A stretch of 64,000 nt of DNA from Alentia gelatinosa. Lineage: Eukaryota > Annelida > Polychaeta > Phyllodocida > Polynoidae. The DNA lies in contig OX465580.1 in the NCBI GenBank assembly GCA_950022655.1, positions 123,177,016-123,241,015 of the forward strand, read 5' to 3'. This document shows, piece after piece, positions 1 to 64,000 of the stretch (the stretch's first letter is position 1; each line of letters starts with the position of its first letter). Below the pieces are notes generated by a model. The model was not told the DNA's origin, did no database searches, and saw nothing but the letters and a program-made list of their open reading frames with translations. The position numbers and the translations under genes were made by a program.

Positions 1-427
1 GCTTAGCATGCATTGTTGTTGGTGAGCTACATACATATACATACAACCTGGGCCATCGAGACCCTGGTATACAAACACACATACATATACATTATATTAT
101 AGATCTATATAATAACTCATCCAATGTCGTCAAGGATCTCAACGCGCACTGCCCCACCGTTCCCTATTTGCGGGCTGGTTACAAAAATGTTGATCACAGT
201 TGTGGTAATTATATTACACAGCCTTTGGTTTTGAAGTTGATGTCCAGCTCATTTAGTCCCCTGAGAGGTTCTGCTATGACACAAGTTGAAAATATAGTTA
301 ACAATAATAATAAAAAAAGACACAATATTATACCCTAAATTCATATTTAGAAGTCGCGGCTTGCAAACGGGTTGATTCCCGAACCAGTAGCAAATTACTG
401 CTACCAGTTAAAGAATATTGAAGATAC

Positions 428-460
428 ATATATATATATATACTTTATATGTGTATATAT
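428..460. repeat. TA-rich microsatellite
   Basis: Alternating TA run followed by TA/TG-rich sequence. No gene association is visible. Confidence 0.8.
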
Positions 461-716
461 TTTTGGTTGAATGTATGGCTTTGGGAGGGGGGAGGACCTT
501 GTTATGCCCCAAGGCTTTATGTTGGGGTGCTGCTTAAAAGGGCTTTAGTAACACAATTATGGTCATTTAGTTTTACAGAGTTCAACAGTCAGGGTGCGTC
601 TTCTGAGTACGAAATTTATGGTAGTTTTTCTTGCTGATATCTCATCTTTTTTATTCCTTAGGTCCAGCTGTACATACCAGTGGTCGAATCATGTGATAGA
701 TTAGATTTTACAGAGT

Positions 717-717
717 G

Positions 718-750
<33 letters not shown>

Positions 751-765
751 TATACATACACAGAT
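717..765. repeat. compound (TA)n(CA)n microsatellite
   Basis: A TA run of about 20 nt passes directly into a CA run and then TACA-type repeats. Minus-strand reading gives an artificial Ile-Tyr/Cys-Val peptide, which I do not count as a gene. Confidence 0.9.
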
Positions 766-3560
766 GCGACAGGTTATTTTCTGGCATTCGTAGGTGATAA
801 TCATAGGTTGTCGTGCATGCTTTGGTTTGTTGCAATATTTCATTTTATCGCATGTGTATGCTCTGCAGGCAAAGTTGCTACGCCCTAGTCAGGTTGGTAC
901 ATATATACTAAATGTCACAAGCTTAATGTTTACAACCGTCAGAAGGTGCATTGATTCTTTGTTTTTGTTATAGAATTGAACACGGTTCCCTTTTTTTTCC
1001 AGGATGTTTTTTTTATCATAAAAAGAAATTGTCCAAGAAGAAAGCTAAGTGTTTTACATTATTGATTGAGTTGATCACGCTGGACTTCCTTATAAAGCAG
1101 GACCAATCCTAATGACGGCATTTACATTGGTGGTCACTGAGTCACCATGTCCATTGTTAAGACTACGATGAGTTGGAGGATATTGACGGAGATTCCCTTT
1201 TGTAAGGTAGTGACACTTGAGACTAGTATTACACAGTGTTCTTTTGTAGGCAGAGGGCTTTCATGTAAACGTAATTGGATTGTGCATCTATAGTGCTGTA
1301 ACCATGGAAATTGTTACCATGGAGGTAACGGCCTCAGCAGTGCTTCGGGTAAACCACAGTGACTTCCTAAATAGTCCTCAATATGGCAGTATGAGAAATA
1401 ATACCGGTTATTCAGTGTTTCCTATGTACCGAACTGCGCAGAGTGTTTGTAGTAATGCTTGAATCACATTTGCTTTGAATTCCTGCCGATTACTAGGTGT
1501 ATGATAAGTTACCTTTTCGTCTACGAGATCCCATTTTGGTCGCATGGAAATGCTACAACAAAACAACATGACCACACCATAAAAACGGATATATAGTTTT
1601 ATTCGGTTGATGCTTATCATCAAATTCAGGGAGATCACCTATGACTCTGGTATATATTATGCGTCATTGCTACAAATTCCTATTCCTCGTCTAGCTATCG
1701 GTTACCTGTACCCTCTACTCTGACTCTTTACACTGAAAACTTTTCAGTGGTTGGTATCCTACAGAAATCTCTTGATGAAAACGTAACTCTTGAGTCTAAC
1801 TGACTTATCTTAACTTTATTCGTGGATTGACTGAAAAGCATTGGCCATCTACGCTACATACTCCAGTACAATATGAAAGCTGCAACTTTCCGTTCTTATT
1901 CTGTACTGCAGTTTTATATCTTTTTGTATAATTATCATCACCGCTTCAGTTGTGAGCTACTGTCTGATCCGATGTATGGTATGCTAGAGACCCATTGTTG
2001 ATAGCAAATATAATGCAAGCCTTTCGTTTGTATTTTATCACGGACGATGAGGGAGGCTTATTGTTGTGGATAAGAAATACAAAGCCGTGCATGAAGGTAT
2101 TATGCTATCACTTGGCCATGCTTCTGTAATGTCAAAGCTTTTGATTTGCTCATGAGGTTGTGAATGTGAGTACTCCAGTCGCAGTGGTTGGTGATTTTTC
2201 GCCTTCCTTCTCATTTGACCAATATCTCTGTGATGTGCCCACATGTTGGTTTAACTACGAGCGTGCAGTTGACAAGCCCTAGTTTATAAATACCATGTTT
2301 TAATCATTCAACCCTCACTAAGAGACAATTCGTCGGCCTGCCGTGCACTTTATATACATACACTGTTGAAAAGGGATGTTATATTTTCAGTCAGTCCTAC
2401 GTTATGTTCACGTCTGTACATATCCATGTTGTATTACGCATTTTTCAGTTGGGTTTTGGGTTTCGGAAGCTCCGGCCTTCGCTGTGTATTATAGAGACTG
2501 TGGAGGTAGGCTTGTGATTCACACCGACGCAAACTTCACAACTGCCAGCCAGGTTTTGGCACGCCCTATTTTCTACCCGGTTTTTACAGCAGCAGTATTT
2601 CATTGACAGCACTTAAACCGTTCACTGAGATACGTATCGGTCATGTTATAGGTTCGTACTCACAGTTGTGTTGTTATTAAGGAAACTATTCTATTGTATC
2701 ATGCCCCATCGAGACAACTTTCTATTCATTTATCCTGTGAGGCTAGATGTGTCTTTGTATTTTCTATCACAACTATGTCTGTATTATGAGGGGGAGTAGA
2801 GTTGACATGATTTAATGCGCAGTGATTGGCCCACATGAAGTATGTTTCATCGCATAAGCGATTCATCATTGAACAAGATGAGGGGCTGGTTGGTTAGGTC
2901 CATGGGCGCTTCGTGGATAATTTTCCTCACAAATACACCTTTACTAATATGTGGGCCAGTAATTCACAGATAAACAATTTCAAAGCGTAGACACTATTAT
3001 GCGCGTCCCCTTTATGAAACACGCCCCAAGATCACGTTTCGCGTCATTTTACATAATTGTACCAAGGCTGTTTAGTAAAGTGGCAGCGTGCGATATTTCC
3101 ACAATCAAGATTCGAGAGAGATTTAACTGAGAGTGAATTATGCCCATCCGATGACTCCTTTATACGCCAGCAATTGTGATCGCCCAGCTGTAGTTTTATT
3201 TCATTCTTAAGACGCAGGCCAAGTCCCCTACACAAACTACACGATATTGCTAAATTCTTATTTTCCCAAAGCATGTGCTATAAAACGTCTTCAATTCTTA
3301 GTCGATTTCTAAAACTACTACAAGAAACCCCATCCAAGTATCCGAGGTTATTGATAAGTCATCATAGAAATCAGCATGATATCAACATGATATCAACACC
3401 TCTCAGATAGTATCTGCCACAGAAAACATAACCCAATACTCTAGCATGATATCCTCAGCCCCGACAACGGTAACATTGTGACGATATGTTTGGCTATTCT
3501 TAGGTATTATGACATTTTATGTGCTGAGATTGTAATATCAGTCCACCATGTGTAGGTATT

Positions 3561-3690
3561 TATCTCACCCCTGGTATTTTCCTCCATAGACTTAACATTG
3601 GGAACTTATACTGAACGCCCATGGGATATTTAAAAAAACAAACAATGGGTGATTATGTTACAAAGGTTGGTCAATGATAGGGGTGAGATA
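3561..3690. mobile_element. MITE-like element with TATCTCACCCCT ends
   Basis: The left end 3,561-3,572 reads TATCTCACCCCT and the right end 3,679-3,690 is its exact reverse complement, giving a 130-bp element without coding capacity. If the outer TA is the target duplication this would fit TA-inserting (mariner-like) elements; that assignment is inference. The same ends flank 5,694-5,957. Confidence 0.6.
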
Positions 3691-3752
3691 AAATCCGAAC
3701 CGCACTCGAATCATAGCCACTGAAGATATGCCATTCATTTTGGTTTGCTATG

Positions 3753-3860
3753 TAATCTTACTCGCCTTTGCCTCATGAGATTACTCCACAACAAAATCCC
3801 ATGGTATATATTCAAGACCTATCGATCTTGATGCAGTTCCTTCTTAATACTCCATAGCCT
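3753..3860. repeat. dispersed repeat, copy A
   Basis: This stretch is similar to 15,829-15,935: both hold a TTACTCG/ACACTCGG core followed by TTTGCC, a GAGATTA, then CATGGTATAT and GATGCAGTTCC at matching spacing. The first 30 bp form an imperfect hairpin. It is probably an old copy of a non-coding transposon; the family is not identified. Confidence 0.6.
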
Positions 3861-5693
3861 TTTGGTTTATGCACTGAGTGTTTGTGGCCTTCTCTACTCT
3901 CCAAGGAAATACCCAACACGAAACTCCCAAAGACAATTCACATTGAGGGACACTTTTGGGATGGTGAGCAATGAAACGCATATTCTGAGAGCATATGTGT
4001 GGTATATAATTTCGGCTAAATTCTTGATGGGCTCAGTCGTATCAGGAAAAGTAGTTAATATGAATTATAAAATATGAAGTAAGTTTAAACAAGTACAACT
4101 CAACATCTGCCCAAGTAGGTTTAATGGATGGTTTATTGGTACACAACGTTTCGGCAAGAGTAGCCTTTTTCAAGTAGATAAAATAATCTTGCTTCGCACC
4201 TTGTCATGTAGTAGCTGACTTTGGGAGAGTGTTCAGAAATCGCTGAAACCCTCAGAATGCTGTTATGATGGGAATTGAATGCAGGTGGAACCAATGGCTG
4301 CAGGAATGGTTCAGCGAAGTAGATGGTGGTCACACTGGATAGATGAGTTGTCTTCTGTCCCTTTTCTGCCTAAATCTTAACTCATTTTAGCTATGAGTTA
4401 CCAATAGTTTAGGAAATATTGCGGCCGTACAATATTCCTGGCTAGTCATAAGCATAAATTGCCATTCGAAGTTCTGTGAACACAATACAGTACTTGTAGA
4501 GTAACCTTACACTTCTGGTCTATATGACAGGGTGATTTTAAATAAATTAGAGTGAACAGGTTATCACTAGCACTGATATTGTTTGCCATAGCTGGGTATC
4601 GAAATAACGGGATTAGGGTCCATATTGAAGTTTTTAGTGCTTACCACTTTTTACCGACTTCGAAGGAGAATCTTTGTTATTGTTTTCTAGTTTTGGAGTA
4701 GAGCACCAGAAGATCCGCATTCGTTCAAATTCCCATCGCGTAGTATTTATTCAATATACAGTGTCATTTACTTTGCACGAAAGCATATTTTTTACGTTTT
4801 ATATGTATGATTGCTATTGAAATCCCTATTATGTTTTTTCTTCCAAAGTATACGTATTTGATCATTGATGATTCTTGGCACATTCGCTATGTATGTGCAT
4901 CCAGTATATCGAATGTGATATAAAGGAGGCTGGGGGTGTCAGTTGGGGTCATGAAAAGAAAGGAAATATTTATCATGTGGAATCCACTGCCTCAGACCAA
5001 GAAAACATGGAAAACGCATAGTTATTAGCCATGGAATGGGACTGGGGTGGTGGGGAAGTTTGAACCACTGTTTATTGGTGTGAATGAGGCCCAATTTATT
5101 CTCTATTTGTTTTACACAAGAAAAGAGAACTTTACAAACTGAGAATGGAAAAAAATATTTCCTTTGAAAAGAGGGAATCTGCCATAACTGGGGAGCTGTA
5201 CCATTTATTCCACGGAATCGTGTCATCATCTATGTTGGCACTAGATGGCAACAGGAGTGACCTGTAGTGAATTGTATGAGGATTTTCTGATCTGAACATA
5301 TTTTGGCGTACTTCAGCTTAGATTAAATATGAAACAGAAGCTCGGTTTTTAGAAGGGTACTATGTAAGTCCCTTGCTTCTTGTAATGGTCCGACGGGGTA
5401 CTATGGGAATTTGAATATGTAGCTGGATGATCCTCTATGTGGCATTAGTGCAGTGCGGGTACTGTCTTTGGGTTACTAATTCTACTGTGTCGCTACTACC
5501 GTGTGTCATGAATTATATTGATTACAACAACTTATATAGAACTAGATCGAGAATCGTATCAATACACAATATTCCATTTGATAGTTTGGATGCGCTGCAA
5601 TGGTCATCGAGGCGAAGCTGAGTGATAATTATGGCGCATCCAAAAGTGGAGTGGAGTATTGTGTATTTTACAATTTGAGAGCTGTTCTGGATT
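3861..5693. other. no feature recognised
   Basis: No supported gene or repeat apart from a GGCGAAGCTGAGTGA core at 5,607-5,632, related to the dispersed repeats at 3.75, 15.83 and 16.36 kb. Confidence 0.5.
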
Positions 5694-5957
5694 TATCTCA
5701 CCCCTTTCAATGACATTAAATAGCATCATAATATAAGAATGATTCAAATTACTTCATAAATCCAGTTAGGAACGTTTAAATCTCCATGTTAACGTCTTGT
5801 CTTTTCTCTGAAATCCTGGCCGCTGATTGTTTAATCGCCTATGACGTCATCTCACATTCACTCCGCCACGGTCATGGAGTAGCATTGTCACTTTACGGGG
5901 GTGATCGTTGAGTTCTTTTGGTTTTCCTATGGCTAAACTTGTACCAGGGGTGAGATA
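5694..5957. mobile_element. MITE-like element, second copy of TATCTCACCCCT family
   Basis: TATCTCACCCCT at 5,694-5,705 and its perfect reverse complement at 5,946-5,957 bound a 264-bp non-coding segment. The interior differs from the 130-bp element at 3,561, so the two share ends rather than body. Confidence 0.6.
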
Positions 5958-8900
5958 ATTCCTTGGTCTATCACTACTATCAAACCTTACCATGCATTTG
6001 TATCCCGAGTGGGGGTAGTGAGCCTCAGTTCTAGTCTTGTATTGAGATTCTGCGAAGTCCGCCGACGATTTGCCATTGTATATTCAGTCTGATTGACCTA
6101 TTGTAAATAATAATGATAATAATGGTGATAGGCTGATTTTAATGCCAATGATAAGATGAGAAATTGGATCAATCCGTATCGAGGATAATGAGGAGAAGCC
6201 ATCTGGGGGAAATAGGGGACTATGACCGTGAGCTAATTATCTGTTCTATAAATTTAAGTTTCTATTTGTAATGTCTGGTCGATAGTAATGTGATAATCTC
6301 ACCTTCCTGAAGTATTATGCTGATACAGTAGAGTCTGTCTTTCCTGGCCTATCCATGGTCTCAACAAAAATGATGTAGTTAGGAATCAGTATGTCATAGA
6401 TGAAACTTTCACAAACTGAATATTCAAATTTATTACTTCTATTGAAATGAAAGAAACATTCTAAATCCTACTGTGACAATGTTAGATTACATTTTGAATT
6501 ACAATAAGAGGCCTGTTTGCGTGGGTAACATATCTTGGACGAGCCTAAGAGCGAAGTTTCTATATTTGTGGATAGTCAATTCATAGATGGTGACTCAGAA
6601 TGTATTATGGTTAGAAGTATTATTTGTTCTACTCAACCTACTAAAGCTGTTTTCTCAAACCAGATTTTTATAAATGGGATGAAATAAATTGAACTTCATA
6701 AATCTCACGAGAAACATGCATCTGTAATTTGTACTGGGTATAGGATTCAATAAGTACTATCCATATATTGAACGTTGCATGCTAACTGGCCCTGGTTGAA
6801 TATGGGACCCCTCTGATTACGCAATCTTTTTCTGTTTCACCATCCTCCACAGTTGGGGGAGACCAACTCTTACAACTATTTGTATTTCTAACAGGGTGCT
6901 CTCTGCTTGTTTACATTGTACAGAACTCACAAATTCAAGGATAAAATCAGGTACAAACTGTGTTTGTTCTAATCATAATGCAGTCTCGATGAAGGCAATG
7001 TGTTGTTGTAAGTAAAGTTATAGAAAAATGTCGTCTGCTGGTGCTGAATAGATTCAGTAGGATCGGGGAGGAGAGTGAACGCTTCATACTCATTGAAAAT
7101 TGGCATCAAAGAGGATGTAAATTCCCCTCAATGTCAAAAATTGCTAATCTAGTATAAAAACCTATTTTGAGTACGCAAGATGCTTATGGTGAGATTGTTA
7201 TGTCATTTGAGAGGAAATTGTAATTTAGTTTCAGGAGAAATAGAGAGGGGAGGGGGACTCCTGTTTGGTATATCTTACAGCATAATGTCATAGGATCATG
7301 TCGCATAATAGTCCGTATTGGTCAAGCAAATGAAATATTATTCGGGATTATTCATTGGATTCCCCATTATCTCTTTCAGTCTGCCCCCTATTGGCCAATC
7401 GAAAAGGCTTTCTGCCGGTATGCCCATATTAATATAGAATACAGGATATTCAAGTTGTGAGCAGCTAAATAGAATTACAAAGAAATTCCCCTGGTCTTAT
7501 GTTGATATTTATTGACCAGATTATCACATATATACTCTCTAGGGTATTCTCACTTCTCTCGGAACCCCACTCTCGTTATTCTAATTGGTGATATCCTAGT
7601 GCTGAGAAACCAATGCATTTCTACTGTCGATGTGATTTTCTTCCCCGAACGGTGTTATGAACAGGCCATAGTTGATACAAGTATGATTCATAGAAGCGTA
7701 TCTTCTAGATATATTTTTTCAAAAGCGCTGTACAAATTAACCGCGGAAAATTCACACTTCCATATAGAATCGGTGTGGTTTCGTGCAATAGCAGTTGTCA
7801 AAGTGGTTCTAGTTCGAGTATTGACCTTCCGAGATTTGGAGTTGTCCCCCCAAGTTTTCTCCCGAGTGTGATAATTCCCGAATTTCGCCCAGAAACCTGC
7901 CTACTCTGTATGTGGCTTACAACCTTATACTTCACATTGAACTCACATGTACACTGATGTTCCAAGTGATGTGCCGAAACGTATTCAGGAAGCTAAGGAG
8001 AAGAATGAACAAATCTGTGTTTCTCCTGTCTCTCTCTCGTTCAATTTGAGGGGAAATGCCTACCGATACTAATGGGTTGACATGTATATGACTTTTATTT
8101 GTCTGGTTTGTATAAATGAATATCGAGTAACTTATTCGTGTGCAATATGTATATGCCAATGCAGGGGTGTAACTGCTTGCATCAATAAACTCATGTATAT
8201 ACACCCAAGTTGTTTTATAATCATTCTGTTTAAAAGTAAGGGGCCTTTATTATATTGGAGGCTGATAAGCGATAAGATTAGACAAAAACCATTGAATCGT
8301 TTATAAGCTGTTCTGACGCGTGGAGTTGACTTCAAACGTTTCTAATGTAGCCTCATCATGCCCCATTTGTAGTTTAGAACTGATTTTAAGGTGAGTCATC
8401 TTAGTTTACAGGCATAGGATTTTTGTAACATGGCAAGGGCCATAATTCTTCAATTCATTGATCGTAAATCAAAGGAGAAAGATTATTTTGGGGGGGTAAG
8501 GTCACAAGATGACCAAAAAAAATGAAAGATGGTGATCAATATTTGTGCAATTATGACCATTTGAACTCTCTGCTGAAAACAGGAATTCCGTGAAAGTAGC
8601 CCACAATGCAGTAGTCTAAGGGGGTTTCGCCCCCCAACCCTGACCAAGGCACTGTCCCTCGACCCCTTTGTGCCTCTAGGCTGCCCCTGAACCCCCTGCC
8701 GATTTTTCCCCCTAAATTTCCAAATCACTAACGCCGAGCCCCTTTTTACCATGTCCTTAAAATCAGTATCAATAAGGCACAAGCCAACTTTAGCATAACC
8801 CAGTAAAGGCAAAACTGAACAGATATTGTTCCTGAGACCTCTAGACAGAATGAGGCAATCTGTACTATCTAAATTTCAAATTTGTTTACTATCTTTCGCA

Positions 8901-9970
8901 CGAGTGGGGGCAAGACAGAGCAACTGTATGATGTACAAACACACAGGTAAGAATTATATTAACTTGCTTTGAATCCTCCTATTCCATCGTCTATGATCAG
9001 ATTAGTTCATAGGCCTGAACAAATACCTATTAGCTATCACATAAGAAAGTAGAAGCATTTTCTGACTTCATCTTTATTCATGTAATATCAAATTTATTTC
9101 TAGATCTCATATTAGCTTCCTGAACACAGACATGCAGAAACCTATGTATGCAGCGCCGCCAACGGAAAACCATGCAAATCGATAGCCCAAGTAACCATAC
9201 TCCGCCCAGAACTCTTTAGTCTGGTCAATTCAGGGATTAAGAAAGAAACTGATGAGTGTTTAGTCTGTGTCCCAATATCCATCAAGTTTGGAGCGCTCAG
9301 AGATATGAACGAGGGGATAGCCGAGTGAATGTTCTGAAGCGTTTCAAATGAGATGGCTATCGGGGACACAGACCAAACACGAAAATGTTACTGATTGTAT
9401 CTTAGACTTTATAGCTATCTGTTCATCACCCATCGAGTATGAGTATTACTCGCATGCCTGTTGAGAACGAGTTCCTAATGCTAAACCTATGGATATTTAT
9501 ATTAGGCTAAGATAAAGACCCACCGCAAGTTGCAATAGAATTGGTTTCTTCACTATGCTTCTCAGAGAGGTCCCCAGAACATCATACTAAAATCCACCAG
9601 AATCCAAATGGGGAAATATGCCTAATTTGTATAAATCTAATTTAACCACTGAAACACCTACAGCTGTGTCAAAACTCTGGATGATAACATTTTTGAGTGA
9701 TTTAAAAGACTATATTCTTCATTTATCGGCATGTATACCTCTAAGAATAGACATTTGCCTGATGGGGCAGCTCATTTGATCATGAAAGTTAGTTATTAAC
9801 CTAATTCTAATGGGCCCTGGCGACAACGGGACGTAGTACAGTCTAAAGTAACCACATCGTCGTGACTACAGCGACATCCTACGGATTTGTGGTTCTGATC
9901 CACCACCAATGTATTGTTTAAAGACAAATGCTGGTAATTAGGTGATTTCTAAATTCTATTGATTTTTGCA
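5958..9970. other. gene-free stretch
   Basis: No supported gene. The longest open frame (7,512-7,871, 119 codons) has no recognisable motif and overlaps another frame. A C-rich segment at 8,620-8,730 and the G-run at 8,489-8,496 look like parts of a decayed transposon, without ends I can define. Confidence 0.5.
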
Positions 9971-10301
9971 AATAACTCTGGATGATAAATTCCATATATC
10001 AGCAAATAGAAAATGCAAAATAATTGGCATATCACCATACTAACTTTTATGGGAAGGCCATCTGAAAATGTAAGTGCCCAACTATTGGTGTCTATGGGAA
10101 ACTACAATATTTTGACTTTGTTGCTGAATGACACTGATGTTCTATTGCTATCTTCAAATAATTCTGGATTATGATAGTTGGGAACATGTACAAATGAGAA
10201 ATGCTAAAAAATACTATTTCACCATGCTAATTTCTATGGGAAGGCCATCTGAAGAAGGTAAGTGCTTATCTATTGGTGTTTATGGGAAACTGCTATATTT
10301 T
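9971..10301. repeat. diverged tandem duplication, period 186 bp
   Basis: Two adjacent copies start at 9,971 and 10,157. Both hold AATAA(C/T)TCTGGAT, then TATGGGAAGGCCATCTGA, then CTATTGGTGT and TATGGGAAACT in the same order and spacing. Divergence is substantial, so the duplication is old. No coding capacity is seen. Confidence 0.8.
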
Positions 10302-10650
10302 CCATGAACCCAGATGGCATCACTAGTGTTACACCAGGGGGCACTGTGATACCTACCTGCATTTGTCTTTAAAAGGCTGGACCACTAAAATTAGATCGTA
10401 AAACAATAGACTGTTCCTTCATGCCTTTTTTCATTAGGGAACAGGAAAATCTATTTGTTCTAATTATTATATCAAGAAATTTTGAAATGAAATTCCCCAC
10501 TAGTATCAGTGTCTTTACGGTCAGGCAATCTCATCGTATACATCAAACTATTTCGTGTTTGTGACACGTGTTAGGCCCACAGCGGTCGACCATGGCTTAC
10601 TAAGAGATAAACAGTATACCTATAAGTATTGAAAGTCAATAATGCCTGTG
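10302..10650. other. no feature recognised
   Basis: Unique-looking AT-rich sequence between the 186-bp repeat pair and the nested transposon. Confidence 0.5.
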
Positions 10651-10792
10651 TTATGCGGCGTTTCCACCAGCCCATAACAGTGGCGTCAGAATAGGGGGGG
10701 CAGGGGGGGCGGCCGCCCCCCCACTTTTTTGTCACCCAAAAAAAAGTCAGCACCTTCAAATTTAACTGAATCAAGTGTAAAAACTGTCGTGA

Positions 10793-12743
10793 TTTTTCAC
10801 CATGGAAAAGTGTCAAAGTCTGACTCTTTAGCGTACAATGATGGCTAAACCCTGACTTTTCACTGTGGTAAAATATCAAAGTCTAACTATTTAGCGTGCA
10901 ATTAGGGCTAAACTCTGACTTTTCACAGCGGTAATATATCAAAATCTGACTCTTTAGCATGCAAAGATGGCTAAGCCCTGACTTTTCACCATGAAAATAA
11001 GGTCACAGTCTGACCTTTTACTATGCAATGATGGATAAGTCATGACTTTTCACCATGGAAAAGTCTCAAAGTCTGACTCTTTAGCATGCAATGAGGGCTA
11101 AACCCTGACTTTTCACTGTGGTAAAATATCAAAGTCTGACTCTTTAGTGTTCAATGATGGCTAATCCCGGACCTTTCACCATGGAAAAGTGTCAAAGTCT
11201 GACTATTTAGCGTGCAATTAGGGCTAAACCCTGACTTTTCACCATGGTAAAATATCAAAGTCTGACTCTTTAGTATTCAATGATGGCTAATCCCTGACCT
11301 TTCACCATGGAAAAGTGTCAAAGTCTGACTATTTAGCGTGCAATTAAGGCTAAATTCTGACCTTTCACCATGGTAAAATATCAAAATCTGACTCTTTAGC
11401 ATGCAAAGATGGCTAAGCCCTGACTTTTCACCATGGAAATATGTCAAAGTCTGACCTTTTACTATGCAATGATGGATAAGTCATGACTTTTCACCATGGA
11501 AAAGTGTCAAAGTCTGACTCTTTAGCGTGCAATTAGGGCTAAACCCTGACTTTTCACCGTGGTCAAATATCAAAGTCAGACTAATCCCTGACTTTTCAAC
11601 ATGGAAAAGTGTCAAAGTCTGACTCTTTAGCATGCAATGATGGCTAAGCCCTGACTTTTCACTGTGGAAAAATATCAAAGTCTGACTCTTTAGCGTGCAA
11701 AGATGGCTAAGCCCTGACTTTTCACCATTGAAATATGTCAAAGTCTGACCTTTTACCATTCAATGATGGCTAAGGTTTGACTTTTCACCGTGGTAAAATA
11801 TAAAAGTCTGACTCTTTAGCATGCAATGATGGCTAACCCCTGACTTTTCACCATGGAAATATGTCAGAGTCTGACCTTTTACTGTGCAGTGATGGCTAAA
11901 CCCTGACTTTTCACCATGGTAAAATATCAAAGTCTGACTCTTTAGTGTGCAATGATGGCTAGGACATGACTTTTCACCATGGTAAAATATCAAAGTCTGA
12001 CCTTTTACAGTGCAAAGATGGCTAAGCCCTGACTTTCCACAGTGGAAAATGATCAAAATCTGACTCTTTAGCTTGCAATGATGGCTAAGCCCTGACTTTT
12101 CACCATGGAAATATGTCAGAGTCTGACCTTTTACTGTGCAATGGTGGCTAAGCCCTGACTTTTCACCATGGTAAAATATCAAAGTCTGATTCTTTAGCAT
12201 GCAATTAGGGCTATGCCCTGATTTTTTCCCGTGGTAAGATATCAAAGTGTGACTCTTTAGTGTGCAATAATGGCTATGGTTGGTTGGTTGGTTTGATTTA
12301 AAAGTCCAGTTAACCATTGCACGTTCTCACCAGACTTTCTCGAGGTTCTTTTACACCACAAAGGTGGTGATCAAATCTATGAAATGAATTTAGGTGGAAA
12401 CCTCACCCCTACACATTTACCGAGGTGAGAGTTCTTTTACTTCCCACACCACATAGACATGGTATGAGAAGGATTGGCCTTTGATATAGCAGTAAATCTA
12501 CCACTGCTGGGGGTGAAGGAGAAAAGTGGCTGCAGTGGTACCCGAATCAACAAAGTCTGACAACCTCTTTACCACTGAGCTAACTCCCTACCCCGGTCGC
12601 TTTTGTTATGCTTGCATGCAAGCATATCCAGTCTGCACCACGAGGAGGCGAGGCGACACTAGGGTGGACAGCAATTAACAATAATGGCTAAGCCCTGACT
12701 TTTCACTGTGGGAAAGTGTCAAAGTCTGACTTGACGTAACTGT
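10793..12743. repeat. 63-bp minisatellite, about 24 copies, split by a SINE
   Basis: The repeated unit contains TGACTCTTTAGC, GCAATGATGGCTAA, CCCTGACTTTTCACCATGG and AAAATATCAAAGTC, period 63 bp. One short copy lies near 11,575. Copies differ by scattered substitutions. Because 63 is divisible by 3, minus-strand frames stay open for up to 185 codons (11,760-12,317) as a 21-residue repeat. I judge that a consequence of periodicity rather than a gene: a TGC-to-TGA change at 11,760-11,762 breaks the frame and no start context or domain is seen. Confidence 0.9.
12277..12678 (-). mobile_element. tRNA-derived SINE-like insertion
   Basis: The minisatellite is interrupted by 402 bp flanked by an exact 12-bp direct repeat CAATAATGGCTA (12,265-12,276 and 12,679-12,690). 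On the minus strand it holds an A-box-like TAGCTCAGTGGTA near 12,570-12,590, a weak B-box-like GATTCGGGTACC near 12,540, and a (AACC)n-type 3' tail at 12,278-12,291. Target duplication, box and simple-repeat tail together support a pol III SINE. About 90 bp precede the tRNA-like part at its 5' side, which is unusual. Confidence 0.75.
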
Positions 12744-13117
12744 AACGACCTGACTTTTCTCAGATTTTTCGATGACTTACGGTAAATCCAATGGGACAGG
12801 TCAATCTCAAAGTCAGACTCAATACCAAGAAAAAAGTCAGCAATTTTTCATTTCGCCCCCCCACTTTCAAAATGTTCTGACGCCCCTGCCATAATGTCCC
12901 CCGCCCCCCATAGTGGCATTTCGCACTGCTGACCGATTATGCGATACATTCAGTGCAATAATCGTCGGGTGGAAATAAAAATGGTCAATAATCTTTCTCT
13001 CTTGCCTTATGCTATATAGCACCACCAACCGACTTATGCACCCAACACCGACCGATCTTTGTACAGCGTGAAAACTATCGGGGATTTTTCCAGTCAGCAG
13101 GTGGAAACGCCGCATAA

Positions 13118-13761
13118 GCTGGCCTCTTCCCTCTACAGAATTTCTCTTTAAGTGTGTCATGCTTAACCCAAAGGGGGCGCCACAACAAACATACTAGTAT
13201 ATTCAACTCAGTCGCTAGAGGCAGTGTTGGGGCTCCTCACAAATATGGACACCTCTCGACTTAGCTTTTTGGATCATTCTCTGAATTATCAACTCGTTAT
13301 TGTAGATACCAAATACTCTAGGTTTAATGAAAACTGAGGGAAATGAGAATAAAACATCTCTTTAGTTCGGCCAAATATCTACATTTTTGTGGAAAATAAA
13401 CTTCTTAGACTAACCTTTCCATTGCATACCTATGCTAATTGGTTGCTAAATTGGTTAGTCTATAAGGATTTAGAGTCGAAAAGCTGACACATACTCGTTG
13501 CCGGAAGACCCTGCAACCGGTTAAGAGGAAATCCTGATGACGGGCCGTGTATGTATTTGTAGAAGAACAACGTATTGTAAACTTGAATATATATATTTAT
13601 AAGTGCTGTATTTCAAAATCAATATAAGGTATTTTGATTTTATAAATACAAGTTGGTTTGAAGAGGTCTATGTATAGCTAGGGAGGTAATTGGCATATTG
13701 CTAAAAGCACCTCCTCCCCCACCCACATACACTATACGGGCCCTTTAAAAGTAAAAGGCAA
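13118..13761. other. no feature recognised
   Basis: No gene supported. A GGGGGCGCCACAACA segment near 13,170 looks like the rim of a decayed mobile element. Confidence 0.4.
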
Positions 13762-14605
13762 CACTGTAAAAAATTTCAGTAAAATATACAGGATACTACC
13801 GTAAACATGGACGGTATATTACCGTAATCGTATCTCCAGTTTCATACCGTATATTTGGTATCAGAAAACGGTATTGTACATAATATGTATTCAGCACGGT
13901 AAACCATCCAATCTACAGTCAGTCTACAGTATGAAACAGTAAATAGGGATACATTAGATCCACTTAGAATAATTCTAGCATCAGCAAAAAATCTAAGTAG
14001 TGAAGAAAATCCAGAAGTTAACTTCATGAAAATGTGTAATATATATTCATTTATCTTCTATAAAGTGTCTGCCATTTAAAACATATTAGTTCTCAAGTTT
14101 AAATGACATTATTGCATTCAAAGTATGAAACACCACTTTCATGGGACATTTCTAAAATATAAGTAGAACTGACTTTATCCTACCATATAAAATGGAACCT
14201 TGTCTAGATTCTAACCACTACTCTTATTATATAGTCTGCACTGACAACATCAGACTTTAAAAAACTTAGGTGTTGAAATAACACTGATCAGAATGATTGC
14301 AATGATCAATTATATTGATAAGCCAATTACTACTATAATAAGATACTAGACAAATCTTACATAAAACGGTTCTAGAGACCCATGGTAAGAAGATTCATGG
14401 AGTATGCTTATTAATGGGCCATTTGTATAATATATCTATTGTGTTTGCAATTTTACGGGTTACAACCGTAGTTAAAATACGGTGTATTTCAGTTAGGAAA
14501 TACGGACAGAAAAATATTACGGTCACCCGTAAAATTTACGGTATTTCTCTGGCACCCCAGTTGCCTGGGAAAAACCGTAAAATTCATGGGAAACTTTTTA
14601 CAGTG
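13762..14605. mobile_element. CACTA-like non-autonomous DNA transposon
   Basis: The left end starts CACTGTAAAAAATTTCAGTA at 13,762; the right end is CTTTTTACAGTG at 14,594-14,605. Subterminal regions on both sides hold many short CCGTAAA/TTTACGG motifs in both orientations, as in CACTA (EnSpm) elements, where the transposase binds repeated subterminal sites. AA lies just outside both ends and may be a 2-bp target duplication. No transposase frame exists in 844 bp. Confidence 0.7.
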
Positions 14606-15161
14606 AATGAGAGGACAATCCTAACAAGGGAAATGCAGATGCGCGTGTGCCTGGTAGGACTGCAAGATAGCAATTGGGCAGTGCACTCGAGTGAGATTTC
14701 AAGGTGACCATCAATGCATGATGCCCTGTCAGGGCGCCCTATATATTTGTGTCTATATAATTGTACTCTATATTATTGTAATTATTTGAGTTAAGGTTAT
14801 ACGTGAAGCTTACTGTTGACAATGTATGATCAAAAAATGATACCAAAGGTAACAATTTGAATTATGTCCAATAAAGAAAGATCTATATGTGGTGGGCCGG
14901 GGTACCGGCAGGTAATGCAAGTGAATATAAATCATAGATGTGATGATTCAACCCATTAGAAAGCCTGAAATTTCCATGATGGTTGACCTTTCTGGACACA
15001 TTTAGGCATATTAATGAGATCATATTTTTCCTTGTAATTTGTATAAGAAATCTCTAATAGTCCACGCGTTATACAAATGATAAGGTCATGACACCATCAG
15101 AAAATTGCCCAAATGTCTGTGTGGCGGTAAATAAGTTAAAGATGGCAGCCCTGATGTTAAC

Positions 15162-15244
<83 letters not shown>

Positions 15245-15828
15245 TTAACGTGTGTACGTATAATTGGTATATAGATAATCTTTATTTCAATTGTGTGCGG
15301 TACAGTCAAGACCCATCCGCAATAATGGTTATTGATCCGTGTATAAATGTACATGAAACCCTTCGAGGCAGTAACCGTTGCAATAAAGGCCTATTCCTAA
15401 GAATCAGTATACTTCCCCCCGAATCTTTGGAGCCTCCATCTAGAAGAACACGACAGTCGATTACTACATCGTTACTTCATATATCTGAAATAGTAACAAC
15501 GGTATGTAAAGCATAGAGGACATTCTCTGACATATGGAGGCATTGTACAGATGTTTTTTCTATACAAAAACATTCCGCAACAAACCTCAAGCACATGATC
15601 AGGATGGGGAAGAGGCGGGGGATACGTATGGGAAAGGATTTTTTCATCACATTGTACAGATGTATTTCGATCAATTCGGCTTTTCATATTTCTAAAGTAG
15701 CTAATTTTCGTTGTATTGCACTGTTTCATTTCTTGATAGACATAATTTAATCAGATTACCCATGCCCGCTTTGTTGATTTCCTGAATGCGTTTGATACCT
15801 ATAATTAGATAAAAAAAAAAAGAAGACA
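14606..15828. other. no gene recognised; contains a TA microsatellite
   Basis: Apart from the TA run listed separately I see only unique AT-rich DNA. The frame at 15,088-15,516 is open because the TA run encodes Ile-Tyr repeats and is rejected as a gene. Confidence 0.5.
15165..15241. repeat. (TA)n microsatellite
   Basis: 77 nt of uninterrupted alternating TA, about 38 repeats. Length is likely polymorphic and prone to sequencing error. Confidence 0.97.
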
Positions 15829-15935
15829 TAATCACACTCGGCTTTGCCCCGTGAGATTATACGCAACCAAAACTCATGGTATATGTTCAGTATCTATGTC
15901 TCTCGATGCAGTTCCCTGTTAGAGCTTCACCCATG
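15829..15935. repeat. dispersed repeat, copy B
   Basis: This copy pairs with 3,753-3,860, sharing the ACTCGGCTTTGCC core, GTGAGATTA, CATGGTATAT and GATGCAGTTCC. An A-run at 15,811-15,821 lies just upstream. Confidence 0.6.
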
Positions 15936-16308
15936 CTGCAGCCACATGTGCGCTGCTATTCTCAGCAATCTACACTTGAGTAATGTTATTCACTCGCTGA
16001 AATGAATAAAAAGTAAGGAATACTTCATGATTGATCTCTTTCATAAAATGGATAATGAATTAATGGTGGTGTTAGATCTCTAGGTTGTAATACACATATG
16101 ATTGAAATGTTGGGTGGTACTAGTCCACGTGTTAAATGAGTTGTTTTGAGGGTTACTTGTAAGGAAGGTGAAACTCTGGGTGGTGAAGGGCCAGGTGGTG
16201 GTGAAATGAGTTGTACCAGTCCTGTCAGCAATTCCGCTATCATACCTTATACCTTCAAAATGCAACATTGACAATATCATAGGTAATACTATTGTAAAAC
16301 TGGATGAG
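15936..16308. other. no feature recognised
   Basis: No supported gene. Minus-strand frames here are short and proline-rich because of the GGTGG-rich + strand near 16,170-16,205. Confidence 0.4.
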
Positions 16309-16427
16309 TTTTAATCTTGGCCACCGTATGCCACGACTGGAGTTTGGCATAGTGACTTCATGAGGCGAAGCCGAGTGAAGTCCGTATCCAGAACTCCAGT
16401 CGTGGCATGCGGTGGCCAAGATTAAAA
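16309..16427. mobile_element. foldback (palindromic) MITE
   Basis: Arms 16,309-16,344 and 16,392-16,427 are reverse complements over 36 nt with about one mismatch, with a 47-bp centre. Weaker pairing continues outwards to about 16,296 and 16,440. The centre contains a second hairpin, GACTTCA...TGAAGTC, around the TGAGGCGAAGCCGAG core shared with other dispersed repeats in this window. Confidence 0.8.
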
Positions 16428-16845
16428 TGAATCAGGTTTTGATTTTATCCTACCCCGTCTCCTCAATTTTGGAATATTACGTGATAACAACTCTGTATGC
16501 CACTAGTGGCATATAAAACTCTGTATGCCAGTCCGCGTGGCATCATTAGTTTGCAGAAATGCTTTAATCAGTTTAACTATCCACCGAACACCCTAGAGGG
16601 CGTAATGCATTGGGCTGAATGGATGACCAGAAAAGATGATGTACAGGATGAACATTTTGGTCTAATCAACACGAGAACACTTGTCGGAGATACAAAGGTT
16701 TATAATTATTCGTATTACAATTAAACAGTCGATGACTGGTCGATAATAAAATAAGACCAGTTTCTTCATTTGGATATGTGACAAAATTATGTACATTCTT
16801 GCCCTCTGAATTCGGGACTAGTTCTTGTATTGTTGAGATTTTCTT
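16428..16845. other. no feature recognised
   Basis: A short direct repeat AACTCTGTATGCCA (about 16,490 and 16,518) is the only structure. The open frame at 16,497-16,724 (75 codons) shows no motif. Confidence 0.4.
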
Positions 16846-17650
16846 TTATAAAAGACGGGGATGCTGGGGACGGCAGACACGAGAGATCGTCAGCAGAGTG
16901 TCAACAGAGTGGTATGGAGATGAGTGAGGATTGAGTCAATCCCCCTGCTGTTTATACACAGGTGGAGTTCTCGTCAAAATGTTGTTTCTTGTAGAATTTT
17001 GCTGGGAACTGGTTTTCGCAGGTTGTGCCGGTTGATGCTAATTTCCTGCCAATATGATTTTGCTGGTAACTGGTTTTGTAGTCCGTTCACGCACCGCGCC
17101 GCCTTCGGGTTACGGGACGTGAAGGTCTAATAGAGCATGGCCCAGATTGGCAGTAATTCTATTTATAGCATTAGTTTGGCAAGTAGAAATCCGCAATGCT
17201 GTCCAGGTGGAGTTATTCTAGGAACCATTATAACTCTCCAAGCTGATTTATGTCCGGTACATGTCCAGTACAAGCTACTCTAGGACCTATGCTTGAAGAG
17301 TAACACACTGGTTACTGGCAAATCACTCAGGGTAGCTGAGTACCAGCGGAGGCAGGAATTCCTGCCTTAAAATGGCACCCCATAACAGTCTTAGTTTGAG
17401 CCTGTGCGCCCTGGCCCTGGCGATAACAGACTGTACTAGAGTCTACTGGTTTTCGTCACTCTCCCAGCAGATATCTTGCGCTCTACTTCCTGCGGCCGCT
17501 TATATCTCTGCCCCAACCTGCCTGTTTGGGCTCAAATCTGGCCCATACGCCAGTTTAAAAAAACCCCTAAATTCTGAGGGCTTTTGGGGGTATTTTGTGT
17601 TTTACTTGTAAATAGAGATGAACCTATATTTATATGGTAAATAAAATACT
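16846..17650 (+). mobile_element. possible LTR or other promoter-to-polyA fragment
   Basis: A TATAAAA motif (16,847-16,853) is followed 25-30 nt on by a G-rich segment and, 790 bp later, by AATAAA (17,639-17,644). The order TATA box to poly(A) signal over under 1 kb resembles the U3-R part of an LTR, but I cannot define TG..CA ends, a target duplication or a primer-binding site. Two copies of ATTTTGCTGG(G/T)AACTGGTTTT lie 62 bp apart (about 16,996 and 17,058). A 79-codon frame at 17,372-17,611 starts with a hydrophobic stretch; no family recognised. Confidence 0.25.
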
Positions 17651-19516
17651 CTCATTTCTGTTCTTATTAATTACAAACCAGACACAGTCTCTGGGATTAC
17701 TTTCTACAGTGGAATGCACCTCATGTGTTGCAGGGCTTTGTTTTGTCAACAATGCCATGTGCTCATCTGAAGGGGCAGTCTAATCAACTGTGGATTCCCA
17801 TTATAAAATGGATTAAGTATGAAAAAGAAACTACCAGATTGTCTGTGAAGCTCCTTTAGCAATTCGGGGAACCCATATTTCCATACTCATGATATATGAG
17901 TTGTTTGACTTGTATAACTTTTGACAGTTGCCTTGTTTTGAATCCGAAATGTTGGCTGATTCCCCCTGTCCCTAGTGGATACCCTGAGAACCAGTGTATG
18001 ACTTCACTGGGTTGGGGCAGAGATTAAGCCAACGTTAGTGCCGCGAAAGATCTGGGGGGAGAGTGGGTTTTCCTGGCTATGCTGGTTTGTGCCCAGCTCA
18101 CTGTCCCGCAGTGAATGATCTGAAAATATAGTAGACTGAGTAAGTAAGATAGATGTAATAAAAAAACATGGTCCGATAAATTATAAAGCAATTTACAATT
18201 ACTGGTTGATAAAGGTAGAGTGTACTGTATTGGGATATTTATATAAAGCTATACAAACGAAACTTTGAAAGTTTGACAGCCTAGATCGTCAAATTATTTT
18301 AGAACAAACGAAGGAGACATCATATGTGAGAGTTTAAGTATTTACCTCTGTACTTTAATATGATATAATTGTCTCACATGAAAATTGTTTAGTTGTTCTT
18401 GATGTTCTAGACTTTAATGATTTTAATGAATTTATAGTTGCGCCGCCGGAGGTAAGAACAGGCTCAACTGCCATTTAATGAGAGGCAGATTAAAACTCGA
18501 ATGGTCCTGAGTCTCTGCTGAATACAAGTGTTTAATTAACAGCATGGGAGGTGTTCTACCTTGAAGCACCAATTAACGTCCTTCAGAAACACTTAAAACG
18601 CCAAACATATCAAATAGCCCACGGTCTAAAAAAAAGGATGTTTGGCCTAGCCCAAAGGTGATGTCAATCAAGAGGGAATAGTCTAATCCATAGACACAAT
18701 CACAGACTGATAAGAGAACGTAATATATTAAGAACTAGCTACAACAACAGTACATTGATGTTCAAGGAAAAGTAGAGTAAATGATTTATGATGTAAAGTT
18801 GATAAACGTTAAACGATGAACAATTTTGTAAAGAAACTCATTACTACCTTCCATATTTCTACAACCATTGAGAAGGAGTTTTCAAATATGTAAATGGTAT
18901 TTATGTATCATTTATTCATTACGTTCATTTTGTAGCGATTGGCGGCTTAAACCCTTACCAGGCTGAAATGATCACTAGATTGTGTATGACGATGATAAAT
19001 GTTATCCTGTGAATATATCCCATCCACAGGTAGGTTCGGGGTTGGAAGAGCCGGATTGACTGTTTTTTCCTACTTACAATATGTAACAAATACAAAGGAT
19101 TAAATAAACAATAATGTATTCACTTCTTAAGCCTAGTTACAAGCATATCAACGGGAGAGCCGAATCTCAATCCAAGACAAGGAATGTACCATAGCAAGAG
19201 CTAGGTAATACAATGGGGGAACTGGGCACAAACAGCTGAAGGTGAGCAGTCCAGAGTCAACAACTAAGATAGTGAGGATGTTCTCACTCTGTTGAGATCC
19301 CAAGACCTAGCAGCTACCTTGCCTTTTAAGTTCTCGTGACCCAGGTACGGGAAAAAGCTTTTGTGGTCACCGTATGCAAAAGCACCAACCACTTCAGCTT
19401 TTTCGCGTACCATTTGGTGGAGCTCACATAATGGCGAGATTTGTAAACCAAAAATTGTATGTGCTTGTTATAACCATTTATCACTAAACCTTGCTCCGCC
19501 ATTGCACTGCACATAC
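17651..19516. other. no feature recognised
   Basis: AT-rich DNA without supported gene, RNA or repeat on either strand. Confidence 0.5.
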
Positions 19517-19561
19517 GCGATTCTTAATTCGGAGTATTTAAAAAAACGAATTAAGAATCGC
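19517..19561. repeat. perfect 15-bp hairpin
   Basis: GCGATTCTTAATTCG (19,517-19,531) and its exact reverse complement (19,547-19,561) flank a 15-nt A-rich loop. It may be a very short foldback element; no target duplication is clear. Confidence 0.85.
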
Positions 19562-19796
19562 TTAGCTATACCGTAATGTGGGATGATGTGTTAGTTAGAA
19601 AAGAGCAGACCCTATCATTTTGCTGTACTTGGAATGAATAATGTGTTATGGCTCAGTCACACCGGGAAACGGAAGAGTTACGTAAGAAAACGAACTTCTC
19701 GAGCGTGATCCGGTGGCCTCCGTAGGCAAAAGTTGAACTGAAGGAGGCCCCCGATGCAACGCACCGGAAGAGAAACGATCAAGTAACGTACAAACA

Positions 19797-20000
19797 CGGA
19801 AGAGTTGCGGAAGAGTTGCGGAAGACTAACGGACAATTACGGATGTAAAACGGAAGAAGCTGCAAGTCGTACGGAAGGGTAACAGACGCCAACGGACGCC
19901 AACAGAGGAGTAACGTAAAATTGCGGAAGAGTAATGGATATTTACCGAAGAGGAACGTAAGGGTGCGGAAGAGTTGCGGAAAGGAACGGAAGAAAGCGGA
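19797..20000. repeat. degenerate purine-rich tandem repeat at the array edge
   Basis: Many imperfect copies of a 10-12 nt word such as GCGGAAGAGTT or ACGGAAGA run up to the first base of the tRNA array. Related words already appear at 19,665-19,700 after CTCAGTCACACCGGG, which looks like a transposon terminus. The two minus-strand frames across it are products of the repeat. Confidence 0.75.
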
Positions 20001-20026
20001 GGTCCCTCTAACACCAGCTGACATAT

Positions 20027-20098
20027 GGCTTGTTGGTCTAGGGGTATGATTCTCGCTTTGGGTGCGAGAGGTCCCGGGTTCAAATTCCGGACAAGCCC
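20027..20098 (+). tRNA. tRNA-Pro-TGG: tRNA-Pro(TGG), unit 1 slot 1, first gene of the array
   Basis: This type delivers proline, mainly at CCA and CCG codons. The cloverleaf is complete: acceptor GGCTTGT pairs with ACAAGCC without mismatch, anticodon stem CTCGC/GCGAG closes loop TTTGGGT, T stem CCGGG/CCCGG closes TTCAAAT, and the discriminator is C as in animal tRNA-Pro. No intron. Here position 60 is T instead of C, leaving a G-T wobble in the T stem. The natural upstream neighbour (an AGG gene) is missing because the array begins 26 nt upstream. Confidence 0.92.
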
Positions 20099-20374
20099 AT
20101 TAGCTTTTTACTTGTCCATATCCTGCTCACTACTTGATTAACAAGTGTAAGAGAAAGGCATAATATACAGGAGAATCCAAAGCGTTTGTTAAACTCTGAA
20201 AAAAGTGTGTGAAAATCAATAAAGCCTATTTGAAGAAGGATCGGTTATGGCAATAAAGAGGTTCTTCAGGTCATGTGACAAGTGAAACTTTCCTGAATGT
20301 CTTAAGGCATTCTCGCCGTTAAGAGACATACTGCCTTGGAGTATCCTTGCCTGTATAGCTACTGCTACCAAGTA

Positions 20375-20417
20375 ATTGGGGCAGGAGAGGTCCTGGGTTC
20401 CAATGCTGGACAAGCCC
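20375..20417 (+). pseudogene. tRNA-Pro 3'-half relic, unit 1
   Basis: The 43 nt align with positions 30-72 of tRNA-Pro(AGG) without gaps: anticodon loop decayed to ATTGGGGC, then GAGAGGTCCTGGGTTC and CTGGACAAGCCC. The 5' half (acceptor, D arm, A box) is unrecognisable, so no cloverleaf can form. The downstream flank AGTTAGTTTTAT equals that of AGG genes. It is retained in every unit that has the segment. Confidence 0.9.
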
Positions 20418-20506
20418 AGTTAGTTTTATACTTCAGTATATCCAATCGAAGATCATGATGGTCACAACCAAAATTTTGCTGGTGTCTCTATCACCAACTG
20501 ACATAT

Positions 20507-20578
20507 GGCTTGTTGGTCTAGGGGTATGATTCTAGCTTTGGGTGCGAGAGGTCCCGGGTTCAAATCCCGGACAAGCCC
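20507..20578 (+). tRNA. tRNA-Pro-TGG: tRNA-Pro(TGG), unit 1 slot 2
   Basis: Standard body except A28 (TCTAGC), giving an A-G mismatch in the middle of the anticodon stem. Function may be reduced. Confidence 0.75.
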
Positions 20579-21286
20579 ATTAGCTTTTTACTTGTCCATA
20601 TCCAGCTAGCTACTTAATCCATACATGGCCAAAAGGCCTGCAGGCATTATATACCTGGGGGAGGGGAATGCTTACAGGCATTCACAATGAATTCAAGCGT
20701 TTCTCAATATACACAGGAAGATTCAAAGTCTTTATATAATCTATGAAAAATTATGTGTGAAAATCAATGTGGTACATTTGAAGAAATCACTTACGGCAAT
20801 GAATAGACTCTTTAGGTCATGTGAAAAGTATAACCTTTCTTGAATGTCTTAAGGCATTATCGCAATCCAGAGAGATACTGCTCTGAGGAATCCTGCCCCT
20901 GTAGCTACTCACACCAGCAATTTGCTCGCCTAGAAAGGATGAATGTCCTCATCCTGATCATGTGCTGAAATTCTCAGCGGTGATTGAGTTGTGATGTAAT
21001 ATTCATGACTCTTCAACTAGTGGAAATAAGTTTGATACTGGGACTTATGGCAACCATATAGTAAACTAGACTCTGTATGTTCAAGCAAAGAAAGATTTAC
21101 TTCAGAAGAAACTTGAAAAATGCTATGTCTTGATATGAATGCCTTCGTGCAGACTGCAGTTTTATATGATTGCTCGACAAAAACAGGGTTCTAAAGCTGT
21201 CAAATATGTTGGCTTGCAATATAACACCATATCTCAAGAAAACTAGAAGCAGGCGATAGAGTTTCAAGGGGAGCTGTTCTTTGTGA

Positions 21287-21358
21287 GGCTTGTTGGTCTA
21301 GGGGTACGATTCTCGCTTCGGGTGCGAGAGGTCCCGGGTTCAATTCCCGGGCAAGTCC
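21287..21358 (+). tRNA. tRNA-Pro-CGG: tRNA-Pro(CGG), unit 1 slot 3
   Basis: The anticodon CGG reads CCG. Slot 3 genes differ from TGG genes by C33 in the anticodon and T58 in the T loop (TTCAATT). This copy also has C21, G65 and T70. The last two make G-T wobbles in the acceptor stem, so the fold survives. It is the most diverged CGG gene in the window, at the array edge. Confidence 0.85.
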
Positions 21359-21967
21359 AGTATTTTATCCCATACAGACTAGCCATGAAACTCAGAATCT
21401 TCTCAGGATACATTTCAACTGAAAACCTATTTCAATATTCTCTGCAATATATATGCTGAGCTCATATATGCCTGTTTTGCATTGGAATCCATCGTTCTAG
21501 AAGAGCTGCAAATATCACAGCTCACACTTTCTAATATGAGAGAAGATCTGTAGATGTATATAGCTCGATAGCAGCAACTACATATTGTCCAATACTCTAT
21601 TGTTTTGTCTCACAGTGTAAGAGGAAAGCATATCATGGATGGAGGTAAAGGTGATACAAAGTTATTTCCTGTGATATCATGATGGAGTGCTTTAGTGTTG
21701 CATCAGATGATAGTCAAATCTCTAATTAATATGTCAAACTTCCCGAGATGATATACAAACCAATCTGCTGAATTCAGATAACCGAGGCAATATGTTCTTC
21801 CATGTCTCTTTTTTCCACAAATGGGTACATTTGATTCTCTATGCTTCATGTCCTATATCAGAGAAATATCTACATACATACATACACCCAGTCTGTATTC
21901 TTGATACCATAATTGCAGTCATAGCAATATTTGGTGAAATTTCTTAGCCATCGCAGTAGCCAGCACA

Positions 21968-22039
21968 GGCTTGTTGGTCTAGGGGTATGATTCTCGCTTA
22001 GGGTGCGAGAGGTCCCGGGTTCAAATCCCGGACAAGCCC
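21968..22039 (+). tRNA. tRNA-Pro-AGG: tRNA-Pro(AGG), unit 1 slot 4
   Basis: The anticodon AGG, with A34 expected to be edited to inosine in animals, would read CCU, CCC and CCA. It is identical to the TGG gene except for the anticodon base at position 33. All stems pair perfectly. It is one of only five AGG genes here without any deviation. Confidence 0.95.
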
Positions 22040-22045
22040 AGTTAG

Positions 22046-22049
22046 TTTT
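22046..22049 (+). terminator. pol III terminator of slot 4 genes
   Basis: T4 begins 7 nt after the AGG tRNA, in AGTTAGTTTTATG. Confidence 0.85.
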
Positions 22050-22134
22050 ATGCTCATGTTTATGGAATGGAAAGTATTGACGGCCACAACCAATATTTAC
22101 TGGTCCCTCTAACACCAGCTGACATATGGCTTGT

Positions 22135-22147
22135 TGGTCTAGGGGTA
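22135..22147 (+). promoter_or_regulatory. A box of a representative tRNA gene (unit 2 slot 1)
   Basis: TGGTCTAGGGGTA fits the pol III type 2 A-box consensus TRGYNNARNNG. It is the same in nearly all 84 genes. Confidence 0.9.
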
Positions 22148-22177
22148 TGATTCTCGCTTTGGGTGCGAGAGGTCCCG

Positions 22178-22188
22178 GGTTCAAATCC
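22178..22188 (+). promoter_or_regulatory. B box of a representative tRNA gene (unit 2 slot 1)
   Basis: GGTTCAAATCC fits the B-box consensus GGTTCRANNCC, bound by TFIIIC. Slot 3 genes have GGTTCAATTCC, also a match. Confidence 0.9.
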
Positions 22189-22205
22189 CGGACAAGCCCA
22201 TTAGC

Positions 22206-22210
22206 TTTTT
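22206..22210 (+). terminator. pol III terminator of slot 1 (and slot 2) genes
   Basis: T5 begins 7 nt after the tRNA end. The same ATTAGCTTTTTA follows every slot 1 and slot 2 gene except where noted. Confidence 0.9.
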
Positions 22211-22475
22211 ACTTGTCCATATCCTGCTCACTACTTGATTAACAAGTGTAAGAGAAAAGCATAATATACAGGAGAATCCAAAGCGTTTGTTAAACTCTGA
22301 AAAAAGTGTGTGAAAATCAATAAAGCCTATTTGAAGAAGGATCGGTTATGGCAATAAAGAGGTTCTTCAGGTCATGTGACAAGTGAAACTTTCCTGAATG
22401 TCTTAAGGCATTCTCGCCATTAAGAGACATACTGCCTTGGAGTATTCTTGCCTGTATAGCTACTGCTACCAAGTA

Positions 22476-22518
22476 ATTGGGGCAGGAGAGGTCCTGGGTT
22501 CCAATGCTGGACAAGCCC
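22476..22518 (+). pseudogene. tRNA-Pro relic, unit 2
   Basis: Same 3'-half remnant as in unit 1. Confidence 0.9.
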
Positions 22519-22524
22519 AGTTAG

Positions 22525-22528
22525 TTTT
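22525..22528 (+). terminator. T4 run retained after the relic
   Basis: The same AGTTAGTTTTAT follows the relic as follows AGG genes, which ties the relic to an AGG ancestor. Confidence 0.7.
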
Positions 22529-22607
22529 ATACTTCAGTATATCCAATCGAAGATCATGATGGTCACAACCAAAATTTTGCTGGTGTCTCTATCACCAACT
22601 GACATAT

Positions 22608-22679
22608 GGCTTGTTGGTCTAGGGGTATGATTCTCGCTTTGGGTGCGAGAGGTCCCGGGTTCAAATCCCGGACAAGCCC
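22608..22679 (+). tRNA. tRNA-Pro-TGG: tRNA-Pro(TGG), unit 2 slot 2
   Basis: Consensus body. The upstream 60 bp resemble those of slot 1. Confidence 0.97.
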
Positions 22680-23387
22680 ATTAGCTTTTTACTTGTCCAT
22701 ATCCAGCTAGCTACTTAATCCATACATGGCCAAAAGGCCTGCAGGCATTATATACCTGGGGGAGGGGAATGCTTACAGGCATTCACAATGAATTCAAGCG
22801 TTTCTCAATATACACAGGAAGATTCAAAGTCTTTATATAATCTATGAAAAATTATGTGTGAAAATCAATGAGGTACATTTGAAGAAATCACTTACGGCAA
22901 TGAATAGACTCTTTAGGTCATGTGAAAAGTATAACCTTTCTTGAATGTCTTAAGGCATTATCGCAATCCAGAGAGATACTGCTCTGAGGAATCCTGCCCC
23001 TGTAGCTACTCACACCAGCAATTTGCTCGCCTAGAAAGGATGAATGTCCTCATCCTGATCATGTGCTGAAATTCTCAGCGGTGATTGAGTTGTGATGTAA
23101 TATTCATGACTCTTCAACTAGTGGAAATAAGGTTGATACTGGGACTTATGGCAACCATATAGTAAACTAGACTCTGTATGTTCAAGCAAAGAAAGATTTA
23201 CTTCAGAAGAAACTTGAAAAATGCTATGTCTTGATATGAATGCCTTCGTGCAGACTGCAGTTTTATATGATTGCTCGACAAAAACAGGGTTCTAAAGCTG
23301 TCAAATATGTTGGCTTGCAATATAACACCATATCTCAAGAAAACTAGAAGCAGGCGATAGAGTTTCAAGGGGAGCTGTTCTTTGTGA

Positions 23388-23459
23388 GGCTTGTTGGTCT
23401 AGGGGTATGATTCTCGCTTCGGGTGCGAGAGGTCCCGGGTTCAATTCCCGGACAAGCCC
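23388..23459 (+). tRNA. tRNA-Pro-CGG: tRNA-Pro(CGG), unit 2 slot 3
   Basis: Consensus CGG gene: fully paired acceptor, anticodon and T stems. Confidence 0.97.
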
Positions 23460-23463
23460 AGTA

Positions 23464-23467
23464 TTTT
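23464..23467 (+). terminator. pol III terminator of slot 3 genes
   Basis: T4 begins 5 nt after the CGG tRNA, in AGTATTTTATCC. Confidence 0.85.
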
Positions 23468-24043
23468 ATCCCATACAGACTAGCCATGAAACTCAGAATC
23501 TTCTCAGGATACATTTCAACTGAAAACCTATTTCAATATTCTCTGCAATATATATGCTGAGCTCATATATGCCTGTTTTGCATTGGAATCCATCGTTCTA
23601 GAAGAGCTGCAAATATCACAGCTCACACTTTCTAATATGAGAGAAGATCTGTAGATGTATATAGCTCGATAGCAGCAACTACATATTGTCCAATACTCTA
23701 TTGTTTTGTCTCACAGTGTAAGAGGAAAGCATATCATGGATGGAGGTAAAGGTGATACAAAGTTATTTCCTGTGATATCATGATGGAGTGCTTTAGTGTT
23801 GCATCAGATGATAGTCAAATCTCTAATTAATATGTCAAACTTCCCGAGATGATATACAAACCAATCTGCTGAATTCCATGTCTCTATTTTCCACAAATGG
23901 GTACATTTGATTCTCTATGCTTCATGTCCTATATCAGAGAAATATCTACATACATACATACACCCAGTCTGTATTCTTGATACCATAATTGCAGTCATAG
24001 CAATATTTGGTGAAATTTCTTAGCCATCGCAGTAGCCAGCACA

Positions 24044-24115
24044 GGCTTGTTGGTCTAGGGGTATGATTCTCGCTTAGGGTGCGAGAGGTCCCGGGTTCAA
24101 ATCCCGGACAAGCCC
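24044..24115 (+). tRNA. tRNA-Pro-AGG: tRNA-Pro(AGG), unit 2 slot 4
   Basis: Consensus AGG gene. The spacer before it lacks 25 bp (near 23,874), a deletion shared only with unit 5. Confidence 0.96.
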
Positions 24116-24203
24116 AGTTAGTTTTATGCTCATGTTTATGGAATGGAAAGTATTGACGGCCACAACCAATATTTACTGGTCCCTCTAACACCAGCTGACA
24201 TAT

Positions 24204-24275
24204 GGCTTGTTGGTCTAGGGGTATGATTCTCGCTTTGGGTGCGAGAGGTCCCGGGTTCAAATCCCGGACAAGCCC
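24204..24275 (+). tRNA. tRNA-Pro-TGG: tRNA-Pro(TGG), unit 3 slot 1
   Basis: Consensus body and terminator. Confidence 0.97.
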
Positions 24276-24551
24276 ATTAGCTTTTTACTTGTCCATATCC
24301 TGCTCACTACTTGATTAACAAGTGTAAGAGAAAAGCATAATATACAGGAGAATCCAAAGCGTTTGTTAAACTCTGAAAAAAGTGTGTGAAAATCAATAAA
24401 GCCTATTTGAAGAAGGATCGGTTATGGCAATAAAGAGGTTCTTCAGGTCATGTGACAAGTGAAACTTTCCTGAATGTCTTAAGGCATTCTCGCCGTTAAG
24501 AGACATACTGCCTTGGAGTATCCTTGCCTGTATAGCTACTGCTACCAAGTA

Positions 24552-24594
24552 ATTGGGGCAGGAGAGGTCCTGGGTTCCAATGCTGGACAAGCCC
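24552..24594 (+). pseudogene. tRNA-Pro relic, unit 3
   Basis: 3'-half remnant, unchanged from unit 1. Confidence 0.9.
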
Positions 24595-24683
24595 AGTTAG
24601 TTTTATACTTCAGTATATCCAATCGAAGATCATGATGGTCACAACCAAAATTTTGCTGGTGTCTCTATCACCAACTGACATAT

Positions 24684-24755
24684 GGCTTGTTGGTCTAGGG
24701 GTATGATTCTCGCTTTGGGTGCGAGAGGTCCCGGGTTCAAATCCCGGACAAGCCC
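24684..24755 (+). tRNA. tRNA-Pro-TGG: tRNA-Pro(TGG), unit 3 slot 2
   Basis: Consensus body. Confidence 0.97.
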
Positions 24756-25463
24756 ATTAGCTTTTTACTTGTCCATATCCAGCTAGCTACTTAATCCATA
24801 CATGGCCAAAAGGCCTGCAGGCATTATATACCTGGGGGAGGGGAATGCTTACAGGCATTCACAATGAATTCAAGCGTTTCTCAATATACACAGGAAGATT
24901 CAAAGTCTTTATATAATCTATGAAAAATTATGTGTGAAAATCAATGTGGTACATTTGAAGAAATCACTTACGGCAATGAATAGACTCTTTAGGTCATGTG
25001 AAAAGTATAACCTTTCTTGAATGTCTTAAGGCATTATCGCAATCCAGAGAGATACTGCTCTGAGGAATCCTGCCCCTGTAGCTACTCACACCAGCAATTT
25101 GCTCGCCTAGAAAGGATGAATGTCCTCACCCTGATCATGTGCTGAAATTCTCAGCGGTGATTGAGTTGTGATGTAATATTCATGACTCTTCAACTAGTGG
25201 AAATAAGTTTGATACTGGGACTTATGGCAACCATATAGTAAACTAGACTCTGTATGTTCAAGCAAAGAAAGATTTACTTCAGAAGAAACTTGAAAAATGC
25301 TATGTCTTGATATGAATGCCTTCGTGCAGACTGCAGTTTTATATGATTGCTCGACAAAAACAGGGTTCTAAAGCTGTCAAATATGTTGGCTTGCAATATA
25401 ACACCATATCTCAAGAAAACTAGAAGCAGGCGATAGAGTTTCAAGGGGAGCTTTTCTTTGTGA

Positions 25464-25535
25464 GGCTTGTTGGTCTAGGGGTATGATTCTCGCTTCGGGT
25501 GCGAGAGGTCCCAGGTTCAATTCCCGGACAAGCCC
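25464..25535 (+). tRNA. tRNA-Pro-CGG: tRNA-Pro(CGG), unit 3 slot 3
   Basis: A50 replaces G in the T stem (CCAGG), an A-C mismatch. The same variant marks slot 3 of units 10, 12, 15 and 17, together with AGCTTTTCTTTG just upstream. Confidence 0.85.
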
Positions 25536-26144
25536 AGTATTTTATCCCATACAGACTAGCCATGAAACTCAGAATCTTCTCAGGATACATTTCAACTGAA
25601 AACCTATTTCAATATTCTCTGCAATATATATGCTGAGCTCATATATGCCTGTTTTGCATTGGAATCCATCGTTCTAGAAGAGCTGCAAATATCACAGCTC
25701 ACACTTTCTAATATGAGAGAAGATCTGTAGATGTATATAGCTCGATAGCAGCAACTACATATTGTCCAATACTCTATTGTTTTGTCTCACAGTGTAAGAG
25801 GAAAGCATATCATGGATGGAGGTAAAGGTGATACAAAGTTATTTCCTGTGATATCATGATGGAGTGCTTTAGTGTTGCATCAGATGATAGTCAAATCTCT
25901 AATTAATATGTCAAACTTCCCGAGATGATATACAAACCAATCTGCTGAATTCAGATAACCGAGGCAATATGTTCTTCCATGTCTCTATTTTCCACAAATG
26001 GATACATTTGATTCTCTATGCTTCATGTCCTATATCAGAGAAATATCTACATACATACATACACCCAGTCTGTATTCTTGATACCATAATTGCAGTCATA
26101 GCAATATTTGGTGAAATTTCTTAGCCATCGCAGTAGCCAGCACA

Positions 26145-26216
26145 GGCTTGTTGGTCTAGGGGTATGATTCTCGCTTAGGGTGCGAGAGGTCCCGGGTTCA
26201 AATCCCGGACAAGCCC
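26145..26216 (+). tRNA. tRNA-Pro-AGG: tRNA-Pro(AGG), unit 3 slot 4
   Basis: Consensus AGG gene. Confidence 0.96.
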
Positions 26217-26304
26217 AGTTAGTTTTATGCTCATGTTTATGGAATGGAAAGTATTGACGGCCACAACCAATATTTACTGGTCCCTCTAACACCAGCTGAC
26301 ATAT

Positions 26305-26376
26305 GGCTTGTTGGTCTAGGGGTATGATTCTCGCTTTGGGTGCGAGAGGTCCCGGGTTCAAATCCCGGACAAGCCC
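26305..26376 (+). tRNA. tRNA-Pro-TGG: tRNA-Pro(TGG), unit 4 slot 1
   Basis: Consensus body. Confidence 0.97.
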
Positions 26377-26652
26377 ATTAGCTTTTTACTTGTCCATATC
26401 CTGCTCACTACTTGATTAACAAGTGTAAGAGAAAAGCATAATATACAGGAGAATCCAAAGCGTTTGTTAAACTCTGAAAAAAGTGTGTGAAAATCAATAA
26501 AGCCTATTTGAAGAAGGATCGGTTATGGCAATAAAGAGGTTCTTCAGGTCATGTGACAAGTGAAACTTTCCTGAATGTCTTAAGGCATTCTCGCCGTTAA
26601 GAGACATACTGCCTTGGAGTATCCTTGCCTGTATAGCTACTGCTACCAAGTA

Positions 26653-26695
26653 ATTGGGGCAGGAGAGGTCCTGGGTTCCAATGCTGGACAAGCCC
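26653..26695 (+). pseudogene. tRNA-Pro relic, unit 4
   Basis: 3'-half remnant. Confidence 0.9.
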
Positions 26696-26784
26696 AGTTA
26701 GTTTTATACTTCAGTATATCCAATCGAAGATCATGATGGTCACAACCAAAATTTTGCTGGTGTCTCTTTCACCAACTGACATAT

Positions 26785-26856
26785 GGCTTGTTGGTCTAGG
26801 GGTATGATTCTCGCTTTGGGTGCGAGAGGTCCCGGGTTCAAATCCCGGACAAGCCC
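26785..26856 (+). tRNA. tRNA-Pro-TGG: tRNA-Pro(TGG), unit 4 slot 2
   Basis: Consensus body. Confidence 0.97.
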
Positions 26857-27564
26857 ATTAGCTTTTTACTTGTCCATATCCAGCTAGCTACTTAATCCAT
26901 ACATGGCCAAAAGGCCTGCAGGCATTATATACCTGGGGGAGGGGAATGCTTACAGGCATTCACAATGAATTCAAGCGTTTCTCAATATACACAGGAAGAT
27001 TCAAAGTCTTTATATAATCTATGAAAAATTATGTGTGAAAATCAATGTGGTACATTTGAAGAAATCACTTACGGCAATGAATAGACTCTTTAGGTCATGT
27101 GAAAAGTATAACCTTTCTTGAATGTCTTAAGGCATTATCGCAATCCAGAGAGATACTGCTCTGAGGAATCCTGCCCCTGTAGCTACTCACACCAGCAATT
27201 TGCTCGCCTAGAAAGGATGAATGTCCTCATCCTGATCATGTGCTGAAATTCTCAGCGGTGATTGAGTTGTGATGTAATATTCATGACTCTTCAACTAGTG
27301 GAAATAAGTTTGATACTGGGACTTATGGCAACCATATAGTAAACTAGACTCTGTATGTTCAAGCAAAGAAAGATTTACTTCAGAAGAAACTTGAAAAATG
27401 CTATGTCTTGATATGAATGCCTTCGTGCAGACTGCAGTTTTATATGATTGCTCGACAAAAACAGGGTTCTAAAGCTGTCAAATATGTTGGCTTGCAAAAT
27501 AACACCATATCTCAAGAAAACTAGAAGCAGGCGATAGAGTTTCAAGGGGAGCTGTTCTTTGTGA

Positions 27565-27636
27565 GGCTTGTTGGTCTAGGGGTATGATTCTCGCTTCGGG
27601 TGCGAGAGGTCCCGGGTTCAATTCCCGGACAAGTCC
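27565..27636 (+). tRNA. tRNA-Pro-CGG: tRNA-Pro(CGG), unit 4 slot 3
   Basis: T70 gives a G-T wobble at the second acceptor pair, as in unit 1 slot 3. Otherwise consensus. Confidence 0.9.
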
Positions 27637-28249
27637 AGTATTTTATCCCATACAGACTAGCCATGAAACTCAGAATCTTCTCAGGATACATTTCAACTGA
27701 AAACCTATTTCAATATTCTCTGCAATATATATGCTGAGCTCATATATATATGCCTGTTTTGCATTGGAATCCATCGTTCTAGAAGAGCTGCAAATATCAC
27801 AGCTCACACTTTCTAATATGAGAGAAGATCTGTAGATGTATATAGCTCGATAGCAGCAACTACATATTGTCCAATACTCTATTGTTTTGTCTCACAGTGT
27901 AAGAGGAAAGCATATCATGGATGGAGGTAAAGGTGATACAAAGTTATTTCCTGTGATATCATGATGGAGTGCTTTAGTGTTGCATCAGATGATAGTCAAA
28001 TCTCTAATTAATATGTCAAACTTCCCGAGATGATATACAAACCAATCTGCTGAATTCAGATAACCGAGGCAATATGTTCTTCCATGTCTCTATTTTCCAC
28101 AAATGGATACATTTGATTCTCTATGCTTCATGTCCTATATCAGAGAAATATCTACATACATACATACACCCAGTCTGTATTCTTGATACCATAATTGCAG
28201 TCATAGCAATATTTGGTGAAATTTCTTAGCCATCGCAGTAGCCAGCACA

Positions 28250-28321
28250 GGCTTGTTGGTCTAGGGGTATGATTCTCGCTTAGGGTGCGAGAGGTCCCGG
28301 GTTCAAATCCCAGACAAGCCC
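28250..28321 (+). tRNA. tRNA-Pro-AGG: tRNA-Pro(AGG), unit 4 slot 4
   Basis: A63 (CCCAG) makes a C-A mismatch in the T stem; this is the commonest AGG variant. The spacer upstream has one extra TATA (about 27,745). Confidence 0.82.
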
Positions 28322-28409
28322 AGTTAGTTTTATGCTCATGTTTATGGAATGGAAAGTATTGACGGCCACAACCAATATTTACTGGTCCCTCTAACACCAG
28401 CTGACATAT

Positions 28410-28481
28410 GGCTTGTTGGTCTAGGGGTATGATTCTCGCTTTGGGTGCGAGAGGTCCCGGGTTCAAATCCCGGACAAGCCC
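28410..28481 (+). tRNA. tRNA-Pro-TGG: tRNA-Pro(TGG), unit 5 slot 1
   Basis: Consensus body. Confidence 0.97.
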
Positions 28482-28757
28482 ATTAGCTTTTTACTTGTCC
28501 ATATCCTGCTCACTACTTGATTAACAAGTGTAAGAGAAAAGCATAATATACAGGAGAATCCAAAGCGTTTGTTAAACTCTGAAAAAAGTGTGTGAAAATC
28601 AATAAAGCCTATTTGAAGAAGGATCGGTTATGGCAACAAAGAGGTTCTTCAGGTCATGTGACAAGTGAAACTTTCCTGAATGTCTTAAGGCATTCTCGCC
28701 GTTAAGAGACATACTGCCTTGGAGTATCCTTGCCTGTATAGCTACTGCTACCAAGTA

Positions 28758-28800
28758 ATTGGGGCAGGAGAGGTCCTGGGTTCCAATGCTGGACAAGCCC
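28758..28800 (+). pseudogene. tRNA-Pro relic, unit 5
   Basis: 3'-half remnant. Confidence 0.9.
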
Positions 28801-28889
28801 AGTTAGTTTTATACTTCAGTATATCCAATCGAAGATCATGATGGTCACAACCAAAATTTTGCTGGTGTCTCTTTCACCAACTGACATAT

Positions 28890-28961
28890 GGCTTGTTGGT
28901 CTAGGGGTATGATTCTCGCTTTGGGTGCGAGAGCTCCCGGGTTCAAATCCCGGACAAGCCC
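28890..28961 (+). tRNA. tRNA-Pro-TGG: tRNA-Pro(TGG), unit 5 slot 2
   Basis: C45 (GAGCTCC) in the variable region, a variant shared with units 8 and 13. Stems intact. Confidence 0.9.
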
Positions 28962-29669
28962 ATTAGCTTTTTAATTGTCCATATCCAGCTAGCTACTTAA
29001 TCCATACATGGCCAAAAGGCCTGCAGGCATTATATACCTGGGGGAGGGGAATGCTTACAGGCATTCACAATGAATTCAAGCGTTTCTCAATATACACAGG
29101 AAGATTCAAAGTCTTTATATAATCTATGAAAAATTATGTGTGAAAATCAATGTGGTACATTTGAAGAAATCACTTACGGCAATGAATAGACTCTTTAGGT
29201 CATGTGAAAAGTATAACCTTTCTTGAATGTCTTAAGGCATTATCGCAATCCAGAGAGATACTGCTCTGAGGAATCCTGCCCCTGTAGCTACTCACACCAG
29301 CAATTTGCTCGCCTAGAAAGGATGAATGTCCTCATCCTGATCATGTGCTGAAATTCTCAGCGGTGATTGAGTTGTGATGTAATATTCATGACTCTTCAAC
29401 TAGTGGAAATAAGTTTGATACTGGGACTTATGGCAACCATATAGTAAACTAGACTCTGTATGTTCAAGCAAAGAAAGATTTACTTCAGAAGAAACTTGAA
29501 AAATGCTATGTCTTGATATGAATGCCTTCGTGCAGACTGCAGTTTTATATGATTGCTCGACAAAAACAGGGTTCTAAAGCTGTCAAATATGTTGGCTTGC
29601 AATATAACACCATATCTCAAGAAAACTAGAAGCAGGCGATAGAGTTTCAAGGGGAGCTGTTCTTTGTGA

Positions 29670-29742
29670 GGCTTGTTGGTCTAGGGGTATGATTCTCGCT
29701 TCGGGTGCGAGAGGTCCCGGGTTCAATTCCCTGGACAAGCCC
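29670..29742 (+). tRNA. tRNA-Pro-CGG: tRNA-Pro(CGG), unit 5 slot 3, with 1-nt insertion
   Basis: A T is inserted in the 3' strand of the T stem (CCCTGG), making the gene 73 nt and bulging the stem. It may be impaired. Confidence 0.7.
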
Positions 29743-30326
29743 AGTATTTTATCCCATACAGACTAGCCATGAAACTCAGAATCTTCTCAGGATACATTTC
29801 AACTGAAAACCTATTTCAATATTCTCTGCAATATATATGCTGAGCTCATATATGCCTGTTTTGCATTGGAATCCATCGTTCTAGAAGAGCTGCAAATATC
29901 ACAGCTCACACTTTTTAATATGAGAGAAGATCTGTAGATGTATATAGCTCGATAGCAGCAACTACATATTGTCCAATACTCTATTGTTTTGTCTCACAGT
30001 GTAAGAGGAAAGCATATCATGGATGGAGGTAAAGGTGATACAAAGTTATTTCCTGTGATATCATGATGGAGTGCTTTAGTGTTGCATCAGATGATAGTCA
30101 AATCTCTAATTAATATGTCAAACTTCCCGAGATGATATACAAACCAATCTGCTAAATTCCATGTCTCTATTTTCCACAAATGGGTACATTTGATTCTCTA
30201 TGCTTCATGTCCTATATCAGAGAAATATCTACATACATACATACACCCAGTCTGTATTCTTGATACCATAATTGCAGTCATAGCAATATTTGGTGAAATT
30301 TCTTAGCCATCGCAGTAGCCAGCACA

Positions 30327-30398
30327 GGCTTGTTGGTCTAGGGGTATGATTCTCGCTTAGGGTGCGAGAGGTCCCGGGTTCAAATCCCGGACAAGCCC
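30327..30398 (+). tRNA. tRNA-Pro-AGG: tRNA-Pro(AGG), unit 5 slot 4
   Basis: Consensus AGG gene. The spacer carries the 25-bp deletion also seen in unit 2. Confidence 0.96.
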
Positions 30399-30486
30399 AG
30401 TTAGTTTTATGCTCATGTTTATGGAATGGAAAGTATTGACGGCCACAACCAATATTTACTGGTCCCTCTAACACCAGCTGACATAT

Positions 30487-30558
30487 GGCTTGTTGGTCTA
30501 GGGGTATGATTCTCGCTTTGGGTGCGAGAGGTCCCGGGTTCAAATCCCGGACAAGCCC
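30487..30558 (+). tRNA. tRNA-Pro-TGG: tRNA-Pro(TGG), unit 6 slot 1
   Basis: Consensus body. All four genes of unit 6 are undamaged. Confidence 0.97.
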
Positions 30559-30834
30559 ATTAGCTTTTTACTTGTCCATATCCTGCTCACTACTTGATTA
30601 ACAAGTGTAAGAGAAAAGCATAATATACAGGAGAATCCAAAGCGTTTGTTAAACTCTGAAAAAAGTGTGTGAAAATCAATAAAGCCTATTTGAAGAAGGA
30701 TCGGTTATGGCAATAAAGAGGTTCTTCAGGTCATGTGACAAGTGAAACTTTCCTGAATGTCTTAAGGCATTCTCGCCGTTAAGAGACATACTGCCTTGGA
30801 GTATCCTTGCCTGTATAGCTACTGCTACCAAGTA

Positions 30835-30877
30835 ATTGGGGCAGGAGAGGTCCTGGGTTCCAATGCTGGACAAGCCC
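30835..30877 (+). pseudogene. tRNA-Pro relic, unit 6
   Basis: 3'-half remnant. Confidence 0.9.
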
Positions 30878-30966
30878 AGTTAGTTTTATACTTCAGTATA
30901 TCCAATCGAAGATCATGATGGTCACAACCAAAATTTTGCTGGTGTCTCTATCACCAACTGACATAT

Positions 30967-31038
30967 GGCTTGTTGGTCTAGGGGTATGATTCTCGCTTTG
31001 GGTGCGAGAGGTCCCGGGTTCAAATCCCGGACAAGCCC
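30967..31038 (+). tRNA. tRNA-Pro-TGG: tRNA-Pro(TGG), unit 6 slot 2
   Basis: Consensus body. Confidence 0.97.
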
Positions 31039-31746
31039 ATTAGCTTTTTACTTGTCCATATCCAGCTAGCTACTTAATCCATACATGGCCAAAAGGCCTG
31101 CAGGCATTATATACCTGGGGGAGGGGAATGCTTACAGGCATTCACAATGAATTCAAGCGTTTCTCAATATACACAGGAAGATTCAAAGTCTTTATATAAT
31201 CTATGAAAAATTATGTGTGAAAATCAATGTGGTACATTTGAAGAAATCACTTACGGCAATGAATAGACTCTTTAGGTCATGTGAAAAGTATAACCTTTCT
31301 TGAATGTCTTAAGGCATTATCGCAATCCAGAGAGATACTGCTCTGAGGAATCCTGCCCCTGTAGCTACTCACACCAGCAATTTGCTCGCCTAGAAAGGAT
31401 GAATGTCCTCATCCTGATCATGTGCTGAAATTCTCAGCGGTGATTGAGTTGTGATGTAATATTCATGACTCTTCAACTAGTGGAAATAAGTTTGATACTG
31501 GGACTTATGGCAACCATATAGTAAACTAGACTCTGTATGTTCAAGCAAAGAAAGATTTACTTCAGAAGAAACTTGAAAAATGCTATGTCTTGATATGAAT
31601 GCCTTCATGCAGACTGCAGTTTTATATGATTGCTCGACAAAAACAGGGTTCTAAAGCTGTCAAATATGTTGGCTTGCAAAATAACACCATATCTCAAGAA
31701 AACTAGAAGCAGGCGATAGAGTTTCAAGGGGAGCTGTTCTTTGTGA

Positions 31747-31818
31747 GGCTTGTTGGTCTAGGGGTATGATTCTCGCTTCGGGTGCGAGAGGTCCCGGGTT
31801 CAATTCCCGGACAAGCCC
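31747..31818 (+). tRNA. tRNA-Pro-CGG: tRNA-Pro(CGG), unit 6 slot 3
   Basis: Consensus CGG gene. Confidence 0.97.
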
Positions 31819-32427
31819 AGTATTTTATCCCATACAGACTAGCCATGAAACTCAGAATCTTCTCAGGATACATTTCAACTGAAAACCTATTTCAATATTC
31901 TCTGCAATATATATGCTGAGCTCATATATGCCTGTTTTGCATTGGAATCCATCGTTCTAGAAGAGCTGCAAATATCACAGCTCACACTTTTTAATATGAG
32001 AGAAGATCTGTAGATGTATATAGCTCGATAGCAGCAACTACATATTGTCCAATACTCTATTGTTTTGTCTCACAGTGTAAGAGGAAAGCATATCATGGAT
32101 GGAGGTAAAGGTGATACAAAGTTATTTCCTGTGATATCATGATGGAGTGCTTTAGTGTTGCATCAGATGATAGTCAAATCTCTAATTAATATGTCAAACT
32201 TCCCGAGATGATATACAAACCAATCTGCTGAATTCAGATAACCGAGGCAATATGTTCTTCCATGTCTCTATTTTCCACAAATGGATACATTTGATTCTCT
32301 ATGCTTCATGTCCTATATCAGAGAAATATCTACATACATACATACACCCAGTCTGTATTCTTGATACCATAATTGCAGTCATAGCAATATTTGGTGAAAT
32401 TTCTTAGCCATCGCAGTAGCCAGCACA

Positions 32428-32499
32428 GGCTTGTTGGTCTAGGGGTATGATTCTCGCTTAGGGTGCGAGAGGTCCCGGGTTCAAATCCCGGACAAGCCC
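32428..32499 (+). tRNA. tRNA-Pro-AGG: tRNA-Pro(AGG), unit 6 slot 4
   Basis: Consensus AGG gene, the last undamaged AGG in slot 4 in this window. Confidence 0.96.
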
Positions 32500-32587
32500 A
32501 GTTAGTTTTATGCTCATGTTTATGGAATGGAAAGTATTGACGGCCACAACCAATATTTACTGGTCCCTCTAACACCAGCTGACATAT

Positions 32588-32659
32588 GGCTTGTTGGTCT
32601 AGGGGTATGATTCTCGCTTTGGGTGCGAGAGGTCCCGGGTTCAAATCCCGGACAAGCCC
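32588..32659 (+). tRNA. tRNA-Pro-TGG: tRNA-Pro(TGG), unit 7 slot 1
   Basis: Consensus body. Confidence 0.97.
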
Positions 32660-32935
32660 ATTAGCTTTTTACTTGTCCATATCCTGCTCACTACTTGATT
32701 AACAAGTGTAAGAGAAAAGCATAATATACAGGAGAATCCAAAGCGTTTGTTAAACTCTGAAAAAAGTGTGTGAAAATCAATAAAGCCTATTTGAAGAAGG
32801 ATCGGTTATGGCAATAAAGAGGTTCTTCAGGTCATGTGACAAGTGAAACTTTCCTGAATGTCTTAAGGCATTCTCGCCGTTAAGAGACATACTGCCTTGG
32901 AGTATCCTTGCCTGTATAGCTACTGCTACCAAGTA

Positions 32936-32978
32936 ATTGGGGCAGGAGAGGTCCTGGGTTCCAATGCTGGACAAGCCC
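32936..32978 (+). pseudogene. tRNA-Pro relic, unit 7
   Basis: 3'-half remnant. Confidence 0.9.
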
Positions 32979-33067
32979 AGTTAGTTTTATACTTCAGTAT
33001 ATCCAATCGAAGATCATGATGGTCACAACCAAAATTTTGCTGGTGTCTCTATCACCAACTGACATAT

Positions 33068-33139
33068 GGCTTGTTGGTCTAGGGGTATGATTCTCGCTTT
33101 GGGTGCGAGAGGTCCCGGGTTCAAATCCCGGACAAGCCC
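33068..33139 (+). tRNA. tRNA-Pro-TGG: tRNA-Pro(TGG), unit 7 slot 2
   Basis: Consensus body. Confidence 0.97.
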
Positions 33140-33847
33140 ATTAGCTTTTTACTTGTCCATATCCAGCTAGCTACTTAATCCATACATGGCCAAAAGGCCT
33201 GCAGGCATTATATACCTGGGGGAGGGGAATGCTTACAGGCATTCACAATGAATTCAAGCGTTTCTCAATATACACAGGAAGATTCAAAGTCTTTATATAA
33301 TCTATGAAAAATTATGTGTGAAAATCAATGTGGTACATTTGAAGAAATCACTTACGGCAATGAATAGACTCTTTAGGTCATGTGAAAAGTATAACCTTTC
33401 TTGAATGTCTTAAGGCATTATCGCAATCCAGAGAGATACTGCTCTGAGGAATCCTGCCCCTGTAGCTACTCACACCAGCAATTTGCTCGCCTAGAAAGGA
33501 TGAATGTCCTCATCCTGATCATGTGCTGAAATTCTCAGCGGTGATTGAGTTGTGATGTAATATTCATGACTCTTCAACTAGTGGAAATAAGTTTGATACT
33601 GGGACTTATGGCAACCATATAGTAAACTAGACTCTGTATGTTCAAGCAAAGAAAGATTTACTTCAGAAGAAACTTGAAAAATGCTATGTCTTGATATGAA
33701 TGCCTTCATGCAGACTGCAGTTTTATATGATTGCTCGACAAAAACAGGGTTCTAAAGCTGTCAAATATGTTGGCTTGCAAAATAACACCATATCTCAAGA
33801 AAACTAGAAGCAGGCGATAGAGTTTCAAGGGGAGCTGTTCTTTGTGA

Positions 33848-33919
33848 GGCTTGTTGGTCTAGGGGTATGATTCTCGCTTCGGGTGCGAGAGGTCCCGGGT
33901 TCAATTCCCGGACAAGCCC
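33848..33919 (+). tRNA. tRNA-Pro-CGG: tRNA-Pro(CGG), unit 7 slot 3
   Basis: Consensus CGG gene. Confidence 0.97.
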
Positions 33920-34528
33920 AGTATTTTATCCCATACAGACTAGCCATGAAACTCAGAATCTTCTCAGGATACATTTCAACTGAAAACCTATTTCAATATT
34001 CTCTGCAATATATATGCTGAGCTCATATATGCCTGTTTTGCATTGGAATCCATCGTTCTAGAAGAGCTGCAAATATCACAGCTCACACTTTTTAATATGA
34101 GAGAAGATCTGTAGATGTATATAGCTCGATAGCAGCAACTACATATTGTCCAATACTCTATTGTTTTGTCTCACAGTGTAAGAGGAAAGCATATCATGGA
34201 TGGAGGTAAAGGTGATACAAAGTTATTTCCTGTGATATCATGATGGAGTGCTTTAGTGTTGCATCAGATGATAGTCAAATCTCTAATTAATATGTCAAAC
34301 TTCCCGAGATGATATACAAACCAATCTGCTGAATTCAGATAACCGAGGCAATATGTTCTTCCATGTCTCTATTTTCCACAAATGGATACATTTGATTCTC
34401 TATGCTTCATGTCCTATATCAGAGAAATATCTACATACATACATACACCCAGTCTGTATTCTTGATACCATAATTGCAGTCATAGCAATATTTGGTGAAA
34501 TTTCTTAGCCATCGCAGTAGCCAGCACA

Positions 34529-34600
34529 GGCTTGTTGGTCTAGGGGTATGATTCTCGCTTAGGGTGCGAGAGGTCCCGGGTTCAAATCCCAGACAAGCCC
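34529..34600 (+). tRNA. tRNA-Pro-AGG: tRNA-Pro(AGG), unit 7 slot 4
   Basis: A63 T-stem mismatch, otherwise consensus. Confidence 0.82.
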
Positions 34601-34688
34601 AGTTAGTTTTATGCTCATGTTTATGGAATGGAAAGTATTGACGGCCACAACCAATATTTACTGGTCCCTCTAACACCAGCTGACATAT

Positions 34689-34760
34689 GGCTTGTTGGTC
34701 TAGGGGTATGATTCTCGCTTTGGGTGCGAGAGGTCCCGGGTTCAAATCCCGGACAAGCCC
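34689..34760 (+). tRNA. tRNA-Pro-TGG: tRNA-Pro(TGG), unit 8 slot 1
   Basis: Consensus body. It lies just left of the 10,499-bp block. Confidence 0.97.
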
Positions 34761-35036
34761 ATTAGCTTTTTACTTGTCCATATCCTGCTCACTACTTGAT
34801 TAACAAGTGTAAGAGAAAAGCATAATATACAGGAGAATCCAAAGCGTTTGTTAAACTCTGAAAAAAGTGTGTGAAAATCAATAAAGCCTATTTGAAGAAG
34901 GATCGGTTATGGCAATAAAGAGGTTCTTCAGGTCATGTGACAAGTGAAACTTTCCTGAATGTCTTAAGGCATTCTCGCCGTTAAGAGACATACTGCCTTG
35001 GAGTATCCTTGCCTGTATAGCTACTGCTACCAAGTA

Positions 35037-35079
35037 ATTGGGGCAGGAGAGGTCCTGGGTTCCAATGCTGGACAAGCCC
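35037..35079 (+). pseudogene. tRNA-Pro relic, unit 8
   Basis: 3'-half remnant. The block duplication breakpoint lies near or inside this interval. Confidence 0.9.
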
Positions 35080-35168
35080 AGTTAGTTTTATACTTCAGTA
35101 TATCCAATCGAAGATCATGATGGTCACAACCAAAATTTTGCTGGTGTCTCTTTCACCAACTGACATAT

Positions 35169-35240
35169 GGCTTGTTGGTCTAGGGGTATGATTCTCGCTT
35201 TGGGTGCGAGAGCTCCCGGGTTCAAATCCCGGACAAGCCC
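35169..35240 (+). tRNA. tRNA-Pro-TGG: tRNA-Pro(TGG), unit 8 slot 2
   Basis: C45 variant in the variable region. Copied to 45,668. Confidence 0.9.
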
Positions 35241-35948
35241 ATTAGCTTTTTACTTGTCCATATCCAGCTAGCTACTTAATCCATACATGGCCAAAAGGCC
35301 TGCAGGCATTATATACCTGGGGGAGGGGAATGCTTACAGGCATTCACAATGAATTCAAGCGTTTCTCAATATACACAGGAAGATTCAAAGTCTTTATATA
35401 ATCTATGAAAAATTATGTGTGAAAATCAATGTGGTACATTTGAAGAAATCACTTACGGCAATGAATAGACTCTTTAGGTCATGTGAAAAGTATAACCTTT
35501 CTTGAATGTCTTAAGGCATTATCGCAATCCAGAGAGATACTGCTCTGAGGAATCCTGCCCCTGTAGCTACTCACACCAGCAATTTGCTCGCCTAGAAAGG
35601 ATGAATGTCCTCATCCTGATCATGTGCTGAAATTCTCAGCGGTGATTGAGTTGTGATGTAATATTCATGACTCTTCAACTAGTGGAAATAAGTTTGATAC
35701 TGGGACTTATGGCAACCATATAGTAAACTAGACTCTGTATGTTCAAGCAAAGAAAGATTTACTTCAGAAGAAACTTGAAAAATGCTATGTCTTGATATGA
35801 ATGCCTTCGTGCAGACTGCAGTTTTATATGATTGCTCGACAAAAACAGGGTTCTAAAGCTGTCAAATATGTTGGCTTGCAAAATAACACCATATCTCAAG
35901 AAAACTAGAAGCAGGCGATAGAGTTTCAAGGGGAGCTGTTCTTTGTGA

Positions 35949-36020
35949 GGCTTGTTGGTCTAGGGGTATGATTCTCGCTTCGGGTGCGAGAGGTCCCGGG
36001 TTCAATTCCCGGACAAGCCC
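35949..36020 (+). tRNA. tRNA-Pro-CGG: tRNA-Pro(CGG), unit 8 slot 3
   Basis: Consensus gene. The downstream flank reads AGTATTTCATCC, so the T run is TTT only, a weaker terminator than in other units. Confidence 0.93.
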
Positions 36021-36629
36021 AGTATTTCATCCCATACAGACTAGCCATGAAACTCAGAATCTTCTCAGGATACATTTCAACTGAAAACCTATTTCAATAT
36101 TCTCTGCAATATATATGCTGAGCTCATATATGCCTGTTTTGCATTGGAATCCATCGTTCTAGAAGAGCTGCAAATATCACAGCTCACACTTTCTAATATG
36201 AGAGAAGATCTGTAGATGTATATAGCTCGATAGCAGCAACTTCATATTGTCCAATACTCTATTGTTTTGTCTCACAGTGTAAGAGGAAAGCATATCATGG
36301 ATGGAGGTAAAGGTGATACAAAGTTATTTCCTGTGATATCATGATGGAGTGCTTTAGTGTTGCATCAGATGATAGTCAAATCTCTAATTAATATGTCAAA
36401 CTTCCCGAGATGATATACAAACCAATCTGCTGAATTCAGATAACCGAGGCAATATGTTCTTCCATGTCTCTATTTTCCACAAATGGATACATTTGATTCT
36501 CTATGCTTCATGTCCTATATCAGAGAAATATCTACATACATACATACACCCAGTCTGTATTCTTGATACCATAATTGCAGTCATAGCAATATTTGGTGAA
36601 ATTTCTTAGCCATCGCAGTAGCCAGCACA

Positions 36630-36701
36630 GGCTTGTTGGTCTAGGGGTATGATTGTCGCTTAGGGTGCGAGAGGTCCCGGGTTCAAATCCCAGACAAGCC
36701 C
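36630..36701 (+). tRNA. tRNA-Pro-AGG: tRNA-Pro(AGG), unit 8 slot 4
   Basis: G26 (ATTGTCGC) breaks the outermost anticodon-stem pair, and A63 breaks one T-stem pair. Doubtful function. Confidence 0.7.
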
Positions 36702-36789
36702 AGTTAGTTTTATGCTCATGTTTATGGAATGGAAAGTATTGACGGCCACAACCAATATTTACTGGTCCCTCTAACACCAGCTGACATAT

Positions 36790-36861
36790 GGCTTGTTGGT
36801 CTAGGGGTATGATTCTCGCTTTGGGTGCGAGAGGTCCCGGGCTCAAATCCCGGACAAGCCC
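36790..36861 (+). tRNA. tRNA-Pro-TGG: tRNA-Pro(TGG), unit 9 slot 1
   Basis: C53 replaces the first T of TTC (the T54 position of the standard numbering), so the B box becomes GGCTCAAATCC. This touches both the T-loop fold and TFIIIC binding. Confidence 0.78.
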
Positions 36862-37136
36862 ATTAGCTTTTTACTTGTCCATATCCTGCTCACTACTTGA
36901 TTAACAAGTGTAAGAGAAAAGCATAATATACAGGGGAATCCAAAGCGTTTGTTAAACTCTGAAAAAAGTGTGTGAAAATCAATAAAGCCTATTTGAAGAA
37001 GGATCGTTATGGCAATAAAGAGGTTCTTCAGGTCATGTGACAAGTGAAACTTTCCTGAATGTCTTAAGGCATTCTCGCCGTTTAGAGACATACTGCCTTG
37101 GAGTATCCTTGCCTGTATAACTACTGCTACCAAGTA

Positions 37137-37179
37137 ATTGGGGCAGGAGAGGTCCTGGGTTCCAATGCTGGACAAGCCC
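37137..37179 (+). pseudogene. tRNA-Pro relic, unit 9
   Basis: 3'-half remnant. A 1-bp deletion upstream (GGATCGTTATGG, about 37,005) shifts it. Confidence 0.9.
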
Positions 37180-37268
37180 AGTTAGTTTTATACTTCAGTA
37201 TATCCAATCGAAGATCATGATGGTCACAACCAAAATTTTGCTGGTGTCTCTATCACCAACTGACATAT

Positions 37269-37340
37269 GGCTTGTTGGTCTAGGGGTATGATTCTCGCTT
37301 TGGGTGCGAGAGGTCCCGGGTTCAAATCCCGGACAAGCCC
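37269..37340 (+). tRNA. tRNA-Pro-TGG: tRNA-Pro(TGG), unit 9 slot 2
   Basis: Consensus body. Confidence 0.97.
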
Positions 37341-38048
37341 ATTAGCTTTTTACTTGTCCATATCCAGCTAGCTACTTAATCCATACATGGCCAAAAGGCC
37401 TGCAGGCATTATATACCTGGGGGAGGGGAATGCTTACAGGCATTCACAATGAATTCAAGCGTTTCTCAATATACACAGGAAGATTCAAAGTCTTTACATA
37501 ATCTATGAAAAATTATGTGTGAAAATCAATGTGGTACATTTGAAGAAATCACTTACGGCAATGAATAGACTCTTTAGGTCATGTGAAAAGTATAACCTTT
37601 CTTGAATGTCTTAAGGCATTATCGCAATCCAGAGAGATACTGCTCTGAGGAATCCTGCCCCTGTAGCTACTCACACCAGCAATTTGCTCGCCTAGAAAGG
37701 ATGAATGTCCTCATCCTGATCATGTGCTGAAATTCTCAGCGGTGATTGAGTTGTGATGTAATATTCATGACTCTTCAACTAGTGGAAATAAGTTTGATAC
37801 TGGGACTTATGGCAACCATATAGTAAACTAGACTCTGTATGTTCAAGCAAAGAAAGATTTACTTCAGAAGAAACTTGAAAAATGCTATGTCTTGATATGA
37901 ATGCCTTCGTGCAGACTGCAGTTTTATATGATTGCTCGACAAAAACAGGGTTCTAAAGCTGTCAAATATGTTAGCTTGCAAAATAACACCATATCTCAAG
38001 AAAACTAGAAGCAGGCGATAGAGTTTCAAGGGGAGCTGTTCTTTGTGA

Positions 38049-38120
38049 GGCTTGTTGGTCTAGGGGTATGATTCTCGCTTCGGGTGCGAGAGGTCCCGGG
38101 TTCAATTCCCGGACAAGCCC
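38049..38120 (+). tRNA. tRNA-Pro-CGG: tRNA-Pro(CGG), unit 9 slot 3
   Basis: Consensus CGG gene. Confidence 0.97.
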
Positions 38121-38729
38121 AGTATTTTATCCCATACAGACTAGCCATGAAACTCAGAATCTTCTCAGGATACATTTCAACTGAAAACCTATTTCAATAT
38201 TCTCTGCAATATATATGCTGAGCTCATATATGCCTGTTTTGCATTGGAATCCATCGTTCTAGAAGAGCTGCAAATATCACAGCTCACACTTTCTAATATG
38301 AGAGAAGATCTGTAGATGTATATAGCTCGATAGCAGCAACTACATATTGTCCAATACTCTATTGTTTTGTCTCACAGTGTAAGAGGAAAGCATATCATGG
38401 ATGGAGGTAAAGGTGATACAAAGTTATTTCCTGTGATATCATGATGGAGTGCTTTAGTGTTGCATCAGATGATAGTCAAATCTCTAATTAATATGTCAAA
38501 CTTCCCGAGATGATATACAAACCAATCTGCTGAATTCAGATAACCGAGGCAATATGTTCTTCCATGTCTCTTTTTTCCACAAATGGGTACATTTGATTCT
38601 CTATGCTTCATGTCCTATATCAGAGAAATATCTACATACATACATACACCCAGTCTGTATTCTTGATACCATAATTGCAGTCATAGCAATATTTGGTGAA
38701 ATTTCTTAGCCATCGCAGTAGCCAGCACA

Positions 38730-38801
38730 GGCTTGTTGGTCTAGGGGTATGATTCTAGCTTAGGGTGCGAGAGGTCCCGGGTTCAAATCCCGGACAAGCC
38801 C
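38730..38801 (+). tRNA. tRNA-Pro-AGG: tRNA-Pro(AGG), unit 9 slot 4
   Basis: A28 (TCTAGC) gives an A-G mismatch in the centre of the anticodon stem, the same change as in the TGG gene at 20,507. Confidence 0.75.
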
Positions 38802-38889
38802 AGTTAGTTTTATGCTCATGTTTATGGAATGGAAAGTATTGACGGCCACAACCAATATTTACTGATCCCTCTAACACCAGCTGACATAT

Positions 38890-38961
38890 GGCTTGTTGGT
38901 CTAGGGGTATGATTCTCGCTTTGGGTGCGAGAGGTCCCGGGTTCAAATCCCGGACAAGCCC
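38890..38961 (+). tRNA. tRNA-Pro-TGG: tRNA-Pro(TGG), unit 10 slot 1
   Basis: Consensus body. Confidence 0.97.
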
Positions 38962-39237
38962 ATTAGCTTTTTACTTGTCCATATCCTGCTCACTACTTGA
39001 TTAACAAGTGTAAGAGAAAAGCATAATATACAGGGGAATCCAAAGCGTTTGTTAAACCTCGAAAAAAGTGTGTGAAAATCAATAAAGCCTATTTGAAGAA
39101 GGATCGGTTATGGCAATAAAGAGGTTCTTCAGGTCATGTGACAAGTTAAACTTTCCTGAATGTCTTAAGGCATTCTCGCCGTTAAGAGACATACTGCCTT
39201 GGAGTATCCTTGCCTGTATAGCTACTGCTACCAAGTA

Positions 39238-39280
39238 ATTGGGGCAGGAGAGGTCCTGGGTTCCAATGCTGGACAAGCCC
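39238..39280 (+). pseudogene. tRNA-Pro relic, unit 10
   Basis: 3'-half remnant. Confidence 0.9.
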
Positions 39281-39369
39281 AGTTAGTTTTATACTTCAGT
39301 ATATCCAATCGAAGATCATGATGGTCACAACCAAAATTTTGCTGGTGTCTCTTTCACCAACTGACATAT

Positions 39370-39441
39370 GGCTTGTTGGTCTAGGGGTATGATTCTCGCT
39401 TTGGGTGAGAGAGGTCCCGGGTTCAAATCCCGGACAAGCCC
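39370..39441 (+). tRNA. tRNA-Pro-TGG: tRNA-Pro(TGG), unit 10 slot 2
   Basis: A39 (GGGTGAGAG) gives a G-A mismatch in the anticodon stem. Possibly impaired. Confidence 0.75.
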
Positions 39442-40149
39442 ATTAGCTTTTTACTTGTCCATATCCAGCTAGCTACTTAATCCATACATGGCCAAAAGGC
39501 CTGCAGGCATTATATACCTGGGGGAGGGGAATGCTTACAGGCATTCACAATGAATTCAAGCATTTCTCAATATACACAGGAAGATTCAAAGACTTTATAT
39601 AATCTATGAAAAATTATGTGTGAAAATCAATGTGGTACATTTGAAGAAATCACTTACGGCAATGAATAGACTCTTTAGGTCATGTGAAAAGTATAACCTT
39701 TCTTGAATGTCTTAAGGCATTATCGCAATCCAGAGAGATACTGCTCTGAGGAATCCTGCCCCTGTAGCTACTCACACCAGCAATTTGCTCGCCTAGAAAG
39801 GATGAATGTCCTCACCCTGATCATGTGCTGAAATTCTCAGCGGTGATTGAGTTGTGATGTAATATTCATGACTCTTCAACTAGTGGAAATAAGTTTGATA
39901 CTGGGACTTATGGCAACCATATAGTAAACTAGACTCTGTATGTTCAAGCAAAGAAAGATTTACTTCAGAAGAAACTTGAAAAATGCTATGTCTTGATATG
40001 AATGCCTTCGTGCAGACTGCAGTTTTATATGATTGCTCGACAAAAACAGGGTTCTAAAGCTGTCAAATATGTTGGCTTGCAATATAACACCATATCTCAA
40101 GAAAACTAGAAGCAGGCGATAGAGTTTCAAGGGGAGCTTTTCTTTGTGA

Positions 40150-40221
40150 GGCTTGTTGGTCTAGGGGTATGATTCTCGCTTCGGGTGCGAGAGGTCCCAG
40201 GTTCAATTCCCGGACAAGCCC
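40150..40221 (+). tRNA. tRNA-Pro-CGG: tRNA-Pro(CGG), unit 10 slot 3
   Basis: A50 T-stem variant of the unit 3 type. Confidence 0.85.
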
Positions 40222-40830
40222 AGTATTTTATCCCATACAGACTAGCCATGAAACTCAGAATCTTCTCAGGATACATTTCAACTGAAAACCTATTTCAATA
40301 TTCTCTGCAATATATATGCTGAGCTCATATATGCCTGTTTTGCATTGGAATCCATCGTTCTAGAAGAGCTGCAAATATCACAGCTCACACTTTCTAATAT
40401 GAGAGAAGATCTGTAGATGTATATAGCTCGATAGCAGCAACTACATATTGTCCAATACTCTATTGTTTTGTCTCACAGTGTAAGAGGAAAGCATATCATG
40501 GATGGAGGTAAAGGTGATACAAAGTTATTTCCTGTGATATCATGATGGAGTGCTTTAGTGTTGCATCAGATGATAGTCAAATCTCTAATTAATATGTCAA
40601 ACTTCCCGAGATGATATACAAACCAATCTGCTGAATTCAGATAACCGAGGCAATATGTTCTTCCATGTCTCTATTTTCCACAAATGGATACATTTGATTC
40701 TCTATGCTTCATGTCCTATATCAGAGAAATATCTACATACATACATACACCCAGTCTGTATTCTTGATACCATAATTGCAGTCATAGCAATATTTGGTGA
40801 AATTTCTTAGCCATCGCAGTAGCCAGCACA

Positions 40831-40902
40831 GGCTTGTTGGTCTAGGGGTATGATTGTCGCTTAGGGTGCGAGAGGTCCCGGGTTCAAATCCCAGACAAGC
40901 CC
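40831..40902 (+). tRNA. tRNA-Pro-AGG: tRNA-Pro(AGG), unit 10 slot 4
   Basis: G26 and A63, the same double variant as unit 8 slot 4. Confidence 0.7.
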
Positions 40903-40990
40903 AGTTAGTTTTATGCTCATGTTTATGGAATGGAAAGTATTGACGGCCACAACCAATATTTACTGGTCCCTCTAACACCAGCTGACATAT

Positions 40991-41062
40991 GGCTTGTTGG
41001 TCTAGGGGTATGATTCTCGCTTTGGGTGCGAGAGGTCCCGGGTTCAAATCCCAGACAAGCCC
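40991..41062 (+). tRNA. tRNA-Pro-TGG: tRNA-Pro(TGG), unit 11 slot 1
   Basis: A63, a variant otherwise typical of AGG genes, suggesting conversion from the AGG gene 88 nt upstream, which carries the same change. T6 terminator (one T longer). Confidence 0.82.
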
Positions 41063-41339
41063 ATTAGCTTTTTTACTTGTCCATATCCTGCTCACTACTT
41101 GATTAACAAGTGTAAGAGAAAAGCATAATATACAGGGGAATCCAAAGCGTTTGTTAAACTCTGAAAAAAGTGTGTGAAAATCAATAAAGCCTATTTGAAG
41201 AAGGATCGGTTATGGCAATAAAGAGGTTCTTCAGGTCATGTGACAAGTGAAACTTTCCTGAATGTCTTAAGGCATTCTCGCCGTTAAGAGACATACTGCC
41301 TTGGAGTATCCTTGCCTGTATAGCTACTGCTACCAAGTA

Positions 41340-41382
41340 ATTGGGGCAGGAGAGGTCCTGGGTTCCAATGCTGGACAAGCCC
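41340..41382 (+). pseudogene. tRNA-Pro relic, unit 11
   Basis: 3'-half remnant. Confidence 0.9.
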
Positions 41383-41471
41383 AGTTAGTTTTATACTTCA
41401 GTATATCCAATCGAAGATCATGATGGTCACAACCAAAATTTTGCTGGTGTCTCTATCACCAACTGACATAT

Positions 41472-41543
41472 GGCTTGTTGGTCTAGGGGTATGATTCTCG
41501 CTTTGGGTGCGAGAGGTCCCGGGTTCAAATCCCGGACAAGCCC
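41472..41543 (+). tRNA. tRNA-Pro-TGG: tRNA-Pro(TGG), unit 11 slot 2
   Basis: Consensus body. Confidence 0.97.
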
Positions 41544-42251
41544 ATTAGCTTTTTACTTGTCCATATCCAGCTAGCTACTTAATCCATACATGGCCAAAAG
41601 GCCTGCAGGCATTATATACCTGGGGGAGGGGAATGCTTACAGGCATTCACAATGAATTCAAGCGTTTCTCAATATACACAGGAAGATTCAAAGTCTTTAC
41701 ATAATCTATGAAAAATTATGTGTGAAAATCAATGTGGTACATTTGAAGAAATCACTTACGGCAATGAATAGACTCTTTAGGTCATGTGAAAAGTATAACC
41801 TTTCTTGAATGTCTTAAGGCATTATCGCAATCCAGAGAGATACTGCTCTGAGGAATCCTGCCCCTGTAGCTACTCACACCAGCAATTTGCTCGCCTAGAA
41901 AGGATGAATGTCCTCATCCTGATCATGTGCTGAAATTCTCAGCGGTGATTGAGTTGTGATGTAATATTCATGACTCTTCAACTAGTGGAAATAAGTTTGA
42001 TACTGGGACTTATGGCAACCATATAGTAAACTAGACTCTGCATGTTCAAGCAAAGAAAGATTTACTTCAGAAGAAACTTGAAAAATGCTATGTCTTGATA
42101 TGAATGCCTTCGTGCAGACTGCAGTTTTATATGATTGCTCGACAAAAACAGGGTTCTAAAGCTGTCAAATATGTTGGCTTGCAAAATAACACCATATCTC
42201 AAGAAAACTATAAGCAGGCGATAGAGTTTCAAGGGGAGCTGTTCTTTGTGA

Positions 42252-42323
42252 GGCTTGTTGGTCTAGGGGTATGATTCTCGCTTTGGGTGCGAGAGGTCCC
42301 GGGTTCAATTCCCGGACAAGCCC
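42252..42323 (+). tRNA. tRNA-Pro-TGG: tRNA-Pro(TGG) in slot 3, unit 11 (anticodon changed from CGG)
   Basis: The flanks (GCTGTTCTTTGTGA upstream, AGTATTTTATCC downstream) and the T58 T-loop base are those of a CGG gene, but the anticodon loop reads TTTGGGT, so the anticodon is TGG. Stems intact. The unit therefore has three TGG genes and no CGG gene. Confidence 0.93.
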
Positions 42324-42932
42324 AGTATTTTATCCCATACAGACTAGCCATGAAACTCAGAATCTTCTCAGGATACATTTCAACTGAAAACCTATTTCAA
42401 TATTCTCTGCAATATATATGTTGAGCTCATATATGCCTGTTTTGCATTGGAATCCATCGTTCTAGAAGAGCTGCAAATATCACAGCTCACACTTTCTAAT
42501 ATGAGAGAAGATCTGTAGATGTATATAGCTCGATAGCAGCAACTACATATTGTCCAATACTCTATTGTTTTGTCTCACAGTGTAAGAGGAAAGCATATCA
42601 TGGATGGAGGTAAAGGTGATACAAAGTTATTTCCTGTGATATCATGATGGAGTGCTTTAGTGTTGCATCAGATGATAGTCAAATCTCTAATTAATATGTC
42701 AAACTTCCCGAGATGATATACAAACCAATCTGCTGAATTCAGATAACCGAGGCAATATGTTCTTCCATGTCTCTATTTTCCACAAATGGGTACATTTGAT
42801 TCTCTATGCTTCATGTCCTATATCAGAGAAATATCTACATACATACATACACCCAGGCTGAATTCTTGATACCATAATTGCAGTCATAGCAATATTTGGT
42901 GAAATTTCTTAGCCATCGCAGTAGCCAGCACA

Positions 42933-43004
42933 GGCTTGTTGGTCTAGGGGTATGATTCTCGCTTAGGGTGCGAGAGGTCCCGGGTTCAAATCCTGGACAA
43001 GCCA
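42933..43004 (+). tRNA. tRNA-Pro-AGG: tRNA-Pro(AGG), unit 11 slot 4, altered discriminator
   Basis: T62 makes a G-T wobble in the T stem, and the discriminator is A instead of C (GCCAAG). The discriminator base can influence prolyl-tRNA synthetase recognition, so charging may be affected. Confidence 0.75.
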
Positions 43005-43092
43005 AGTTAGTTTTATGCTCATGTTTATGGAATGGAAAGTATTGACGGCCACAACCAATATTTACTGGTCCCTCTAACACCAGCTGTCATAT

Positions 43093-43164
43093 GGCTTGTT
43101 GGTCTAGGGGTATGATTCTCGCTTTGGGTGCGAGAGGTCCCGGGTTCAAATCCCGGACAAGCCC
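43093..43164 (+). tRNA. tRNA-Pro-TGG: tRNA-Pro(TGG), unit 12 slot 1
   Basis: Consensus body. The base 6 nt upstream differs (CTGTCATAT instead of CTGACATAT). Confidence 0.97.
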
Positions 43165-43440
43165 ATTAGCTTTTTACTTGTCCATATCCTGCTCACTACT
43201 TGATTAACAAGTGTAAGAGAAAAGCATAATATACAGGGGAATCCAAAGCGTTTGTTAAACTCTGAAAAAAGTGTGTGAAAATCAATAAAGCCTATTTGAA
43301 GAAGGATCAGTTATGGCAATAAAGAGGTTCTTCAGGTCATGTGACAAGTGAAACTTTCCTGAATGTCTTAAGGCATTCTCGCCGTTAAGAGACATACTGC
43401 CTTGGAGTATCCTTGCCTGTATAGCTACTGCTACCAAGTA

Positions 43441-43483
43441 ATTGGGGCAGGAGAGGTCCTGGGTTCCAATGCTGGACAAGCCC
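43441..43483 (+). pseudogene. tRNA-Pro relic, unit 12
   Basis: 3'-half remnant. Confidence 0.9.
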
Positions 43484-43572
43484 AGTTAGTTTTATACTTC
43501 AGTATATCCAATCGAAGATCATGATGGTCACAACCAAAATTTTGCTGGTGTCTCTATCACCAACTGACATAT

Positions 43573-43644
43573 GGCTTGTTGGTCTAGGGGTATGATTCTC
43601 GCTTTGGGTGCGAGAGGTCCCGGGTTCAAATCCCGGACAAGCCC
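43573..43644 (+). tRNA. tRNA-Pro-TGG: tRNA-Pro(TGG), unit 12 slot 2
   Basis: Consensus body. Confidence 0.97.
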
Positions 43645-44350
43645 ATTAGCTTTTTACTTGTCCATATCCAGCTAGCTACTTAATCCATACATGGCCAAAA
43701 GGCCTGCAGGCATTATATACCTGGGGGAGGGGAATGCTTACAGGCATTCACAATGAATTCAAGCATTTCTCAATATACACAGGAAGATTCAAAGTCTTTA
43801 TATAATCTATGAAAAATTATGTGTGAAAATCAATGTGGTACATTTGAAGAAATCACTTACGGCAATGAATAGACTCTTTAGGTCATGTGAAAAGTATAAC
43901 CTTTCTTGAATGTCTTAAGGCATTATCGCAATCCAGAGAGATACTGCTCTGAGGAATCCTGCCCCTGTAGCTACTCACACCAGCAATTTGCTCGCCTAGA
44001 AAGGATGAATGTCCTCACCCTGATCATGTGCTGAAATTCTCAGCGGTGATTGAGTTGTGATGTAATATTCATGACTCTTCAACTAGTGGAAATAAGTTTG
44101 ATACTGGGACTTATGGCAACCATATAGTAAACTAGACTGTATGTTCAAGCAAAGAAAGATTTACTTCAGAAGAAACTTGAAAAATGCTATGTCTTGATAT
44201 GAATGCCTTCGTGCAGACTGCAGTTTTATATGATTGCTCGACAAAAACAGGGTTCTAAAGCTGTCAAATATGTTGGCTTGCAATATAACACCATATCTCA
44301 AGAAAACTAGAAGCAGGCGATAGAGTTTCAAGGGGAGCTTTTCTTTGTGA

Positions 44351-44422
44351 GGCTTGTTGGTCTAGGGGTATGATTCTCGCTTAGGGTGCGAGAGGTCCCA
44401 GGTTCAATTCCCGGACAAGCCC
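44351..44422 (+). tRNA. tRNA-Pro-AGG: tRNA-Pro(AGG) in slot 3, unit 12 (anticodon changed from CGG)
   Basis: Slot 3 flanks, T58 and the A50 variant show this is a CGG-type gene, yet the anticodon loop is TTAGGGT, so the anticodon is AGG. The A-C mismatch at 50/62 remains. A 2-bp deletion lies about 215 bp upstream. Confidence 0.85.
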
Positions 44423-45027
44423 AGTATTTTATCCCATACAGACTAGCCATGAAACTCAGAATCTTCTCAGGATACATTTCAACTGAAAACCTATTTCAAT
44501 ATTCTCTGCAATATATATGCTGAGCTCATATATGCCTGTTTTGCATTGGAATCCATCGTTCTAGAAGAGCTGCAAATATCACAGCTCACACTTTCTAATA
44601 TGAGAGAAGATCTGTAGATGTATATAGCTCGATAGCAGCAACTACATATTGTCCAATACTCTATTGTTTTGTCTCACAGTGTAAGAGGAAAGCATATCAT
44701 GGATGGAGGTAAAGGTGATAGAAAGTTATTTCCTGTGATATCATGATGGAGTGCTTTAGTGTTGCATCAGATGATAGTCAAATCTCTAATTAATATGTCA
44801 AACTTCCCGAGATGATATACAAACCAATCTGCTGAATTCAGATAACCGAGGCAATATGTTCTTCCATGTCTCTATTTTCCACAAATGGGTACATTTGATT
44901 CTCTATGCTTCATGTCCTATATCAGAGAAATATCTACATACATACACCCAGTCTGTATTCTTGATACCATAATTGCAGTCATAGCAATATTTGGTGAAAT
45001 TTCTTAGCCATCGCAGTAGCCAGCACA

Positions 45028-45099
45028 GGCTTGTTGGTCTAGGGCTATGATTGTCGCTTAGGGTGCGAGAGGTCCCGGGTTCAAATCCCGGACAAGCCC
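45028..45099 (+). tRNA. tRNA-Pro-AGG: tRNA-Pro(AGG), unit 12 slot 4, A-box mutant
   Basis: C18 replaces a D-loop G (AGGGCTA), changing the A box and one of the G residues that contact the T loop; G26 breaks an anticodon-stem pair. Likely weak or dead. Confidence 0.6.
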
Positions 45100-45187
45100 A
45101 GTTAGTTTTATGCTCATGTTTATGGAATGGAAAGTATTGACGGCCACAACCAATATTTACTGGTCCCTCTAACACCAGCTGACATAT

Positions 45188-45259
45188 GGCTTGTTGGTCT
45201 AGGGGTATGATTCTCGCTTTGGGTGCGAGAGGTCCCGGGTTCAAATCCCGGACAAGCCC
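45188..45259 (+). tRNA. tRNA-Pro-TGG: tRNA-Pro(TGG), unit 13 slot 1
   Basis: Consensus body. Confidence 0.97.
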
Positions 45260-45535
45260 ATTAGCTTTTTACTTGTCCATATCCTGCTCACTACTTGATT
45301 AACAAGTGTAAGAGAAAAGCATAATATACAGGGGAATCCAAAGCGTTTGTTAAACTCTGAAAAAAGTGTGTGAAAATCAATAAAGCCTATTTGAAGAAGG
45401 ATCGGTTATGGCAATAAAGAGGTTCTTCAGGTCATGTGACAAGTGAAACTTTCCTGAATGTCTTAAGGCATTCTCGCCGTTAAGAGACATACTGCCTTGG
45501 AGTATCCTTGCCTGTATAGCTACTGCTACCAAGTA

Positions 45536-45578
45536 ATTGGGGCAGGAGAGGTCCTGGGTTCCAATGCTGGACAAGCCC
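45536..45578 (+). pseudogene. tRNA-Pro relic, unit 13
   Basis: 3'-half remnant at the junction of the two 10,499-bp copies. Confidence 0.9.
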
Positions 45579-45667
45579 AGTTAGTTTTATACTTCAGTAT
45601 ATCCAATCGAAGATCATGATGGTCACAACCAAAATTTTGCTGGTGTCTCTTTCACCAACTGACATAT

Positions 45668-45739
45668 GGCTTGTTGGTCTAGGGGTATGATTCTCGCTTT
45701 GGGTGCGAGAGCTCCCGGGTTCAAATCCCGGACAAGCCC
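45668..45739 (+). tRNA. tRNA-Pro-TGG: tRNA-Pro(TGG), unit 13 slot 2
   Basis: C45 variant; block copy of 35,169. Confidence 0.9.
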
Positions 45740-46447
45740 ATTAGCTTTTTACTTGTCCATATCCAGCTAGCTACTTAATCCATACATGGCCAAAAGGCCT
45801 GCAGGCATTATATACCTGGGGGAGGGGAATGCTTACAGGCATTCACAATGAATTCAAGCGTTTCTCAATATACACAGGAAGATTCAAAGTCTTTATATAA
45901 TCTATGAAAAATTATGTGTGAAAATCAATGTGGTACATTTGAAGAAATCACTTACGGCAATGAATAGACTCTTTAGGTCATGTGAAAAGTATAACCTTTC
46001 TTGAATGTCTTAAGGCATTATCGCAATCCAGAGAGATACTGCTCTGAGGAATCCTGCCCCTGTAGCTACTCACACCAGCAATTTGCTCGCCTAGAAAGGA
46101 TGAATGTCCTCATCCTGATCATGTGCTGAAATTCTCAGCGGTGATTGAGTTGTGATGTAATATTCATGACTCTTCAACTAGTGGAAATAAGTTTGATACT
46201 GGGACTTATGGCAACCATATAGTAAACTAGACTCTGTATGTTCAAGCAAAGAAAGATTTACTTCAGAAGAAACTTGAAAAATGCTATGTCTTGATATGAA
46301 TGCCTTCGTGCAGACTGCAGTTTTATATGATTGCTCGACAAAAACAGGGTTCTAAAGCTGTCAAATATGTTGGCTTGCAAAATAACACCATATCTCAAGA
46401 AAACTAGAAGCAGGCGATAGAGTTTCAAGGGGAGCTGTTCTTTGTGA

Positions 46448-46519
46448 GGCTTGTTGGTCTAGGGGTATGATTCTCGCTTCGGGTGCGAGAGGTCCCGGGT
46501 TCAATTCCCGGACAAGCCC
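46448..46519 (+). tRNA. tRNA-Pro-CGG: tRNA-Pro(CGG), unit 13 slot 3
   Basis: Consensus; block copy of 35,949, with the same shortened TTT run downstream. Confidence 0.93.
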
Positions 46520-47128
46520 AGTATTTCATCCCATACAGACTAGCCATGAAACTCAGAATCTTCTCAGGATACATTTCAACTGAAAACCTATTTCAATATT
46601 CTCTGCAATATATATGCTGAGCTCATATATGCCTGTTTTGCATTGGAATCCATCGTTCTAGAAGAGCTGCAAATATCACAGCTCACACTTTCTAATATGA
46701 GAGAAGATCTGTAGATGTATATAGCTCGATAGCAGCAACTTCATATTGTCCAATACTCTATTGTTTTGTCTCACAGTGTAAGAGGAAAGCATATCATGGA
46801 TGGAGGTAAAGGTGATACAAAGTTATTTCCTGTGATATCATGATGGAGTGCTTTAGTGTTGCATCAGATGATAGTCAAATCTCTAATTAATATGTCAAAC
46901 TTCCCGAGATGATATACAAACCAATCTGCTGAATTCAGATAACCGAGGCAATATGTTCTTCCATGTCTCTATTTTCCACAAATGGATACATTTGATTCTC
47001 TATGCTTCATGTCCTATATCAGAGAAATATCTACATACATACATACACCCAGTCTGTATTCTTGATACCATAATTGCAGTCATAGCAATATTTGGTGAAA
47101 TTTCTTAGCCATCGCAGTAGCCAGCACA

Positions 47129-47200
47129 GGCTTGTTGGTCTAGGGGTATGATTGTCGCTTAGGGTGCGAGAGGTCCCGGGTTCAAATCCCAGACAAGCCC
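47129..47200 (+). tRNA. tRNA-Pro-AGG: tRNA-Pro(AGG), unit 13 slot 4
   Basis: G26 and A63; block copy of 36,630. Confidence 0.7.
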
Positions 47201-47288
47201 AGTTAGTTTTATGCTCATGTTTATGGAATGGAAAGTATTGACGGCCACAACCAATATTTACTGGTCCCTCTAACACCAGCTGACATAT

Positions 47289-47360
47289 GGCTTGTTGGTC
47301 TAGGGGTATGATTCTCGCTTTGGGTGCGAGAGGTCCCGGGCTCAAATCCCGGACAAGCCC
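47289..47360 (+). tRNA. tRNA-Pro-TGG: tRNA-Pro(TGG), unit 14 slot 1
   Basis: C53 B-box variant; block copy of 36,790. Confidence 0.78.
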
Positions 47361-47635
47361 ATTAGCTTTTTACTTGTCCATATCCTGCTCACTACTTGAT
47401 TAACAAGTGTAAGAGAAAAGCATAATATACAGGGGAATCCAAAGCGTTTGTTAAACTCTGAAAAAAGTGTGTGAAAATCAATAAAGCCTATTTGAAGAAG
47501 GATCGTTATGGCAATAAAGAGGTTCTTCAGGTCATGTGACAAGTGAAACTTTCCTGAATGTCTTAAGGCATTCTCGCCGTTTAGAGACATACTGCCTTGG
47601 AGTATCCTTGCCTGTATAACTACTGCTACCAAGTA

Positions 47636-47678
47636 ATTGGGGCAGGAGAGGTCCTGGGTTCCAATGCTGGACAAGCCC
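47636..47678 (+). pseudogene. tRNA-Pro relic, unit 14
   Basis: 3'-half remnant; block copy of 37,137. Confidence 0.9.
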
Positions 47679-47767
47679 AGTTAGTTTTATACTTCAGTAT
47701 ATCCAATCGAAGATCATGATGGTCACAACCAAAATTTTGCTGGTGTCTCTATCACCAACTGACATAT

Positions 47768-47839
47768 GGCTTGTTGGTCTAGGGGTATGATTCTCGCTTT
47801 GGGTGCGAGAGGTCCCGGGTTCAAATCCCGGACAAGCCC
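47768..47839 (+). tRNA. tRNA-Pro-TGG: tRNA-Pro(TGG), unit 14 slot 2
   Basis: Consensus body. Confidence 0.97.
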
Positions 47840-48547
47840 ATTAGCTTTTTACTTGTCCATATCCAGCTAGCTACTTAATCCATACATGGCCAAAAGGCCT
47901 GCAGGCATTATATACCTGGGGGAGGGGAATGCTTACAGGCATTCACAATGAATTCAAGCGTTTCTCAATATACACAGGAAGATTCAAAGTCTTTACATAA
48001 TCTATGAAAAATTATGTGTGAAAATCAATGTGGTACATTTGAAGAAATCACTTACGGCAATGAATAGACTCTTTAGGTCATGTGAAAAGTATAACCTTTC
48101 TTGAATGTCTTAAGGCATTATCGCAATCCAGAGAGATACTGCTCTGAGGAATCCTGCCCCTGTAGCTACTCACACCAGCAATTTGCTCGCCTAGAAAGGA
48201 TGAATGTCCTCATCCTGATCATGTGCTGAAATTCTCAGCGGTGATTGAGTTGTGATGTAATATTCATGACTCTTCAACTAGTGGAAATAAGTTTGATACT
48301 GGGACTTATGGCAACCATATAGTAAACTAGACTCTGTATGTTCAAGCAAAGAAAGATTTACTTCAGAAGAAACTTGAAAAATGCTATGTCTTGATATGAA
48401 TGCCTTCGTGCAGACTGCAGTTTTATATGATTGCTCGACAAAAACAGGGTTCTAAAGCTGTCAAATATGTTAGCTTGCAAAATAACACCATATCTCAAGA
48501 AAACTAGAAGCAGGCGATAGAGTTTCAAGGGGAGCTGTTCTTTGTGA

Positions 48548-48619
48548 GGCTTGTTGGTCTAGGGGTATGATTCTCGCTTCGGGTGCGAGAGGTCCCGGGT
48601 TCAATTCCCGGACAAGCCC
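48548..48619 (+). tRNA. tRNA-Pro-CGG: tRNA-Pro(CGG), unit 14 slot 3
   Basis: Consensus CGG gene. Confidence 0.97.
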
Positions 48620-49228
48620 AGTATTTTATCCCATACAGACTAGCCATGAAACTCAGAATCTTCTCAGGATACATTTCAACTGAAAACCTATTTCAATATT
48701 CTCTGCAATATATATGCTGAGCTCATATATGCCTGTTTTGCATTGGAATCCATCGTTCTAGAAGAGCTGCAAATATCACAGCTCACACTTTCTAATATGA
48801 GAGAAGATCTGTAGATGTATATAGCTCGATAGCAGCAACTACATATTGTCCAATACTCTATTGTTTTGTCTCACAGTGTAAGAGGAAAGCATATCATGGA
48901 TGGAGGTAAAGGTGATACAAAGTTATTTCCTGTGATATCATGATAGAGTGCTTTAGTGTTGCATCAGATGATAGTCAAATCTCTAATTAATATGTCAAAC
49001 TTCCCGAGATGATATACAAACCAATCTGCTGAATTCAGATAACCGAGGCAATATGTTCTTCCATGTCTCTTTTTTCCACAAATGGGTACATTTGATTCTC
49101 TATGCTTCATGTCCTATATCAGAGAAATATCTACATACATACATACACCCAGTCTGTATTCTTGATACCATAATTGCAGTCATAGCAATATTTGGTGAAA
49201 TTTCTTAGCCATCGCAGTAGCCAGCACA

Positions 49229-49300
49229 GGCTTGTTGGTCTAGGGGTATGATTCTAGCTTAGGGTGCGAGAGGTCCCGGGTTCAAATCCCGGACAAGCCC
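49229..49300 (+). tRNA. tRNA-Pro-AGG: tRNA-Pro(AGG), unit 14 slot 4
   Basis: A28 anticodon-stem mismatch; block copy of 38,730. Confidence 0.75.
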
Positions 49301-49388
49301 AGTTAGTTTTATGCTCATGTTTATGGAATGGAAAGTATTGACGGCCACAACCAATATTTACTGATCCCTCTAACACCAGCTGACATAT

Positions 49389-49460
49389 GGCTTGTTGGTC
49401 TAGGGGTATGATTCTCGCTTTGGGTGCGAGAGGTCCCGGGTTCAAATCCCGGACAAGCCC
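49389..49460 (+). tRNA. tRNA-Pro-TGG: tRNA-Pro(TGG), unit 15 slot 1
   Basis: Consensus body. Confidence 0.97.
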
Positions 49461-49736
49461 ATTAGCTTTTTACTTGTCCATATCCTGCTCACTACTTGAT
49501 TAACAAGTGTAAGAGAAAAGCATAATATACAGGGGAATCCAAAGCGTTTGTTAAACCTCGAAAAAAGTGTGTGAAAATCAATAAAGCCTATTTGAAGAAG
49601 GATCGGTTATGGCAATAAAGAGGTTCTTCAGGTCATGTGACAAGTTAAACTTTCCTGAATGTCTTAAGGCATTCTCGCCGTTAAGAGACATACTGCCTTG
49701 GAGTATCCTTGCCTGTATAGCTACTGCTACCAAGTA

Positions 49737-49779
49737 ATTGGGGCAGGAGAGGTCCTGGGTTCCAATGCTGGACAAGCCC
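49737..49779 (+). pseudogene. tRNA-Pro relic, unit 15
   Basis: 3'-half remnant. Confidence 0.9.
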
Positions 49780-49868
49780 AGTTAGTTTTATACTTCAGTA
49801 TATCCAATCGAAGATCATGATGGTCACAACCAAAATTTTGCTGGTGTCTCTTTCACCAACTGACATAT

Positions 49869-49940
49869 GGCTTGTTGGTCTAGGGGTATGATTCTCGCTT
49901 TGGGTGAGAGAGGTCCCGGGTTCAAATCCCGGACAAGCCC
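49869..49940 (+). tRNA. tRNA-Pro-TGG: tRNA-Pro(TGG), unit 15 slot 2
   Basis: A39 anticodon-stem mismatch; block copy of 39,370. Confidence 0.75.
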
Positions 49941-50648
49941 ATTAGCTTTTTACTTGTCCATATCCAGCTAGCTACTTAATCCATACATGGCCAAAAGGCC
50001 TGCAGGCATTATATACCTGGGGGAGGGGAATGCTTACAGGCATTCACAATGAATTCAAGCATTTCTCAATATACACAGGAAGATTCAAAGACTTTATATA
50101 ATCTATGAAAAATTATGTGTGAAAATCAATGTGGTACATTTGAAGAAATCACTTACGGCAATGAATAGACTCTTTAGGTCATGTGAAAAGTATAACCTTT
50201 CTTGAATGTCTTAAGGCATTATCGCAATCCAGAGAGATACTGCTCTGAGGAATCCTGCCCCTGTAGCTACTCACACCAGCAATTTGCTCGCCTAGAAAGG
50301 ATGAATGTCCTCACCCTGATCATGTGCTGAAATTCTCAGCGGTGATTGAGTTGTGATGTAATATTCATGACTCTTCAACTAGTGGAAATAAGTTTGATAC
50401 TGGGACTTATGGCAACCATATAGTAAACTAGACTCTGTATGTTCAAGCAAAGAAAGATTTACTTCAGAAGAAACTTGAAAAATGCTATGTCTTGATATGA
50501 ATGCCTTCGTGCAGACTGCAGTTTTATATGATTGCTCGACAAAAACAGGGTTCTAAAGCTGTCAAATATGTTGGCTTGCAATATAACACCATATCTCAAG
50601 AAAACTAGAAGCAGGCGATAGAGTTTCAAGGGGAGCTTTTCTTTGTGA

Positions 50649-50720
50649 GGCTTGTTGGTCTAGGGGTATGATTCTCGCTTCGGGTGCGAGAGGTCCCAGG
50701 TTCAATTCCCGGACAAGCCC
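50649..50720 (+). tRNA. tRNA-Pro-CGG: tRNA-Pro(CGG), unit 15 slot 3
   Basis: A50 variant; block copy of 40,150. Confidence 0.85.
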
Positions 50721-51329
50721 AGTATTTTATCCCATACAGACTAGCCATGAAACTCAGAATCTTCTCAGGATACATTTCAACTGAAAACCTATTTCAATAT
50801 TCTCTGCAATATATATGCTGAGCTCATATATGCCTGTTTTGCATTGGAATCCATCGTTCTAGAAGAGCTGCAAATATCACAGCTCACACTTTCTAATATG
50901 AGAGAAGATCTGTAGATGTATATAGCTCGATAGCAGCAACTACATATTGTCCAATACTCTATTGTTTTGTCTCACAGTGTAAGAGGAAAGCATATCATGG
51001 ATGGAGGTAAAGGTGATACAAAGTTATTTCCTGTGATATCATGATGGAGTGCTTTAGTGTTGCATCAGATGATAGTCAAATCTCTAATTAATATGTCAAA
51101 CTTCCCGAGATGATATACAAACCAATCTGCTGAATTCAGATAACCGAGGCAATATGTTCTTCCATGTCTCTATTTTCCACAAATGGATACATTTGATTCT
51201 CTATGCTTCATGTCCTATATCAGAGAAATATCTACATACATACATACACCCAGTCTGTATTCTTGATACCATAATTGCAGTCATAGCAATATTTGGTGAA
51301 ATTTCTTAGCCATCGCAGTAGCCAGCACA

Positions 51330-51401
51330 GGCTTGTTGGTCTAGGGGTATGATTGTCGCTTAGGGTGCGAGAGGTCCCGGGTTCAAATCCCAGACAAGCC
51401 C
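51330..51401 (+). tRNA. tRNA-Pro-AGG: tRNA-Pro(AGG), unit 15 slot 4
   Basis: G26 and A63; block copy of 40,831. Confidence 0.7.
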
Positions 51402-51489
51402 AGTTAGTTTTATGCTCATGTTTATGGAATGGAAAGTATTGACGGCCACAACCAATATTTACTGGTCCCTCTAACACCAGCTGACATAT

Positions 51490-51561
51490 GGCTTGTTGGT
51501 CTAGGGGTATGATTCTCGCTTTGGGTGCGAGAGGTCCCGGGTTCAAATCCCAGACAAGCCC
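51490..51561 (+). tRNA. tRNA-Pro-TGG: tRNA-Pro(TGG), unit 16 slot 1
   Basis: A63; block copy of 40,991, T6 terminator included. Confidence 0.82.
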
Positions 51562-51838
51562 ATTAGCTTTTTTACTTGTCCATATCCTGCTCACTACTTG
51601 ATTAACAAGTGTAAGAGAAAAGCATAATATACAGGGGAATCCAAAGCGTTTGTTAAACTCTGAAAAAAGTGTGTGAAAATCAATAAAGCCTATTTGAAGA
51701 AGGATCGGTTATGGCAATAAAGAGGTTCTTCAGGTCATGTGACAAGTGAAACTTTCCTGAATGTCTTAAGGCATTCTCGCCGTTAAGAGACATACTGCCT
51801 TGGAGTATCCTTGCCTGTATAGCTACTGCTACCAAGTA

Positions 51839-51881
51839 ATTGGGGCAGGAGAGGTCCTGGGTTCCAATGCTGGACAAGCCC
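51839..51881 (+). pseudogene. tRNA-Pro relic, unit 16
   Basis: 3'-half remnant. Confidence 0.9.
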
Positions 51882-51970
51882 AGTTAGTTTTATACTTCAG
51901 TATATCCAATCGAAGATCATGATGGTCACAACCAAAATTTTGCTGGTGTCTCTATCACCAACTGACATAT

Positions 51971-52042
51971 GGCTTGTTGGTCTAGGGGTATGATTCTCGC
52001 TTTGGGTGCGAGAGGTCCCGGGTTCAAATCCCGGACAAGCCC
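51971..52042 (+). tRNA. tRNA-Pro-TGG: tRNA-Pro(TGG), unit 16 slot 2
   Basis: Consensus body. Confidence 0.97.
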
Positions 52043-52750
52043 ATTAGCTTTTTACTTGTCCATATCCAGCTAGCTACTTAATCCATACATGGCCAAAAGG
52101 CCTGCAGGCATTATATACCTGGGGGAGGGGAATGCTTACAGGCATTCACAATGAATTCAAGCGTTTCTCAATATACACAGGAAGATTCAAAGTCTTTACA
52201 TAATCTATGAAAAATTATGTGTGAAAATCAATGTGGTACATTTGAAGAAATCACTTACGGCAATGAATAGACTCTTTAGGTCATGTGAAAAGTATAACCT
52301 TTCTTGAATGTCTTAAGGCATTATCGCAATCCAGAGAGATACTGCTCTGAGGAATCCTGCCCCTGTAGCTACTCACACCAGCAATTTGCTCGCCTAGAAA
52401 GGATGAATGTCCTCATCCTGATCATGTGCTGAAATTCTCAGCGGTGATTGAGTTGTGATGTAATATTCATGACTCTTCAACTAGTGGAAATAAGTTTGAT
52501 ACTGGGACTTATGGCAACCATATAGTAAACTAGACTCTGCATGTTCAAGCAAAGAAAGATTTACTTCAGAAGAAACTTGAAAAATGCTATGTCTTGATAT
52601 GAATGCCTTCGTGCAGACTGCAGTTTTATATGATTGCTCGACAAAAACAGGGTTCTAAAGCTGTCAAATATGTTGGCTTGCAAAATAACACCATATCTCA
52701 AGAAAACTATAAGCAGGCGATAGAGTTTCAAGGGGAGCTGTTCTTTGTGA

Positions 52751-52822
52751 GGCTTGTTGGTCTAGGGGTATGATTCTCGCTTTGGGTGCGAGAGGTCCCG
52801 GGTTCAATTCCCGGACAAGCCC
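52751..52822 (+). tRNA. tRNA-Pro-TGG: tRNA-Pro(TGG) in slot 3, unit 16 (anticodon changed from CGG)
   Basis: Block copy of the anticodon-switched gene at 42,252. Confidence 0.93.
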
Positions 52823-53431
52823 AGTATTTTATCCCATACAGACTAGCCATGAAACTCAGAATCTTCTCAGGATACATTTCAACTGAAAACCTATTTCAAT
52901 ATTCTCTGCAATATATATGTTGAGCTCATATATGCCTGTTTTGCATTGGAATCCATCGTTCTAGAAGAGCTGCAAATATCACAGCTCACACTTTCTAATA
53001 TGAGAGAAGATCTGTAGATGTATATAGCTCGATAGCAGCAACTACATATTGTCCAATACTCTATTGTTTTGTCTCACAGTGTAAGAGGAAAGCATATCAT
53101 GGATGGAGGTAAAGGTGATACAAAGTTATTTCCTGTGATATCATGATGGAGTGCTTTAGTGTTGCATCAGATGATAGTCAAATCTCTAATTAATATGTCA
53201 AACTTCCCGAGATGATATACAAACCAATCTGCTGAATTCAGATAACCGAGGCAATATGTTCTTCCATGTCTCTATTTTCCACAAATGGGTACATTTGATT
53301 CTCTATGCTTCATGTCCTATATCAGAGAAATATCTACATACATACATACACCCAGGCTGAATTCTTGATACCATAATTGCAGTCATAGCAATATTTGGTG
53401 AAATTTCTTAGCCATCGCAGTAGCCAGCACA

Positions 53432-53503
53432 GGCTTGTTGGTCTAGGGGTATGATTCTCGTTTAGGGTGCGAGAGGTCCCGGGTTCAAATCCTGGACAAG
53501 CCA
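53432..53503 (+). tRNA. tRNA-Pro-AGG: tRNA-Pro(AGG), unit 16 slot 4, altered discriminator
   Basis: Block copy of 42,933 (T62, discriminator A) with an additional T30, which turns the pair next to the anticodon loop into a T-G wobble. This is one of the two differences noticed between the 10,499-bp copies. Confidence 0.7.
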
Positions 53504-53591
53504 AGTTAGTTTTATGCTCATGTTTATGGAATGGAAAGTATTGACGGCCACAACCAATATTTACTGGTCCCTCTAACACCAGCTGTCATAT

Positions 53592-53663
53592 GGCTTGTTG
53601 GTCTAGGGGTATGATTCTCGCTTTGGGTGCGAGAGGTCCCGGGTTCAAATCCCGGACAAGCCC
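53592..53663 (+). tRNA. tRNA-Pro-TGG: tRNA-Pro(TGG), unit 17 slot 1
   Basis: Consensus body; block copy of 43,093. Confidence 0.97.
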
Positions 53664-53939
53664 ATTAGCTTTTTACTTGTCCATATCCTGCTCACTACTT
53701 GATTAACAAGTGTAAGAGAAAAGCATAATATACAGGGGAATCCAAAGCGTTTGTTAAACTCTGAAAAAAGTGTGTGAAAATCAATAAAGCCTATTTGAAG
53801 AAGGATCAGTTATGGCAATAAAGAGGTTCTTCAGGTCATGTGACAAGTGAAACTTTCCTGAATGTCTTAAGGCATTCTCGCCGTTAAGAGACATACTGCC
53901 TTGGAGTATCCTTGCCTGTATAGCTACTGCTACCAAGTA

Positions 53940-53982
53940 ATTGGGGCAGGAGAGGTCCTGGGTTCCAATGCTGGACAAGCCC
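53940..53982 (+). pseudogene. tRNA-Pro relic, unit 17
   Basis: 3'-half remnant. Confidence 0.9.
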
Positions 53983-54071
53983 AGTTAGTTTTATACTTCA
54001 GTATATCCAATCGAAGATCATGATGGTCACAACCAAAATTTTGCTGGTGTCTCTATCACCAACTGACATAT

Positions 54072-54143
54072 GGCTTGTTGGTCTAGGGGTATGATTCTCG
54101 CTTTGGGTGCGAGAGGTCCCGGGTTCAAATCCCGGACAAGCCC
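54072..54143 (+). tRNA. tRNA-Pro-TGG: tRNA-Pro(TGG), unit 17 slot 2
   Basis: Consensus body. Confidence 0.97.
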
Positions 54144-54849
54144 ATTAGCTTTTTACTTGTCCATATCCAGCTAGCTACTTAATCCATACATGGCCAAAAG
54201 GCCTGCAGGCATTATATACCTGGGGGAGGGGAATGCTTACAGGCATTCACAATGAATTCAAGCATTTCTCAATATACACAGGAAGATTCAAAGTCTTTAT
54301 ATAATCTATGAAAAATTATGTGTGAAAATCAATGTGGTACATTTGAAGAAATCACTTACGGCAATGAATAGACTCTTTAGGTCATGTGAAAAGTATAACC
54401 TTTCTTGAATGTCTTAAGGCATTATCGCAATCCAGAGAGATACTGCTCTGAGGAATCCTGCCCCTGTAGCTACTCACACCAGCAATTTGCTCGCCTAGAA
54501 AGGATGAATGTCCTCACCCTGATCATGTGCTGAAATTCTCAGCGGTGATTGAGTTGTGATGTAATATTCATGACTCTTCAACTAGTGGAAATAAGTTTGA
54601 TACTGGGACTTATGGCAACCATATAGTAAACTAGACTGTATGTTCAAGCAAAGAAAGATTTACTTCAGAAGAAACTTGAAAAATGCTATGTCTTGATATG
54701 AATGCCTTCGTGCAGACTGCAGTTTTATATGATTGCTCGACAAAAACAGGGTTCTAAAGCTGTCAAATATGTTGGCTTGCAATATAACACCATATCTCAA
54801 GAAAACTAGAAGCAGGCGATAGAGTTTCAAGGGGAGCTTTTCTTTGTGA

Positions 54850-54921
54850 GGCTTGTTGGTCTAGGGGTATGATTCTCGCTTAGGGTGCGAGAGGTCCCAG
54901 GTTCAATTCCCGGACAAGCCC
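54850..54921 (+). tRNA. tRNA-Pro-AGG: tRNA-Pro(AGG) in slot 3, unit 17 (anticodon changed from CGG)
   Basis: Block copy of 44,351, with A50 and T58. Confidence 0.85.
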
Positions 54922-55526
54922 AGTATTTTATCCCATACAGACTAGCCATGAAACTCAGAATCTTCTCAGGATACATTTCAACTGAAAACCTATTTCAATA
55001 TTCTCTGCAATATATATGCTGAGCTCATATATGCCTGTTTTGCATTGGAATCCATCGTTCTAGAAGAGCTGCAAATATCACAGCTCACACTTTCTAATAT
55101 GAGAGAAGATCTGTAGATGTATATAGCTCGATAGCAGCAACTACATATTGTCCAATACTCTATTGTTTTGTCTCACAGTGTAAGAGGAAAGCATATCATG
55201 GATGGAGGTAAAGGTGATAGAAAGTTATTTCCTGTGATATCATGATGGAGTGCTTTAGTGTTGCATCAGATGATAGTCAAATCTCTAATTAATATGTCAA
55301 ACTTCCCGAGATGATATACAAACCAATCTGCTGAATTCAGATAACCGAGGCAATATGTTCTTCCATGTCTCTATTTTCCACAAATGGGTACATTTGATTC
55401 TCTATGCTTCATGTCCTATATCAGAGAAATATCTACATACATACACCCAGTCTGTATTCTTGATACCATAATTGCAGTCATAGCAATATTTGGTGAAATT
55501 TCTTAGCCATCGCAGTAGCCAGCACA

Positions 55527-55598
55527 GGCTTGTTGGTCTAGGGCTATGATTGTCGCTTAGGGTGCGAGAGGTCCCGGGTTCAAATCCCGGACAAGCCC
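55527..55598 (+). tRNA. tRNA-Pro-AGG: tRNA-Pro(AGG), unit 17 slot 4, A-box mutant
   Basis: C18 and G26; block copy of 45,028. Confidence 0.6.
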
Positions 55599-55686
55599 AG
55601 TTAGTTTTATGCTCATGTTTATGGAATGGAAAGTATTGACGGCCACAACCAATATTTACTGGTCCCTCTAACACCAGCTGACATAT

Positions 55687-55758
55687 GGCTTGTTGGTCTA
55701 GGGGTATGATTCTCGCTTTGGGTGCGAGAGGTCCCGGGTTCAAATCCCGGACAAGCCC
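55687..55758 (+). tRNA. tRNA-Pro-TGG: tRNA-Pro(TGG), unit 18 slot 1
   Basis: Consensus body; last gene inside the second 10,499-bp copy. Confidence 0.97.
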
Positions 55759-56034
55759 ATTAGCTTTTTACTTGTCCATATCCTGCTCACTACTTGATTA
55801 ACAAGTGTAAGAGAAAAGCATAATATACAGGGGAATCCAAAGCGTTTGTTAAACTCTGAAAAAAGTGTGTGAAAATCAATAAAGCCTATTTGAAGAAGGA
55901 TCGGTTATGGCAATAAAGAGGTTCTTCAGGTCATGTGACAAGTGAAACTTTCCTGAATGTCTTAAGGCATTCTCGCCGTTAAGAGACATACTGCCTTGGA
56001 GTATCCTTGCCTGTATAGCTACTGCTACCAAGTA

Positions 56035-56077
56035 ATTGGGGCAGGAGAGGTCCTGGGTTCCAATGCTAGACAAGCCC
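56035..56077 (+). pseudogene. tRNA-Pro relic, unit 18
   Basis: 3'-half remnant with one further change (CTAGAC instead of CTGGAC), the only private mutation I see among the 20 relics. Confidence 0.9.
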
Positions 56078-56166
56078 AGTTAGTTTTATACTTCAGTATA
56101 TCCAATCGAAGATCATGATGGTCACAACCAAAATTTTGCTGGTGTCTCTATCACCAACTGACATAT

Positions 56167-56238
56167 GGCTTGTTGGTCTAGGGGTATGATTCTCGCTTTG
56201 GGTGCGAGAGGTCCCGGGTTCAAATCCCGGACAAGCCC
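56167..56238 (+). tRNA. tRNA-Pro-TGG: tRNA-Pro(TGG), unit 18 slot 2
   Basis: Consensus body. Confidence 0.97.
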
Positions 56239-56946
56239 ATTAGCTTTTTACTTGTCCATATCCAGCTAGCTACTTAATCCATACATGGCCAAAAGGCCTG
56301 CAGGCATTATATACCTGGGGGAGGGGAATGCTTACAGGCATTCACAATGAATTCAAGCGTTTCTCAATATACACAGGAAGATTCAAAGTCTTTATATAAT
56401 CTATGAAAAATTATGTGTGAAAATCAATGTGGTACATTTGAAGAAATCACTTACGGCAATGAATAGACTCTTTAGGTCATGTGAAAAGTATAACCTTTCT
56501 TGAATGTCTTAAGGCATTATCGCAATCCAGAGAGATACTGCTCTGAGGAATCCTGCCCCTGTAGCTACTCACACCAGCAATTTGCTCGCCTAGAAAGGAT
56601 GAATGTCCTCATCCTGATCATGTGCTGAAATTCTCAGCAGTGATTGAGTTGTGATGTAATATTCATGACTCTTCAACTAGTGGAAATAAGTTTGATACTG
56701 GGACTTATGGCAACCATATAGTAAACTAGACTCTGTATGTTCAAGCAAAGAAAGATTTACTTCAGAAGAAACTTGAAAAATGCTATGTCTTGATATGAAT
56801 GCCTTCGTGCAGACTGCAGTTTTATATGATTGCTTGACAAAAACAGGGTTCTAAAGCTGTCAAATATGTTGGCTTGCAAAATAACACCATATCTCAAGAA
56901 AACTAGAAGCAGGCAATAGAGTTTCAAGGGGAGCTGTTCTTTGTGA

Positions 56947-57018
56947 GGCTTGTTGGTCTAGGGGTATGATTCTCGCTTCGGGTGCGAGAGGTCCCGGGTT
57001 CAATTCCCGGACAAGCCC
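56947..57018 (+). tRNA. tRNA-Pro-CGG: tRNA-Pro(CGG), unit 18 slot 3
   Basis: Consensus CGG gene. Confidence 0.97.
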
Positions 57019-57627
57019 AGTATTTTATCCCATACAGACTAGCCATGAAACTCAGAATCTTCTCAGGATACATTTCAACTGAAAACCTATTTCAATATTC
57101 TCTGCAATATATATGCTGAGCTCATATATGCCTGTTTTGCATTGGAATCCATCGTTCTAGAAGAGCTGCAAATATCACAGCTCACACTTTCTAATATGAG
57201 AGAAGATCTGTAGATGTATATAGCTCGATAGCAGCAACTACATATTGTCCAATACTCTATTGTTTTGTCTCACAGTGTAAGAGGAAAGCATATCATGGAT
57301 GGAGGTAAAGGTGATACAAAGTTATTTCCTGTGATATCATGATGGAGTGCTTTAGTGTTGCATCAGATGATAGTCAAATCTCTAATTAATATGTCAAACT
57401 TCCCGAGATGATATACAAACCAATCTGCTGAATTCAGATAACCGAGGCAATATGTTCTTCCATGTCTCTATTTTCCACAAATGGATACATTTGATTCTCT
57501 ATGCTTCATGTCCTATATCAGAGAAATATCTACATACATACATACACCCAGTCTGTATTCTTAATACCATAATTGCAGTCATAGCAATATTTGGTGAAAT
57601 TTCTTAGCCATCGCAGTAGCCAGCACA

Positions 57628-57699
57628 GGCTTGTTGGTCTAGGGGTATGATTCTCGCTTAGGGTGCGAGAGGTCCCAGGTTCAAATCCCGGACAAGCCC
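57628..57699 (+). tRNA. tRNA-Pro-AGG: tRNA-Pro(AGG), unit 18 slot 4
   Basis: A50 T-stem mismatch, here in an AGG gene rather than a slot 3 gene. Confidence 0.8.
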
Positions 57700-57787
57700 A
57701 GTTAGTTTTATGCTCATGTTTATGGAATGGAAAGTATTGACGGCCACAACCAATATTTACTGGTCCCTCTAACACCAGCTGACATAT

Positions 57788-57859
57788 GGCTTGTTGGTCT
57801 AGGGGTATGATTCTCGCTTTGGGTGCGAGAGGTCCCGGGTTCAAATCCCGGACAAGCCC
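57788..57859 (+). tRNA. tRNA-Pro-TGG: tRNA-Pro(TGG), unit 19, slot 1/slot 2 fusion
   Basis: Consensus body with slot 1 upstream flank and slot 2 downstream flank (CATATCCAGCTAGCTAC). The 480 bp that normally separate the two genes, relic included, are missing. The gene itself is intact because the crossover fell in identical sequence. Confidence 0.96.
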
Positions 57860-58508
57860 ATTAGCTTTTTACTTGTCCATATCCAGCTAGCTACTTAATC
57901 CATACATGGCCAAAAGGCCTGCAGGCATTATATACCTTGGGGAGGGGAATGCTTACAGGCATTCACAATGAATTCAAGGGTTTCTCAATATACACAGGAA
58001 GATTCAAAGTCTTTATATAATCTATGAAAAATTATGTGTGAAAATCAATGTGGTACATTTGAAGAAATCACTTACGGCAATGAATAGACTCTTTAGGTCA
58101 TGTGAAAAGTATAACCTTTCTTGAATGTCTTAAGGTATTATCGCAATCCAGAGAGATACTGCTCTGAGGAATCCTGCCCCTGTAGCTACTCACACCAGCA
58201 ATTTGCTCGCCTAGAAAGGATGAATGTCCTCATCCTGATCATGTGCTGAAATTCTCAGCGGTGATTGAGTTGTGATGTAATATTCATGACTCTTCAACTA
58301 GTGGAAATAAGTTTGATACTGGGACTTATGGCAACCATATAGTAAACTAGACTCTGTATGTTCAAGCAAAGAAAGATTTACTTCAGAAGAAACTTGAAAA
58401 ATGCTATGTCTTGATATGAATGCCTTCGTGCAGACTGCAGTTTTATATGATTGCTCGACAAAAACAGGGTTCTAAAGCTGTCAAATATGTTGGCTTGCAA
58501 AATAACAC

Positions 58509-58938
58509 CATATCTCAAGAAAACTAGAAGCAGGCGATAGAGTTTCAAGGGGAGCTGTTCTTTGTGAGGCTTGTTGGTCTAGGGGTATGATTCTCGCTTC
58601 GGGTGCGAGAGGTCCCGGGTTCAATTCCCGGACAAGCCCAGTATTTTATCCCATACAGACTAGCCATGAAACTCAGAATCTTCTCAGGATACATTTCAAC
58701 TGAAAACCTATTTCAATATTCTCTGCAATATATATGCTGAGCTCATATATGCCTGTTTTGCATTGGAATCCATCGTTCTAGAAGAGCTGCAAATATCACA
58801 GCTCACACTTTCTAATATGAGAGAAGATCTGTAGATGTATATAGCTCGATAGCAGCAACTACATATTGTCCAATACTCTATTGTTTTGTCTCACAGTGTA
58901 AGAGGAAAGCATATCATGGATGGAGGTAAAGGTGATAC
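58509..58938 (+). repeat. 430-bp tandem duplication, copy 1
   Basis: It begins at CATATCTCAAGAAAAC and ends in GGTGATAC. It contains one CGG gene. Confidence 0.93.
58568..58639 (+). tRNA. tRNA-Pro-CGG: tRNA-Pro(CGG), unit 19 slot 3, first copy
   Basis: Consensus gene inside the first copy of a 430-bp tandem duplication. Confidence 0.97.
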
Positions 58939-59368
58939 CATATCTCAAGAAAACTAGAAGCAGGCGATAGAGTTTCAAGGGGAGCTGTTCTTTGTGAGGC
59001 TTGTTGGTCTAGGGGTATGATTCTCGCTTCGGGTGCGAGAGGTCCCGGGTTCAATTCCCGGACAAGCCCAGTATTTTATCCCATACAGACTAGCCATGAA
59101 ACTCAGAATCTTCTCAGGATACATTTCAACTGAAAACCTATTTCAATATTCTCTGCAATATATATGCTGAGCTCATATATGCCTGTTTTGCATTGGAATC
59201 CATCGTTCTAGAAGAGCTGCAAATATCACAGCTCACACTTTCTAATATGAGAGAAGATCTGTAGATGTATATAGCTCGATAGCAGCAACTACATATTGTC
59301 CAATACTCTATTGTTTTGTCTCACAGTGTAAGAGGAAAGCATATCATGGATGGAGGTAAAGGTGATAC
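58939..59368 (+). repeat. 430-bp tandem duplication, copy 2
   Basis: GGTGATAC jumps directly to CATATCTCAAG at 58,938/58,939. The joined sequences share only about 2 bp, so the event is not ordinary unequal crossing-over. Confidence 0.93.
58998..59069 (+). tRNA. tRNA-Pro-CGG: tRNA-Pro(CGG), unit 19 slot 3, second copy
   Basis: Identical to the gene 430 bp upstream; extra CGG gene created by the tandem duplication. Confidence 0.97.
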
Positions 59369-59678
59369 AAAGTTATTTCATGTGATATCATGATGGAGTG
59401 CTTTAGTGTTGCATCAGATGATAGTCAAATCTCTAATTAATATGTCAAACTTCCCTAGATGATATACAAACCAATCTGCTGAATTCAGATAACCGAGGCA
59501 ATATGTTCTTCCATGTCTCTATTTTCCACAAATGGGTACATTTGATTCTCTATGCTTCATGTCCTATATCAGAGAAATATGTACATACATACATACACCC
59601 AGTCTGTATTCTTGATACCATAATTGCAGTCATAGCAATATTTGGTGAAATTTCTTAGCCATCGCAGTAGTTAGCACA

Positions 59679-59750
59679 GGCTTGTTGGTCTAGGGGTATG
59701 ATTCTCGCTTAGGGTGCGAGAGGTCCCGGGTTCAAATCCCAGACAAGCCC
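59679..59750 (+). tRNA. tRNA-Pro-AGG: tRNA-Pro(AGG), unit 19 slot 4
   Basis: A63 variant. It is followed 42 nt later by a deletion junction, so no TGG gene comes after it. Confidence 0.82.
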
Positions 59751-59785
59751 AGTTAGTTTTATGCTCTTGTTTATGGAATGGAAAG

Positions 59786-59799
59786 TATTGACCATTAGC
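59786..59799 (+). other. junction of a 597-bp deletion
   Basis: GTATTGAC (normally followed by GGCCACAACC) joins CATTAGCTTTTT, which normally follows a slot 2 gene. Against the regular unit, 597 bp including both TGG genes and the relic are missing. Only about 1 bp is shared at the join. Confidence 0.9.
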
Positions 59800-60501
59800 T
59801 TTTTACTTGTCCATATCCAGCTAGCTACTTAATCCATACATGGCCAAAAGGCCTGCAGGCATTATATACCTGGGGGAGGGGAATGCTTACAGGCATTCAC
59901 AATGAATTCAAGGGTTTCTCAATATACACAGGAAGATTCAAAGTCTTTATATAATCTATGAAAAATGATGTGTGAAAATCAATGTGGTACATTTGAAGAA
60001 ATCACTTACGGCAATGAATAGACTCTTTAGGTCATGTGAAAAGTATAACCTTTCTTGAATGTCTTAAGGCATTATCGCAATCCAGAGAGATACTGCTCTG
60101 AGGAATCCTGCCCCTGTAGCTACTCACACCAGCAATTTGCTCGCCTCGAAAGGATGAATGTCCTCATCCTGATCATGTGCTGAAATTCTCAGCGGTGATT
60201 GAGTTGTGATGTAATATTCATGACTCTTCAACTAGTGGAAATAAGTTTGATACTGGGACTTATGGCAACCATATAGTAAACTAGACTCTGTATGTTCAAG
60301 CAAAGAAAGATTTACTTCAGAAGAAACTTGAAAAATGCTATGTCTTGATATGAATGCCTTCGTGCAGACTGCAGTTTTATATGATTGCTCGACAAAAACA
60401 GGGTTCTAAAGCTGTCAAATATGTTGGCTTGCAATATAACACCATATCTCAAGAAAACTAGAAGCAGGCGATAGAGTTTCAAGGGGAGCTGTTCTTTGTG
60501 A

Positions 60502-60573
60502 GGCTTGTTGGTCTAGGGGTATGATTCTCGCTTCGGGTGCGAGAGGTCCCGGGTTCAATTCCCGGACAAGCCC
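60502..60573 (+). tRNA. tRNA-Pro-CGG: tRNA-Pro(CGG), after the deletion
   Basis: Consensus CGG gene. Its partial unit has no TGG genes. Confidence 0.97.
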
Positions 60574-61175
60574 AGTATTTTATCCCATACAGACTAGCCA
60601 TGAAACTCAGAATCTTCTCAGGATACATTTCAACTGAAAACCTATTTCAATATTCTCTGCAATATATATGCTGAGCTCATATATGCCTGTTTTGCATTGG
60701 AATCCATCGTTCTAGAAGAGCTGCAAATATCACAGCTCACACTTTCTAATATGAGAGAAGATCTGTAGATGTATATAGCTCGATAGCAGCAACTACATAT
60801 TGTCCAATACTCTATTGTTTTGTCTCACAGTGTAAGAGGAAAGCATATCATGGATGGAGGTAAAGGTGATACAAAGTTATTTCCTGTGATATCATGATGG
60901 AGTGCTTTAGTGTTGCATCAGATGATAGTCAAATCTCTAATTAATATGTCAAACTTCCCGAGATGATATACAAACCAATCTGCTGAATTCAGATAACCGC
61001 GGCAATATGTTCTTCCATGTCTCTATTTTCCACAAATGGGTGCATTTGATTCTCTATGTCCTATATCAGAGAAATATCTACATACATACATACACCCAGT
61101 CTGTATTCTTGATACCATAATTGCAGTCATAGCAATATTTGGTGAAATTTCTTAGCCATCGCAGTAGCCAGCACA

Positions 61176-61247
61176 GGCTTGTTGGTCTAGGGGTATGATT
61201 GTCGCTTAGGGTGCGAGAGGTCCCGGGTTCAAATTCCGGACAAGCCC
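61176..61247 (+). tRNA. tRNA-Pro-AGG: tRNA-Pro(AGG), before unit 20
   Basis: G26 anticodon-stem mismatch and T60 wobble in the T stem. The spacer lost 7 bp (CTATGTCC, about 61,058). Confidence 0.75.
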
Positions 61248-61335
61248 AGTTAGTTTTATGCTCATGTTTATGGAATGGAAAGTATTGACGGCCACAACCA
61301 ATATTTACTGGTCCCTCTAACACCAGCTGACATAT

Positions 61336-61407
61336 GGCTTGTTGGTCTAGGGGTATGATTCTCGCTTTGGGTGCGAGAGGTCCCGGGTTCAAATCCCGGA
61401 CAAGCCC
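61336..61407 (+). tRNA. tRNA-Pro-TGG: tRNA-Pro(TGG), unit 20 slot 1
   Basis: Consensus body. Confidence 0.97.
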
Positions 61408-61683
61408 ATTAGCTTTTTACTTGTCCATATCCTGCTCACTACTTGATTAACAAGTGTAAGAGAAAAGCATAATATACAGGAGAATCCAAAGCGTTTGTTA
61501 AACTCTGAAAAAAGTGTGTGAAAATCAATAAAGCCTATTTGAAGAAGGATCGGTTATGGCAATAAAGAGGTTCTTCAGGTCATGTGACAAGTGAAACTTT
61601 CCTGAATGTCTTAAGGCATTCTCGCCGTTAAGAGACATACTGCCTTGGAGTATCCTTGCCTGTATAGCTACTGCTACCAAGTA

Positions 61684-61726
61684 ATTGGGGCAGGAGAGGT
61701 CCTGGGTTCCAATGCTGGACAAGCCC
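61684..61726 (+). pseudogene. tRNA-Pro relic, unit 20
   Basis: 3'-half remnant. Confidence 0.9.
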
Positions 61727-61815
61727 AGTTAGTTTTATACTTCAGTATATCCAATCGAAGATCATGATGGTCACAACCAAAATTTTGCTGGTGTCTCTTT
61801 CACCAACTGACATAT

Positions 61816-61887
61816 GGCTTGTTGGTCTAGGGGTATGATTCTCGCTTTGGGTGCGAGAGGTCCCGGGTTCAAATCCCGGACAAGCCC
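61816..61887 (+). tRNA. tRNA-Pro-TGG: tRNA-Pro(TGG), unit 20 slot 2
   Basis: Consensus body. Confidence 0.97.
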
Positions 61888-62595
61888 ATTAGCTTTTTAC
61901 TTGTCCATATCCAGCTAGCTACTTAATCCATACATGGCCAAAAGGCCTGCAGGCATTATATACCTGGGGGAGGGGAATGCTTACAGGCATTCACAATGAA
62001 TTCAAGCGTTTCTCAATATACACAGGAAGATTCAAAGTCTTTATATAATCTATGAAAAATTATGTGTGAAAATCAATGTGGTACATTTGAAGAAATCACT
62101 TACGGCAATGAATAGACTCTTTAGGTCATGTGAAAAGTATAACCTTTCTTGAATGTCTTAAGGCATTATCGCAATCCAGAGAGATACTGCTCTGAGGAAT
62201 CCTGCCCCTGTAGCTACTCACACCAGCAATTTGCTCGCCTAGAAAGGATGAATGTCCTCATCCTGATCATGTGCTGAAATTCTCAGCAGTGATTGAGTTG
62301 TGATGTAATATTCATGACTCTTCAACTAGTGGAAATAAGTTTGATACTGGGACTTATGGCAACCATATAGTAAACTAGACTCTGTATGTTCAAGCAAAGA
62401 AAGATTTACTTCAGAAGAAACTTGAAAAATGCTATGTCTTGATATGAATGCCTTCGTGCAGACTGCAGTTTTATATGATTGCTCGACAAAAACAGGGTTC
62501 TAAAGCTGTCAAATATGTTGGCTTGCAATATAACACCATATCTCAAGAAAACTAGAAGCAGCCGATAGAGTTTCAAGGGGAGCTGTTCTTTGTGA

Positions 62596-62667
62596 GGCTT
62601 GTTGGTCTAGGGGTATGATTCTCGCTTCGGGTGCGAGAGGTCCCGGGTTCAATTCCCGGACAAGCCC
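62596..62667 (+). tRNA. tRNA-Pro-CGG: tRNA-Pro(CGG), unit 20 slot 3
   Basis: Consensus CGG gene. Confidence 0.97.
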
Positions 62668-63276
62668 AGTATTTTATCCCATACAGACTAGCCATGAAAC
62701 TCAGAATCTTCTCAGGATACATTTCAACTGAAAACCTATTTCAATATTCTCTGCAATATATATTCTGAGCTCATATATGCCTGTTTTGCATTGGAATCCA
62801 TCGTTCTAGAAGAGCTGCAAATATCACAGCTCACACTTTCTAATATGAGAGAAGATCTGTAGATGTATATAGCTCGATAGCAGCAACTACATATTGTCCA
62901 ATACTCTATTGTTTTGTCTCACAGTGTAAGAGGAAAGCATATCATGGATTGAGGTAAAGGTGATACAAAGTTATTTCCTGTGATATCATGATGGAGTGCT
63001 TTAGTGTTGCATCAGATGATAGTCAAATCTCTAATTAATATGTCAAACTTCCCGAGATGATATACAAACCAATCTGCTGAATTCAGATAACCGAGGCAAT
63101 ATGTTCTTCCATGTCTCTATTTTCCACAAATGGATACATTTGATTCTCTATGCTTCATGTCCTATATCAGAGAAATATCTACATACATACATACACCCAG
63201 TCTGTATTCTTGATACCATAATTGCAGTCATAGCAATATTTGGTGAAATTTCTTAGCCATCGCAGTAGCCAGCACA

Positions 63277-63348
63277 GGCTTGTTAGTCTAGGGGTATGAT
63301 TCAAGCTTAGGGTGCGAGAGGTCCCGGGTTCAAATCCCCGACAAGCCC
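63277..63348 (+). pseudogene. degenerate tRNA-Pro(AGG), unit 20 slot 4
   Basis: A10 disrupts the first D-stem pair and the A box. A27 and A28 break two adjacent anticodon-stem pairs, and C63 breaks a T-stem pair. With four substitutions in 72 nt it is the most damaged full-length copy and probably non-functional. Confidence 0.75.
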
Positions 63349-63436
63349 AGTTAGTTTTATGCTCATGTTTATGGAATGGAAAGTATTGACGGCCACAACC
63401 AACATTTACTGATCCCTCTAACACCAGCTGACATAT

Positions 63437-63508
63437 GGCTTGTTGGTCTAGGGGTATGATTCTCGCTTTGGGTGCGAGAGGTCCCGGGTTCAAATCCCAG
63501 ACAAAACC
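63437..63508 (+). pseudogene. degenerate tRNA-Pro(TGG), unit 21 slot 1
   Basis: The 3' end reads ACAAAACC, so A69 and A70 break acceptor pairs 2 and 3, and A63 breaks a T-stem pair. 3'-end processing and charging would probably fail. A box, B box and terminator remain. Confidence 0.7.
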
Positions 63509-63784
63509 ATTAGCTTTTTACTTGTCCATATCCTGCTCACTACTTGATTAACAAGTGTAAGAGAAAAGCATAATATACAGGGGAATCCAAAGCGTTTGTT
63601 AAACTCTGAAAAAAGTGTGTGAAAATCAATAAAGCCTATTTGAAGAAGGATCGGTTATGGCAATAAAGAGGTTCTTCAGGTCATGTGACAAGTGAAACTT
63701 TCCTGAATGTCTTAAGGCATTCTCGCCGTTAAGAGACATACTGCCTTGGAGTATCCTTGCCTGTATAGCTACTGCTACCAAGTA

Positions 63785-63827
63785 ATTGGGGCAGGAGAGG
63801 TCCTGGGTTCCAATGCTGGACAAGCCC
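63785..63827 (+). pseudogene. tRNA-Pro relic, unit 21
   Basis: 3'-half remnant. Confidence 0.9.
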
Positions 63828-63916
63828 AGTTAGTTTTATACTTCAGTATATCCAATCGAAGATCATGATGGTCACAACCAAAATTTTGCTGGTGTCTCTT
63901 TCACCAACTGACATAT

Positions 63917-63988
63917 GGCTTGTTGGTCTAGGGGTATGATTCTCGCTTTGGGTGCGAGAGGTCCCGGGTTCAAATCCCGGACAAGCCC
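63917..63988 (+). tRNA. tRNA-Pro-TGG: tRNA-Pro(TGG), unit 21 slot 2
   Basis: Consensus body; the window ends 12 nt after it, inside its terminator region. Confidence 0.97.
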
Positions 63989-64000
63989 ATTAGCTTTTTA

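What the first reader, a model, noticed from the sequence alone, without database searches (positions are those of the whole stretch)
20001..64000. A 44-kb array devoted to one amino acid: 84 tRNA-Pro genes in fixed 2:1:1 anticodon ratio
Every regular unit carries two TGG, one CGG and one AGG tRNA-Pro gene, all on one strand, each with A box, B box and T4-T5 terminator. Tandem tRNA arrays are known in some animals and protists, but those I recall mix several amino acids; one holding all three proline isoacceptors and nothing else is striking. It raises the question of an unusual proline demand (for example collagen-like or silk-like proteins) or of a tRNA cluster that spreads as a satellite.
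Basis: partly seen in the sequence, partly recalled or inferred. Interest (0 to 1): 0.85.

Follow-up and report, generated by a model that had tools for sequence, protein, structure and literature searches.

The report
Giant proline-tRNA gene array, scale worm
A scale worm carries a quarter-megabase tandem array of several hundred proline tRNA genes that look real and were guarded by selection in the long run, yet whose individual copies now drift and decay; proline-only tRNA arrays are already known from plants, so it is a striking animal example of a known kind.

Summary
The window holds 84 tRNA-Pro genes, all on the + strand, in 2.1-kb units. Anticodons are 43 TGG: 23 AGG: 18 CGG; 2:1:1 holds in 15 of 19 regular units. 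The window shows only the left sixth: in its genome (COX1 points to a polynoid scale worm) the array spans 256.8 kb. A unit marker occurs 126 times, 124 of them placed in the array; about 480 genes by extrapolation. It grew by nested tandem duplication. A relative 80-88% alike on another chromosome has near-identical tRNA bodies: 1 fixed tRNA change against 82 in spacers, although inside the array tRNA columns vary at least as much as spacers. I read this as long-term selection with nearly neutral single copies. 33 of 84 window genes fail a strict intactness rule, 18 of 23 for AGG. Proline-only mixed-anticodon clusters are common in plants (PMC12652284, PMC11700998, passages); size, animal host and the selection contrast are new here. 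Expression and proline demand were not testable.

The parts
20001..64000 (+). visible part of the tRNA-Pro macrosatellite (84 genes); it continues to the right to C2:123453851, total 256.8 kb
24204..26304 (+). a regular 2101-bp unit: TGG1 (24204), decayed AGG relic (about 24524-24595), TGG2 (24684), CGG (25464), AGG (26145)
24524..24595 (+). relic of an AGG gene: 3' half and AGG-type trailer conserved, 5' half eroded; lies 160 bp before TGG2 as AGG lies 160 bp before TGG1
   Evidence: alignment; sub-repeat blast (87.6% over 234 bp)
20001..20026 (+). left boundary: array begins 26 bp before the first TGG gene; apart from this leader only a chance-like 21-bp match to the unit was found further left
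34689..45187 (+). five-unit block, copied in tandem at 45188-55686 (shift 10499)
   Evidence: 0-1 substitutions between paired units; 3 mismatches in 10,978 positions
35239..64000 (+). left part of a 33-kb block (to 68234 in joined coordinates) repeated in tandem at shift 32353, the second copy lying right of the window
   Evidence: at most 3 mismatches among readable bases over 32,997 positions
57788..61335 (+). rearranged stretch: TGG1 joined to the TGG2 position (480-bp loss), 430-bp tandem duplication carrying CGG, and a second internal junction
42252..42323 (+). gene in the CGG slot with a TGG anticodon (change at a CpG); same at 52751
44351..44422 (+). gene in the CGG slot with an AGG anticodon; same at 54850
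63277..63508 (+). two strongly damaged genes (AGG at 63277, TGG at 63437), three broken stem pairs each
   Evidence: 32.3 and 37.6 bits

Best explanation
It is a genuine multicopy tRNA-Pro gene family that has become a macrosatellite. Shown: a 2.1-kb unit with four tRNA-Pro genes (TGG, TGG, CGG, AGG) and one dead AGG relic is repeated about 126 times in one 257-kb block on one strand; parts of the unit are copies of one another (a doubled AGG-TGG pair); the block holds nested near-perfect tandem duplications and shortened repeats; a diverged sister array lies on another chromosome (no CGG gene was called in the 9 kb read, of which 282 bases read N); gene bodies are nearly unchanged between the two arrays while spacers diverged; within the large array gene bodies are as variable as spacers or more. 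Inferred: unequal exchange amplifies and homogenises the block; selection keeps the family as a whole able to make tRNA-Pro but is too weak per copy, at this copy number, to purge damaged copies; low CpG content and gene decay suggest that many copies are methylated and silent, as in the Arabidopsis clusters. Dispersed tRNA-Pro genes with a CTCG/CGAG acceptor stem exist elsewhere (three read) and may carry much of the ordinary supply.
For: 84 genes, one strand, 51 intact by strict rules. At most 27 substitutions between any two of 19 units of 2.1 kb (98.7% or more over aligned bases; indels up to 32 columns). 126 unit markers genome-wide, 0 on the other strand; 124 of them seen in the array, 120 in its first 244 kb and 4 in samples of the rest. 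Near-perfect duplications at shifts 10499 and 32353; CGG-slot spacings 2101 (66 of 122), 1621 (10), 1504 (9), 430 (3). The last unit is more diverged, 97.4-97.9%, as expected at an array edge. Sub-repeats inside the unit and AGG relic. Sister array on C12 and cluster on C5. Divergence of the C2 consensus from one C12 unit: tRNA 1 of 144 columns, spacer 82 of 611 (P = 3.6e-7); polymorphic within C2: 12 tRNA, 13 spacer; MK-type odds ratio 76, P = 2e-8; three further blocks give odds ratios 83, 56 and 57. Within the array: tRNA 20 of 288 variable, spacer and relic 42 of 1679; CGG gene 9 of 72 against flank 103 of 1077, P = 0.41, from 74 distinct segments. CpG observed/expected 0.29 in spacers, 0.60 in the left flank.
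Against: No expression, pol III occupancy or methylation data. Gene conversion restricted to tRNA bodies between loci could mimic purifying selection in the C2-C12 comparison, though the many tRNA variants inside the array speak against very efficient conversion. The MK-type test uses one sister locus and one consensus, and its four alignment blocks are not independent. The excess of tRNA variation in the window is partly CpG decay (stratified odds ratio 1.9, P = 0.046). Low CpG content is only an indirect sign of methylation, and a minisatellite in the left flank is as low.
Confidence: 0.68

Rival explanations
1. Dosage array: copy number was raised and is kept by selection because some stage or tissue needs much tRNA-Pro (for example collagen-like or other proline-rich secreted proteins).
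For: Long-term constraint on gene bodies; T-run after 82 of 84 genes and 58 of 84 with all 20 tested stem pairs formed; 98 of 123 CGG-slot genes in the first 244 kb are identical to the consensus. Precedent: the Arabidopsis Ser-Tyr-Tyr cluster is switched on in root-tip cells and its deletion alters a Ser/Tyr/Pro-rich glycoprotein there (PMC12308677, passages including the abstract).
Against: Within-array variation shows no constraint per copy. AGG copies are the most decayed, 5 of 23 intact, although A34 (inosine) is usually the main proline reader in animals (recalled). Two copies are called with Thr and Leu anticodons by ARAGORN, which would be harmful if strongly expressed (inference).
Confidence: 0.2
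2. Pure tRNA-derived satellite: the genes are passengers, silent, and the repeat spreads for its own sake.
For: Macrosatellite structure and nested duplications, tRNA variation not below spacer variation, CpG-poor spacers.
Against: Fixed differences between C2 and C12 arrays are almost absent in tRNA genes and common in spacers; A box, B box, stems and terminators are preserved in most copies of the window.
Confidence: 0.12
3. Assembly artefact: the array is real but its length and the 10.5-kb and 32.4-kb near-perfect duplications are inflated by the assembler.
For: At most 3 mismatches over 33 kb at shift 32353; no reads were available.
Against: Units outside those blocks differ by several substitutions and by indels, both edges pass into sequence without unit homology, and spacings vary, so a long array remains even if both blocks were collapsed.
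Confidence: 0.1

Closest known systems
Plant tRNA-Pro clusters (Arabidopsis P clusters; 100 tandem Pro clusters in 27 species in one survey of 50 plants)
   Same: Tandem, proline only, anticodons T/A/CGG, bodies that differ by few bases in the closest pairs
   Different: Passages read give runs of 3 to 10, and 25-27 in Arabidopsis (PMC11700998); PMC12652284 mentions tRNA clusters of up to 110 genes without saying which amino acid. Here about 126 units and several hundred genes in an annelid, with a multi-gene 2.1-kb unit and higher-order blocks
Arabidopsis Ser-Tyr-Tyr (SYY) cluster
   Same: Repeating unit with several tRNA genes; methylated and silent in most tissues, a model for how redundant arrays behave (PMC12308677, passages)
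   Different: Two amino acids, 27 repeats; expression and methylation measured there, not here
Human 1q23.3 tRNA macrosatellite (VNTR)
   Same: Long-unit tandem repeat with five tRNA genes per unit, about 98% unit identity, copy-number variable (PMC4041453, passages)
   Different: 7.3-kb unit, several amino acids (recalled), CTCF-bound; 9-43 units
Entamoeba tRNA arrays
   Same: tRNA genes held in tandem arrays (PMC2652664, start of abstract in the listing)
   Different: Almost all tRNA genes, up to 5 genes per unit, short tandem repeats between genes
Pike 5S rRNA gene arrays
   Same: Extreme amplification of a pol III gene in blocks (PMC5437419, passages)
   Different: There gene regions are more homogeneous than spacers and no significant pseudogenisation is reported; here gene bodies are as variable as spacers inside the array

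Membership tests
Tandem tRNA gene array | Head-to-tail repeats that each carry tRNA genes in one orientation | tested here: met
Tandem tRNA gene array | Genes keep cloverleaf, A box, B box and T-run terminator | tested here: met
   51 of 84 meet all strict rules; 58 of 84 fully paired; T-run in 82 of 84; 83 of 84 over Rfam gathering. 33 of 84 fail at least one rule
Tandem tRNA gene array | Transcription by pol III into mature tRNA | not testable with these tools
   no RNA or ChIP data
Homogeneous tRNA-Pro cluster as in plants | One amino acid, several isoacceptors with closely similar bodies | tested here: met
   TGG and AGG slot consensus differ at one base, CGG at two
Homogeneous tRNA-Pro cluster as in plants | Descent from the same ancestral cluster | not tested
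   convergent tandem duplication is the likely relation (inference); no plant alignment was made
Macrosatellite (definition recalled) | Kilobase unit, tens to hundreds of copies, high identity between copies | tested here: met
Silenced, methylated tRNA array (Arabidopsis type) | Dense CpG methylation and transcriptional silence | not testable with these tools
   only indirect: CpG observed/expected 0.29 against 0.60 in the left flank
tRNA-derived satellite without function | Gene bodies evolve like spacers | tested here: not met
   like spacers for variation inside the array, unlike spacers for divergence between arrays

The most novel reading that the evidence does not exclude
A dedicated proline-tRNA reserve: a tRNA-Pro lineage marked by its own acceptor pair (T5-A67), amplified to several hundred genes on one chromosome, silent in most cells and switched on in a tissue or stage that makes proline-rich protein, while the array also serves as a workshop in which isoacceptors arise by single anticodon changes and spread by block duplication.
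Probability: 0.15. Interest if true: 0.8.

Novelty: new variant of a known kind. Interest (0 to 1): 0.5.

Why it matters
Redundant tRNA genes are a long-standing puzzle: are they needed or carried along? This locus allows a clean test, because the array family and the dispersed genes read differ at an acceptor pair that tRNA sequencing can resolve, a diverged sister array gives a comparison, and more than a hundred units give a polymorphism sample. It already shows constraint between arrays and near-neutrality within one, a pattern unlike that reported for pike 5S arrays, where genes are more homogeneous than spacers (PMC5437419, passages).

Tried and rejected
Exact tRNA pattern in viral contigs: 0 matches. 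Pfam scan of 9 stop-to-stop frames of the left flank (18 were listed): no family, so no gene context there. Ectopic conversion among slots: three tRNA positions (28, 50, 63) vary in two slots each, but about 1.9 coincidences are expected by my own reckoning, so no claim. Transcription-associated mutagenesis: near flanks are not clearly more variable (leader 3 of 80, trailer 2 of 60, spacer 40 of 1607). A first CGG test counted rearranged units and pointed the other way (gene less variable than flank); one search dropped 4 of 78 distinct segments, all four from rearranged stretches, and the difference vanished. The AGG and TGG tests (gene more variable than flank, P 0.003 to 0.016) are not used: parts of the fetched DNA read N (18,874 of 200,000 bases), and the readable TGG/AGG copies outside the window are a biased sample; only the CGG slot and the window itself were used. 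In one search the second copies U14-U17 were dropped (15 of 19 units kept). A first search for long repeats with a global prefilter found one block only and was replaced. None of the nine paper searches listed, by title or start of abstract, a proline-only animal array; the library is partial. A genome-wide count of all tRNAs (RF00005) did not complete.
Full report
OBSERVATION. ARAGORN lists 84 tRNA genes in the window, all tRNA-Pro, all on the + strand, from 20027 to 63988. Rfam's tRNA model finds 83 of the 84 above its gathering score, the best at 56.6 bits. Anticodons are TGG 43, AGG 23, CGG 18. The array falls into 2.1-kb units; 19 are regular, and 15 of these have exactly two TGG, one CGG and one AGG gene. 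In the other four, two pairs of duplicates, the CGG slot holds a TGG or an AGG anticodon; one further stretch (57788-61335) is rearranged and the last unit is cut by the window's end. Chance needs no discussion: units differ by 0 to 27 substitutions and up to 32 gap columns over 2.1 kb.

SIZE. The window lies at C2:123177016-123241015 of an assembly of 1.234 Gb in 101 contigs. The 200 kb to its right were fetched, 18,874 bases of which read N, and samples beyond. The array ends at C2:123453851, so it spans 256.8 kb. A 47-base marker from the spacer between TGG2 and CGG occurs 126 times genome-wide with up to 3 mismatches, 0 on the other strand (its list was cut at 100 rows, all in the array). 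I saw 124 of the 126 in the array itself: 120 in the first 244 kb and 4 in samples of the rest; there is room for the other two between the samples. The stretches read of the C12 and C5 loci described below do not have it. The unit in this form is thus probably confined to this locus. CGG slots number 123 in the first 244 kb and AGG leaders 120. Allowing for deletions I estimate about 480 tRNA-Pro genes; this is extrapolation, because gene copies that read N cannot be counted.

ORGANISM. A COX1 gene lies on contig C101. Its protein is 97% identical to a sequence labelled Phyllodocida, and 90-91% identical to Branchipolynoe, Branchinotogluma and Alentiana; the taxonomy places Branchipolynoe and Alentiana in Polynoidae. 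I take the host to be a polynoid scale worm; the species is not known.

ANATOMY AND HISTORY. Within a unit AGG is followed after 160 bp by TGG1; 480 bp after TGG1 a second TGG stands in similar surroundings, and 160 bp before it lies a decayed gene whose 3' half and trailer match AGG. The two stretches are 87.6% alike over 234 bp, and further spacer pieces 76% alike over 204. So, by inference, an AGG-TGG pair was doubled, one AGG died, and a CGG gene whose flanks match neither completes the unit. A five-unit block is doubled at shift 10499 and a 33-kb block at shift 32353, each with at most 3 mismatches. CGG-slot spacings of 1621 (2101 minus 480; 10 of 122), 1504 (9) and 430 (3) record deletions and duplications. 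The last unit at the right edge is more diverged (97.4-97.9%). This is the signature of unequal exchange, inferred from structure.

RELATIVES IN THE SAME GENOME. Searches by anticodon found readable tRNA-Pro copies outside the array: 10 of 37 TGG matches and 4 of 25 AGG matches; no CGG copy with the usual T loop was readable (0 matches). These counts are floors. Three single genes (C1, C5, C13) have a CTCG/CGAG acceptor stem, and their flanks do not match the unit. A cluster on C12 (about 5.27-5.28 Mb; samples at 5.260 and 5.290 Mb show no unit sequence) has repeats of about 1.2 kb with AGG and TGG genes; its longer matches to the C2 unit are mostly 80-88% identical, some pieces as low as 72%; no CGG gene was called in the 9 kb read, of which 282 bases read N. 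Four TGG genes on C5 match the AGG-TGG piece at about 83%. Nearly all of the gene copies read at both loci share the CTTG/CAAG acceptor of the array. The array thus looks like the overgrown member of a small family that differs from the dispersed genes read.

SELECTION. Inside the array, for the window's units with second copies dropped (15 of 19), tRNA columns are variable in 20 of 288 and spacer columns (relic included) in 42 of 1679 (odds ratio 2.9, P = 3e-4). Part of this is CpG decay: stratified odds ratio 1.9, P = 0.046. Over the first 244 kb the CGG gene varies in 9 of 72 columns and its flanks in 103 of 1077 (P = 0.41; diversity 0.0056 against 0.0067; 74 distinct segments kept, 4 rearranged ones dropped). 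So no constraint is visible on single copies. Between the C2 consensus and a C12 unit the picture reverses: 1 fixed difference in 144 tRNA columns, 82 in 611 spacer columns; polymorphic in C2: 12 and 13. The MK-type odds ratio is 76 (P = 2e-8), and three other C12 blocks agree (83, 56, 57). The blocks are not independent and only one sister locus was used. Reading: mutations enter and drift in single copies, but the family's gene bodies hardly change over the long run. Conversion restricted to gene bodies is the alternative.

CONDITION OF THE GENES. With strict rules (20 stem pairs, A box, B box, discriminator C, T-run) 51 of 84 window genes are intact: TGG 34 of 43, CGG 12 of 18, AGG 5 of 23. 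In the first 244 kb 98 of 123 CGG-slot genes are identical, and 117 of 123 have a T-run of four. Anticodon changes recur: 8 of 123 CGG slots read TGG or AGG, duplicates included, and five TGG2 slots towards the right end read AGG; ARAGORN also calls one Thr (TGT) and one Leu (CAG) anticodon. CGG to TGG is what CpG decay at the anticodon would give. Spacer CpG is 0.29 of expectation, the left flank 0.60; 2.8% of 178 overlapping flank windows are at or below 0.30, those around the minisatellite. This hints at germline methylation, no more.

COMPARISON WITH THE KNOWN. Plant genomes have proline-only runs: 27 (or 25) tRNA-Pro genes on Arabidopsis chromosome 1 (PMC11700998, passages; PMC12652284, passages), and 166 of 220 tandem pairs of one amino acid with different anticodons are proline (PMC12652284 section 3.6). 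Arabidopsis P clusters are reported silent, while the Ser-Tyr-Tyr cluster is switched on in root-tip cells (PMC12308677, passages). In animals, 65% and 87% of tRNA genes and pseudogenes lie in clusters in zebrafish and stickleback, neighbouring genes in zebrafish being mostly of different amino acids (PMC2888827, passages), and a human macrosatellite has five tRNA genes per 7.3-kb unit (PMC4041453, passages). A database search with an antisense frame of two array genes gave 677 hits; of the 120 listed, 43 hold two or three tRNA-Pro genes in antisense by motif, and 36 of those mix anticodons, among them records of the spiders Trichonephila and Caerostris and the fishes Cirrhinus and Leuciscus. 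So small mixed proline clusters recur in animals too. What the nine paper searches did not list is a proline-only animal array of this size; the library is partial.

VERDICT. A real, very large and partly decaying tRNA-Pro array; a new variant of a known kind. A function in extra proline supply is possible and untested.

Noticed in passing
G000:C12:5271601-5280600 (L043): Second, diverged tRNA-Pro array (AGG and TGG, repeat about 1.2 kb, no CGG gene called in the stretch read), longer matches mostly 80-88% like the C2 unit.
   Followed up: partly
G000:C5:33369501-33372200 (L042): Four TGG tRNA-Pro genes in two pairs, about 83% like the AGG-TGG part of the unit; both genes of each pair read TGG.
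   Followed up: partly
window 10682-12890: Element-like block with GGCGTCAGAA-type inverted ends and a 63-bp minisatellite inside (10790-12276), followed by another insert; possibly a mobile element. Ends read by eye; minisatellite.
   Followed up: no
window 19650-20000: Degenerate CGGAAGAG-rich repeats directly abut the left edge of the array (by eye; in part).
   Followed up: no
window 15165-15241: Uninterrupted run of 38.5 TA dinucleotides.
   Followed up: no
window 16311-16430: Imperfect inverted repeat with a GGCGAAGCCGAGTG motif, looks like a short hairpin-type element (by eye).
   Followed up: no
joined coordinates 104077 and 144453 (window plus right extension): Array copies whose anticodons are called Thr (TGT) and Leu (CAG) on a tRNA-Pro body; they could mistranslate if expressed and charged with proline.
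   Followed up: partly
(protein database): Catalogued proteins, some from sequenced spiders and fishes, are antisense translations of tRNA-Pro genes, hence probably spurious (118 of the 120 listed carry the antisense motif); several records reveal tandem tRNA-Pro genes.
   Followed up: partly
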